The position numbers and the translations under genes were made by a program. From Sipunculus nudus (taxonomy: Eukaryota; Annelida; Sipuncula; Golfingiida; Sipunculidae), in assembly GCA_026874595.1 (NCBI GenBank), contig CM049315.1:10554664-10618663 (forward strand): a DNA stretch of 64,000 nt, in the 5' to 3' direction. Under the pieces are notes generated by a model. It worked only from the letters and a program-made list of their open reading frames with translations. It ran no database searches and was not told where the DNA came from. Below, in pieces: positions 1 to 64,000 of the stretch (position 1 is its first letter; each line of letters starts with the position of its first letter).

Positions 1-474
1 ATAAATTGCATTTTATTGAATGAACGGCCAGGTGGAGTCTGCTGTGAGATATGTTAGTCTTCTACAGGTGCTTACATTTAACGTTGCTTTCCATGAGGAT
101 CTTCGTCCGATGTTCTGGTAGGTTTAAAAGAAAACAACTTTTAAGGTCAGTTTTTGATTGATCAAAGAGAACATTCATTACGAGATCCTTGTTGGTGAAT
201 TATTACAGAAACAAAGCGTAAAAGAAACAAAGGAACAGAAAAAACACTTAAGTAATCCTGTCCCCAAGACGTTACAGATCTTCCACATGATCAAAATCAA
301 CCTTTGATTACAAGTTAGTCTGTCGGTCCCCCATCGGAAAGTGCTGTATGATTTCTTGACTCCTGGACTGTAATTCAACTGAGGGCTGGTTCACCAAATA
401 CATGGTCTTTAAAATGTAAAAGTATTCTCTTATAAATCCCCTTAATTATAGATGTCAATTTACTAAAACTGATA

Positions 475-480
<6 letters not shown>

Positions 481-528
<48 letters not shown>
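481..528. repeat. (AT)n microsatellite
   Basis: About 24 uninterrupted AT units. Confidence 0.97.
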
Positions 529-533
<5 letters not shown>

Positions 534-3500
534 AAAACAAATGGCACTTCTCGACCTTCAATTATTCGGCGTAAGCCAAAGATATGATGTTTGCTGGATG
601 TACCCGATATTGGCTATGGAGTGACCTTGAAAGTAAAGTCAAGGTCAAAAATAAATATCAGGTTCTGTGACCTAGGACTATCATTGTAACCCAAGGGGCC
701 ATACTGGGAGCAAGCGCGCACAGACGGGCAAAAGAAAGAACAAAAATCAATAAAAAATGTAATCGATGGAGATGCACACTGGGAGACCTAAGGAAGTCCG
801 CAAAACGTTTTTATCAAATATGGATATAGAAAGAAACTAATCCACCCCTATAAGCCTCTCCTGTAGCCCTATAAAGCGTCCCTATTAGCGTCCCTCCCTA
901 CGGGGGAAGGCTTAATTAAGAAATCCATCAGCTTTAGCCCCTGGCCGCCCTGTGCTAATCCTGAGACAGAAGCCCGTTCTCAGGACAGTGTAAGATATTC
1001 TGTCATAATTTGTCCAAATTACACCTCATGTGAGGCCTTGTCTTATAAATCTTTTTGATTACTACAGCACACCAAACAAAAATTACAGGGCTGACTGGAG
1101 TGTATTCGCACGAACACCTTTCTTCGCCCCCACCGGAAGTGCCACCCCTGTAATCCAGAAATAATTGCTCAGCTGCAATGTCGGGTGACCAAGGACGGGA
1201 TCCCTTCTAACAGCTCTCCTGCACAGGTCGGCTCCTTCATCCAGAGTCTCCTAACAAATTAAGCCACATGGATACCTTTCTTTGTGTAATTCATCCTTCC
1301 CAATGTGTAATTAATAACTGAAATCCTAAAATTTGGGTAATTTAATTGATATTTCCGTGTGCTTTCTTAGAGTGCCAGTGCCAGTAAATCAATATAGCTG
1401 ATTAGCATTTTTACTCAGTTTCAATCAGAACCGTGAAACTTGTCATTTGTTTTATTTCAGACCTTTAAATGTTTAAAACGATATTTACTTAGTTTTGGGA
1501 TGGATGTTCCCTATTATTTATCTGAAGCTTTTGATCTTAAGCTACATGATGCTACTTAAGATACATGATGCTACGAAAGCTACACTCCTTCTAATTTCAA
1601 TGTGACGAGAGTTCCAAGAAAATCTGCAGTGTTTTAGAAAATAATTGTCTAAAAAAATTACAGTTTGCCGATAGGATTCCAATTTTAATGGGAGAGGTTA
1701 GAATGCAACCGCTGTGGCATCTCCTGTTTACAGATACATAAAACATTCTGGGCAAGAGAATGTACAAGACATTTAAAATATACTGGAAAAAAATGTGAAC
1801 ATAACAGTATATTAAAAGTAGATACCAAGTATTATAGTCAATAATTATTTGTCTGTAAGTGCAATACCTTAAGAATGGATTAGTTTTTGAAAGAGAGTTA
1901 TTAAATTTCTCTCTGAGGCAATTAAAGTGAGGACAGATTGGTTATTTTGGCAGAAATAATTGATTTAACAGACGTTTAATTGAATAATAATATACATTAA
2001 TCACCAGAGGACCACAACGCCAACTATTTTGGTAAATTGGATAAAAATAACAAGATTAGACAATTATGAAAATATTAAACATTTAAAATTCAGTATATAA
2101 TTTTTCTCTAGAAATGTCTTACAAAGAATTTCAGTTTAATATCATACATAATTCTTAACCAATAATATGTTGATTAGTGGACAGTCCAATATATGTTGAC
2201 AGTCCAGGCCCCACTGCCCCCCTTATGAGACACTTACCGACCTTTTTGTTAAGGTTTTCCCTACATAAATTTATATCTTAAAATACATTCTTGGCTGAAA
2301 CCATGCAGTGAAAGTGTGAAATTACTTTAATTCTGTTTTTATTAATTACTAAAAGGAAAAATAAGGCTTATATAAGGCAGATATATAATATTGAGAAAAA
2401 CATAGCTAAACGAACTGGAAATATTGCTGTTCATCATAATAAATGGAAACCATTAATCAATTACTTAGAATAGTTTTTTTTTTTAATTATAAACTCTGTA
2501 AACAGTGATTATATATTCTTGACCCTCTGGATTAACTGTACAAAGTTCATAATGGTTTTGTATTTCTATATTTGTATGTGAGCAATTTTTTGTTGATGCG
2601 ATGTATTTTTTTTGTCCAGTGAAAATACATGTAGAAGCCGTACTTTGCTTTTCATGTTTCATGTTTGCTGTACATTTTATGTGTATTTTGTTTGTTTATA
2701 ATAAAAAAAAAAGGGAAAATGTGTCGACCGATCGAATTATCGCATACAAGAAGACTAGTTTTCATTGTAGATGTAAACAGAATATTAATTTGTTTGATAA
2801 GTTTATAAATAGATTGAAATACATACTGACTACTTTTGCCATTTTTGTATTAAAAAAAATCATCAGATACTAAAAAACGATTAAATTATAGAATTACAGT
2901 ATATCAATCAATCAATCAACATTATGCTTGATTTAATGTAAACATCTGTTCCACAATGAGTATTTTGACTATCGATGCCTTGTATCATGTTTACAAACGG
3001 TTACACTCTCACTCCCGTCAATTTGTCACTTCTTAATGTTTCGTCAAGACATACTCTGAATGACTCTGAATGGAAAAACGAAAAGGACGTGAGGATTTAC
3101 TGCCAGCATATTTGAAGGACATGTTTAAAATGATTGAGCAAGCATAGCACATAATTAGCGTAGCCATCGAGGTGCTGACATAAATCAGTAGGTAAGCAGG
3201 GAGGTGTCACCGCTAATCAGCTAGCGAGCAGGTGTTTATAGGAAAACAGTTTTATATATGCCGTTAAAATAAATTAGTCGAATCACAATCAGTACCGCAA
3301 CATTTTGTCTCACATGCCTGTCATAACACCTGCATATTCGTTTTGAATTAATTTTTAATTACAGGTCGCCGATTCTAATTAATACTTGAGTAGCGGAGCA
3401 CGCGCTGATGAGCCGTCACGTGACTGAAGCCGACAAGGCTCTTTCTTGTTATGCCGATGCTTTTGGCAGAAAAAGGGAAAAACTTCAAACCATCTGTGAG

Positions 3501-3678
3501 GGTATACCGTCTTCCCATATCTGCCGGGAGGAGAAGCTTTCAACATTACTAACACACTTTCCTAATTGATATTCATAGGTATTCTGATCAGATTCATGAC
3601 ATGTTCCGTGTAAATACAAGACTATCAAGTACCTGATCCCAAGTGGACGACAAGCGGACGGCCAGACGATTGAAGAAA

Positions 3679-3682
<4 letters not shown>
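529..3682. other. Non-coding, AT-rich; no gene seen
   Basis: At 590-740 there is a patch with TGACCTTGAAAG, AAGTCAAGGTCA and a CACAGACGGG phrase that may be a decayed dispersed repeat. The rest shows no splice-bounded frame, RNA gene or long repeat I can support. A 90-codon frame near 2.6-2.9 kb has AT-driven composition and is not taken as a gene. Confidence 0.6.
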
Positions 3683-3734
<52 letters not shown>

Positions 3735-3753
3735 GTGGGGGGGGGGGGGGGGG
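3683..3753. repeat. (GA)n plus G17 tract
   Basis: GA dinucleotides 3683-3730, then CCGGGT and a run of 17 G at 3737-3753. Frames crossing it are artefacts. Confidence 0.95.
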
Positions 3754-4077
3754 AGATTTCCTGTAAAATGCCTGCCTGGGTCGAGTATGGATTTCGTCGC
3801 ATGTAGATTGTTATCCATATGCAAAATTTATGATTGAAAAGATATAAAACTGCTTTATCATAATAAAGTATTTTAAATATTGTTGACTGCATGCCGGTCT
3901 GTTCTGGAGAACGTTACGGAGTGAATATACAGTTACCCCTGACGATCAGCTACCCTTGCAATCAAAGCCATCCTTCTGCAATAAAAGTGCACCTATTTTG
4001 CCTTTCTGACTTACTAATAAACAAGGCAAACAGTGCATTTAAGGGAGTCATATTGGTAATTATAAGAGTCGGGTTAC

Positions 4078-5020
4078 TAGAGCTGCGGACCGGACCGGAC
4101 AACCCTCTGATGGTCCGGTCCAACATATAAGAGCGGTCCGGTCCTGGTCCGGGTCCAGCTGTGGGTGCTCCGGTCCATTAGGTGGACCAGTCCAAGCGGT
4201 CCGACTTATATGTTATAATTATATTAAAATTAATAATTAGAATATAATTGTACATTTTAAAATCTTTTTCCCAAGATTCATTTATGTTATCATTATATTC
4301 AAATAAAAATAGAATAAATTTGTACTTTTTAAAAATCTTTTCCCTCAGATTATTCATATTAAATTCCTTCGTTCATATATAAAGAAAAACCGTGCAAAAC
4401 ACACACAGCAAATATATTTTGTGATTCTCTGCGGGGCGGGCGGAGCTGATTCAAAGAATCTTGGGCTTCGGATTGATATATATAAGCTGACGTAGTCGGC
4501 TAATACATGTTGAAAATAAATCAAAAAGATATTTATCTCTAATTATTAAACATAATGAGTAGGCTAACAAACTGAATGAATAAAAAAAAATCTGTTGAAA
4601 TGCCAGCCGCCAAATATCCCAAACAATTAACTGTTGACAGAAACATGTAGAGCGTAATGACATGCAACGATTATTCCAGTTTTACTCAGATTAATGAAGA
4701 ATGTCATTAACACATGAAATATTACTGTATTACCTTGACTCTTTATACTGATCCCCATGGAATATAAGATATAAAATACTAGATGTATTATTATTATTTA
4801 GCTCACAGGGTTTTAGTACAATTTGTGTTTCAGCAGTGTTTTTGAGAGGTTAACAATATATTCTTATTGACAGTGATTGTGGGCTAAAAATGAATGTATA
4901 TAATACCGTCTATTTAACAAAATTAGTGCCTTTAAAATATTTGGTAGGGCGGTCCGGACCGGACCGGTCCAGGAATAAACGGTCTGTTAATAGGTGTTAT
5001 CGGTCCGGTCCGGACCTCTA
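4078..5020. mobile_element. Inverted-repeat element with GGTCCG-rich ends (possible hAT-type MITE)
   Basis: The left end TAGAGCTGCGGACCGGACC and the reverse complement of the right end, TAGAGGTCCGGACCGGACC, are near-identical. Both sides carry further GGTCCG/CGGACC repeats (4088-4203 and 4948-5015). The ~740 bp interior is AT-rich without coding capacity. The TAGAG-type terminus suggests the hAT superfamily, but I found no clear 8-bp target duplication. Non-autonomous. Confidence 0.55.
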
Positions 5021-5545
5021 TACGGTCACAGAGGACTGAACAACTGATATAAAATACACCATTGTTTGATTTTGTAAGTGCGAAGCATAACCTTAGTCAA
5101 AGTGACATTGTTGGAAAAATATTTTAAATCTTATACTTTGACCTATCAGAGATAAGGTGGGGTCAGTCTGAGTTCATTGCATTGAGGCCAGAATTTGGTG
5201 TATAACAGCAGAAAGTGAAGGTGGCTGATGGTCACCGAAGATGTCAGTCTTATCCTGTTTCACTCTTTGCCTGTCTGCTCGGTCTTTTGGGTTTACTAGT
5301 ATTCATCATGGGAGTTTTCTAGGCCCCTGACGAGAATGCAGCCCAGACAGCCATGACAGGCGCTGGGAGTTTTTTGTTTTAGGTGTGGAGACATGCCTGC
5401 CGAAGGTAAATGACCGAAAAATAAGTAAGTGCTCCGGAAAAAAAAGTAGACGTCTTTGAAATAAAGAGTGAAAAAAGAGTAAAATTAGCGTCAATTCCCA
5501 ATTTTTTATAATAGACTGAATAAAGAGTGCTTTGCACGGAACAAT

Positions 5546-5546
5546 G

Positions 5547-5598
<52 letters not shown>
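5546..5598. repeat. Compound (TA)n(TG)n microsatellite
   Basis: TA repeats to about 5569, then TG repeats to 5598. Confidence 0.97.
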
Positions 5599-5601
<3 letters not shown>

Positions 5602-5918
5602 ATATTGACGCATATCATTCCCAAAGTCAGAAATATACATTGCGCACATCCCAATACATGAAGATAAGGACATTTTCTACATGTTTTGACACAAGCTGGA
5701 CATTTGCACACACAAAAAATGTGAAATGTCTCATTCTTGTTCTAACTGGACTGTTAAAGCAGGAGAGAAAAAGTATATATCAGAATTCTTTCATAAAAAA
5801 GAGGAATAAAACAGTGCTGCTGAAAAAAAGAGTGAAAAAAGAGTAATTAGCGTTACTTTCAGGAAATGAGTGGCAGGCCTGGGAGAGGTGGCCCCTCAGT
5901 GGTAAAGTCTTTGGCCGG

Positions 5919-5992
5919 GGACAGAGAACAGAGAAGGACGCGAACCCTAGAACAAGCAGTCCAGCGCCCTAACCATTAAGCCAACACGCTAT
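5919..5992 (-). repeat. tRNA-derived SINE-like head
   Basis: On the minus strand: an A-box-like TGGCTTAATGGTTAGGGCG, then about 20 nt, then a B-box-like GGGTTCGCGTCC. The acceptor stem does not close, so this is a tRNA-derived SINE remnant, not a tRNA gene. + strand DNA just left (5880-5918) may be part of its body. Confidence 0.4.
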
Positions 5993-7824
5993 ATCAAGTT
6001 GTTCCGTGGTGTGCACAATGTCAAGTTTCAGTAACACGGGTTTACTTGGTCACTTGCTTAAAAATACTTGCTCTAATACCTATGAACGGAGCGGTCTTCC
6101 TTTGAACAAAGGGATCACCCTGTGTCCTAATGGTATGTAATACTTTGCTTTTAAAAATAAAAATTGTGGTGATGTAGATTTACCTAAAATACTTAAATGT
6201 TTCTTAGGCGTTTCCCTTACTACAAAATCTGTTCATATAACCTTTTAACGTAATGTTGTTAACAGACAAACAAACCAACAAACCAACCAAAGGACGAAGG
6301 GGAAACATGAAACCTTCCTGGCGGAGGTATAATGAAGTGTGGTAATGAACTAAGTTTAATTATCGTAAATGGTAAAGCAACCTCTCACGATAATGGGTAT
6401 AGTGCAGTTGGGATTGGAAAGTTTAAAACATATGCTTTTATCCATGTTCAGGGGCCTTTATACGTCCTCTGCTTCCTTTGAGCTGGCCTCTCCATATTGA
6501 GATATTCCTGCTGGTAATTTTTTTAAGAGAGAGAGAGAGAGAGCACCAGAAAATACTGTGCAGTTTAATTAATTCTAATTTGATATGTGGTTCCCTGATG
6601 CTTTATCCTGAAGTAATCTTGGTTCTTTGTTATTTTTTTAGAACGGAACAATATTGCTAACTGCATATTAATAATTGTTTAAGTGAGCTTCATCACATAG
6701 CAACAAACATGTCCAGACATAAATAACCGACTGAAACCAGTGAATATTTACCGAAGTTAAAGTAACGATAAATACTGGAGCAAACCCGAGTTTATTTTGT
6801 TGTACGGGCTCAGTAAGCGCCCATCGTTACTGTCTGTGGTTGAACGACTGGCTGTCGCTGGGGGCTAATTAAACATGACCTCGTTACAGACTTACCCGTA
6901 ACTGTCTAGCCAGGCCGTCCATCTCTCCTGACCATCTCTGTACCCTCCGCGATTTGTGTTAAATTCAGGAACAGTAGTTACCTCCTTCACGTTGACTAAA
7001 CAAAGGTGTTCCGATTTTGAAGGAGAAAAATTACGATGCACATCTGGTAACACTTGTCCTGGCGATCTATTCACAATAATCTTGTAAACAAATAGCCCTT
7101 TATCTAAAACTCCGTTCAGAGATGATTGGATATGGTCAAAGATTCAACGTCATTTGACTTATTTCGTAATGAATATATGTACGAGGTCGCGAGTTCAGCA
7201 GAAAACATATATAGGGCTAAAACCTTTTTTACGCTGTCCTCAAAACAACGACAAGAAAAGTTGTCCTAAATTCATGACTGAAAGACTTCCTTCAACGATC
7301 ATTGCGCAACATGTAAATTCGTTTGCAACAACTTAAACGGTCTTCATGGCCGGGTGACGATATCAACAAAATCACATAAATATTGTCTTAAATCTTCAAA
7401 TCCTTGGTCATTGTGTCCTATCACAAGATTGTGATATAACATCACAGGTTAATGTCAATAGGATGCTCCACTGACAACGAAAGATTCCTCATTTTATAGA
7501 TCCTATTGGCAAGGCGTTTATTTTGACGCTGAGCGTTTGACATCTCGTCTGCGGGTCAGAGTGACTCTCTGCTGTGCTGCTGCACGAGAGTGGCCAAAGC
7601 TTGCCTCATGAGGGACTGGACTGTCTGCAACACAACTAGAGAAGACGCCTGGCGCATGCTCATTAACTATGATTAGTCAGTACCTGATGCTAGCACACAC
7701 AAACACTGCGGTGCCCCTCAGGAAGTAGTAGCAATCAATAACTCTACCTCGTCTCTATGGAGGCCGCAGAGATATTCCCACATCAAAACTACGTCAAGCA
7801 TGGTTAGTTTTTCTTGCTCAAACA

Positions 7825-7893
<69 letters not shown>

Positions 7894-10295
7894 TCGATAT
7901 GCAGCCAATTATAAACTACTGCATTTTGAACTTCACCCAATGGTTACCTAGTCATTATCATTATCATCTTTTTATTTTCAACTACTGACCTTCGACCCCA
8001 TTGGCTATTTGGTAATATGTATAGACCTTTTTTCGGAGTTATTAACTGCACATCGTGTTTTTTTTTTTTATTTGATATTGATTGGTCTTTAATATTTTTA
8101 CTGTTGCGTGGTAACCACGGAATTTGAGACAAAGCGTTGTCTTCAACTGTCCGGGGCTCCTTTTACAAGAACGAACGTCAGTTTCTTTAGCATATAGTTT
8201 GCTAATGATGCCTATTTGTAGACAGACAAAAGGGCAACTTTCAGTTTAACAAAAATAAAGGCAATCACAGGATTATATAATACTCGGTATGGATAAAGAG
8301 CAATATTATCGACAACGGTTTATAATACATTTGATGATGTTGGGGATATAGGAACAGAATTCAATACAATTACGATTGCTTTTCCCTTCAGTTGGACAGG
8401 TCTGTCCACGTGTTCAAACACTAAGTACCGTAGTAATAATACTCGGCCAATTACCTATTCTACCAGTCCAGCGGCACTCAATAGCTCATCAACTGGGCTG
8501 ACCTTCAATTGGCACTTCCATCTATTACGGGGCGGAGAGGAGAGGAGCAACGAAAGGTATTCCAATGGTCTTCAAGTCCAGTATTCATAATGAATTATGT
8601 TGTCACTGGTCATCCAAAGCTGACCAGCCTGCCCGGCTGTACGGATTTCAGCTAAGTGTCCCCGTCACCATGCCCGCTTCTGCCCCGAGGGGCTCTGGCG
8701 GTAAGGTGTCGACCAGAAAGCCATGGCATGTGCCCCTCCGGCAAACAGATCGCTCGCGTCCCACCAGCCACTCTGTGTGGTGGATGTTCCGTATGTTTGC
8801 TGGGAAATAGTTTCAGCGGAACCGCAGGCATTACCTTTAATCTTGATTTTGTGAGGTCTATGAATGTTATACTGTACAAAACTTAGTGTTGCTCTTGTGG
8901 TGACAGTAGCAGGAAGATTTCTATCATAGTCGTTTTAAACTAATCGAAAGGAAATTCAGAATTAGCAGGGTTTCAGTCAATATTGTAAATTATATCCATG
9001 AAGCACTTCAGATCACATGGTCCTATTTGTTTACATGACCTGGGACTCACGAAGCGGTGAACCTTGAGGAGAGTAGTGAATGATTTGGCCGGCTCTGGTT
9101 GGCTCTAGCCATTGTGCCAGGAGGTCTATAAAAAAAGAAATTTTGTTTGAGTGTTAGGTATGTTAAGCATAATAAAAAAATGATGGTATCAGTCAAATAT
9201 TTATAAATCTGTGTCCAATCAAAGACATGTTGTCCAAATGCTTGTTTTGGGCTGTTTTGAGGGGTAATTTAGGCTTCACTGCCTTCGGACCAGAATTGCT
9301 GGAAAATAAGATACACAAGCCCTGGTTTTCTTGGCCTTGTTTGAGTGTAGAAACAACAAATTCCCAGATAAAAATAGATTTAATATCGGAATTAATTTTG
9401 AAAATTATTTAAAATAGGCCCAAACCTCAAGGGTTTTATAGATGTTATATGGGGAAAATAAATACAGGCACGTAACCTTCAGATTAATATTGTATGAGTC
9501 AGGAAGGGAATTCATTCAGTTTAATTTAAAAAGAGTGTTACATCATATTAAAAATGAAAAATATTGAGTATCACTGTAATTCCCATGCAATCATTTCCTA
9601 AAGGGTTGCATATAAAAATCCTTCTTTCGCTAGTTGGGAAAATGCGCATATTAGGAAAAAAGCAGTATTGACAAATCGACGATATGATAAGCCTAATACA
9701 GCCAGGAAACCCTCCCAACGCATATATCATTATTTATTGGTGTTTTATTGAGTGTTTTGGATACACTGGGGATCAGAGCTCCCCGCCAGTTTCCACATTT
9801 ATAACAACATTAAAACCAGGATGATGCATCATCCGGGGTCTAGGGGGCACCTGCCGGAGCATCCATAAGTAACTGTAGCAGGCCCTCAGCTTCCGTGCCC
9901 AGCTGCGGTCACAGTGCTGAGGCGGACTAGACAAGCCGCGGATTTATATATAAGATCTACAGATTTAACAATAAAATGTCGCATCATGATTCCGTCCAAT
10001 CGGTTGCCATGGTTTCAGGAAAAGCTTTCTCACGATTATTATCAATAAGACATCCGACCCTATACGAGTCACGTGGCACATTGACCTGCATGCACGTCTC
10101 CCTCCGATTGTACTTACTTAATTATTCTTGTGATTCTGTCACCTGTGTTTAAACAAACAAACAGTTATTATTAAAAATGGTAGTTGAACTTTTTTTACCA
10201 ACATAGAGTGTCAAATGATTCTATGAGATTCCTATTAATAGTATAAAAAGGCCATCTATAAGACACATCATATGTTCAAATTTATCTATTTCTAA
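5993..10295. other. Non-coding; no gene supported
   Basis: Apart from the (AT)n tract at 7.8 kb there is one GC-richer island at 8.6-8.8 kb. Around 8652-8700 it has a TTTCAG acceptor, a Kozak-like GTCACCATGC and a GGCG|GTAAGG donor, a possible tiny first exon that cannot be confirmed. A GTTGCCATGG half X-box lies at about 10.0 kb. Confidence 0.5.
7827..7888. repeat. (AT)n microsatellite
   Basis: About 31 AT units. Confidence 0.97.
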
Positions 10296-10350
10296 TCTCT
10301 CTTTCTGTCTGTCTGTCTGTCTCTCTCTTCCTCTCTCTCTCTCTCTCTCT

Positions 10351-10398
<48 letters not shown>
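10296..10398. repeat. Compound (TC)n/(TGTC)n/(AT)n microsatellite
   Basis: TCTG and TC repeats 10296-10351, then AT repeats 10353-10398. Confidence 0.96.
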
Positions 10399-10404
<6 letters not shown>

Positions 10405-10926
10405 TGAAGCATATATGCATGGATAAAGATTAGGGTTAATGGATGGCTATATATTCAATGCATGTTTCCACATGCACAGGTGTGAAGTAGGATATCAAGG
10501 TGTGCAGAATCAGAGACGATAGACAACGTGAAGAGAAATGAATTTCACGAGACCAGTAGTACATACGTACACTCAGTGAACAGAACTCGGAGAACAACCA
10601 CCTGTAACTGAAGCATGGCTTCCTTTAATCTGCAGAAAATCTGCTTTGTTCTCTGCCTTGTTCCCCTTTACCATTAATTAGGATATTGCTGGCAAGACGT
10701 GGATAAAGAAGTCAACAGTCGTGTCCTCGTTCTTGGACTGTTGTTGCCCGCCTTCATGTACATTTAAACCAGATATAAAAGGACATTGCAAAGGTCCCTT
10801 TCTAATTAGAGCCGACGCTCTCTACGGAAGATTCGGTCCATTTTATAAAGCTATAGTTCAGACACACACAGCAGGACGAAACCTTTGTTAGGAGCCTTTG
10901 TTAATGGGAGGAAAATTTCCATCCCA

Positions 10927-10940
10927 GTTGCCATGGCAAC
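10927..10940. promoter_or_regulatory. Perfect palindromic RFX X-box (GTTGCCATGGCAAC)
   Basis: A 14-bp perfect palindrome equal to the X-box bound by RFX transcription factors, which in animals often drive ciliary and neuronal genes. It lies ~80 bp after a TATA-like TATAAAG (10843-10849). It contains a Kozak-like GCCATGG followed by ACACAG|GTAAGG, a strong donor, so this could be a promoter/first exon (coding M-A-T-Q) or a distal element. Confidence 0.5.
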
Positions 10941-10949
10941 ACAGGTAAG

Positions 10950-13900
10950 GCATCAGTTGGTAATCCTGAGCCAGACTCACTTGCCACACACAGTGTGCTG
11001 ACAGGGATATGTCATTGTCTTCTAGTTTAAAGTATGGCTGTGTATTAGAGGGGTTGGCTGCTTTAACATTCAGACCTGGTAGGTGTTGTTCAAGTAGAGC
11101 CTCGCCATTGGTGGCCAGCTGTCATCGTAAAGCACAACGTGCACAGGAGGATCTGTTGCAGCTAAATGTCTTACAAGTTATACATTCTTTCAGAGGGAAG
11201 CACGAATAGAGTTTAACAATAAATGATTATTAAAGATTATACTATCTCCGGTTTTGCATTTTCTTACTTTCTCTTTGTCTTTCTCTCTGTGTTTATATAT
11301 ATATATATATATACATATGCTTGTGAAAGTGCACTTAAAATATATAAACCAGACTAACCGTTAGTTTTTTTTTTTAATTTTCTAACAACACCAACAATGA
11401 ATATAAGTAAATCACCAGCATGTTTGTTTAATTTCCGACCGAACAGAAAATGTATAAGTCACTAACGAGTTATGTGACTCACTGACAGCAAAGTCGTGCG
11501 AAGAAGAGGAAATAACGGTAGTTACCATGCACCTAGATGGGATACATTTTGCTTGGTACATTTACATGTATTATTTTGCTTCATTTCCTCACTACCAGGA
11601 ATGTGTTTAAGGATATCGATGCTTTGGCATATAGAAAGGACAACCATTATAGTTTACTTTTCTGTTTTTAAGTCCAATATAAATACCTATTGAGTTGTAT
11701 ATTTACGGCTGACCTGTCTAATACGAACATGCTGTTATTTAAATTTACCGGGACAGAGGTCCTGCTGAGCGGTGTGAATTATGGCCACCGAAAAGAGGGC
11801 CGGTATATGCGTTCATCCCCGTTCTGGTGACTGTGTTTGTTCACAACATAACTCACGCAACCATAAAAGTAATCTCATGACATTTTCAGGGTATTTCGGG
11901 AATGGGCCAATGCAGAATCGATTAGATTTTGGTGTTGACCCGGAAAATAATCCGAATTGAGGAATGTCATCAAGGAATATTCACAAATGTAACTATAAGG
12001 TCACTTATGCACGAAAAAACCTAGGAATATGGGCCGAATGAGTTAAGTGAAACACGGTTTTGAGAGCATCCATAATGATAACCCCCAAAATGACAGAGGC
12101 TCGCATTCGATAGAATGCAGATTTCTTGTTCCCCGTAAAATCTGAGTTACTTTTTATTATTTACTAAAACTATAGGAAATGAACAAAGAATCCCGGCTTT
12201 TATTGCCTAGGCTTTTGTAATACCAATGCTAAAGTGCATTTAATGAACAAAACCTATTTTTTTAGGAGTGAGAAGTTACTTTAAAAGATTAATATTTTTA
12301 GAAATTAAATCATTTTGAATTAAAAGACTGTCCCATTTTCAATAAACATCACATTTGAAAGAGCCACCTAAAATAGTTGATATTTATCAATGCAGACAGA
12401 CAGAAGACCTGTGTCGCAACATTCTTACATTTTGTATAAATTATGTATGCAAGCTTGCACAGATTTGATCTGTTTTATCTTTTACACTAAAACTTTTATG
12501 GTTGCCGTGTTTGTGTAATCACGTATATGGCCCTGTGTTAACGTGTGCTCTTCAAAATAAGCAAGTCGCATATAAAACCTATAAATGTGCAAACCTAGAG
12601 CTGGGTTATATTGATCATTATAATATGATCATGATGTCGTTGAATTAAGATAATGTTGCATGATTAAATTAAATATTTCTTAAGGAATCATTTATACACG
12701 CCAATCACCTATTCTTGCATTGAGAAAGACTGGGTTTCTCAATTGGCCGTGTTCACCTGCTGGATACACTGACACAGTTTCTGATAGATGGCGCTGCGAT
12801 TGACCTTTCGCGATAATTCCCAAACAACGTTAAATTCGTCAGGATTTATGAAAAACATTTATGGAAAAAATAACCACCCCCCTTAGGAAACACTTGGCAT
12901 CATTTCCGCAATTTCAAGACCATATGCAGGCCTGTCGGAGGCGTGGACACAGAGGTTCAAAGGTTGCCGCTGAACAAAATAACACTAAAAAGTACATAAC
13001 CTCTAGAGTTAGAGATTACTCCCTCAATTAACGCTTCAGTCTGACCCTGAAAGCAATGCGGACAGCTGTTGGCCAATATCAGAGGCATATCTGTGGAAAT
13101 ATATATAGTGCCTTTGGCAAGCCAGGAAACCGAGCCCCAGACTAAACAACCTGCACTTATATAGATAACTTCACTATAATATCTGCTAAAAACAAGCTAA
13201 GAACTTTAATATTCTAATTAACAAAATTTGCACTGTTAAAAGCACAACTGCAGTTTCCAGCTTATTAACCGATATAAGTGGACCTGAGGTGTGCTTCAAG
13301 TCATTCAGTTTTTCCTCTTTCTTTCAACTCATAGAGCAAGATCATATATTATGCCTTGGCTCCATGCATGGGTCTCAAACATGAAAGAATAAGTATTAAC
13401 TTGCTGGATGGTTTCTCACAGCTCCATATGGATACTAATGCCATATAGTAAGGGCTAATGCACAGAAGCTCTCATCAGAATACTTAAGCACAAATTTCAG
13501 AATTCCGATCTTAAGTTCTTGTCATCTTATTAAATTTGTCCGACTTAGTAGCAGCATGCTGTAATTGATAATTATATTATGGCTGACGATTGATCCTGAG
13601 GCGATGAAGACATGTAAGGACACGCTGAAGTACACACTCAGTTATATTTATTCAATATATCATAATTTTATATATGTACACGCCTCCTCCTTAATGTAGA
13701 GTAATAATAATGTTTACAGAATGGTTACATAAATGTTAAAAAGAGTCACTAACAAAACAACTAGACTACACATTTAATAAAAAAAACTGTCCTCCTTGGC
13801 TGTTACCCCAAAGATTCTGTTGTCCTCTTAATTACCTGCCTTTTATTTTATCTCAGACTTCTTTGACATTCAATATTCCATTTTTGAGCGGGAACTATAT

Positions 13901-14771
13901 AGGTAAAGTTTTTTTAGAGTGATAATAAATCATATTGTTACTATTAATATTTTAATTTTATTTGTCTGATTATAAATACTTATATAAATTGGCTGTTCAG
14001 ACAAAACTAACCAATGGAATTGTCCTCTAATGAACTTATTATCTTATGGACAAAAAGGGAATAACTTTGCCAGGATCATAACATGCGGAAAAGTCTTGAC
14101 AGTGGAAGAGAGAACTCTGCGAGCTAAGCGAGCTGTCGAGGGTTTGCGTCCGAAGGGGCGCTAGTGGAGTGTGAGGGGGTCACCCCTGAGAGATACCAGA
14201 TTAAGAAAACATATAGGAAACATAGATAAAAAGCAAGTTAGATCAAAGCACTTTTCTCCCAAGTACGGCCAATTTAATGAAAATTGTTCTTGTTTTGCAC
14301 CATAAAGACACATAAATGTATGACGTGTACAGATCAAAAAATGTTTCGAAATAAATAACTGGCAACAAAGATGGATATATTTGCACTGGGGAAGGGACAA
14401 CAGGCTGTCGGACGGGCTAAAAAAGGTGATCTGGACACCAAGGACACTCACCCCCCCCCCCCCTTTTCAGGCCGCTGCTGTTTTCAGGGTTTCAAACCAC
14501 TATTTTGCGGACTATGTAGCCCCCCCCCGTCTTATTTTCCGGGTCTGATTGATGACTCTTAAGGTTTCGCATTTGTTTTAGGAAAAACTAGGCTGTTAAC
14601 TTTCTTATATATGTCAAATTTAAGCAAATGTGGCTTTGATTCCTGAGAACCGACCTACATAACTGCATGATGTAGGTTGATTACAGCTGTAATTTAAGTC
14701 TGGTCGAAAGTTTGTTGCGAAATGTGAGAATTACCTGTACAATTAGTACGTGTAATGGCGAAATGGCCCAT
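10950..14771. other. Non-coding; no gene supported
   Basis: AT-rich sequence with a short (AT)n at 11292-11313 and poly-C runs at 14.45 and 14.52 kb. No recognisable exon, RNA gene or transposon terminus. Confidence 0.55.
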
Positions 14772-14941
14772 ACGAAGTCGGACCACTTCAGATGCTTTCT
14801 GGAGATCTCGGACCTCTTACATCTCGGCCCACACGAAGTCGGACCACTTAGTACAATCTCGGACCACCCGGTCGACGATCTCGGACCACATTCCGTACCA
14901 TCTCGGACCACTATATCGGACCCGTTCGGACCTCTATCAGA
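14772..14941. repeat. Cluster of degenerate TCTCGGACCAC motifs
   Basis: Eight or so copies of (A/T)CTCGGACC(A/T)C or GAAGTCGGACCACTT at irregular 12-25 bp spacing, in one orientation, in a locally GC-richer patch. Function unknown; could be a decayed minisatellite or a binding-site cluster. Confidence 0.55.
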
Positions 14942-15169
14942 CTCATGATGTCGCCGTCAAATGTGTATGTTCCGTCTTCAAACGATGTTAAAGCTAATTA
15001 TTAAAACATTATTACTCCACGCATAACTGTTACCTCTCTCTCTTTATCATTCTCTCAATCATTAATTATTCGCTACATATCGTCTTAATTTTAATTAATA
15101 AATAATTCTAAAGTTTGTGCATTTGATCGTATATTTAAGTATACGAGTGTGTGTGATAAAGAATGAAAG

Positions 15170-15772
15170 AAAGACAATGAATGTAAGATTAAATGAATGA
15201 AAGAATGAATGAAAGAAAGGTTAAATAATAGACAGATTGAATGAAAGAAAGATTGAATAATAGACATACAAAATGAATGAAAGATTGAATGAGAGAAAGA
15301 TTGAATGAATAAAAAAAGAATTAATGAAAAAAAGATTTAATGAAAGAAAGATTGAATGAATGAATGGATGATAGACAGACAAATTAAATGAAAGATTGAA
15401 TGAAGGAAGTAATGAATGAAAGAAAGAACAATGAAAAAAAAATGAAAGAAAGATTGAAGGAATGAAGGAAGGAAATAATGAATAATAGACAGATTGAATG
15501 AAAGAAAGATTGAATGATAGACAGACAAAATAAATGAAAGTTTGAATGAGATTGAATGTATGAATGAAAGAAAGAATGAATGAAAAAAGATTTAATGAAC
15601 GAAAGATTGAATGAATTAATGAAAGAAATATTGAATGATAGGCAGACAAAATAAATGAAAGATTGAAGGAATGAAGGGAAGGAAAGAATGAATGATAGAC
15701 AGTTTGAATGAAAGAAAAATTGAATGATAGACAGACAAAATGAATGAAAGATTGAATGAGAGAAAGATTGAA
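15170..15772. repeat. Purine-rich degenerate tetranucleotide satellite (GAAT/GAAA)n
   Basis: About 600 bp of GAATGAAAGAAAGATT-type repeats, interrupted by a recurring ATAGACAGACAAAATAAATG phrase about every 130-180 bp, which suggests a higher-order unit. The strand is almost pyrimidine-free. The long minus frames across it (runs of F, S, H, L) are products of the repeat. Confidence 0.85.
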
Positions 15773-16539
15773 TTTCGTTTTTATATTTTATATATACGAA
15801 ATTCTAATAAACTTTTTAAGCTATTTTAGTTTAAATATGGTGTCAATTCCCACTTTTAAAATTCTGTTTTATGCATATATCTAAACTATAAACCTTTTTC
15901 TTTCTTTAATATTATCTAGTACAGTAGTTGAATTGTAGATTTATAACAGCGATACGCCAGTTCTGATTCTTTGATTCACACATACTCACTTGTACATTTT
16001 TGGTTTACGTAGTTTATCATAAATTTCATATTTCGGTTTTCATACCTCTTTTTATATTGTATATATTAAATTCTAGTAAACTTTGTCATTTCCCATTGAG
16101 TTAGAATATGGTGTCATGCGTTTAGCATATTACTTTTAGCCTTTAAGAAGGGGGGAGCGGGGTGCTTGCAATTGCCCGCGTCCTCTTGACAGTTTTGTCC
16201 GTTCAGTATTTATTACATACATTATAATGATAATAGTAGTTGTAGAAGTGGTACAAGAAATAATAATAATAAAAATAATAATAATTAGGGCGGTTAGTTT
16301 ACCAGAACTTGAAATCTGAAGTCATTGTAATACAGCAGCATCTTAACTTTAATATATCGTTTCCTCAATAGATGGCAGCACGCTCGGGACCAGGTCTGTG
16401 TTTTTTTTTTTGTATTGTTGTGCAATATTTGCTTCAGTTTTTGTATCAGAACTTGCCGGTTGAGGTCATTTTACTGTCTGACCTGAGGTCTCCTAATGCT
16501 GTGTTTATGATAAGTAGATCAGTGGCTCTGTATTCAAAA

Positions 16540-16697
16540 TAATTTAATTAAATACATGTACTTGACTAGAACTTGAAATGTAGTTGATTTTTAAAGTACA
16601 TTTTTAGCAAGTACAAGTACGGTACAAGTACTGTACTTGGTAAAAAGTACAAAGTACAAGTACAGGCCAAGTACTGAAAATTTTGTACTTGAGTACA
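16540..16697. repeat. TACTTG/CAAGTAC-rich transposon-end-like sequence
   Basis: Dense direct and inverted copies of AAGTACAAGTAC and GTACTTG up to the boundary of the first 1178-bp unit. A related AAGTACCAAGTACATGTAC recurs inside both 1178-bp copies (17379-17399, 18557-18577). Similar termini occur in hAT-like elements of animals, so this may be the remnant in which the left copies arose. Confidence 0.5.
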
Positions 16698-17875
16698 AGT
16701 ACCTACGCACCCGAGGCAGCGGAAACCTTACGCTTTTAAAGAAGCAACTGATTTTCACGCTGCCAGCTTTGACCGTTTATGATATATTTAGACACCAGAT
16801 GGCGGTTCGTTGTCCGCTGAAAAACACGTGCGTATGACGTGACAAGCAGCCAACCAGATGCCTATAAAGAAATACTCGACAGGCATCCTGGCTCCGCCCA
16901 TAGCTGCGTTCAAGCGCCGTTTGAAGACAGTTAACGGTCGAATTTTAATTGCTCCCTCTGCATTCTCGCATCGTCGACCGATTCGATTCTGACAGTATGA
17001 CTGTGCATGTTAGCGTAGCCATGTATATGTTGTCTGCAGAACTGAAACCAGCCAGCGATGTGTGCACGCAGCCTTTGTTGTTACGTTTCGTTTGAATTAC
17101 AGGCCCTAAGCAAACCACGTCTGCGGCAATTCTCTCATGACCTGTGGCCTGTTCAGACGGTTACCGGGACGTTGAGCTGTCACTGAAAACGAAATGAACA
17201 TGATTGGCTCCGTGTATTCCTCGCATAGCAGTGTCTTCCAGCACAAGGTCTCATCTGATTGGACAAAAATACAGTGCTCCCCTCTGGTGTAGCAATTCAG
17301 GATACGAGGTCATAACAAACAGCGCTTACCTAGAGGCAGTAGACCTATAGTTAAAGCGCTGTGTAAAGAGCGTAACAAGTACCAAGTACATGTACTTGAC
17401 CCAAGCCGGAAGCAGAATCATTTTCCAAGATAATCCCAAACATTCTAACTTTTCAATAACAAGAACGTCCGTGTAAGAGATTTGAAGTAGAGCTTTACAT
17501 TTCTTCACTTTAACTCTAGTATGAATACAGACCTTGGACCATTACATGGTGCTCGAACAATGTTATCAGAAACCTTTGCTCAATGAAAAAATAAAAGAAA
17601 ATCTTATATTCCACAACTTGCAAAAACTGGCTTTGCTACTTGTTTTATGGACATACACATTTAAATATTGTATAGCATATCAAGCTTAATGATTGATAAG
17701 GATTTTATGAAAACCGGAATAATTAGTAAAATCTCTTATTTCTTAGGAAGCTCGAAGACTCCAGAAGCCGCTGAACAAGTTAAACTAACTTAGTCGGTTG
17801 TCGACAAAGGGGAATTGCTAAGTGTTGCTAGGGCGAATCACAACCCTCAATAAAATGACGGTTTCACAGAAAATT
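16698..17875. repeat. 1178-bp derived array unit, copy 1 (no intact tRNA)
   Basis: First of two head-to-tail 1178-bp copies forming the left shoulder of the array. Roughly the first 710 bp is sequence absent from the core units. From about 17409 it matches the A-to-B spacer (AGCAGAATCATTTTCC), continues to a tRNA 5' stub at 17809, then jumps to the GTGTTGCTAGGGCG segment that precedes gene A in core units. It keeps an ~84-bp stretch (17548-17631) that core units lack. It ends at the centre of the palindrome CAGAAAATTTTCTG. It is best explained as a deletion-bearing relative of the core unit that was itself duplicated. Confidence 0.93.
17809..17824 (+). pseudogene. Truncated tRNA-Ala stub (copy 1)
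   Basis: GGGGAATTGCTAAGTG follows GTCGACAAA, which parallels the GTGGACAA before intact gene B. It matches the first ~18 nt of the tRNA (GGGGAATTAGCTCAAGTG) with two small losses, then continues as TTGCTAGGGCG, the sequence normally found ~200 bp before gene A. The join falls on AGTG, which both partners share. There is no anticodon or T-arm, so it cannot make a tRNA. Confidence 0.75.
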
Positions 17876-19053
17876 AGTACCTACGCACCCGAGGCAGCGG
17901 AAACCTTACGCTTTTAAAGAAGCAACTGATTTTCACGCTGCCAGCTTTGACCGTTTATGATATATTTAGACACCAGATGGCGGTTCGTTGTCCGCTGAAA
18001 AACACGTGCGTATGACGTGACAAGCAGCCAACCAGATGCCTATAAAGAAATACTCGACAGGCATCCTGGCTCCGCCCATAGCTGCGTTCAAGCGCCGTTT
18101 GAAGACAGTTAACGGTCGAATTTTAATTGCTCCCTCTGCATTCTCGCATCGTCGACCGATTCGATTCTGACAGTATGACTGTGCATGTTAGCGTAGCCAT
18201 GTGTATGTTGTCTGCAGAACTGAAACCAGCCAGCGATGTGTGCACGCAGCCTTTGTTGTTACGTTTCGTTTGAATTACAGGCCCTAAGCAAACCACGTCT
18301 GCGGCAATTCTCTCATGACCTGTGGCCTGTTCAGACGGTTACCGGGACGTTGAGCTGTCACTGAAAACGAAATAAACATGATTGGCTCCGTGTATTCCTC
18401 GCATAGCAGTGTCTTCCAGCACAAGGTCTCATCTGATTGGACAAAAATACAGTGCTCCCCTCTGGTGTAGCAATTCAGGATACGAGGTCATAACAAACAG
18501 CGCTTACCTAGAGGCAGTAGACCTATAGTTAAAGCGCTGTGTAAAGAGCGTAACAAGTACCAAGTACATGTACTTGACCCAAGCCGGAAGCAGAATCATT
18601 TTCCAAGATAATCCCAAACATTCTAACTTTTCAATAACAAGAACGTCCGTGTAAGAGATTTGAAGTAGAGCTTTACATTTCTTCACTTTAACTCTAGTAT
18701 GAATACAGACCTTGGACCATTACATGGTGCTCGAACAATGTTATCAGAAACCTTTGCTCAATGAAAAAATAAAAGAAAATCTTATATTCCACAACTTGCA
18801 AAAACTGGCTTTGCTACTTGTTTTATGGACATACACATTTAAATATTGTATAGCATATCAAGCTTAATGATTGATAAGGATTTTATGAAAACCGGAATAA
18901 TTAGTAAAATCTCTTATTTCTTAGGAAGCTCGAAGACTCCAGAAGCCGCTGAACAAGTTAAACTAACTTAGTCGGTTGTCGACAAAGGGGAATTGCTAAG
19001 TGTTGCTAGGGCGAATCACAACCCTCAATAAAATGACGGTTTCACAGAAAATT
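17876..19053. repeat. 1178-bp derived array unit, copy 2
   Basis: Near-identical to the copy before it; the substitutions I noticed include an A/G difference in the ATGTATATG/ATGTGTATG stretch. The right end (CACAGAAAATT at 19043-19053) runs straight into the first core unit at TTCAGTGTC, a join that could use the shared AAAATT. Confidence 0.93.
18987..19002 (+). pseudogene. Truncated tRNA-Ala stub (copy 2)
   Basis: Same stub 1178 bp further on with identical break and flanks, so the truncation came before the duplication of the 1178-bp unit. Confidence 0.75.
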
Positions 19054-19581
19054 TTCAGTGTCTTCATCATTCGTAGGGTTTCACTTCGGGAATGAAACTA
19101 CAGTCTTTTGTAAATGTCATTGATGGTGCTTCGGAATGGAGGGGGTGTATTGTAAGCCTGGTAAAAGAGTACGTTTGAGTAATAAAAGGAAAGAAACCCG
19201 AGCTTGTTCTAACTATATGGGAGAGGATATTGTTGGAGACATTAAACACCCACCAGGGTAATCCTTGAAACACCCGGTTATCCCGATGAAAATCTATATT
19301 ATAATGAATTTTCCGTGACAGTGAGACAGAATTCATTGAATTAAAATGTTTTATGGTGATCCAAATTTCCGCCTAAATTAATTGGAGTGTTGCTAGGGCG
19401 AATCGCAAGCCTCAATAAAATGACGGTATCACAGAAAATTTTCTGCGCTGTTTGCGTAAATTTTCCCACAGACAAAGTGAGGGTATGACACCTCTCTCGC
19501 CACCTGGCGGAGGTATATTTGACCGCCTATGTCGGGCTGTCCCGATTGCGATATTTAACTCTCGCTGGAAATGTGTGTAAC

Positions 19582-19654
19582 GGGGAATTAGCTCAAGTGG
19601 TAGAGCGCTCGCTTAGCATGTGAGAGGTACCGGGATCGATACCCGGATTCTCCA
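19582..19654 (+). tRNA. tRNA-Ala(AGC), unit 1 gene A
   Basis: A 73-nt cloverleaf. The acceptor GGGGAAT pairs with ATTCTCC and includes the G3:U70 wobble, the main identity element for alanyl-tRNA synthetase. D-stem GCTC/GAGC, anticodon stem CTCGC/GTGAG with loop TTAGCAT (anticodon AGC, read after A34-to-inosine editing in eukaryotes), T-stem CCGGG/CCCGG with loop ATCGATA, discriminator A73. The internal A box (TAGCTCAAGTGG) and B box (GGGATCGATACC) serve as RNA polymerase III promoter. There is no intron and no encoded CCA. A T7 tract at 19662-19668 is the likely terminator. The body closely resembles animal tRNA-Ala(AGC) genes. This 73-nt form is the reference for the other copies. Confidence 0.98.
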
Positions 19655-20052
19655 TGAATCCTTTTTTTCCTATATGATATAGTTTTGACGGAAATGTTGG
19701 TGACAAAGAAATCGTTTTACTGAAGAAAATAGATTTTAGCAGAATCATTTCCCAAGAGAATCCCCAACGTTCTGACTTTTCAATAACAAGACCGTCCGTG
19801 TAAGAGATTTGAAGTAGAGCTTTACATTTCTACACTTTAACTCTAGTTTGAATACAGACCTTTGACCATTACATATATTTGCTACATGTTGTATGGACAT
19901 ACACTTTTGAATATTGTATCGCATATCAAGCTTGATTATTGATAAGGATTTCATGAAAAACGGGATGATTCAGTAAAATCTCTAATTTCTTAGGAAGTTG
20001 ATGACTCCAGAAGCCGCTGAACAAGTTAAACTAACTTGTCAGATATGGACAA

Positions 20053-20125
20053 GGGGAATTAGCTCAAGTGGTAGAGCGCTCGCTTAGCATGTGAGAGGTA
20101 CCGGGATCGATACCCGGATTCTCCA
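20053..20125 (+). tRNA. tRNA-Ala(AGC), unit 1 gene B
   Basis: Identical 73 nt to gene A, in unrelated flanks: GATATGGACAA upstream and ATGTTTATTTTTGTC downstream. The T5 tract nine bases past the gene is the likely Pol III terminator, shorter than the T6-T7 of gene A. Confidence 0.98.
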
Positions 20126-20931
20126 ATGTTTATTTTTGTCTTCGGGAATGAAGAAGGCAAAATTCCACTGCTGATACAAAGGGTTCTTGTTTAAAGCCGA
20201 GTAAACGTACTTATGTATAAAGATAAATATATGTGTATATTTGTGAGGTTAATACAGAAGAAAATACATCAAGTTATTCATGATCAGCAAGCTTATGGCC
20301 ACAGAAATTAAGCAAATGTGTTGTACACTTGTAAGAGCGATTATCAGTTAATTGGCCTTACTATATGTTAGAGCTATGTGAGATAACAGAAGTTTCTTAA
20401 AAATTCAGTGTCTTCATCATTCGTAGGGTTTCACTTCGGGAATGAAACTACAGTCTTTTGTAAATGTCATTGATGGTGCTTCGGAATGGAGGGGGTGTAT
20501 TGTAAGCCTGGTAAAAGAGTACGTTTGAGTAATAAAAGGAAAGAAACCCGAGCTTGTTCTAACTATATGGGAGAGGATATTGTTGGAGACATTAAACACC
20601 CACCAGGGTAATCCTTGAAACACCCGGTTATCCCGATGAAAATCTATATTATAATGAATTTTCCGTGACAGTGAGACAGAATTCATTGAATTAAAATGTT
20701 TTATGGTGATCCAAATTTCCGCCTAAATTAATTGGAGTGTTGCTAGGGCGAATCGCAAGCCTCAATAAAATGACGGTATCACAGAAAATTTTCTGCGCTG
20801 TTTGCGTAAATTTTCCCACAGACAAAGTGAGGGTATGACACCTCTCTCGCCACCTGGCGGAGGTATTTTTGACCGCCTATGTCGGGCTGTCCCGATTGCG
20901 ATATTTAACTCTCGCTGGAAATGTGTGTAAC

Positions 20932-21004
20932 GGGGAATTAGCTCAAGTGGTAGAGCGCTCGCTTAGCATGTGAGAGGTACCGGGATCGATACCCGGATTC
21001 TCCA
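20932..21004 (+). tRNA. tRNA-Ala(AGC), unit 2 gene A
   Basis: Reference body; A flank with a T7 terminator (TGAATCC then T7). 471 bp to gene B. Confidence 0.98.
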
Positions 21005-21402
21005 TGAATCCTTTTTTTCCTATATGATATAGTTTTGACGGAAATGTTGGTGACAAAGAAATCGTTTTACTGAAGAAAATAGATTTTAGCAGAATCATTT
21101 CCCAAGAGAATCCCCAACGTTCTGACTTTTCAATAACAAGACCGTCCGTGTAAGAGATTTGAAGTAAAGCTTTACATTTCTACACTTTAACTCTAGTTTG
21201 AATACAGACCTTTGACCATTACATATATTTGCTACATGTTGTATGGACATACACTTTTGAATATTGTATCGCATATCAAGCTTGATTATTGATAAGGATT
21301 TCATGAAAAACGGGATGATTCAGTAAAATCTCTAATTTCTTAGGAAGTTGATGACTCCAGAAGCCGCTGAACAAGTTAAACTAACTTGTCAGATATGGAC
21401 AA

Positions 21403-21475
21403 GGGGAATTAGCTCAAGTGGTAGAGCGCTCGCTTAGCATGTGAGAGGTACCGGGATCGATACCCGGATTCTCCA
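21403..21475 (+). tRNA. tRNA-Ala(AGC), unit 2 gene B
   Basis: Reference body; B flank with T5 terminator; upstream GATATGGACAA as in unit 1. Confidence 0.98.
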
Positions 21476-22281
21476 ATGTTTATTTTTGTCTTCGGGAATG
21501 AAGAAGGCAAAATTCCACTGCTGATACAAAGGGTTCTTGTTTAAAGCCGAGTAAACGTACTTATGTATAAAGATAAATATATGTGTATATTTGTGAGGTT
21601 AATACAGAAGAAAATACATCAAGTTATTCATGATCAGCAAGCTTATGGCCACAGAAATTAAGCAAATGTGTTGTACACTTGTAAGAGCGATTATCAGTTA
21701 ATTGGCCTTACTATATGTTAGAGCTATGTGAGATAACAGAAGTTTCTTAAAAATTCAGTGTCTTCATCATTCGTAGGGTTTCACTTCGGGAATGAAACTA
21801 CAGTCTTTTGTAAATGTCATTGATGGTGCTTCGGAATGGAGGGGGTGTATTGTAAGCCTGGTAAAAGAGTACGTTTGAGTAATAAAAGGAAAGAAACCCG
21901 AGCTTGTTCTAACTATATGGGAGAGGATATTGTTGGAGACATTAAACACCCACCAGGGTAATCCTTGAAACACCCGGTTATCCCGATGAAAATCTATATT
22001 ATAATGAATTTTCCGTGACAGTGAGACAGAATTCATTGAATTAAAATGTTTTATGGTGATCCAAATTTCCGCCTAAATTAATTGGAGTGTTGCTAGGGCG
22101 AATCGCAAGCCTCAATAAAATGACGGTATCACAGAAAATTTTCTGCGCTGTTTGCGTAAATTTTCCCACAGACAAAGTGAGGGTATGACACCTCTCTCGC
22201 CACCTGGCGGAGGTATTTTTGACCGCCTATGTCGGGCTGTCCCGATTGCGATATTTAACTCTCGCTGGAAATGTGTGTAAC

Positions 22282-22354
22282 GGGGAATTAGCTCAAGTGG
22301 TAGAGCGCTCGCTTAGCATGTGAGAGGTACCGGGATCGATACCCGGATTCTCCA
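22282..22354 (+). tRNA. tRNA-Ala(AGC), unit 3 gene A
   Basis: Reference body; A flank, T7 terminator. 520 bp to gene B because of a 49-bp duplication in between. Confidence 0.98.
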
Positions 22355-22801
22355 TGAATCCTTTTTTTCCTATATGATATAGTTTTGACGGAAATGTTGG
22401 TGACAAAGAAATCGTTTTACTGAAGAAAATAGATTTAAGCAGAATCATTTTCCAAGAGAATCCCCAACGTTCTGACTTTTCAATAACAAGACCGTCCGTG
22501 TAAGAGATTTGAAGTAGAGCTTTACATTTCTTCACTTTAACTCTAGTTTGAATACAGACCTTGGACCATTACATATATTTGCTACATGTTGTATGGACAT
22601 ACACTTTTGAATATTGTATCGCATATCAAGCTTGATTATTGATAAGGATTTTATGAAAAACGGGATATTTCAGTAAAATCTCTAATTTCTTAGGAAGTTG
22701 AAGACTCCAGAAGCCGCTGAACAAGTTAAACTAACTTGTCAGGTGTGGACAGACTCCAGAAGCCGCTGAACAAGTTAAACTAACTTGTCAGGTGTGGACA
22801 A

Positions 22802-22874
22802 GGGGAATTAGCTCAAGTGGTAGAGCGCTCGCTTAGCATGTGAGAGGTACCGGGATCGATACCCGGATTCTCCA
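22802..22874 (+). tRNA. tRNA-Ala(AGC), unit 3 gene B
   Basis: Reference body. The 49 bp immediately upstream are present twice (22702-22750 and 22751-22799), so its 5' flank is a direct duplication. T5 terminator. Confidence 0.98.
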
Positions 22875-23680
22875 ATGTTTATTTTTGTCTTCGGGAATGA
22901 AGAAGGCAAAATTCCACTGCTGATACAAAGGGTTCTTGTTTAAAGCCGAGTAAACGTACTTATGTATAAAGATAAATATATGTGTATATTTGTGAGGTTA
23001 ATACAGAAGAAAATACATCAAGTTATTCATGATCAGCAAGCTTATGGCCACAGAAATTAAGCAAATGTGTTGTATACTTGTAAGAGCGATTATCAGTTAA
23101 TTGGCCTTACTATATGTTAGAGCTATGTGAGATAACAGAAGTTTCTTAAAAATTCAGTGTCTTCATCATTCGTAGGGTTTCACTTCGGGAATGAAACTAC
23201 AGTCTTTTGTAAATGCCATTGATGGTGCTTCGGAATGGAGGGGGTGTATTGTAAGCCTGGTAAAAGAGTACGTTTGAGTAATAAAAGGAAAGAAACCCGA
23301 GCTTGTTCTAACTATATGGGAGAGGATATTGTTGGAGACATTAAACACCCACCAGGGTAATCCTTGAAACACCCGGTTATCCCGATGAAAATCTATATTA
23401 TAATGAATTTTCCGTGACAGTGAGACAGAATTCATTGAATTAAAATGTTTTATGGTGATCCAAATTTCCGCCTAAATTAATTGGAGTGTTGCTAGGGCGA
23501 ATCGCAAGCCTCAATAAAATGACGGTATCACAGAAAATTTTCTGCGCTGTTTGCGTAAATTTTCCCACAGACAAAGTGAGGGTATGACACCTCTCTCGCC
23601 ACCTGGCGGAGGTATTTTTGACCGCCTATGTCGGGCTGTCCCGATTGCGATATTTAACTCTCGCTGGAAATGTGTGTAAC

Positions 23681-23753
23681 GGGGAATTAGCTCAAGTGGT
23701 AGAGCGCTCGCTTAGCATGTGAGAGGTACCGGGATCGATACCCGGATTCTCCA
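23681..23753 (+). tRNA. tRNA-Ala(AGC), unit 4 gene A
   Basis: Reference body; A flank, T7 terminator. Confidence 0.98.
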
Positions 23754-24151
23754 TGAATCCTTTTTTTCCTATATGATATAGTTTTGACGGAAATGTTGGT
23801 GACAAAGAAATCGTTTTACTGAAGAAAATAGATTTAAGCAGAATCATTTTCCAAGAGAATCCCCAACGTTCTGACTTTTCAATAACAAGACCGTCCGTGT
23901 AAGAGATTTGAAGTAGAGCTTTACATTTCTTCACTTTAACTCTAATTTGAATACAGACCTTGGACCATTACATATATTTGCTACATGTTGTATGGACATA
24001 CACTTTTGAATATTGTATCGCATATCAAGCTTGATTATTGATAAGGATTTTATGAAAAACGGGATATTTCAGTAAAATCTCTAATTTCTTAGGAAGTTGA
24101 AGACTCCAGAAGCCGCTGAACAAGTTAAACTAACTTGTCAGGTGTGGACAA

Positions 24152-24224
24152 GGGGAATTAGCTCAAGTGGTAGAGCGCTCGCTTAGCATGTGAGAGGTAC
24201 CGGGATCGATACCCGGATTCTCCA
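24152..24224 (+). tRNA. tRNA-Ala(AGC), unit 4 gene B
   Basis: Reference body; upstream GGTGTGGACAA, T5 terminator. Confidence 0.98.
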
Positions 24225-25030
24225 ATGTTTATTTTTGTCTTCGGGAATGAAGAAGGCAAAATTCCACTGCTGATACAAAGGGTTCTTGTTTAAAGCCGAG
24301 TAAACGTACTTATGTATAAAGATAAATATATGTGTATATTTGTGAGGTTAATACAGAAGAAAATACATCAAGTTATTCATGATCAGCAAGCTTATGGCCA
24401 CAGAAATTAAGCAAATGTGTTGTATACTTGTAAGAGCGATTATCAGTTAATTGGCCTTACTATATGTTAGAGCTATGTGAGATAACAGAAGTTTCTTAAA
24501 AATTCAGTGTCTTCATCATTCGTAGGGTTTCACTTCGGGAATGAAACTACAGTCTTTTGTAAATGCCATTGATGGTGCTTCGGAATGGAGGGGGTGTATT
24601 GTAAGCCTGGTAAAAGAGTACGTTTGAGTAATAAAAGGAAAGAAACCCGAGCTTGTTCTAACTATATGGGAGAGGATATTGTTGGAGACATTAAACACCC
24701 ACCAGGGTAATCCTTGAAACACCCGGTTATCCCGATGAAAATCTATATTATAATGAATTTTCCGTGACAGTGAGACAGAATTCATTGAATTAAAATGTTT
24801 TATGGTGATCCAAATTTCCGCCTAAATTAATTGGAGTGTTGCTAGGGCGAATCGCAAGCCTCAATAAAATGACGGTTTCACAGAAAATTTTCTGCGCTGT
24901 TTGCGTAAATTTTCCCACAGACAAAGTGAGGGTATGACACCTCTCTCGCCACCTGGCGGATGTATTTTTGACCGCCTATGTCGGGCTGTCCCGATTGCGA
25001 TATTTAACTCTCGCTGGAAATGTGTGCAAC

Positions 25031-25103
25031 GGGGAATTAGCTCAAGTGGTAGAGCGCTCGCTTAGCATGTGAGAGGTACCGGGATCGATACCCGGATTCT
25101 CCA
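25031..25103 (+). tRNA. tRNA-Ala(AGC), unit 5 gene A
   Basis: Reference body; upstream flank now reads TGTGTGCAAC, a variant shared by units 5-8, 10 and 11. T7 terminator. Confidence 0.98.
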
Positions 25104-25501
25104 TGAATCCTTTTTTTCCTATATGATATAGTTTTGACGGAAATGTTGGTGACAAAGAAATCGTTTTACTGAAGAAAATAGATTTAAGCAGAATCATTTT
25201 CCAAGAGAATCCCCAACGTTCTGACTTTTCAATAACAAGACCGTCCGTGTAAGAGATTTGAAGTAGAGCTTTACATTTCTTCACTTTAACTCTAATTTGA
25301 ATACAGACCTTGGACCATTACATATATTTGCTACATGTTGTATGGACATACACTTTTGAATATTGTATCGCATATCAAGCTTGATTATTGATAAGGATTT
25401 TATGAAAAACGGGATATTTCAGTAAAATCTCTAATTTCTTAGGAAGTTGAAGACTCCAGAAGCCGCTGAACAAGTTAAACTAACTTGTCAGGTGTGGACA
25501 A

Positions 25502-25574
25502 GGGGAATTAGCTCAAGTGGTAGAGCGCTCGCTTAGCATGTGAGAGGTACCGGGATCGATACCCGGATTCTCCA
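25502..25574 (+). tRNA. tRNA-Ala(AGC), unit 5 gene B
   Basis: Reference body; B flank, T5 terminator. Confidence 0.98.
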
Positions 25575-26380
25575 ATGTTTATTTTTGTCTTCGGGAATGA
25601 AGAAGGCAAAATTCCACTGCTGATACAAAGGGTTCTTGTTTAAAGCCGAGTAAACGTACTTATGTATAAAGATAAATATATGTGTATATTTGTGAGGTTA
25701 ATACAGAAGAAAATACATCAAGTTATTCATGATCAGCAAGCTTATGGCCACAGAAATTAAGCAAATGTGTTGTATACTTGTAAGAGCGATTATCAGTTAA
25801 TTGGCCTTACTATATGTTAGAGCTATGTGAGATAACAGAAGTTTCTTAAAAATTCAGTGTCTTCATCATTCGTAGGGTTTCACTTCGGGAATGAAACTAC
25901 AGTCTTTTGTAAATGTCATTGATGGTGCTTCGGAATGGAGGGGGTGTATTGTAAGCCTGGTAAAAGAGTACGTTTGAGTAATAAAAGGAAAGAAACCCGA
26001 GCTTGTTCTAACTATATGGGAGAGGATATTGTTGGAGACATTAAACACCCACCAGGGTAATCCTTGAAACACCCGGTTATCCCGATGAAAATCTATATTA
26101 TAATGAATTTTCCGTGACAGTGAGACAGAATTCATTGAATTAAAATGTTTTATGGTGATCCAAATTTCCGCCTAAATTAATTGGAGTGTTGCTAGGGCGA
26201 ATCGCAAGCCTCAATAAAATGACGGTTTCACAGAAAATTTTCTGCGCTGTTTGCGTAAATTTTCCCACAGACAAAGTGAGGGTATGACACCTCTCTCGCC
26301 ACCTGGCGGATGTATTTTTGACCGCCTATGTCGGGCTGTCCCGATTGCGATATTTAACTCTCGCTGGAAATGTGTGCAAC

Positions 26381-26453
26381 GGGGAATTAGCTCAAGTGGT
26401 AGAGCGCTCGCTTAGCATGTGAGAGGTACCGGGATCGATACCCGGATTCTCCA
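26381..26453 (+). tRNA. tRNA-Ala(AGC), unit 6 gene A
   Basis: Reference body; A flank, T7 terminator. Confidence 0.98.
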
Positions 26454-26851
26454 TGAATCCTTTTTTTCCTATATGATATAGTTTTGACGGAAATGTTGGT
26501 GACAAAGAAATCGTTTTACTGAAGAAAATAGATTTAAGCAGAATCATTTTCCAAGAGAATCCCCAACGTTCTGACTTTTCAATAACAAGACCGTCCGTGT
26601 AAGAGATTTGAAGTAGAGCTTTACATTTCTTCACTTTAACTCTAATTTGAATACAGACCTTGGACCATTACATATATTTGCTACATGTTGTATGGACATA
26701 CACTTTTGAATATTGTATCGCATATCAAGCTTGATTATTGATAAGGATTTTATGAAAAACGGGATATTTCAGTAAAATCTCTAATTTCCTAGGAAGTTGA
26801 AGACTCCAGAAGCCGCTGAACAAGTTAAACTAACTTGTCAGGTGTGGACAA

Positions 26852-26924
26852 GGGGAATTAGCTCAAGTGGTAGAGCGCTCGCTCAGCATGTGAGAGGTAC
26901 CGGGATCGATACCCGGATTCACCA
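26852..26924 (+). pseudogene. Variant, probably defective tRNA-Ala(AGC), unit 6 gene B
   Basis: The cloverleaf is kept, but two functional positions change. The anticodon loop reads TCAGCAT, so the near-invariant U33 is C. The 3' acceptor strand reads ATTCACC, replacing U70 with A and turning the G3:U70 identity pair into a G:A mismatch. Loss of G3:U70 is known to abolish charging by alanyl-tRNA synthetase in most systems, so the product, if made, is unlikely to be alanylated. A and B boxes and the T5 terminator are intact, so it could still be transcribed. Assembly or read error is the alternative. Confidence 0.8.
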
Positions 26925-27729
26925 ATGTTTATTTTTGTCTTCGGGAATGAAGAAGGCAAAATTCCACTGCTGATACAAAGGGTTCTTGTTTAAAGCCGAG
27001 TAAACGTATATATGTATAAAGATAAATATATGTGTATATTTGTGAGGTTAATACAGAAGAAAATACATCAAGTTTTCATGATCAGCAAGCTTATGGCCAC
27101 AGAAATTAAGCAAATGTGTTGTACACTTGTAAGAGCGATTATCAGTTAATTGGCCTTACTATATGTTAGAGCTATGTGAGATAACAGAAGTTTCTTCAAA
27201 ATTCAGTGTCTTCATCAGTGGTAGGGTTTCACTTTGGGAATGAAACTACAGTCTTTTGTAAATGTTATTGATGGTGCTTCGGAATGGAGGGGGTGTATTG
27301 TAAGCCTGGTAAAAGAGAACATTTGAGTAATAAAAGGTAAGAAACCCGAGCTTGTTCTAACTATATGGGAGAGGATATTGTTGGAGACATTAAACACCCA
27401 CCAGGGTAATCCTTGAAACACCCAGTTATCCCGATGAAAATCTATATTATAATGAATTTTCCATGACAGTGAGACAGAATTCATTGAATTAAAATGTTTT
27501 ATGGTGATCCAAATTTCCGCCTAAATTAATTGGAGTGTTGCTAGGGCGAATCGCAAGCCTCAATAAAATGACGGTTTCACAGAAAATTTTCTGCGCTGTT
27601 TGCGTAAATTTTCCCACAGACAAAGTGAGGGTATGACACCTCTCTCGCCACCTGGCGGATGTATTTTTGACCGCCTATGTCGGGCTGTCCCGATTGCGAT
27701 ATTTAACTCTCGCTGGAAATGTGTGCAAC

Positions 27730-27802
27730 GGGGAATTAGCTCAAGTGGTAGAGCGCTCGCTTAGCATGTGAGAGGTACCGGGATCGATACCCGGATTCTC
27801 CA
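27730..27802 (+). tRNA. tRNA-Ala(AGC), unit 7 gene A
   Basis: Reference body; A flank, T7 terminator. First unit of the second spacer subfamily (CATCAGTGG at the unit start). Confidence 0.98.
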
Positions 27803-28200
27803 TGAATCCTTTTTTTCCTATATGATATAGTTTTGACGGAAATGTTGGTGACAAAGAAATCGTTTTACTGAAGAAAATAGATTTAAGCAGAATCATTTTC
27901 CAAGAGAATCCCCAACGTTCTGACTTTTCAATAACAAGACCGTCCGTGTAAGAGATTTGAAGTAGAGCTTTACATTTCTTCACTTTAACTCTAATTTGAA
28001 TACAGACCTTGGACCATTACATATATTTGCTACATGTTGTATGGACATACACTTTTGAATATTGTATCGCATATCAAGCTTGATTATTGATAAGGATTTT
28101 ATGAAAAACGGGATATTTCAGTAAAATCTCTAATTTCCTAGGAAGTTGAAGACTCCAGAAGCCGCTGAACAAGTTAAACTAACTTGTCAGGTGTGGACAA

Positions 28201-28273
28201 GGGGAATTAGCTCAAGTGGTAGAGCGCTCGCTTAGCATGTGAGAGGTACCGGGATCGATACCCGGATTCTCCA
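28201..28273 (+). tRNA. tRNA-Ala(AGC), unit 7 gene B
   Basis: Reference body; B flank, T5 terminator. Confidence 0.98.
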
Positions 28274-29078
28274 ATGTTTATTTTTGTCTTCGGGAATGAA
28301 GAAGGCAAAATTCCACTGCTGATACAAAGGGTTCTTGTTTAAAGCCGAGTAAACGTACTTATGTATAAAGATAAATATATGTGTATATTTGTGAGGTTAA
28401 TACAGAAGAAAATACATCAAGTTTTCATGATCAGCAAGCTTATGGCCACAGAAATTAAGCAAATGTGTTGTACACTTGTAAGAGCGATTATCAGTTAATT
28501 GGCCTTACTATATGTTAGAGCTATGTGAGATAACAGAAGTTTCTTCAAAATTCAGTGTCTTCATCAGTGGTAGGGTTTCACTTTGGGAATGAAACTACAG
28601 TCTTTTGTAAATGTTATTGATGGTGCTTCGGAATGGAGGGGGTGTATTGTAAGCCTGGTAAAAGAGAACATTTGAGTAATAAAAGGTAAGAAACCCGAGC
28701 TTGTTCTAACTATATGGGAGAGGATATTGTTGGAGACATTAAACACCCACCAGGGTAATCCTTGAAACACCCAGTTATCCCGATGAAAATCTATATTATA
28801 ATGAATTTTCCATGACAGTGAGACAGAATTCATTGAATTAAAATGTTTTATGGTGATCCAAATTTCCGCCTAAATTAATTGGAGTGTTGCTAGGGCGAAT
28901 CGCAAGCCTCAATAAAATGACGGTTTCACAGAAAATTTTCTGCGCTGTTTGCGTAAATTTCCCCACAGACAAAGTGAGGGTATGACACCTCTCTCGCCAC
29001 CTGGCGGATGTATTTTTGACCGCCTATGTCGGGCTGTCCCGATTGCGATATTTAACTCTCGCTGGAAATGTGTGCAAC

Positions 29079-29151
29079 GGGGAATTAGCTCAAGTGGTAG
29101 AGCGCTCGCTTAGCATGTGAGAGGTACCGGGATCGATACCCGGATTCTCCA
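29079..29151 (+). tRNA. tRNA-Ala(AGC), unit 8 gene A
   Basis: Reference body and T7 terminator. About 143 bp of the normal A-to-B spacer is deleted starting ~27 bp after the gene, so gene B is only 328 bp away. Confidence 0.98.
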
Positions 29152-29406
29152 TGAATCCTTTTTTTCCTATATGATATACATTTCTTCACTTTAACTCTAA
29201 TTTGAATACAGACCTTGGACCATTACATATATTTGCTACATGTTGTATGGACATACACTTTTGAATATTGTATCGCATATCAAGCTTGATTATTGATAAG
29301 GATTTTATGAAAAACGGGATATTTCAGTAAAATCTCTAATTTCCTAGGAAGTTGAAGACTCCAGAAGCCGCTGAACAAGTTAAACTAACTTGTCAGGTGT
29401 GGACAA

Positions 29407-29479
29407 GGGGAATTAGCTCAAGTGGTAGAGCGCTCGCTTAGCATGTGAGAGGTACCGGGATCGATACCCGGATTCTCCA
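29407..29479 (+). tRNA. tRNA-Ala(AGC), unit 8 gene B
   Basis: Reference body; B flank intact, T5 terminator. Confidence 0.98.
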
Positions 29480-30284
29480 ATGTTTATTTTTGTCTTCGGG
29501 AATGAAGAAGGCAAAATTCCACTGCTGATACAAAGGGTACTTGTTTAAAGCCGAGTAAACGTATATATGTATAAAGATAAATATATGTGTATATTTGTGA
29601 GGTTAATACAGAAGAAAATACATCAAGTTATTCATGATCAGCAAGCTTATGGCCACAGAAATTAAGCAAATGTGTTGTACACTAGTAAGAGCGATTATCA
29701 GTTAATTGGCCTTACTATATGTTAGAGCTATGTGAGATAACAGAAGTTTCTTAAAAATTCAGTGTCTTCATCATTCGTAGGGTTTCACTTCGGGAATGAA
29801 ACTACAGTCTTTTGTAAATGTCATTGATGGTGCTTCGGAATGCAGGGGGTGTATTGTAAGCCTGGTAAAAGAGTACGTTTGAGTAATAAAAGGAAAGAAA
29901 CCCGAGCTTGTTCTAACTATTTGGGAGAGGATATTGTTGGAGACATTAAACACCCACCAGGGTAATCCTTGAAACTCCCGGTTATACCGATGAAAATCTA
30001 TATTATAATGAATTTTCCGTGACAGTGAGACAGAATTCATTGAATTAAAATGTTTTATGGTGATCCAAATTTCCGCCTAAATTAATTGGAGTGTTGCTAG
30101 GGCGAATCGCAAGCCTCAATAAAATGACGGTTTCACATAAAATTTTCTGCGCTGTTTGCGTAAATTTTCCCACAGACAAAGTGAGGGTATGACACCTCTC
30201 TCGCCACCTGGCGGAGATATTTTTGACCGCCTATGTCGGGCTGTCCTGATTGCGATATTTAACTCTCGCTGGAAATGGTGTAAC

Positions 30285-30357
30285 GGGGAATTAGCTCAAG
30301 TGGTAGAGCGCTCGCTTAGCATGTGAGAGGTACCGGGATCGATACCCGGATTCTCCA
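30285..30357 (+). tRNA. tRNA-Ala(AGC), unit 9 gene A
   Basis: Reference body; upstream AATGGTGTAAC and downstream TGAATCCA then T6. This flank variant is shared with units 12, 14 and 16. Confidence 0.98.
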
Positions 30358-30755
30358 TGAATCCATTTTTTCCTATATGATATAGTTTTGACGGAAATGT
30401 TGGTGACAAAGAAATCGTTTTACTGAAGAAAATAGATTTAAGCAGAATCATTTTCCAAGAGAATCCCCAACGTTCTGACTTTTCAATAACAAGACCGTCC
30501 GTGTAAGAGATTTGAAGTAGAGCTTTACATTTCTTCACTTTAACTCTAATTTGAATACAGACCTTGGACCATTACATATATTTGCTACATGTTGTATGGA
30601 CATACACTTTTGAATATTGTATCGCATATCAAGCTTGATTATTGATAAGGATTTTATGAAAAACGGGATATTTCAGTAAAATCTCTAATTTCTTAGGAAG
30701 TTGAAGACTCCAGAAGCCGCTGAACAAGTTAAACTAACTTGTCAGGTGTGGACAA

Positions 30756-30828
30756 GGGGAATTAGCTCAAGTGGTAGAGCGCTCGCTTAGCATGTGAGAG
30801 GTACCGGGATCGATACCCGGATTCTCCA
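30756..30828 (+). tRNA. tRNA-Ala(AGC), unit 9 gene B
   Basis: Reference body; B flank, T5 terminator. Confidence 0.98.
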
Positions 30829-31632
30829 ATGTTTATTTTTGTCTTCGGGAATGAAGAAGGCAAAATTCCACTGCTGATACAAAGGGTTCTTGTTTAAAGC
30901 CGAGTAAACGTACTTATGTATAAAGATAAATATATGTGTATATTTGTGAGGTTAATACAGAAGAAAATACATCAAGTTTTCATGATCAGCAAGCTTATGG
31001 CCACAGAAATTAAGCAAATGTGTTGTACACTTGTAAGAGCGATTATCAGTTAATTGGCCTTACTATATGTTAGAGCTATGTGAGATAACAGAAGTTTCTT
31101 CAAAATTCAGTGTCTTCATCAGTGGTAGGGTTTCACTTCGGGAATGAAACTACAGTCTTTTGTAAATGTTATTGATGGTGCTTCGGAATGGAGGGGGTGT
31201 ATTGTAAGCCTGGTAAAAGAGAACATTTGAGTAATAAAAGGTAAGAAACCCGAGCTTGTTCTAACTATATGGGAGAGGATATTGTTGGAGACATTAAACA
31301 CCCACCAGGGTAATCCTTGAAACACCCAGTTATCCCGATGAAAATCTATATTATAATGAATTTTCCATGACAGTGAGACAGAATTCATTGAATTAAAATG
31401 ATTTATGGTGATCCAAATTTCCGCCTAAATTAATTGGAGTGTTGCTAGGGCGAATCGCAAGCCTCAATAAAATGACGGTTTCACATAAAATTTTCTGCGC
31501 TGTTTGCGTAAATTTTCCCACAGACAAAGTGAGGGTATGACACCTCTCTCGCCACCTGGCGGAGGTATTTTTGACCGCCTATGTCTGGCTGTCCCGATTG
31601 CGATATTTAACTCTCGCTGGTATGTGTGCAAC

Positions 31633-31705
31633 GGGGAATTAGCTCAAGTGGTAGAGCGCTCGCTTAGCATGTGAGAGGTACCGGGATCGATACCCGGATT
31701 CTCCA
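31633..31705 (+). tRNA. tRNA-Ala(AGC), unit 10 gene A
   Basis: Reference body; downstream TGAATCCC then T6. Confidence 0.98.
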
Positions 31706-32102
31706 TGAATCCCTTTTTTCCTATATGATATAGTTTTGACGGAAATGTTGGTGACAAAGAAATCGTTTACTGAAAAAAATAGATTTAAGCAGAATCATTT
31801 TCCAAGAGAATCCCCAACGTTCTGACTTTTCAATAACAAGACCGTCCGTGTAAGAGATTTGAAGTAGAGCTTTACATTTCTTCACTTTAACTCTAATTTG
31901 AATACAGACCTTGGACCATTACATATATTTGCTACATGTTGTATGGACATACACTTTTGAATATTGTATCGCATATCAAGCTTGATTATTGATAAGGATT
32001 TTATGAAAAACGGGATATTTCAGTAAAATCTCTAATTTCCTAGGAAGTTGAAGACTCCAGAAGCCGCTGAACAAGTTAAACTAACTTGTCAGGTGTGGAC
32101 AA

Positions 32103-32175
32103 GGGGAATTAGCTCAAGTGGTAGAGCGCTCGCTTAGCATGTGAGAGGTACCGGGATCGATACCCGGATTCTCCA
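32103..32175 (+). tRNA. tRNA-Ala(AGC), unit 10 gene B
   Basis: Reference body; B flank, T5 terminator. Confidence 0.98.
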
Positions 32176-32980
32176 ATGTTTATTTTTGTCTTCGGGAATG
32201 AAGAAGGCAAAATTCCACTGCTGATACAAAGGGTTCTTGTTTAAAGCCGAGTAAACGTACTTATGTATAAAGATAAATATATGTGTATATTTGTGAGGTT
32301 AATACAGAAGAAAATACATCAAGTTTTCATGATCAGCTAGCTTATGGCCACAGAAATTAAGCAAATGTGTTGTACACTTGTAAGAGCGATTATCAGTTAA
32401 TTGGCCTTACTATATGTTAGAGCTATGTGAGATAACAGAAGTTTCTTCAAAATTCAGTGTCTTCATCAGTGGTAGGGTTTCACTTTGGGAATGAAACTAC
32501 AGTCTTTTGTAAATGTTATTGATGGTGCTTCGGAATGGAGGGGGTGTATTGTAAGCCTGGTAAAAGAGAACATTTGAGTAATAAAAGGTAAGAAACCCGA
32601 GCTTGTTCTAACTATATGGGAGAGGATATTGTTGGAGACATTAAACACCCACCAGGGTAATCCTTGAAACACCCAGTTATCCCGATGAAAATCTATATTA
32701 TAATGAATTTTCCATGACAGTGAGACAGAATTCATTGAATTAAAATGTTTTATGGTGATCCAAATTTCCGCCTAAATTAATTGGAGTGTTGCTAGGGCGA
32801 ATCGCAAGCCTCAATAAAATGACGGTTTCACAGAAAATTTTCTGCGCTGTTTGCGTAAATTTCCCCACAGACAAAGTGAGGGTATGACACCTCTCTCGCC
32901 ACCTGGCGGATGTATTTTTGACCGCCTATGTCGGGCTGTCCCGATTGCGATATTTAACTCTCGCTGGAAATGTGTGCAAC

Positions 32981-33053
32981 GGGGAATTAGCTCAAGTGGT
33001 AGAGCGCTCGCTTAGCATGTGAGAGGTACCGGGATCGATACCCGGATTCTCCA
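32981..33053 (+). tRNA. tRNA-Ala(AGC), unit 11 gene A
   Basis: Reference body; A flank, T7 terminator. Confidence 0.98.
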
Positions 33054-33451
33054 TGAATCCTTTTTTTCCTATATGATATAGTTTTGACGGAAATGTTGGT
33101 GACAAAGAAATCGTTTTACTGAAGAAAATAGATTTAAGCAGAATCATTTTCCAAGAGAATCCCCAACGTTCTGACTTTTCAATAACAAGACCGTCCGTGT
33201 AAGAGATTTGAAGTAGAGCTTTACATTTCTTCACTTTAACTCTAATTTGAATACAGACCTTGGACCATTACATATATTTGCTACATGTTGTATGGACATA
33301 CACTTTTGAATATTGTATCGCATATCAAGCTTGATTATTGATAAGGATTTTATGAAAAACGGGATATTTCAGTAAAATCTCTAATTTCCTAGGAAGTTGA
33401 AGACTCCAGAAGCCGCTGAACAAGTTAAACTAACTTGTCAGGTGTGGACAA

Positions 33452-33524
33452 GGGGAATTAGCTCAAGTGGTAGAGCGCTCGCTTAGCATGTGAGAGGTAC
33501 CGGGATCGATACCCGGATTCTCCA
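33452..33524 (+). tRNA. tRNA-Ala(AGC), unit 11 gene B
   Basis: Reference body; B flank, T5 terminator. Confidence 0.98.
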
Positions 33525-34329
33525 ATGTTTATTTTTGTCTTCGGGAATGAAGAAGGCAAAATTCCACTGCTGATACAAAGGGTACTTGTTTAAAGCCGAG
33601 TAAACGTATATATGTATAAAGATAAATATATGTGTATATTTGTGAGGTTAATACAGAAGAAAATACATCAAGTTATTCATGATCAGCAAGCTTATGGCCA
33701 CAGAAATTAAGCAAATGTGTTGTACACTAGTAAGAGCGATTATCAGTTAATTGGCCTTACTATATGTTAGAGCTATGTGAGATAACAGAAGTTTCTTAAA
33801 AATTCAGTGTCTTCATCATTCGTAGGGTTTCACTTCGGGAATGAAACTACAGTCTTTTGTAAATGTCATTGATGGTGCTTCGGAATGCAGGGGGTGTATT
33901 GTAAGCCTGGTAAAAGAGTACGTTTGAGTAATAAAAGGAAAGAAACCCGAGCTTGTTCTAACTATTTGGGAGAGGATATTGTTGGAGACATTAAACACCC
34001 ACCAGGGTAATCCTTGAAACTCCCGGTTATACCGATGAAAATCTATATTATAATGAATTTTCCGTGACAGTGAGACAGAATTCATTGAATTAAAATGTTT
34101 TATGGTGATCCAAATTTCCGCCTAAATTAATTGGAGTGTTGCTAGGGCGAATCGCAAGCCTCAATAAAATGACGGTTTCACATAAAATTTTCTGCGCTGT
34201 TTGCGTAAATTTTCCCACAGACAAAGTGAGGGTATGACACCTCTCTCGCCACCTGGCGGAGATATTTTTGACCGCCTATGTCGGGCTGTCCTGATTGCGA
34301 TATTTAACTCTCGCTGGAAATGGTGTAAC

Positions 34330-34402
34330 GGGGAATTAGCTCAAGTGGTAGAGCGCTCGCTTAGCATGTGAGAGGTACCGGGATCGATACCCGGATTCTC
34401 CA
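34330..34402 (+). tRNA. tRNA-Ala(AGC), unit 12 gene A
   Basis: Reference body; flanks as unit 9 (AATGGTGTAAC; T6). 781 bp to gene B because of a 310-bp spacer duplication. Confidence 0.98.
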
Positions 34403-35110
34403 TGAATCCATTTTTTCCTATATGATATAGTTTTGACGGAAATGTTGGTGACAAAGAAATCGTTTTACTGAAGAAAATAGATTTAAGCAGAATCATTTTC
34501 CAAGAGAATCCCCAACGTTCTGACTTTTCAATAACAAGACCGTCCGTGTAAGAGATTTGAAGTAGAGCTTTACATTTCTTCACTTTAACTCTAATTTGAA
34601 TACAGACCTTGGACCATTACATATATTTGCTACATGTTGTATGGACATACACTTTTGAATATTGTATCGCATATCAAGCTTGATTATTGATAAGGATTTT
34701 ATGAAAAACGGGATATTTCAGTAAAATCTCTAATTTCTTAGGAAGTTGAAGACTCCAGAAGCCGCTGAACAAGTTAAACTAACTTGTCAGATTTAAGCAG
34801 AATCATTTTCCAAGAGAATCCCCAACGTTCTGACTTTTCAATAACAAGACCGTCCGTGTAAGAGATTTGAAGTAGAGCTTTACATTTCTTCACTTTAACT
34901 CTAATTTGAATACAGACCTTGGACCATTACATATATTTGCTACATGTTGTATGGACATACACTTTTGAATATTGTATCGCATATCAAGCTTAATTATTGA
35001 TAAGGATTTTATGAAAAACGGGATATTTCAGTAAAATCTCTAATTTCTTAGGAAGTTGAAGACTCCAGAAGCCGCTGAACAAGTTAAACTAACTTGTCAG
35101 GTGTGGACAA

Positions 35111-35183
35111 GGGGAATTAGCTCAAGTGGTAGAGCGCTCGCTCAGCATGTGAGAGGTACCGGGATCGATACCCGGATTCTCCA
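35111..35183 (+). tRNA. tRNA-Ala(AGC), unit 12 gene B, C33 variant
   Basis: One change from the reference: anticodon loop TCAGCAT, so position 33 is C instead of the near-universal U that makes the U-turn. G3:U70 and both promoter boxes are intact, so it may be transcribed and charged but decode poorly. It shares C33 with the unit 6 gene B, which suggests spread of the variant by conversion or a common ancestor. Confidence 0.88.
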
Positions 35184-35988
35184 ATGTTTATTTTTGTCTT
35201 CGGGAATGAAGAAGGCAAAATTCCACTGCTGATACAAAGGGTTCTTGTTTAAAGCCGAGTAAACGTACTTATGTATAAAGATAAATATATGTGTATATTT
35301 GTGAGGTTAATACAGAAGAAAATACATCAAGTTTTCATGATCAGCAAGCTTATGGCCACAGAAATTAAGCAAATGTGTTGTACACTTGTAAGAGCGATTA
35401 TCAGTTAATTGGCCTTACTATATGTTAGAGCTATGTGAGATAACAGAAGTTTCTTCAAAATTCAGTGTCTTCATCAGTGGTAGGGTTTCACTTTGGGAAT
35501 GAAACTACAGTCTTTTGTAAATGTTATTGATGGTGCTTCGGAATGGAGGGGGTGTATTGTAAGCCTGGTAAAAGAGAACATTTGAGTAATAAAAGGTAAG
35601 AAACCCGAGCTTGTTCTAACTATATGGGAGAGGATATTGTTGGAGACATTAAACACCCACCAGGGTAATCCTTGAAACACCCAGTTATCCCGATGAAAAT
35701 CTATATTATAATGAATTTTCCATGACAGTGAGACAGAATTCATTGAATTAAAATGTTTTATGGTGATCCAAATTTCCGCCTAAATTAATTGGAGTGTTGC
35801 TAGGGCGAATCGCAAGCCTCAATAAAATGACGGTTTCACAGAAAATTTTCTGCGCTGTTTGCGTAAATTTTCCCACAGACAAAGTGAGGGTATGACACCT
35901 CTCTCGCCACCTGGCGGAGGTATTTTTGACCGCCTATGTCGGGCTGTCCCGATTGCGATATTTAACTCTCGCTGGAAATGTGTGTAAC

Positions 35989-36061
35989 GGGGAATTAGCT
36001 CAAGTGGTAGAGCGCTCGCTTAGCATGTGAGAGGTACCGGGATCGATACCCGGATTCTCCA
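35989..36061 (+). tRNA. tRNA-Ala(AGC), unit 13 gene A
   Basis: Reference body; downstream TGAATCC then T6 (one T shorter than most). Confidence 0.98.
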
Positions 36062-36458
36062 TGAATCCTTTTTTCCTATATGATATAGTTTTGACGGAAA
36101 TGTTGGTGACAAAGAAATCGTTTTACTGAAGAAAATAGATTTAAGCAGAATCATTTTCCAAGAGAATCCCCAACGTTCTGACTTTTCAATAACAAGACCG
36201 TCCGTGTAAGAGATTTGAAGTAGAGCTTTACATTTCTTCACTTTAACTCTAATTTGAATACAGACCTTGGACCATTACATATATTTGCTACATGTTGTAT
36301 GGACATACACTTTTGAATATTGTATCGCATATCAAGCTTGATTATTGATAAGGATTTTATGAAAAACGGGATATTTCAGTAAAATCTCTAATTTCTTAGG
36401 AAGTTGAAGACTCCAGAAGCCGCTGAACAAGTTAAACTAACTTGTCAGGTGTGGACAA

Positions 36459-36531
36459 GGGGAATTAGCTCAAGTGGTAGAGCGCTCGCTTAGCATGTGA
36501 GAGGTACCGGGATCGATACCCGGATTCTCCA
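36459..36531 (+). tRNA. tRNA-Ala(AGC), unit 13 gene B
   Basis: Reference body; B flank, T5 terminator. Confidence 0.98.
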
Positions 36532-37335
36532 ATGTTTATTTTTGTCTTCGGGAATGAAGAAGGCAAAATTCCACTGCTGATACAAAGGGTTCTTGTTTAA
36601 AGCCGAGTAAACGTACTTATGTATAAAGATAAATATATGTGTATATTTGTGAGGTTAATACAGAAGAAAATACATCAAGTTTTCATGATCAGCAAGCTTA
36701 TGGCCACAGAAATTAAGCAAATGTGTTGTACACTTGTAAGAGCGATTATCAGTTAATTGGCCTTACTATATGTTAGAGCTATGTGAGATAACAGAAGTTT
36801 CTTCAAAATTCAGTGTCTTCATCAGTGGTAGGGTTTCACTTTGGGAATGAAACTACAGTCTTTTGTAAATGTTATTGATGGTGCTTCGGAATGGAGGGGG
36901 TGTATTGTAAGCCTGGTAAAAGAGAACATTTGAGTAATAAAAGGTAAGAAACCCGAGCTTGTTCTAACTATATGGGAGAGGATATTGTTGGAGACATTAA
37001 ACACCCACCAGGGTAATCCTTGAAACACCCAGTTATCCCGATGAAAATCTATATTATAATGAATTTTCCATGACAGTGAGACAGAATTCATTGAATTAAA
37101 ATGTTTTATGGTGATCCAAATTTCCGCCTAAATTAATTGGAGTGTTGCTAGGGCGAATCGCAAGCCTCAATAAAATGACGGTTTCACATAAAATTTTCTG
37201 CGCTGTTTGCGTAAATTTTCCCAGAGACAAAGTGAGGGTATGACACCTCTCTCGCCACCTGGCGGAGATACTTTTGACCGCCTATGTCGGGCTGTCCTGT
37301 TTGCGATATTTAACTCTCGCTGGAAATGGTGTAAC

Positions 37336-37408
37336 GGGGAATTAGCTCAAGTGGTAGAGCGCTCGCTTAGCATGTGAGAGGTACCGGGATCGATACCCGG
37401 ATTCTCCA
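37336..37408 (+). tRNA. tRNA-Ala(AGC), unit 14 gene A
   Basis: Reference body; AATGGTGTAAC upstream, T6 downstream. Its spacer variants (CCCAGAGAC, CCTGTTTGCG) match unit 16. Confidence 0.98.
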
Positions 37409-37806
37409 TGAATCCATTTTTTCCTATATGATATAGTTTTGACGGAAATGTTGGTGACAAAGAAATCGTTTTACTGAAGAAAATAGATTTAAGCAGAATC
37501 ATTTTCCAAGAGAATCCCCAACGTTCTGACTTTTCAATAACAAGACCGTCCGTGTAAGAGATTTGAAGTAGAGCTTTACATTTCTTCACTTTAACTCTAG
37601 TTTGAATACAGACCTTGGACCATTACATATATTTGCTACATGTTGTATGGACATACACTTTTGAATATTGTATCGCATATCAAGCTTGATTATTGATAAG
37701 GATTTTATGAAAAACGGGATAATTCAGTAAAATCTCTAATTTCTTAGGAAGTTGAAGACTCCAGAGTCCGCTGAACAAGTTAAACTAACTTGTCAGATGT
37801 GGACAA

Positions 37807-37879
37807 GGGGAATTAGCTCAAGTGGTAGAGCGCTCGCTTAGCATGTGAGAGGTACCGGGATCGATACCCGGATTCTCCA
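37807..37879 (+). tRNA. tRNA-Ala(AGC), unit 14 gene B
   Basis: Reference body; upstream CAGATGTGGACAA and CCAGAGTCCGCTG, a B-flank variant shared by units 14-16. T5 terminator. Confidence 0.98.
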
Positions 37880-38682
37880 ATGTTTATTTTTGTCTTCGGG
37901 AATGAAGAAGGCAAAATTCCACTGCTGATACAAAGGGTTCTTGTTTAAAGCCGAGTAAACGTACTTATGTATAAAGATAAATATATGTGTATATTTGTGA
38001 GGTTAATACAGAAGAAAATACATCAAGTTTTCATGATCAGCAAGCTTATGGCCACAGAAATTAAGCAAATGTGTTGTACACTTGTAAGAGCGATTATCAG
38101 TTAATTGGCCTTACTATATGTTAGAGCTATGTGAGATAACAGAAGTTTCTTCAAAATTCAGTGTCTTCATCAGTGGTAGGGTTTCACTTTGGGAATGAAA
38201 CTACAGTCTTTTGTAAATGTTATTGATGGTGCTTCGGAATGGAGGGGGTGTATTGTAAGCCTGGTAAAAGAGAACATTTGAGTAATAAAAGGTAAGAAAC
38301 CCGAGCTTGTTCTAACTATATGGGAGAGGATATTGTTGGAGACATTAAACACCCACCAGGGTAATCCTTGAAACACCCAGTTATCCCGATGAAAATCTAT
38401 ATTATAATGAATTTTCCATGACAGTGAGACAGAATTCATTGAATTAAAATGTTTTATGGTGATCCAAATTTCCGCCTAAATTAATTGGAGTGTTGCTAGG
38501 GCGAATCGCAAGCCTCAATAAAATGACGGTATCACAGAAAATTTTCTGCGCTGTTTGCGTAAATTTTCCCACAGACAAAGTGAGGGTATGACACCTCTCT
38601 CGCCACCTGGCGGAGGTAATTTTGACCGCCTATGTCGGGATGTCCCGATTGCGATATTTAACTCTCGCTGGATATGTGTAAC

Positions 38683-38755
38683 GGGGAATTAGCTCAAGTG
38701 GTAGAGCGCTCGCTTAGCATGTGAGAGGTACCGGGATCGATACCCGGATTCTCCA
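38683..38755 (+). tRNA. tRNA-Ala(AGC), unit 15 gene A
   Basis: Reference body; T7 terminator. Confidence 0.98.
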
Positions 38756-39153
38756 TGAATCCTTTTTTTCCTATATGATATAGTTTTGACGGAAATGTTG
38801 GTGACAAAGAAATCGTTTTACTGAAGAAAATAGATTTAAGCAGAATCATTTTCCAAGAGAATCCCCAACGTTCTGACTTTTCAATAACAAGACCGTCCGT
38901 GTAAGAGATTTGAAGTAGAGCTTTACATTTCTTCACTTTAACTCTAGTTTGAATACAGACCTTGGACCATTACATATATTTGCTACATGTTGTATGGACA
39001 TACACTTTTGAATATTGTATCGCATATCAAGCTTGATTATTGATAAGGATTTTATGAAAAACGGGATAATTCAGTAAAATCTCTAATTTCTTAGGAAGTT
39101 GAAGACTCCAGAGTCCGCTGAACAAGTTAAACTAACTTGTCAGATGTGGACAA

Positions 39154-39226
39154 GGGGAATTAGCTCAAGTGGTAGAGCGCTCGCTTAGCATGTGAGAGGT
39201 ACCGGGATCGATACCCGGATTCTCCA
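39154..39226 (+). tRNA. tRNA-Ala(AGC), unit 15 gene B
   Basis: Reference body; B flank, T5 terminator. Confidence 0.98.
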
Positions 39227-40030
39227 ATGTTTATTTTTGTCTTCGGGAATGAAGAAGGCAAAATTCCACTGCTGATACAAAGGGTTCTTGTTTAAAGCCG
39301 AGTAAACGTACTTATGTATAAAGATAAATATATGTGTATATTTGTGAGGTTAATACAGAAGAAAATACATCAAGTTTTCATGATCAGCAAGCTTATGGCC
39401 ACAGAAATTAAGCAAATGTGTTGTACACTTGTAAGAGCGATTATCAGTTAATTGGCCTTACTATATGTTAGAGCTATGTGAGATAACAGAAGTTTCTTCA
39501 AAATTCAGTGTCTTCATCAGTGGTAGGGTTTCACTTTGGGAATGAAACTACAGTCTTTTGTAAATGTTATTGATGGTGCTTCGGAATGGAGGGGGTGTAT
39601 TGTAAGCCTGGTAAAAGAGAACATTTGAGTAATAAAAGGTAAGAAACCCGAGCTTGTTCTAACTATATGGGAGAGGATATTGTTGGAGACATTAAACACC
39701 CACCAGGGTAATCCTTGAAACACCCAGTTATCCCGATGAAAATCTATATTATAATGAATTTTCCATGACAGTGAGACAGAATTCATTGAATTAAAATGTT
39801 TTATGGTGATCCAAATTTCCGCCTAAATTAATTGGAGTGTTGCTAGGGCGAATCGCAAGCCTCAATAAAATGACGGTTTCACATAAAATTTTCTGCGCTG
39901 TTTGCGTAAATTTTCCCAGAGACAAAGTGAGGGTATGACACCTCTCTCGCCACCTGGCGGAGATACTTTTGACCGCCTATGTCGGGCTGTCCTGTTTGCG
40001 ATATTTAACTCTCGCTGGAAATGGTGTAAC

Positions 40031-40103
40031 GGGGAATTAGCTCAAGTGGTAGAGCGCTCGCTTAGCATGTGAGAGGTACCGGGATCGATACCCGGATTCT
40101 CCA
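40031..40103 (+). tRNA. tRNA-Ala(AGC), unit 16 gene A
   Basis: Reference body; AATGGTGTAAC upstream, T6 downstream. Confidence 0.98.
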
Positions 40104-40501
40104 TGAATCCATTTTTTCCTATATGATATAGTTTTGACGGAAATGTTGGTGACAAAGAAATCGTTTTACTGAAGAAAATAGATTTAAGCAGAATCATTTT
40201 CCAAGAGAATCCCCAACGTTCTGACTTTTCAATAACAAGACCGTCCGTGTAAGAGATTTGAAGTAGAGCTTTACATTTCTTCACTTTAACTCTAGTTTGA
40301 ATACAGACCTTGGACCATTACATATATTTGCTACATGTTGTATGGACATACACTTTTGAATATTGTATCGTATATCAAGCTTGATTATTGATAAGGATTT
40401 TATGAAAAACGGGATAATTCAGTAAAATCTCTAATTTCTTAGGAAGTTGAAGACTCCAGAGTCCGCTGAACAAGTTAAACTAACTTGTCAGATGTGGACA
40501 A

Positions 40502-40574
40502 GGGGAATTAGCTCAAGTGGTAGAGCCCTCGCTTAGCATGTGAGAGGTGCCGGGATCGATACCCGGATTCTCCA
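40502..40574 (+). tRNA. tRNA-Ala(AGC), last copy, hybrid B/A gene with two substitutions
   Basis: The upstream flank is B type (CAGATGTGGACAA) and the downstream flank is A type (TGAATCTA, then T5, CCTATATGATATAG), so the gene is a crossover product between A and B bodies. It differs from the reference at G26C, the base between D and anticodon stems, and at A48G at the end of the variable loop. Stems, AGC anticodon and G3:U70 are kept, so it may be functional. It is the rightmost and most diverged copy apart from the unit 6 variant, as expected for an array edge that takes little part in homogenisation. Confidence 0.9.
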
Positions 40575-40975
40575 TGAATCTATTTTTCCTATATGATATA
40601 GTTTTGACGGAAATGTTGGTGACAAAGAAATCGTTTTACTGAAGAAAATAGATTTAAGCAGAATCATTTCCCAAGAGAATCCCCAACGTTCTGACTTTTC
40701 AATAACAAGACAGTCCATGTAAGAGTAAGAGAAGTAGAGCTTTACATTTCTTCACTTTAACTCTAGTTTGAATATAGACCTTGGACCATTACATGGTGCT
40801 CGAACAATGTTATCAGAAACCTTTGCTCAATGAAAAATAAAAGAAAATCTTATATTCCACACCTTGCACAAACTGGCTTTGCTACTTGTTGTATGGACAT
40901 GTACTGTTTTGAATATTGGATCGCATATGAAGCTTGATGATTGATAAGGATTTTATTAAAAAGGACAAATTAAGC
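40575..40975. repeat. Diverged right tail of the tRNA array
   Basis: Follows the A-to-B spacer of the core units with growing divergence and then fades. It retains the GGTGCTCGAACAATG stretch (40795-40877) otherwise found only in the two left 1178-bp copies. No tRNA follows. Confidence 0.85.
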
Positions 40976-42159
40976 AAAATCCCAGGGATGAAGCATGCGG
41001 ATAAATGGTAACTACCTGACAAACACGGATCAGCCTAGAGACAACGCACTAATGGAAAACCTCCAAAATACTACACGTAACACCAGCACACGTCAATCTG
41101 TAAGTTAGTCTGCCTATTCCCACCAGATGGCCCCACGTGCATAATAAAAGGCCCGCAAGACTTGTTTTGCCCATCATTACTAACGGTTCATCAAATGATG
41201 GTTTTTAGCTGACTGTTGGTTGATTATGTAACTCTGACTTATAATGTGACTTCAATATATGGCTTCACAAAACACAAATCTGTCATGTAAACCCTTTTAT
41301 CAGATCTAACGTAATGACTATATGAACCATTTATGATAAAACACTTTATATATGTATATACTAGGACAGTTCACTTTGAGGTTTACAATCTTCACATGTT
41401 CAAATACTTTCCCATTTTTCAACAGATGAGATACAACGTAGAGTTCATAGGATAGTACGAGCTCGAAAGAGTACGTCCAGGGGCCAATTTTCCCCATAAA
41501 TCTAATAATTTTCATACATCATATAATTTGGATTCCAATAAAGATCGTTCTTTTTTCAAATCTCCCTTTGGTGTCTTTGAAGTGGTACACGCGGAATGCG
41601 GTGCGGAGACTACTGTGAAGGACTGCACGTTTTATTACTTCTGTGTTTGTAAATGTGGGCCCGGTCCCAAACATGTCCCAATGAGCACAGGCTGAAGCCC
41701 TTGGAGTGTTTCATAAAAATGTAACAGACCACTTTGCTCCTTTGTCTGTCACATTTGTAGATATGAACAAGTGAAGATATCATTTAACATTACCTGCTTG
41801 GAATTCACTATAATTTACCTGCATGACATGAAAGTTCCCAAGGTTTGTAAGTGCCAACTGACCTGGTCCCTCATGAGTTTGTTCACAGGTTAATGAAACA
41901 AGAAGCCCAGCTTAATCGTTTATAAGGATTTTCATTATATTACGTTGTGCGTACTTCGTCCGGGGGGCTTTAGCCCTGATAAAACGTGATAAAAACAGGA
42001 TGTTATAACGTGTTATAAACTAATACACACACTAATCCTTTTCCACCCTGACGGTACTCGCACACATACATTCCCTACAGCGTAAAGGTATTTTCACTGC
42101 CCAGTAATATAAATATTCGTAAATTTGCATTATTTTACGGTGACTCGAATAGGACGCCC
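40976..42159. other. Unique flank right of the tRNA array
   Basis: No tRNA remnant, exon or long repeat visible. Confidence 0.55.
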
Positions 42160-43250
42160 CAAAATTTTTATTTTATCTCGTTCAGTATCGCGTGGCCACG
42201 CGATAATTATCTCGTTCCCACGCGATAGTATCTCGTTCCCACGCGAAAATTCTCGCATGGCCACTCTTTAGTATGCCATGCTAGCTAAAGCCCTCATCTG
42301 GGCAAGAATGTCTGTGGTCTGTTGTGTGTTGTATGTCATGCAGATAGTTGATGCAACTTAAATTGTTTGTATGTATTTTGTTGTATGTGCGTTTACGCCG
42401 AATGAGTTGAGGTAAATCTTACAGCGGTTTTCATTGCGTTAATTAAATTTGGTTCTAGATATCATTGCGTTGGTTCAGCTTTTCAATTTTTATGTGTTCA
42501 GGTAAAAACTTTGTTGAATTTGTTAGGGTTACAGATTTTAAGGTTAGGGTAACAGTGATGTAATCCCTTGTGTACTGATCATATGAAATAAACAGAAACA
42601 CTTGTTTGTATTTTATCTTCCCGGAAAATCTTATCTTATTTTTTAGGGTAAGGGTTATATATTCTCGGGTATACCGAACAGGGAAAACAACATGTCGGTT
42701 TGTGTTAAGTCTCAAGGGAAAAGCTTACAACAAACGGTGTCAGCCATAACACTTTATTATAGGCTGGGGGGGATATGTCCCCCTTGCTTATAAAGGAGAC
42801 CTTTTTACAAGAAAATTGCACAATCTTTCTCCTCACATCTTTCCACAATAGTATTTCAGTTCTGTATTTCATATCATTAAAATTTAGTATGGCACATATT
42901 TTACCCGACCACCCCCCCCCCCCCACCCCGCTATCTTTCCCTGTTCACACATTCTCTGAACAAACATGGCCAATTAGTGGTGTAGGAGTCGCTGTTGCAT
43001 TATTTCAGGTCTCAGCGTATCAAACCCGCTCCAAAGGCACGCGAATAATTGACCATAGTCTTCATCCAGTGTAGAGAATCATGCCTCAAGGATTTAAGAT
43101 ATTGGTCTTACTGTATTTGTCTATCTATATTTATCGCTCGGGAACGAGATAATTATCGCATGGCCACGAGTTACTATCGCTTGGGAACGAAATATTTATA
43201 GCGTGGCCACGAGATAAAAACGCGTGGGAACGAGATAAAAATAATTTTTG
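42160..43250. mobile_element. Fold-back element with long CGTGGCCACG-rich inverted arms
   Basis: The left arm (42160-42265) has alternating ATCTCGTTCCCACGCGATA and GCGTGGCCACGCG motifs. The right arm (43135-43250) has the same in inverse order (CGGGAACGAGATAATTATCG, CGTGGCCACGAGATA). Arms of ~105 bp enclose ~870 bp of AT-rich DNA with a poly-C tract near 42912. Both ends begin with CAAAAT/CAAAAA. No transposase is visible and no certain target duplication. Confidence 0.65.
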
Positions 43251-43742
43251 TATGTCTTATACAAGCCACCGTATTATTTCCTGGTATGATATGTAAAATA
43301 ACACTCGGATAACGCTGCAATACAGGTTACGATAAATATATAAAGCATGTTATTGATTAAAATCCAAACAGAGGTTCTAATGTGCTTATGGAAATGATAA
43401 TATCCTTATACACCACGCTGCACACTGAACATAAAATATTATTTTAGAAAATCATGAACCAATCAGAAACTGACGCCATTAAAACATATTATACCGTGAG
43501 CCGGTGTAAAAAGACCATCTTTGGAACTGGCTGAAAGTGGTCTTAATTCACAGGTGGTCTCATTAGACGGGACATTTATAACCAATGTGGATGCTTTCGG
43601 TTCACCCAAGGGGGGGGGTCTTAATAGACACGTTGTTTTATTAGAAAGGTGGCATTTCCGTCAGGTTTGACTGTTTATACTTTTAACTTAAAGTCTGTTG
43701 TAAAATGGTAATTCTATCAGACGATAAGGTTCCGTCAACCTG

Positions 43743-44030
43743 TTAATCAGGTGATATCAGGCGTTATCGATAACTTTGTTAATCAGGTGATATCTGGCGT
43801 TATCGATGGCTTTGTTAATCAGGTGATATCTGGCGTTATCGATGACTTTGTATATCAGGTGATATCTGGCGTTATCGATGACTTTGTTAATCAGGTGATA
43901 TCTGGCGTTATTGATGACTTTGTTAATCAGGTGATATCTGGCATTATCGATGACTTTGTTAATCAGGTGATATCTGGCGTTATCGATGACTTTGTTAATC
44001 AGGTGATATCTGGCGTTTTCGATGACTTTG
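43743..44030 (+). repeat. Minisatellite, eight 36-bp copies
   Basis: Exactly 8 x 36 bp; the unit starts TTAATCAGGTGATATCTGGC and ends GATGACTTTG. As 36 is a multiple of three, one frame stays open and encodes a 12-residue repeat (VISGVIDDFVNQ). The frame has no splice or domain support, so I read it as a minisatellite, not a gene. Confidence 0.9.
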
Positions 44031-45263
44031 TATCAAGGAGTATTAATACACAGCTGTATCAATATTATGCTTAGTATATTTAACCAAATGCATATAAATT
44101 TAATGAAAACACCATTATTTTTAGACATTCTAATATTTATTCGGGAACATGAATTGCCTGGCTTGTTTTTTTGTGTGTATGTATTGCTGTGTATATAAAA
44201 GAAGACAGAAGATAATAGTGTTTTGTATTCCAATACACACTTTATACAAGGGGAAAACTATCTTTCTCTGCTTTTATACCCTGTCCAGTCAGTTTTAGCA
44301 GACAGGGCTTCATAGACCTGTGTCAGAAGTAGAAATTGACCATAGCCCCTTAATGGGACCTACCAAGTTTCAACCAAGATCTATCACGTATGGCAGAACA
44401 GTGTCAGGTTTATATAATGAGTACAGACAATAGATGGACTATTCAGCGACGCAGTGTTTATCTGCAGAGCGAAGCAGCATCCAAACGGCCTTTCCCCACC
44501 GCCTGATCAATGGACATGCATCCATTTCTACTAATTACCTGGAAGATAACAAAAACGGATGCCTAGCTGCCATGGTAACTAAAAGGTTTTGCCTCAGGTA
44601 GGTAGGGGTTAGGCAGGACAGTGTTTGCTACTGCTTCAGGCATGTTTACTTGTTACCATACCATTTTGTAATCAGTGTGTTTCTAATCATAGAAACGTTG
44701 AAAAATTTCAAACACAATAAGAGACTAACAGAAATAAATCAGAAATATAATACGAGATCACATGTGCACCTCCGCCATATTTTTGCCACACATGAATTAT
44801 GCAAGCCCTGAGGAATGTGTGTTTCATTTAATCAACTTCAAGTTTGGATCATGGTTGGACTTTGGAGCAAAAGCAGCCAGTATTAGAAGCTAATGGCTCT
44901 GGCCCTCGGCCTCGATAAAGAAACTCCTGCATTTCACAATGGAATCTTTTAATTGAAAAGAAATTATGGTGATCCAGATTATCTGCAAATTTTTCAGATC
45001 GTTCCACAAAGTCAATCAAAATCAGCTTATAACGTTTTGTGTAAAGTTAATAACAGGCAAAGTAACCACGATCAAAACATAATGCATCACGAAAAGCCGG
45101 TACACCCTACGCTCCTCACTCGGTGGTTATATACTGCGGTCGTCCCAGATCTCTCTTGTCTTTATGTAGCAAGATTCGCTGGGATTCACTACCAGGGCTG
45201 GCATATAGCAAGGAATTGTAATCAGACCAATTAGAGCGTGGTATCGCATTGTATATTCTCCTC

Positions 45264-45267
<4 letters not shown>
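44031..45267. other. Non-coding; one X-box-like site
   Basis: GCTGCCATGGTAAC near 44566 is close to the RFX X-box. On the minus strand it reads as a Kozak ATG followed by 30-odd bases and a CCAG|GTAATT donor, so a short first exon is an alternative. Nothing else supported. Confidence 0.4.
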
Positions 45268-45304
<37 letters not shown>

Positions 45305-45484
45305 CGAAGGTAAAGATAAAGAGTGACACCTTTTAGACAGAATTACTAATTTTTTTACTATGTAATAGTGGTAATTACCAATTACCACCTGACGAAGAAG
45401 CCTGTGTCCTTCGAAAGCTCGTGTGTTTATAAACTAGTAAGTCTGTCTAAAAGGCGTCACTCTTTATCTTTATCTTTACCTTCG
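45305..45484. mobile_element. Long imperfect hairpin (retroelement-like fragment)
   Basis: CGAAGGTAAAGATAAAGAG (45305-45323), continuing as TGACACCTTTTAGACAG, is inverted at 45443-45484 with few mismatches. The loop contains CTGACGAAGAAGCCTGTG followed by TCCTTCGAAAGCTC, a hairpin motif similar to ones I associate with Penelope-like elements. (AT)n tracts flank both sides (45268-45302 and 45520-45543). Confidence 0.45.
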
Positions 45485-46903
45485 TTCAACTACAGACTAA
45501 CAAGGCTCTACCACTTATTTTATATATATATATATATATATATAGTCATAATCGTCATCCACTGCATCATTTACCATACTTTTTGCGAAAAAAAAAATAT
45601 TCCCGTTTCTGACAAGTTGTCGTCTGTTCTCGCATCACGCTCCTTCCGCCTGTCATTGGCGCCCCCTACATTATAGAGGGCACGGTCTGTCAGTAACATT
45701 TTTTTTCACAAATGTCAAAATATCAAAGCGGTGAAGTGTACTGTGAGTACTCTGACGGACAGGGCGAGGCTACACCGTCACCGATGCCCGAGGGCAGATA
45801 ACTCTGTATTTACGTTGAGGCGATTGGATACTGGGCCAGTATTCCCGCGTGACTGCTGTACACATTGACGGGGCGACGATCAAAGGTCCCGTAAGGATAA
45901 TTGCGCCTGACCCGTGTAAAACACCACCAGATCTGGTATTTATTAAATAAGTCCAACTCCTCCCGCTAGTCTGGACCGGAATAAAAACGTATACCTGATC
46001 GATTCACACTTACTGTACTACAGGTAAAAATCTTCGCATTTACTCCTTTGCGGAGAATTATTTTCCCAAAGACATGTATATTTGTACATTCTCCATGAGC
46101 TATTTTATCCTTTGTTTTAGGAAAATAATAATCATATTTACTTTAACGTTTTCGGGATCTTATGCGATGTCCATTTTTTTCAACGTTTTATTTGAATATA
46201 TATCTACGGATAATGCTTTGCGACATTCAGTTACTGACAAGAAAATGTAGTAAAAAAAAGTAACAAATACAACCAAGTTAATTTTTAAAATACGGTGTTA
46301 TAACATTTCTGCCTGAATCAGATCTTCCATTAATACTCAATTTGCTGATCTGCGATATGCGTTAAAAAATCCAATATCATTTTCATGTCTACACAAATGT
46401 CATTTTCCAAGAAGTGTACATCATATTCAGCAGATACCTTAAATGTCTGGACTACAAAAATGTCATCAACAGTTTCCGGTTTCTGGTGCACAAACCACAC
46501 TCAGACTAGCGGCAGTTTTTCATATTCGATAACCTTGAGTAAACAGAAACCTTCATCGCCGCGGATCTAGGCGGAGATGGTGTAGAGAATTTAAACCCCC
46601 CTTCTATTTATTTTTTGCAGTGTTTTCCGAATTATAGGGCAATTCCCATTCCTGGAAATGTGACCTTTACCTAGGGCCTTAGTCCCTTCATGTAAACAGT
46701 TAACTCCTCCCTTTCCAAATATTTATGGTTCCTCCATATGAAATAAGACGAGGAAAATGAACAGAGAATTTCGTGAAATATATGTATAATGGTTATTCAA
46801 TAAAAATTCTTTCGTTTTCCAGTCACACGATATCATGCTGTTAGTAATCCTCAGTCTAACTAACACAGTGCACCACTTAGAGGCGGGGTTTCTTTCCCTA
46901 ACA

Positions 46904-47551
46904 CCCCCGTCACACGAGAAGGCGATCTCGCTGCGATCACCAAATTGGGGCAGATCGCCGTAGAGCGCAGCCAGATTGGCCTTAAGTTTTCATAAGCTTC
47001 TTAGGAGCGAGATAGTGTCGCTTTGGGTCGTTTTATGGTCACCACGAACGCCATGAGTGGCGACCAGTTTTGAACATGGACAAAATTTCCGCCGCGGGGT
47101 CGCCGTGGATTAAAAGCGCAGTCAGGTCGGAATTCGATCGCCATCAGTGTCCAAGCAGTGCAGTACCAGCTTCCTGAAAGCGCAGGACGATCGCCAGTGA
47201 ACGGGGTGATAACGGCATAACCGTTCCACGGAGCTGGACCGGCGCTCTTTCCACGCTGCTAACGAGACCTCGGCCACCCTAATGAGCTCTTTACACGCTT
47301 TGCACGGTACTTCCGCTGCGATTATGACGTCAGGGGTGCGCTTTCGCTGCGCCCAGTGGGATTACAGTGCGCTGCTGCTGTGCTCTGACGAGGCTCTATA
47401 AATACTTCGCGGCATTTTCACACGTCGTGTTAGCGGGGTGAGAGCGGCTTTGCGGTCACACTTGGAGGGTTTTTCTGATGTTGTCGACGACCAACGGCGA
47501 TCTGCTAGGTCGCTGGGGTCGCCGTTAGATCTCCTTCTCGTGTGACGGGGG
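46904..47551. mobile_element. GC-rich MITE with perfect 19-bp terminal inverted repeats
   Basis: CCCCCGTCACACGAGAAGG at 46904-46922 is exactly inverted at 47533-47551, and similarity continues inward (GCGATCT/AGATCT). The 648-bp interior is GC-rich and full of short GCGATCGCC-like and GGTCGCC motifs in both orientations, unlike the AT-rich surroundings. No ORF. Superfamily not assigned; no unambiguous target duplication (TAA on the left, TTA on the right). Confidence 0.75.
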
Positions 47552-48226
47552 CCTTATGCACGAGTAAAGGTGCTTCTCATATAACCATAGATTTGACTTT
47601 CTTGATCTTATTTTTTTTTCAATATGAAAAGACGTATTCCCATTTAAGACACAGATACGTTAATACAAGAGCTGACACACCAACAAGATTACGACACTGA
47701 TTAGGGAACTTTTGTCACATACAGATTATTTTATAACTGAAATATATGTAAACGTATGGACACGAAAAACAGATAAGAAAATAAGGATTAAACACATAGC
47801 CTCAGAAAGCAAATACGATTTTGTCAAATTAATTCAAATACTAACATTACTAAATATAATATACAAAATAATATATGAGGGTAAGCAGGTACCCTGCTTA
47901 ATCTCTGTAATAGATCAAAATTTATATTCTAAAAGCGGTAATACGAAAATGTTAAATCAAAATGGAATCAAATATCCTGAATAGAGTATACATTTCCTAT
48001 TTATAATGTTCTTGTTATTTTCCAAATACTAAGTATGTACATCTTAAGATCTGTCTTTCACAGTTATTGAATTTGCGTCATTATAAGACCTGAACATATC
48101 CCAGAAACCAAACTATTCTGGACCTTGGGACCTGTTTTTTTTAGGTTTTATCACTTGACCCCTCCTTTTGATAAATCTTGGATCCGCCCCTGCTGCTTAA
48201 TACTTGTGTAAAATAAGTTGTCCTAC

Positions 48227-48607
48227 CTGCAGTGTTCGCACGAGGCGACTGAAGGCCCCACGTGGTTTAGCCTCGTCATCACTTGCTCGCTGCTCGATGC
48301 GTAGAATCTCCGATGAGACGTCATCGTCGTCCTTTGAGGACAGACTCCGACTGAGTCTACTGTTTCTGCTGATTCGCCCGTCGTCAAAGCGAGCGGAAAC
48401 TGAGTCAATCTCTGGCTCCTTGATGCTAGTGACGTCATGATTTGGTGTGCGTATTGCAGGCAAACGTAACGTTGGTGACAAGCGGTCTGGCGTCTTAGTG
48501 ATCACGTGGTTTTGGTTGCTAGGTGATTTCGGGGAGAGATGGTTCGGCGACTGTTGGTTTGGTCCGGTTTTTGCCATACCAGTCATATCCTCAATCGGAT
48601 CGTCATT
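48227..48607 (-). CDS. Internal coding exon of an unrecognised Ser/Pro-rich protein
   Basis: On the minus strand the exon starts after a TTTGTTTTGCACAG acceptor (base 48607) and ends in CTGCAG before a GTAGG donor (48226-48225). It is 381 nt, 127 codons, open throughout and phase 0 at both ends. The first half is rich in Ser, Pro and Asn (SPNHLSPKSPSNQNH). A middle part has serine and acidic clusters (SRSLSSKDDDD), followed by SSEILRIEQRASDDEAKPRG and a basic-hydrophobic end, GAFSRLVRTLQ. It is probably a disordered, phosphorylatable tail or linker leading towards a folded domain encoded further left on the minus strand, outside what I can trace. I do not recognise the family. Composition differs clearly from the surrounding AT-rich DNA. 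Reading past the donor meets a stop within ten codons, which supports splicing there. Confidence 0.65.
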
Positions 48608-48760
48608 CTGTGCAAAACAAATTTTTTATTAAAAACTTGATGAATGAAAACGGATTCAGCTCGAGTACACCAGTGTTGAACTCTTATTGAATGAAACCAA
48701 GCTCAAATTGTTTACAGGAAGCATGAAACATTATTAAAAAACAACATTTCCAGGTATTAC

Positions 48761-48761
<1 letters not shown>

Positions 48762-48814
<53 letters not shown>
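48762..48814. repeat. (GA)n microsatellite
   Basis: GA repeats with one A interruption, in the presumed intron between the two minus-strand exons. Confidence 0.96.
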
Positions 48815-49096
48815 CCACATTGAAGTTCGTTCAACGTATTTAATGCCTTTGATATAAGTTTACCCTCCCAAATGCAAAAAATAGCATATTGGTTTAGAAA
48901 GCAGACTTTTATTCTCATTCTGATTAAAATCATTCATACCTGGTAATATATATTTAATTAAAATTAGATAAAAGTCCCCTTCTGTAGAGAGCAACTTAAG
49001 ATGGTCGTAAAATTTTTGAAGTGTCGGATTTGCACACATGAATGTCGTTAATAATCTCTTTTTATGCGTATGGTTACCGGACTAAGAATCAATTAC

Positions 49097-49141
49097 CTTC
49101 AAAGGACCTTCATCAAGGGTAGCTGGGGAATCCATCGATCG
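49097..49141 (-). CDS. Small 45-nt coding exon upstream of the 48.2-kb exon
   Basis: Minus strand: acceptor ACCCGTAG, then 15 codons (RSMDSPATLDEGPLK), then donor GAAG|GTAATT. Phase 0 at both ends, so it joins in frame to the exon at 48607, giving EGPLK|NDDPIED across the junction. The acidic, Pro-containing composition matches the next exon. The internal Met (codon 3) could be a start if the upstream AG is not used. The in-frame TAG just before position 49141 is part of the proposed acceptor. The exon is short, so support rests on splice signals and phase only. Confidence 0.45.
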
Positions 49142-49412
49142 CTACGGGTACACATCGGTAACAAGGACTATATATCCTTGAAGCAATGTTAGATCTTGTC
49201 GTTAACAAGACGTGCTGAGCAGGATGACCTGCATGGGGTCAGAGGTTAATGAACTCAGCTTAAAGGCATATTTAATAAGGTCTTATAATCGTGAGGACTG
49301 AAGTCAAAGGATACCAGACAGAAGCAGCAGGCGCTGATGACCTTTGACCTCCATGTGGTATTGTGGGATAGACTAAGCCGATTAACCCCCTAATCTGGTC
49401 CGGTCATTAAAA

Positions 49413-49840
49413 CCCCTTTCACACCGGGCCAACGTAGAGTTGCGTAGTGCAGCGTACCGTCTACGCAGAGCTTATGCTTCCCTACGCTGTGGCTACGTTG
49501 GCCTACGTGGCAATACGCCGAGGGACGCAAGGGGGTACGCGAGATGGACGCAAAAAAACTAAACCTGTTTATTTTTTTGCGTACTATCGGCGTAGATTAC
49601 AGGAAGCACAACGTTCGCAGTTTTAACGCAAGTCTACGCAACACTACGCTACTGTACGCTACTGAACGCCATGCCTAAGCAAGAGCACGCTACCCTTCGT
49701 CATTCAGACGTTACACGTTATCTTACGCCAGCCTATGCATAACCTACGCAGAGACTACGCCGATGCTGCGCGTAGCAACATTTTTCATGTACTCGGTACG
49801 CCGCAATACGCAACTCTACGTAATCCCGGTGTGAAAGGGG
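49413..49840. mobile_element. 428-bp MITE with CCCCTTTCACACCGGG termini
   Basis: CCCCTTTCACACCGGG (49413-49428) is perfectly inverted at 49825-49840. After three mismatched bases the inverted match resumes with ACGTAGAGTTGCGTA, giving about 34 bp of TIR. The interior repeats CTACGC/GCGTAG dozens of times in both orientations. It lies in the presumed intron just upstream of the 49097-49141 exon on the minus strand. No ORF of its own. Confidence 0.75.
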
Positions 49841-51466
49841 CTTCAGGAGTAAGGACAGCAATAAGGTTCTGCGACAAATCAATACAAATACAACATGTTT
49901 CTTTAGAATACCATCTAACATCGCTGCCTGGAACAGATTTGTTTTCACAAATAATAAGACTTTGCCGATACCCCGCATACAAACATGATAAATTACCCAT
50001 TACCTAAAATTGGCACGGAAAATGTCAGTATGGCGTGTTTAACTTCTGTGATAGCAAGAGTCAAGGAATGGCCCAAGGCTAAATGCACTTTTAAATTTAA
50101 TCTTTCGCCATTTGCTAAGATTCGATTAAACCTTATTTCACAAGTTCACAAAAGTAATTGCATTAAGAAAAAATCGAACTGAAGCTTAAAGTAGCAAACA
50201 TGATAGAAACAGAACCATAAGAGTATATATGGGAACAGCAAACAAATTAATGAAATTACATTCTCAATAAATCAGACGACGACATAGAGAGAAAGCTTTC
50301 AGTCACGACATCGGGAGCTCGTTTAATATTCAGCGCTCAGTTAAATAATCTTGTCTGGACTTTCACAATAGTTGCACGTTTTCCTTCCAACCAGATGTTG
50401 TCAATGTTGAGTTCATCGAGTGCTTTTGGATTGGACGCTCACAGCTCTGTTAAGCTTCGTCTTTTTTGTCAAGAATCGATCCTGCTTTTCCTTCTGGATT
50501 TCACGGTGTCCCCGACCTAACGCGGGTCACGTAAGCGCTGTGGGAGACGGTGACCTTGTGTATCGTGGGGCGTCATGCATTTTGAAGTCCTCATCAGGAA
50601 GTGGAGTGAACTGGAGGAGCTTTCTAGCGCGATCAGATTTGGCGTTTTTTCCCTGTCACGTGACAGCGATAGCATTACATATTGACATAACTCCACGTAC
50701 CGATGTCTGATTTTGATCCAAGTCACCATGCACTGTGTTTAATCAAACTGATGTAAATGGACGAGAGACATGCACAAACAGTTGAAAATAGTCCTTTACC
50801 CGCATAAACGAAAAACTATATAAAAATATCTCGCCAGAATAAGCACCTGTCTAAACGTTTTATCAAAATAAATAATGAACAAACAAACATATAAAGAAAT
50901 AATGACGGGGGCAATAAACGCCGATCGAACAAGGATTAAAATCACTTTAAGATTGGCGAGTTCTCATCTCAGCGGTGACAATAACAATTTATATGTATAC
51001 TGTATAATGACAAGTTAATGTATGCCCATGAGGAAATAACAAGACTCTTTCATGTAGCAGTATTTCTCGGCTGAACCAATGACATATTCCTTGTGACCAT
51101 AAGGAGACCAATGTACATTTGAAACAATGTACGTGATATATCACTAATTTCGAGTAACACAACTATCTTTATCTTTAATTTTGAGCCTTGAGGGCCGGGA
51201 ATGATTGTTTATCTTTATGATTTTTGGTAATAAATAACATGCGATATGTAGGAATTAACCCCCCTGAGGCAGGTGTCAAAACACTGAATTGTTAAAAGGT
51301 TAGTTATTACAAGATAAAGCAAGTTTCAAGAATTAGCAGCTATATACTTGCATTATCAACTTAATGTAATGATTTTTTCGGGGATGTTGTATCCAAAAGG
51401 CGCGCGGTGGGGGGGGGGGGGCATGTCAAGAACCAGAAGTGTGAGTAAGGTTGGTGGGTTAAATTC

Positions 51467-51468
<2 letters not shown>
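49841..51468. other. Presumed intron or upstream region of the minus-strand gene
   Basis: One weak exon candidate at 50555-50652 (minus; acceptor GTGACAG, donor ACAAG|GTCACC) reads KSDRARKLLQFTPLPDEDF and onward, protein-like in composition. It ends in phase 2, so it does not join directly to the phase-0 exon at 49141. The rest is featureless. Confidence 0.4.

Positions 51469-51528
<60 letters not shown>
51469..51528. repeat. (TA)n microsatellite, left of the 51.5-kb element
   Basis: About 30 TA units directly abutting the GGGCTTTCA inverted repeat. A G-run lies at 51409-51421. Confidence 0.96.
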
Positions 51529-51530
<2 letters not shown>

Positions 51531-51531
<1 letters not shown>

Positions 51532-51769
51532 GGCTTTCAGGAACGAGGGAGTATATGCGTATGTGACGCGCGCAAAACCTCACTCTGAACAAATAATTAT
51601 GAAATGACGCACTACCTGTTCATGCAATTATAGGAAAATAAATTTTTAAAATCCTACACAAACCTTCAACGTTTGAGAGATTACTTTCCATCGGGACGCG
51701 ACATATTGCAGCGTTGTGGACTAACATTTGGCCTGAGCATCCCGGACTCTTCCCTTTTTCCATTGAAAG

Positions 51770-51772
<3 letters not shown>
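51531..51772. mobile_element. Small inverted-repeat element inside a (TA)n tract
   Basis: GGGCTTTCA (51531-51539) and TGAAAGCCC (51764-51772) bound 242 bp. Outside both ends lie long (TA)n runs (51469-51528 and 51773-51826). The picture fits insertion of a short MITE into a (TA)n microsatellite. Confidence 0.45.

Positions 51773-51826
<54 letters not shown>
51773..51826. repeat. (TA)n microsatellite, right of the 51.5-kb element
   Basis: About 27 TA units directly after TGAAAGCCC. Confidence 0.96.
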
Positions 51827-51827
<1 letters not shown>

Positions 51828-52460
51828 TTATAAATACCACTTCTTTTATCACAGTTAAAAAAGTTGGTATTGAATATTTCTCTTTCTGAAACAAGCAAGT
51901 TGACCGCACTCATGCACTGGAGTTTCTTAACCATTTTTGACTCCCAGGACTCAGTTTATACATTCCAAGTATGCCATGAGGAGGAAATAGAAGACGTGAT
52001 GTGACCTGTTATATCACCGGACTTTGTACTTACATCAGTTAAGGACCGGGCGCCCTGACATACAGTAACCAAAGATCCGCTCTGTATTCACGTCCACACA
52101 GACAAAACCTCAGTGTCCTCTAAGGTAATAGCTAGCACGGCGGTACATTAGTGAAAACGTCAAGCAGCAAATTCTGTAACAATACTCTGTCTCCGGAGTA
52201 TTTATGTTGTGTATAGTCGTGCTCGTGCTCAGGGTCCTAATCAACTTTGACCATTAAGGTATAATGTCATCAATGCGCTGTGACGCTCCGATACATTAAG
52301 CTTTAACTTTCAGCTTGAATTCAGATAGAGCTGATGAAATTTGTAAAGAAAATGTACAGGCATTTTTTAACAAGCCAAAATCAGAGTGGAACGGGTGAAG
52401 TGAGGCATGGATTGAGTGGCAAGGGGAAATGGAGTGAGGTGTGTTGCATATTAGCATGGA

Positions 52461-53010
52461 TTTCTGCAGCCGAAATGTGAATGTAGGTTGCGCCTGTCAT
52501 TAAATCAAGAAAGCTGTCCAGGATGTATAAACCTGCAAAATATTAGGCAGATATGTCAAACCACTACAGAGATATGAATGATTTTAACCCAAGGCAGACA
52601 AACAGACGGAAGCTGTGCAAAAATGGTTGAAGGTGGCCCCACCAGTTTTGTTTATGATACAGAGCTATGTGAGATCTATACACATGCAAAATTTTGGCCA
52701 AATCGGTCAAACGGTTCCCGAGATATGAGCTTGGATGTCTGCAGCGTGAACGTGAATGTGGGTAGCGCCACCTGTCATAAAATCAAGAAAGCTATCAAGG
52801 ATTTATACGCATGCCGAATTTCAGGTGAAATAGTCAAACCACTGCAGAGATATGAGTGATTTTAACCCAAGGCAGATGAACAGATGGACACTGTGCAAAC
52901 ATGGTTGCAGGTGGCGCCACCAGTTTTCATGTATATTATTAAGCTATCCAAAGGCTACATTTGTACAATTTTTTTTCCTGATCGGTCAAACGGTTCCCGC
53001 GATATGTGGG
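52461..53010. repeat. Two tandem ~277-bp copies of a dispersed repeat
   Basis: Copy 1 starts at 52461 and copy 2 at about 52738. Shared landmarks are CTGTCAT-AAATCAAGAAAGC, GATTTTAACCCAAGGCAGA and GGTGGCNCCACCAGTTTT. Divergence is about 10-20% with small indels. No coding potential is convincing. Confidence 0.8.
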
Positions 53011-53037
53011 GTTTTCTGATGAAAACAGAGGCACAAA

Positions 53038-53355
53038 TGGACGCTGGGTAGAGAGGAAAGGTCAGAGGTCAATACAACAGTTCATATGTGACCCGAACAT
53101 AATCCCGGGTTTCGTAAAATTCCGCCCAGCGGTTACGGAGGAGTTCTCCGGACACCTACGCGGCGGCGGCGGCGTGTGAACACAGACGCACATATGGACG
53201 CAGAGTTCAGAGGAGAGTTCAGAGGTCAAAACAAAATCGGGGCACAGCAGTTGACATGTGAGCTGAACATAATCCCGGGTTTCGTAGATTTCCGCCCAGC
53301 AGTTACGGAGGAGTTATCCGGACACCAACGCGGTGGCGGCAGCGGCGGCGGTCGG
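53038..53355. repeat. Two ~170-bp direct copies ending in (CGG)n
   Basis: AATCCCGGGTTTCGTA occurs at 53101 and 53271. Each copy continues TCCGCCCAGC, GTTACGGAGGAGTT, CCGGACACC and ends in a GGCGGCGGC-rich run. It probably belongs to the same repeat family as the preceding pair. Confidence 0.75.
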
Positions 53356-53359
53356 CTGA

Positions 53360-56300
53360 AAACATAGTATCCACAAAACTGTGTTTTTGCGGATACAATG
53401 ATTTATTGAAAACTTTATTTCCTCTGAATAACACAGAGAGTAAGGATCAACATTATGTATAAAACATACATACAGTATGCATTGCTTCCATAAATTATAT
53501 ATGTTAATGTGAAAGATATCCAGTGATGCAGGAACCCCCAAAAATTATTAGTTCTCTTAAAGTAAGAATTAGTACAACAGTTTATTCCAGGCGTTTTGAG
53601 AGCGGACAGCGTCATGTTTTTTGTAGATAGGCTCTCAAAGTAAGGGTACCCAGTTTAATTAAAGACAAGATATGGTAAAATGACGGTTTGGGAGGTGTCC
53701 ATCGGTGCTACTCTTATGGGGGCCATCTCCAATATTGCGTCAAGTGCCCGGGCTCTGAGTATACCGTGGCTTGTTTTATTTTATTTATAACCCCTTTTTC
53801 AGTGTCTGTCGCTTAAGATGTGTTCAGTACAGCGCAGTGTATGTATATTAAAGGTTAGCTCAGTTTTATATTTTTCACTGCAGGTTAATATATTTGCCAC
53901 AGGTAAAAAAATGAGTTTTAGGATTTTGCTTGTAAGATCGATCAAAGGACCAGGCCTCCGGTGGTTGCTCCAGTGAGCTGCGCTACTGTCAGTTGGGCTT
54001 TTAGATCCTGTTCAAGACTGTATATACGCAAAAGTTCTGGCTTCTATTTAAATTGACACCCAGGAGGGACCCAAGTCAGCTTGTAAAACTATAACTGTTA
54101 CCTCAGAGATACGACTTTCCTTCACAAAATAAAATAACACAAATTTTTAGTTATACATGTACAAAACGACGGTTACAGATCAATGACACTATGTAATAAA
54201 AAAATATATAAATTACATTTTTTTATATTTAGCAGCTTTTGGAATCGATTTTGTTTAGAATCGTAAATAGATTTTATTTAGGAGATCTAATTTTATTTCT
54301 CATACATAAAAGCGTGCACGGTTTTAGAGAACGCGCATTTACTTGAACACAACAACTCTGTCATTGCTGACTGATATCCGGGGCCCATAAAAGGCCTCGA
54401 AAATGTGTCTTAAATGGACTGAAAAAAAAAATACAGTATAGATTTTGCATTTCACATTTGTTTAAAAACCAAATTTGCTTAACCAGAAGAAAAACTGGCA
54501 CTTCATATTGAAATGTGAAGTCACAAAAATGACCTCTCGCTTCATGTGAAAAGTTCCAGAAGAGTTCCTTCTCAAAAGAGGAATATTTTGACTGTGTAGG
54601 CAACATAATTGCATGATATATGATACGGTTTTATTGTTTTTATTGGTGTACTATATATGATGTCTAGTATGCTTTACATACCGGCAACACTGCCAAGTGA
54701 AGTATATTGCATGTGCTGTCAAAAGTTTGCCGGTACTGCTAACATGGTCATTTTGTTCTTTTTAATAATGACCTAATTAAACACTATGTGCTAATTAGTT
54801 CTTACTATGACGATTCACGATCTCGCACAAAATAGACCTAGGTTGATCAATGAAATTAATTAATGTGTAATGATTAACAGGTGCAGTGTATCTGTTTATC
54901 AATATCAGGGTATAACGTTTACTTGGTCTATTAGTTGTCGACAGAAAGTAAAAGCGCACGATTTTTCTTGGTCATACTTTGTGGAAGACAGGTTTATGTA
55001 TTTTTAATCTGAACTTTTATGGATATTCTTTTAATGATAGTTGAACCATAAATAATATATTTAGCCCGGGATGGCTCAGGTCAAGGTTGATTAAAGGGCC
55101 GCTAAGTAAGCTTGATTCTGAAATCGCCTGTCCAGTGGATTCCAGTTTGCAGTGCAGTATACATCCAGTGAGTCAATAAATGAAGGAACCCTGTTAAGTC
55201 GTCCGAATCCTCCTAGAAATTACGCAAACTCTTAAATCAACTATTTATCAATTAATTAACGTTTAAACCTAAAACAGAATGGTAATTACGACTGATTACT
55301 TTAAATTATTTAATAAAATGAATTACTTAATCAAAATGGTTTTTGTGCAGTCGCAAAATCAAATATGTAAATATGTATCTACCCTGCCATAAGCCCCTCA
55401 TCCCCTTATTTGAGAAAAAAATTATTTGAAGGTCACCATTTTTCAAACTCATTTGAGAACTTGGTTGAAACAATTTGTGAAAATTTGAGGAAATTTGAGG
55501 AAAAACTATACAGATATTCAAAAGTTATAAGATTAACATTTTTATTTCAGCTTGGAGCTTGGAGATGATGTCCATGGTCACTTGTCCGAGATATTGGTAG
55601 GAACAGTTCACAGATAAAATGTTTTGAACAAATATAGAGTGCTTCAAAATTATTGCGTTTACAAGAAATTCTAGATATGATGAGCTTTAGTTCGATTGAA
55701 TTGACCTTGAAGATCCGGTGAAAAGTTACCAGATTTTGAAAATATTCGAGAACTTGATTGAAACAACTTGTATATCAAATTTAAGGGGAGAAATATGCAA
55801 TGCTTCAAGTATTATGTTTTTTTTTCATTTTTATACAAGTTTATTTAACCTTACAATGGTACGGAAACGAATATAAAAAGTTAGACTGATCAAATGAATT
55901 AATTCGAAATAAGCGGCTCAAAATAGGATTTATGAATTATTTTCTACAAAGTATACATGCTGTGTTGTTTTGCAGCCAATGGTTATGGGTCCCTCTACCA
56001 TGTACGGGCAAGTGCTACGCGTACATCTTAGTTGTCCTGCATGAACTACAGGGGGCTGGGTTTGATCATGTTTCATTTCTGGCTAACTTATTGGATACCT
56101 TTGTCATCGGGTATCAGGTTCACGTTACACGGGTTGCTAGGGACATTTAATCCAGGTGGATGCCACTAAGACTACCCACGGATTCCAGTTAATTTAAGTT
56201 ATCCTACCTGCACCACTATGATGTATTAGTGATATTCGATGAAAATCCAGACAATAATCAGGATCAAAGAATCCATTAATTAACTTTGATGTCCATCATA

Positions 56301-57039
56301 ATTTGCTCGCGTGATCACAGATGGCGTTTTGAGTTTTCAATTTCATTCCACTATAATCTAAGCTGGAGGATATTCCGCGGAGATTTGTCCGTTGTTTGGT
56401 CAGGGCTCAACACGAGTTTGACGATCACGTGACCCGTCATGTTCCATGTACAAGTCGTTGTACGCCAGATGACGCCAGATGACGTAACGTCAGTTCACGA
56501 CATCAGCGTCAGAGGGAGTAAAGACTACATAAATATATGACATATATGACTTTTAATGTTATACTTTTTAAAGTTTCTTTGCTCGAGTTAAACCTCCAAA
56601 AATGTTTCCAACGGTAATACCGTGTTTTACATTTTACTCCACTTTCCACTTTCGGGAGGCTGGCTGATAATAGCGCTAAACTTGGTTAAAATGCTGTTCA
56701 TGGTAATGTATATTATCAATCAAAAATCCAATTACGCTAGCCAAAGATTGTATAATGGTACTCAAAAACATTAAAAGTCTCAAAGGACCAGTCTAAGATA
56801 TGTTCGTTCATGTATACAATGATACTCTTGATTTCAATATTGTGGTGTAGTCCTGCTGATAAAGCGGATTGTGACACTTAAATAAAAAATATAAGGAATG
56901 GACTGATGAATAAAACCAGTTCCTTGTCTTGATCATTCATTATTCTGCTTGTGTCGTATCTTCGACCTATGTGCCTGGACCTCCATATGACACACCATAC
57001 ACAGGTATCAAATCCTCTTTTATCTGACACGAGATTTAG
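53360..57039. other. Non-coding; short diverged direct repeat only
   Basis: A GAGAACTTGGTTGAAACAA phrase at 55455 recurs in diverged form at 55748 with flanking similarity over ~80 bp. No exon or RNA gene is supported. Confidence 0.5.
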
Positions 57040-57260
57040 ACTACACCTATAATACGCAGGCGAGATATTACCTCAATGGGAGATCGTGAGTTCGAGTCCC
57101 AGCCGAGGCAGTGAGATTTTTCACGGTCGGACCCCATCCAGGGTGAGCGCTCTGCCAGCTTAAGGGGAAGGCGGTGCCCAGCGGCCGTGTGAACGAGTGA
57201 GCCTTTTGGGGCCTCCTTGGTGGTATGACCTAGCAATGGGGACGATTACGCACCCAGGGC
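57040..57260 (+). repeat. tRNA-derived SINE-like segment
   Basis: A B-box-like GAGTTCGAGTCCC at 57088-57100 is followed by a GC-rich body (57101-57260, including GGGTGAGCGCTCTGCCAGC) unlike the local AT-rich DNA. The A box is not convincing and no poly-A tail is obvious. A dispersed SINE copy is the likeliest reading. Confidence 0.4.
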
Positions 57261-57592
57261 CCGCAGGTGCATCAATGAAAAAGAGGCATTTTCTTTGTAC
57301 CTGTGTTGTAAAGTTGTTCAAAATTGCCACGAAGGACATATAAATTGTTAAATTTAATCAAAAAAGGTAATGATTTACGTATACTTTATTTATCAATATA
57401 GTTTAACTTACAAATATATTTTTCTTAACTATACAACGTAATATATAATAATGATAAAGTATTCATATGTATTAAATGTTAATATTTTTTTACAGACATC
57501 TGTATCCCTCCCTATGTTCAAAAGGAAACTTTAAAACATCTCTCTTTTCACATGTATGAAATTAATGAATGCTGCACTAATGTATGACTTGT

Positions 57593-57930
57593 CCGCTATC
57601 GGCACCATATGTGTTATACATACATACACACGTTAATTTTGTAAACAATTTGTGATTAATTTTTTATGTAATAATTAAATGTAAAGAATAAAATAAAATA
57701 AAATAAAATAATTGATACAACAACGTGAAAATAAATAAATTTATATTGAATTAATTACTTCGAAATGAAATTTATGTATTCCGCTATCGGCGCAATATGT
57801 GTTATACATACATAACCGCATAGATACGTACATTTTATATACAAGGTGTGGTTAATTTTTTAAATGTTATATTTAAATAAAAAAATAATTAATATCACAA
57901 CATGAAAATAAATAAATCTATGTTGAAAAT
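57593..57930. repeat. Diverged 188-bp tandem duplication
   Basis: CCGCTATCGGC and ATATGTGTTATACATACATA recur at 57593 and 57781, and both copies end in AACATGAAAATAAATAAAT-like sequence. An (AAAAT)n run sits in copy 1 near 57686-57714. Confidence 0.75.
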
Positions 57931-60900
57931 ATGTGATAATTTTGATAGTAAGTGACCATTAGACATACCTGCGAGCCACAAGAGAAACTCGTCCGTAACG
58001 CTGACACAATGGGAGACTTCATTCTTACATTTCCTTGAAAGTTCTATCATCTCCAGCTCCGAATCAGATACACATTACAACTGTAACTCGGACAAGACGA
58101 AGAATCGCAGTGTGGACACTGTGTAAGTGGCTGACCCCAACGAGCGGAACGAATCTTTATCATCCCGAGTCAGAAAAGGCTGGATTACGAACGAACATAT
58201 TCCCAGTGTACCCACGTTCTTTTACGTCCTGTGGCTTCATACTCCCCTTTTTAAAGTTAATAATGACAATATATGTCAATCCTTTTGGCAAAGTATTATG
58301 CTGGTCTTATTGGTATGAGACATGAGCATATTATTTAAAGCAATTTGCTGCCGCAAACTTACTGTCTAGGTGCAAGTGTTTTTCTCCAGTATGTCAGTTA
58401 GCAAACGAGTGTATTCAACATAGATTTAATATTACGTTGAAAATGTTATCTGAATGTTCGCTTCAGGTCATTGTAAGCAGAATAAACACATATAATTTAA
58501 TTTGGGTTTTTGGTCACTTTATGATCCTCGGACATATCTGACCATAGGCCCAATGACATCGGCCTTTCGCATGCTCATTTCCGCTTCCGCATTACAACGG
58601 GCTACGCTATACATGGATGGAATGTCAAGCCACATTCAGCTCCATACATCTGTGTTATCATTGACGGTGGCACCACTGGGCTCTGTCACGCAACTCCTCT
58701 GTGGCCACGACTTTGAAATGCCCTGTTTTGGTCTTGAACTGTCGGTAACGAGTGTGTCCCATGGAGGGTTTTTCCTCATATTTTCAAAATAAATTTATAT
58801 TGGGCAAATTAACTGGTTTCCGCTAAAGGGTTATTGCAGCGCCATCTATCGGGAACTACAAGTATCCATTTGTTGAACTTACCGAGCCATTTGTCTTATT
58901 TAAAATAATACTAAAATGGTCTCAAAGGGCAAAATAATGAACGAGTTATATTCTAGTTATTAAAACGCAATGGGCTTTCACATGAAATCGATATGTCACA
59001 TGTATAATCATTTACAGCCAAGCAATGCCATAAAGATATCGGTTTAATAAAAATAATGCATGTGTCAACCTTTTAGCATAGAATTTATCTTATCAATATT
59101 TAAGTTAAATCGTAGTTGGTATTCTGCTTCGACTATTCCGTTAAAACCATGCAACTTTTCTGGTTTCCGGCTTATCTGCGTTTTCAGCTTCAAATTGCAT
59201 GTCATCGCCAGATAGCGATGACGTAACAATCTCCCATCAAGCTGCCTATTTTGTTTTATCTCGTCTGCGATATCTATATGTACCCTGCTGTGTTAACAAT
59301 TACGACAACCAGACTGTTTCTGGCAGCGGCTTGCTTGAATTTCCACTCTCAGTCGGGACACGTTAACCTGTGTATGTTATAATCACTGACTTTCTCGATT
59401 GAGACAAACTGTAGTCTGTTTTGGCGTCGCGTGACTGTCATGTGACTGGACAGGAATTGTTTCCGGTCGGTCACCTGGCACAGTGAAACAATTTCAGGGT
59501 AGACAGTCCAGACTTTTTCCTAGCAGTGATAACGATTATACAAACAAATTTCAGAGCTCCTTCTGTAGAACAATAGTAATTTTGTAGATTTTTTTTGTAA
59601 TTTCACCAAATTTAGATATTTTCTTGTATTTGCAATTTGGTTTTTCTGCTGAGCGTGTCATGCTCGAGAAATTTCTCTTTTACCAAGGAGTTTATATGAA
59701 GCTCATATAAACTTGCTTTTACTGAGTTCCACGCACTGTCCACTGATATGATGTGCGGCTTGAATCACAGGTTTTTTTTCAAATAAAAAATTGGTTCCTT
59801 GGTCTTTAACTGTGATAGAAATCCCCTCACGGTGCTCGAATTTGTCTTTAATAGCTGGTGAAACGCAACCGCCCATCTCACATGCTTGTCGCTTGATATG
59901 AAGACATATGTATAGTGTCATCCACCTCACATTCGTGGCTCAGATTATAGTATAGAGAACGTATGATCCTGGTGAGAAATATACGGAAATTAATCACTTC
60001 CCTTTATCAATCGTGAATGACCTCCTTATCGTAGTTACGAATGAAAGAATTCAAAACCAGTACATGTATTGCTCGGCTGCTGCTGATCAGGTGAACCCGA
60101 AACGGGAGCTCTGAAATAAATGGCTGTAAGGTTGTAGGTGAATTGATTAATCGCCAGCGAGGCTTAATGGAGGGATATAATGTCCCTGTGTCCCCTCCCA
60201 CCCCCCGTCTTCATCAAACGGATAGAAGCCATCAATACGACGTGCTAGTATCATATAGCTATTACAACCAATGTCCCGTTAGCAGAGTCCACAATGTTCG
60301 TGATGGGACAAACTCACCATCCGGTTACCGCCATAGACAACTAGCGTTCTGCATCTCGTTGTTATGGCAACGCAACCCAAACATGCTCATCCGGTTTTGA
60401 TTGAGGAACCGCCATGGCGGAGATGGACTAACAATGACATACGAGGTGTCTGCTATGTCACCGTGGAGTCATGTGTCTTTGGTCAACATTATTTATTTCA
60501 GGTAGCCATTGTTATAACAGGCATTCGAATCCAATCTCATTGGCACAGAGCCATCTTTAAGAAAATCCATCTGATTATACAGTGACATATAGATGCTTAG
60601 TTATACAAAAAAAAAATAAATAAATAAACCTCTCACGTTCTTAACACAAACCAGCTGTATAAGCAACCTAGCTGGGTCCCAATCTTTTCTGTGCATTAGT
60701 ATTTTCAGAGGAAGACTTGCTACTTTACCGGGCTCGAAATAACGCCTTTCCGCCTGTCTCAGACAGGCAAATATGTGCACTGAATGGCATTTTTCAAGTT
60801 GTACCAATCCGTTGGAAAGGTGAATACCTAGATTTTTTCCACATTAACACATTCCACACGCATGACACAAAAACTTTATAGATGGTGTTCCATCGACTCC

Positions 60901-62695
60901 CTATGTTTCCTATATTTTCCTATAAAAAATGGTTTATAAGTTCTTATACTATACGGCTTGAGTGGAAAGGCCTTTTTTCTGCGGAAAGGCAAACCTGTAT
61001 TTATGCCTTTCCGTTAGAAAGGTGGAAATTTAAAAGTATTTCAAACCTGACATTACTCCTATCATATACACTTATAAACAAGGTGAAACAGGTGGCTCTC
61101 CTGGACATGACATAGTTATGTCAGCAATATCAAATACCCGGGTAATGGGGAAATTTATACAACTAATTTTTCGTTCCCAGGTTATAGTTATCAAGAAAAA
61201 CAGAAACATTGGTTGTAATTTGAATTATTGCATCATTTGTAGAGTGTAAAACAATCACTCATGGTGTATTCAATGTCAATGCTAATTCCAAATAGCTGTA
61301 ATCTGAATTATCTACGTGGCAAAAATACAAAGGCATGATCATTTATAACACTGAATTCCGCCTGACTAATTAATAATTGATGAAACATTAGCCAGCTGTT
61401 TTCTGTGCCTGAACGTGTTTCTACAGCAGTTCATGTTAGGCCTGGACTGATTTTTTTTTTGTAATTCTGAAACGTGTGTCGAATAAATACATGCGTAATT
61501 AGCAGACCGGACATGTGAGGCGCCCAGCTCTTAAATGCAGTTGGCACGAATTGATCAATATGTGGGAGAGTGTATCATGAATTATTTAAAGAAACCACTT
61601 TTCCAATGAAGCGCAAATCAAGAAAATGGAATACCGTTACACACCTGCAATAAGGTTTGCGTCAGAATAGTCTGGTTACACTGCAATATTATCATAAACT
61701 GCATTCCTTTCCCTCATAATGTTTTTATAAAAAGTCTGAATGTTTTATCAGTTTGATGTAATTTACCATGAATGAAGCATGGAACACAGGGCTAATTAGC
61801 CAAACCAAATTTATACAGACCTTTCATTATTTTAACATTATAGGATTAATCATATGAAGAAAGTCCACAATTTTTACGACAAGGGGACTATGGTCACATT
61901 ATGAACAACATATATTATTATTTCATAATTTATCTATCCTTTCAAGTGTATGAGAAACGTCATGTCACCTGATCAAATCTATAACAAAAAGGGTTTAACA
62001 TGAAATTTGCCTCCTTATACTTACTTTGTATTCTTCCATTTTAATTTTACACCGTGCCGAGAGAGATCTGTGTATATTCGTGCGACAGTAATAAGAGGAG
62101 CAACGTTGAAGTGTTTCATCCTGCTTGAACGTACTTTACGTGCACACGGTGTCTGTGTCAACATTCCCTGGCTGAATGTATTAAAAACCCGTATGTTGCA
62201 AACGGAAAACTATATATAGCTCCTCTATCCTTTAATATATATGTATATTCGTTATATAGAGCACCTGCAGTGAACACCCTGATCAGCTCTTCACTTTAAC
62301 CCCGAATACATCCCTGATTTTCTTTTCTTCATAGTTTCACTTGATTCCTTAATACTACCAAAGCACTACACCAGATGATAATATCAGTTCCTTGGTCAAA
62401 GGCAGTAGTACAGACAGAAAATTAGGTCAAATTTAAATAAAATAAACTTTTAAAAGTTTCAATGTCAATATCGCCTTATTTAACTATTAAAAAAAACCAC
62501 ACACACACACACACAAACGAAGGGGGGGGGGAATCAAGTGACAAACAAAATGGAATTAAACCTAACCTTATTCATATTCAGTATGACAAAAAATACTGGA
62601 ATTTTAAGATCCCCTGTTGAAAAATGAGTGTGACATGGAACGTTTATAAAGGTCTGTAAACTGACGAGATCATTCGTCTTTTTTAGCCAACACCG
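57931..62695. other. Non-coding; possible 5' exon on minus strand
   Basis: Near 57970-58022 (minus) there is ATGAAGTCTCCC, 18 open codons and a strong GGCTCGCAG|GTATGT donor in phase 0. It would fit as an upstream exon of the 49.1/48.2-kb gene, but the link is unproven. CCTTTCC/GGAAAGG-rich repeats at 60.74-61.03 kb look like a decayed inverted-repeat element. The rest is featureless. Confidence 0.35.
60358..60371. promoter_or_regulatory. X-box-like RFX site (GTTGTTATGGCAAC)
   Basis: Two inverted half sites, GTTGTT and GGCAAC, around AT; one base from the palindromic X-box. I see no gene start beside it. Confidence 0.3.
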
Positions 62696-63064
62696 CTGAC
62701 ACTGGTATAATACTGGTGATCGCTCCTCGCTGCGTGCTGACACTGGTATAATACTGGTGATCGCTCCTCGCTGCGTGCTGATACTGGTATAATACTGGTG
62801 ATCGCTCCTCCCTGTGTGCTGACACTGGTATAATACTGGTGATCGCACCTCACTGCGTGCTGACACTGGTATAATACTGGTGATCGCTCCTCGCTGCGTG
62901 CTGACACTGGTATAATACTGGTGATCGCTCATCCCTGCGTGCTGACACTGGTATAATACTGGTGATCGCTCCTCGCTGCGTGCTGACACTGGTATAATAC
63001 TGGTGATCGCTCCTCGCTGCGTGCTGACACTGGTATAATACTGGTGATCGCTCCTCACTGCGTG
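62696..63064. repeat. Minisatellite, nine 41-bp copies
   Basis: Exactly 9 x 41 bp with unit start CTGACACTGGTATAATACTG and unit end CTCCTCGCTGCGTG. Single-base variants mark some copies (GATACTGG in copy 3, CACCTCAC in copy 4, CATCCC in copy 6). The internal TATAATACTGG makes each unit partly self-complementary (CCAGTAT/ATACTGG-like). Confidence 0.92.
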
Positions 63065-63532
63065 CATCGTTTTAGGAAGTTTAGATGAAGTAGAAAATGA
63101 TATTCAGGTCCTAGTCTGGGGATAAGAATCTGTTATCCTGTCAATCTCCAGTATCTTCAGAAAAGACGTAAAGATCGATGGCAGCTGAATAAAAATGGCC
63201 AAGATACGACACAAGAAAACAGGACTCACGCTTTAGCCCGGTTACACTGGACTTGTGTCTTTGTAACTAAAAGTTCTCTTTTGCATTCACAAAATAATTT
63301 GATCTATTTTTAAAATACTTCATCCGACCTGAATGCGTGTTAATGTACAAAAAGTATATTTAAATTGTTAAAGAGTAATTTATCTGTAAAGAACAACTTA
63401 CATGAAAACTATTCAGGGACTTTCCACGAGGCATAGAGAATATTATATTAGTGACTCTATTAAATGTTGAAATATGTAAATAGTCTATAAACTATTAGCT
63501 ATACACTACACGTTTGAATACAAAATCAGATA

Positions 63533-64000
63533 CAGTAGAGCGTCGTGAATCCGAAGATCGTTAATCCGAAAATCAGTCATCCGAAATCAAAAGCTTATCC
63601 CCGAGGTTTTTGGATAAACTGCTGTTTCTCTTAAAATCTGCTAGTTTTAACTATATTTCAGTAATGTAAAGAAATAGCACAATGATACATGTATATATGA
63701 AACAAGCTGGAATATCTGATTTAATGACAGGTAACATTTTCATTGCTTTATATATATACATATTATTATACGGTCACGACGAATATAACATTCCTATTTT
63801 AATCAAAATGTCCGCTTCGATTATTGATAAAGTTATAAGTTAAATTATGTAAATAAACAGTTACGATAGGAATCATTTTTTTATCAATGCTAAGTGTTTA
63901 GACAAATAATACACTCTAAATAATAAATTTTAAATTTCAAGGAGTAAAAATAATTAAATAAATATCCTGCTTTTAAAAATAGAATTACTATTTGGGGACA
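63533..64000 (+). mobile_element. Possible left end of a pogo/Tigger-like DNA transposon (runs off the window)
   Basis: TA then CAGTAGAGCGTCGTGAATCC at 63533-63552, followed by two further AATCCGAA-like repeats (63562-63594). This CAGT...AATCCGAA arrangement with a TA target is typical of pogo/Tigger termini. The matching right end is not found before 64000, and no transposase frame is visible in the 450 bp present. Confidence 0.4.

Follow-up and report, generated by a model that had tools for sequence, protein, structure and literature searches.

Tandem arrays of tRNA genes are already known in Entamoeba (one of them for Ala-AGC), Arabidopsis and human. The array described here, from the annelid Sipunculus nudus, shares with the Entamoeba arrays, as these are described in PMC2652664, the arrangement in tandem units, the presence of several arrays each for particular isoacceptors and the near uniformity of units, which in Entamoeba holds within an isolate; an Ala(AGC)-only unit is tabulated there for four species. 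In contrast to Entamoeba, the array belongs to a 1.43-Gb genome, has two genes per unit and coexists with genes outside the array. Short tandem repeats lie between the genes in E. histolytica and E. dispar (PMC2652664), whereas none were found between the genes here beyond duplications of 49 and 310 bp, each in a single unit. The Ser-Tyr-Tyr cluster on Arabidopsis chromosome 1, reported as 27 units across almost 40 kb, also consists of repeated units with two genes for the same amino acid (PMC10701932, PMC11700998), but it includes tRNA-Ser and belongs to a plant (PMC10701932), and its triplets are described as not strictly regular (PMC11700998). Among animals, the human tDNA repeat at 1q23.3 is likewise tandem, with a unit identity of about 98%; unlike the present unit, its 7.3-kb unit is reported as GC-rich, with five genes for four amino acids on both strands, and the repeat differs further in its CTCF binding and its 9-43 units per allele (PMC4041453). 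Most tDNAs of zebrafish, stickleback and Nematostella are also reported to lie in clusters, which reach fifty or more members in Nematostella and teleosts, although the commonest zebrafish pairs are mixed, unlike the single isoacceptor seen here (PMC2888827). Among the titles and abstracts listed for openly licensed papers on tandem tRNA arrays, those on bivalves and molluscs included, none reports the present locus, and nothing on a Xenopus repeat was found in the openly licensed literature.

We analysed a window of 64,000 nucleotides (contig CM049315.1 of assembly GCA_026874595.1, positions 10,554,664 to 10,618,663 of the forward strand). ARAGORN found 32 tRNA-Ala(AGC) genes in the window, all on the + strand, and Rfam RF00005 recovered 32 of 32 at 45.8-54.3 bits against a gathering score of 29, in agreement with the preliminary description, which had proposed 32 such genes on one strand in a two-gene unit of about 1.35 kb. 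They form 16 head-to-tail units with two genes (A and B) each, in an array of about 21 kb (Table 1). The spacing from A to B is 470-471 bp in 13 of the 16 units, the exceptions being unit 3 (520, through its 49-bp duplication), unit 8 (328, short by 143 bp) and unit 12 (781, through its 310-bp duplication), while the spacing from B to the next A is 876-879 bp in all 15 intervals. The last gene, in unit 16, is flanked upstream by B-type and downstream by A-type sequence, and carries G26C and A48G. GC content in bins across the array is 38-39%, inside the 33-43% range of the surroundings.

Table 1. Features of the tRNA-Ala(AGC) locus, in positions of the window
Feature	Positions	Strand	Gene A	Gene B	Remarks and basis
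Left-edge 1178-bp repeat, copy 1	16698..17875	+			decayed unit fragment 17410-17875, degenerate 5' tRNA remnant near 17809
Left-edge 1178-bp repeat, copy 2	17876..19053	+			2 differences from copy 1
Partial core unit (unit positions 823-1350)	19054..19581	+			99.8% to unit 2
Unit 1	19582..20931	+	19582-19654	20053-20125	ARAGORN, Rfam, unit comparison
Unit 2	20932..22281	+	20932-21004	21403-21475	ARAGORN, Rfam, unit comparison
Unit 3	22282..23680	+	22282-22354	22802-22874	49-bp tandem duplication 22702-22800; ARAGORN, Rfam
Unit 4	23681..25030	+	23681-23753	24152-24224	ARAGORN, Rfam, unit comparison
Unit 5	25031..26380	+	25031-25103	25502-25574	ARAGORN, Rfam, unit comparison
Unit 6	26381..27729	+	26381-26453	26852-26924 (T33C, T70A)	ARAGORN, body comparison, fold
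Unit 7	27730..29078	+	27730-27802	28201-28273	ARAGORN, Rfam, unit comparison
Unit 8	29079..30284	+	29079-29151	29407-29479	143 bp missing between genes; ARAGORN, unit comparison
Unit 9	30285..31632	+	30285-30357	30756-30828	ARAGORN, Rfam, unit comparison
Unit 10	31633..32980	+	31633-31705	32103-32175	ARAGORN, Rfam, unit comparison
Unit 11	32981..34329	+	32981-33053	33452-33524	0 substitutions from unit 8 over shared bases
Unit 12	34330..35988	+	34330-34402	35111-35183 (T33C)	310-bp tandem duplication 34479-35100
Unit 13	35989..37335	+	35989-36061	36459-36531	ARAGORN, Rfam, unit comparison
Unit 14	37336..38682	+	37336-37408	37807-37879	ARAGORN, Rfam, unit comparison
Unit 15	38683..40030	+	38683-38755	39154-39226	ARAGORN, Rfam, unit comparison
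Unit 16 (last, incomplete)	40031..40574	+	40031-40103		second gene 40502-40574
Right-edge remnant, older unit type	40575..40981	+			includes the 84-bp block absent from the core

The array does lie within 19054..40975, the extent first given for it, but with its decayed copies the locus is wider, covering 16698-40981. At the left edge stand two 1178-bp copies that are 99.83% alike, each with a decayed unit fragment, and at the right edge a fragment derived from this same, older type of unit; an 84-bp block is kept at both edges and is absent from the core. No further copy of the 73-nt body with up to three mismatches was found on the window's contig outside the array, and the array is therefore complete in the window as assembled. 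This bears out the earlier suggestion of a whole locus with decayed edges. Its description as 'private' is not entirely right for the exact body, since identical bodies occur on contigs C2 (one) and C11 (two).

The body comparison confirmed that 29 of the 32 tRNA bodies are identical, the other three deviating by 1, 2 and 2 bases. All 32 genes have the AGC anticodon, an A box and a B box in the sequence scan, and a run of four or more T within 20 nt downstream; U33 is present in 30, and the alanine identity pair G3:U70 and the full set of 21 stem pairs in 31 each. Three genes were folded: the minimum-energy fold of the common body is a cloverleaf, while that of the gene at 26852 is not. The common body also carries G30:U40, A15/A48 and A54/A58, features reported for eukaryotic tRNA-Ala, mostly with the AGC anticodon (PMC7566577). 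To judge from these features the array genes look functional, with the probable exception of gene B of unit 6, which has lost U33 and G3:U70 and is probably a pseudogene. The longest open frame of the repeat unit is 101 codons from stop to stop, and there is thus no case for a protein encoded in it.

Identity among the 15 complete units is 97.3-100%. They differ by 0-33 substitutions whose sharing is structured, and by three private indels. In favour of exchange, adjacent units are more alike than under shuffled order (P 0.006), and units 7-9 differ from units 10-12 by 3, 0 and 7 bases (P 0.026), which probably reflects a duplication of a three-unit block. Across the 15 units, segregating sites number 2 in 146 body positions and 53 in 1204 spacer positions, a contrast that is borderline within the array (hypergeometric P 0.051). 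The argument for selection is carried instead by the identity of bodies at separate loci. All 73 body positions agree between array A, array B, the two C11 copies and the one C2 copy, whereas the 60-nt flanks of these five contexts are 13-40% alike over the 10 pairs, random 60-mers having a mean likeness of 26%, a 95th percentile of 37% and a 99th of 42%. Of the 20 flank comparisons, three, all of them downstream, are as high as the 95th percentile of random 60-mers or higher (A-B 37%, C11a-C11b 37%, A-C2 40%), values that shared T-run terminators would give. The five contexts may have some distant common origin, and conversion between chromosomes may be a source of the identical bodies. Because the same body also occurs off the array between unlike flanks, homogenisation of the array alone is insufficient to account for its constancy.

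Genome-wide tRNA counts were taken from pattern searches, as searching the DNA of the whole genome with the unit gives a lower bound and missed the array itself; Rfam scoring over the whole genome covered 63 of 100426 candidates. By pattern search, the array holds 32 of the 37 AGC-type tRNA-Ala genes of the assembly, the remaining five being on C2, C11, C6 and C1. It is one of several clusters, as each of the seven tRNA patterns probed, Ala(AGC) included, has one dominant cluster. By the same searches, these clusters contain 88 of 94 genes for Lys(UUU), 61 of 65 for initiator Met, 51 of 59 for Gly(GCC) and, for Ala(UGC/CGC), 84 among the 100 matches listed; those for Phe (9 of 9) and Asp (14 of 19) are loose and not compact arrays. 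At least four more compact arrays are present, for initiator Met on C2, Lys+Met on C9, Ala+Ala+Ser on C12 and Gly on C14. Together with the Ala(AGC)-only unit tabulated for Entamoeba (PMC2652664), these arrays leave the earlier view that a paired unit of one isoacceptor is distinctive without support. We lean towards a genome-wide order like that of Entamoeba, in which nuclear tRNA genes would lie in dominant clusters. Each cluster would serve a single tRNA type or a small number of types, many clusters would be compact tandem arrays with units of 1.3-2.1 kb, and most of each tRNA would thus be supplied from a single locus.

As an isoacceptor with A34 (inosine), tRNA-Ala(AGC) should decode GCU and GCC. 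On its gene content the array is probably a dedicated tandem array of putative Pol III genes that supplies most of the organism's tRNA-Ala(AGC), and the most likely reading is that it serves dosage and evolves under selection through unequal exchange. The array genes would be expressed as separate transcription units, each with A and B boxes inside the gene and an oligo-T terminator to itself. Unequal exchange, with sister arrays or homologous ones as partners, would maintain copy number; purifying selection on the product would keep the bodies alike, and exchange would do so for the spacers.

The array could also have grown passively by unequal crossing over, without benefit, most copies being redundant or silenced and a few genes elsewhere being the functional ones. 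We regard this as unlikely, although five AGC-type genes do lie outside the array, visible duplications and one deletion shape its size, and tDNA clusters of other eukaryotes are reported to differ in size or to be silenced (PMC10701932, PMC4041453), the Arabidopsis tRNA-Cys cluster apparently epigenetically (PMC10701932). It sits poorly with the 29 of 32 bodies that are still identical despite unit divergence of up to 2.7%, and the similar concentration of the other sampled tRNA types is easier to explain if the clusters are working gene sets. A main role of the array in bounding or organising chromatin, such as has been proposed for the human 1q23.3 repeat, is highly improbable: tRNA genes can serve as barriers and the human repeat does bind CTCF (PMC4041453), but its units are GC-rich with mixed tRNAs, whereas a single isoacceptor at 38-39% GC is found here.

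Less probable still is that a tRNA-bearing mobile element (TRIM, Helenus or SINE) was amplified in tandem. Bivalve Helenus elements carry tRNA-like sequences and the related LTR-11_DR family occurs in tandem arrays (PMC10886601), and a part of the spacer (unit positions about 1040-1285) is matched at 67-75% in other parts of the genome. However, the tRNAs are intact, and the flanks of A and B are unlike and therefore not the paired, similar LTRs that such an element would have around its tRNA-bearing part. The whole-genome search with the unit, which gives a lower bound and missed even the array, yielded no whole-unit copy outside the array, its off-array matches being tRNA bodies or short spacer pieces. 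There is equally little to recommend an assembler's multiplication of one or two units, a worry raised at the outset and not borne out by the structured substitutions and private indels among the units; the edges, moreover, grade into decayed copies.

If the dosage array does carry most genes for the tRNA of common alanine codons, unequal crossing over could shift translation capacity in one step, as in rDNA. The arrays and the outlying copies of the same body would also offer a natural comparison between selection on the product and exchange between copies as the cause of identity.

Among four window ORFs searched against Pfam, three gave no match, and the fourth, an ORF of a 36-bp minisatellite, matched PF03847 at 2e-6, just over the cut-off, and PF21070 under its cut-off, both taken as spurious; a PDB search of one window ORF gave only E-values of 0.1 and 0.58. 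None of the 11 COX1-family matches in the assembly was recognised as a full-length mitochondrial COX1. Ten of these lie on small contigs, the eleventh being a 51-position fragment on C5. Of the ten, those on C61 and C123 were translated and look bacterial; for the C61 protein, the closest named relatives among the best 80 of 342 are 53-59% alike and belong to many bacterial groups.

The assembly totals 1,426,538,692 bases in 153 contigs, and the window lies at C10:10554664-10618663. The preliminary description had counted 32 tRNA-Ala(AGC) genes in sixteen two-gene units, with 29 identical bodies, and all three counts were reproduced. ARAGORN and Rfam returned the same 32 genes, all on the forward strand between 19582 and 40574, with the Rfam gathering score exceeded in every case; fifteen units are complete and the sixteenth is incomplete. 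The first gene of a unit (A) is followed by the second (B) at about 471 bp, and B by the next A at about 878 bp. In three units the A-B spacing is altered, one having a 49-bp duplication, one a 310-bp duplication and one lacking 143 bases. Identity among the fifteen complete units is 97.3-100%.

Judged by their sequence, the array copies are tRNA genes. A box, B box and a T run of at least four within 20 nt are present in 32 of 32, U33 in 30 and the G3:U70 pair in 31. The gene at 26852 has lost both U33 and G3:U70, its minimum-energy fold is no longer a cloverleaf, and it is probably dead. The common body shows G30:U40, A15/A48 and A54/A58, pairs which, according to an excerpt of PMC7566577, are a peculiarity of some tRNA-Ala of eukaryotes, chiefly those having the AGC anticodon, and have not been seen in fungi and nematodes.

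A 35-place AGC-type pattern, searched across the whole assembly at up to two mismatches, matched 37 places, 32 of them in the array, two on C11 and one each on C1, C2 and C6, a count which, like the other pattern counts given here, hinges on the pattern and mismatch limit used. The C6 and C1 genes each differ from the array body at 7 of 73 positions and carry G30-C40. The other Ala family was searched with a second pattern, given an AGC anticodon, and 129 places matched at up to two mismatches, none exactly. Among the matches listed, none had AGC at the anticodon, where TGC or CGC stood instead; AGC genes with more divergent bodies may escape both patterns.

Seven tRNA patterns were counted, Ala(AGC) among them (see table). 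Concentration of Lys and Ala(UGC/CGC) was expected, because their patterns were derived from arrays already met. Gly was a free choice, and Asp, Phe and initiator Met were fixed ahead of searching; these four patterns were built from human tRNAs, and the genes are identified by the pattern only. Where inspected, the Lys(UUU) unit is about 1.67 kb with a Met(CAT) partner gene, and the Ala(UGC/CGC) unit about 1.92 kb including the Ser(GCU) gene; the 21 Ala(UGC/CGC) places outside the 100 listed are all on the reverse strand. The most frequent initiator Met step is about 1.32 kb, and all 65 places matched at the three-mismatch limit, at which near variants inside or outside the array would escape. 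The Asp cluster includes three consecutive steps of about 7.1 kb, and four of the nine Phe matches are exact and three were found only at the three-mismatch limit. Because their spacing is irregular, Asp and Phe form loose clusters rather than compact arrays, and weigh against a uniform rule.

Positions of tRNA gene concentrations in the assembly, and of the left-edge repeat in the window
Feature	Position	Strand	Detail
Lys(UUU) compact array	C9:40605435-40766423		88 of 94 places
Ala(CGC)+Ala(TGC)+Ser(GCT) compact array	C12:36.117-36.246 Mb		84 among the 100 matches listed, of 121, at 36.117-36.239 Mb
Gly(GCC) compact array	C14:50251811-50361130		51 of 59 places; mostly 2085-bp steps
Initiator Met compact array	C2:57100192-57204940	one strand, 60 of 61	61 of 65 places
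Asp cluster	C2:24.967-25.112 Mb		14 of 19 places; steps 0.87 to 44 kb
Phe cluster	C8:78.897-79.073 Mb	one strand	9 of 9 places; uneven spacing
Left-edge 1178-bp repeat, copy 1	window 16698-17875		two differences from copy 2
Left-edge 1178-bp repeat, copy 2	window 17876-19053		two differences from copy 1

Tandem tRNA arrays are already established. In excerpts of the papers cited, almost all tRNA genes of Entamoeba histolytica lie in 25 distinct array units, and the paper's table includes a unit with Ala(AGC) alone (PMC2652664); in Arabidopsis a Ser-Tyr-Tyr unit recurs 27 times along almost 40 kb (PMC10701932), less regularly on a later reading (PMC11700998); and human 1q23.3 has a 7.3-kb unit with five genes in 9-43 copies (PMC4041453). 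Given these, the Ala(AGC) locus belongs to a known kind and adds another example. Excerpts likewise mention large tRNA gene clusters in Nematostella and teleosts (PMC2888827), call homogeneous tandem tRNA repeats uncommon outside Entamoeba (PMC4041453), and report over-represented tRNA-Ser and tRNA-Thr genes without specific clustering in the flat-oyster genome and 465 tRNA-Ala in Mercenaria (PMC9679248). What deserves follow-up is how tRNA types are concentrated across the genome.

One 73-base body occurs in five flank contexts, those of A and B, two on C11 (2.8 kb apart) and one on C2. Their 60-base flanks are 13-40% alike (ten pairs per side), against a mean of 26% for random 60-mers from the window (95th percentile 37%, 99th 42%). 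Three of the 20 comparisons reach the 95th percentile, all downstream (A-B 37%, C11a-C11b 37%, A-C2 40%), which is what shared T-runs would give. Since the body is identical across unlike flanks, homogenisation of the array alone is insufficient as an explanation; selection on the tRNA, or conversion confined to the gene, is needed. Within the array, variable sites among the 15 units number 2 of 146 in the body and 53 of 1204 in the spacer (P 0.051), a borderline contrast that points the same way as the cross-locus identity.

Adjacent units resemble each other more than they do when the order is shuffled (P 0.006, 20,000 shuffles). Numbered from the left, units 7, 8 and 9 differ from units 10, 11 and 12 by 3, 0 and 7 bases, the range over all pairs being 0-33; P was 0.026 for an equally good three-unit match when every lag of 3 to 7 was allowed. 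A three-unit block, about 4 kb long, was probably duplicated to give these two sets, with a private deletion in unit 8 and a private duplication in unit 12 presumably following. The extent proposed earlier, 19054-40975, missed the left edge, where each 1178-bp copy contains a decayed unit piece with a degenerate tRNA 5' end; decayed pieces do occur at both edges, as had been described. Aligned across 328 positions, the right-edge and left-edge remnants are 89% identical, and an 84-bp block retained in both is missing from the core units. The last gene, at 40502, has a B-type upstream and an A-type downstream flank. Unequal exchange would leave such a homogeneous core with older-type edges.

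Elsewhere, Ala(TGC) genes at C1:3698694-3869044 form a tandem array of much longer units, with steps of about 10.4 kb and then 8.1 kb, and a Ser(GCT) gene lies 4 bp upstream at the one place inspected. At loci L034, L042 and L018, Ser(GCT) genes have an Ala(TGC or CGC) neighbour on their own strand only 3-4 bp away, and the two are possibly co-transcribed. Locus L038 (C115:110000-115000) holds seven tRNA genes in about 730 bp, four for Lys and three for Asn that nearly alternate, and its 144-kb contig is probably bacterial or phage. COX1-family scores are near-equal on C60, C61, C62, C66, C72, C74, C75 and C89; the one protein translated, from C61, reads as bacterial, and C89 has two copies 2.04 Mb apart. 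These small contigs may come from a single associated bacterium, about 2 Mb in genome size, present as several strains.

In the window, a 142-codon hydrophilic open frame at 48197-48625 on the reverse strand could be an exon; it gave no Pfam matches and no significant PDB matches. Repeats about 21-22 bp long that share the motif CTCGTTCCCACGCGATA lie in opposite orientations at 42184-42246 and 43127-43238, about 1 kb apart, and two minisatellites, of 36 bp (8 copies, 43741-44031) and 41 bp (9 copies, 62695-63065), each lie inside a long open frame.
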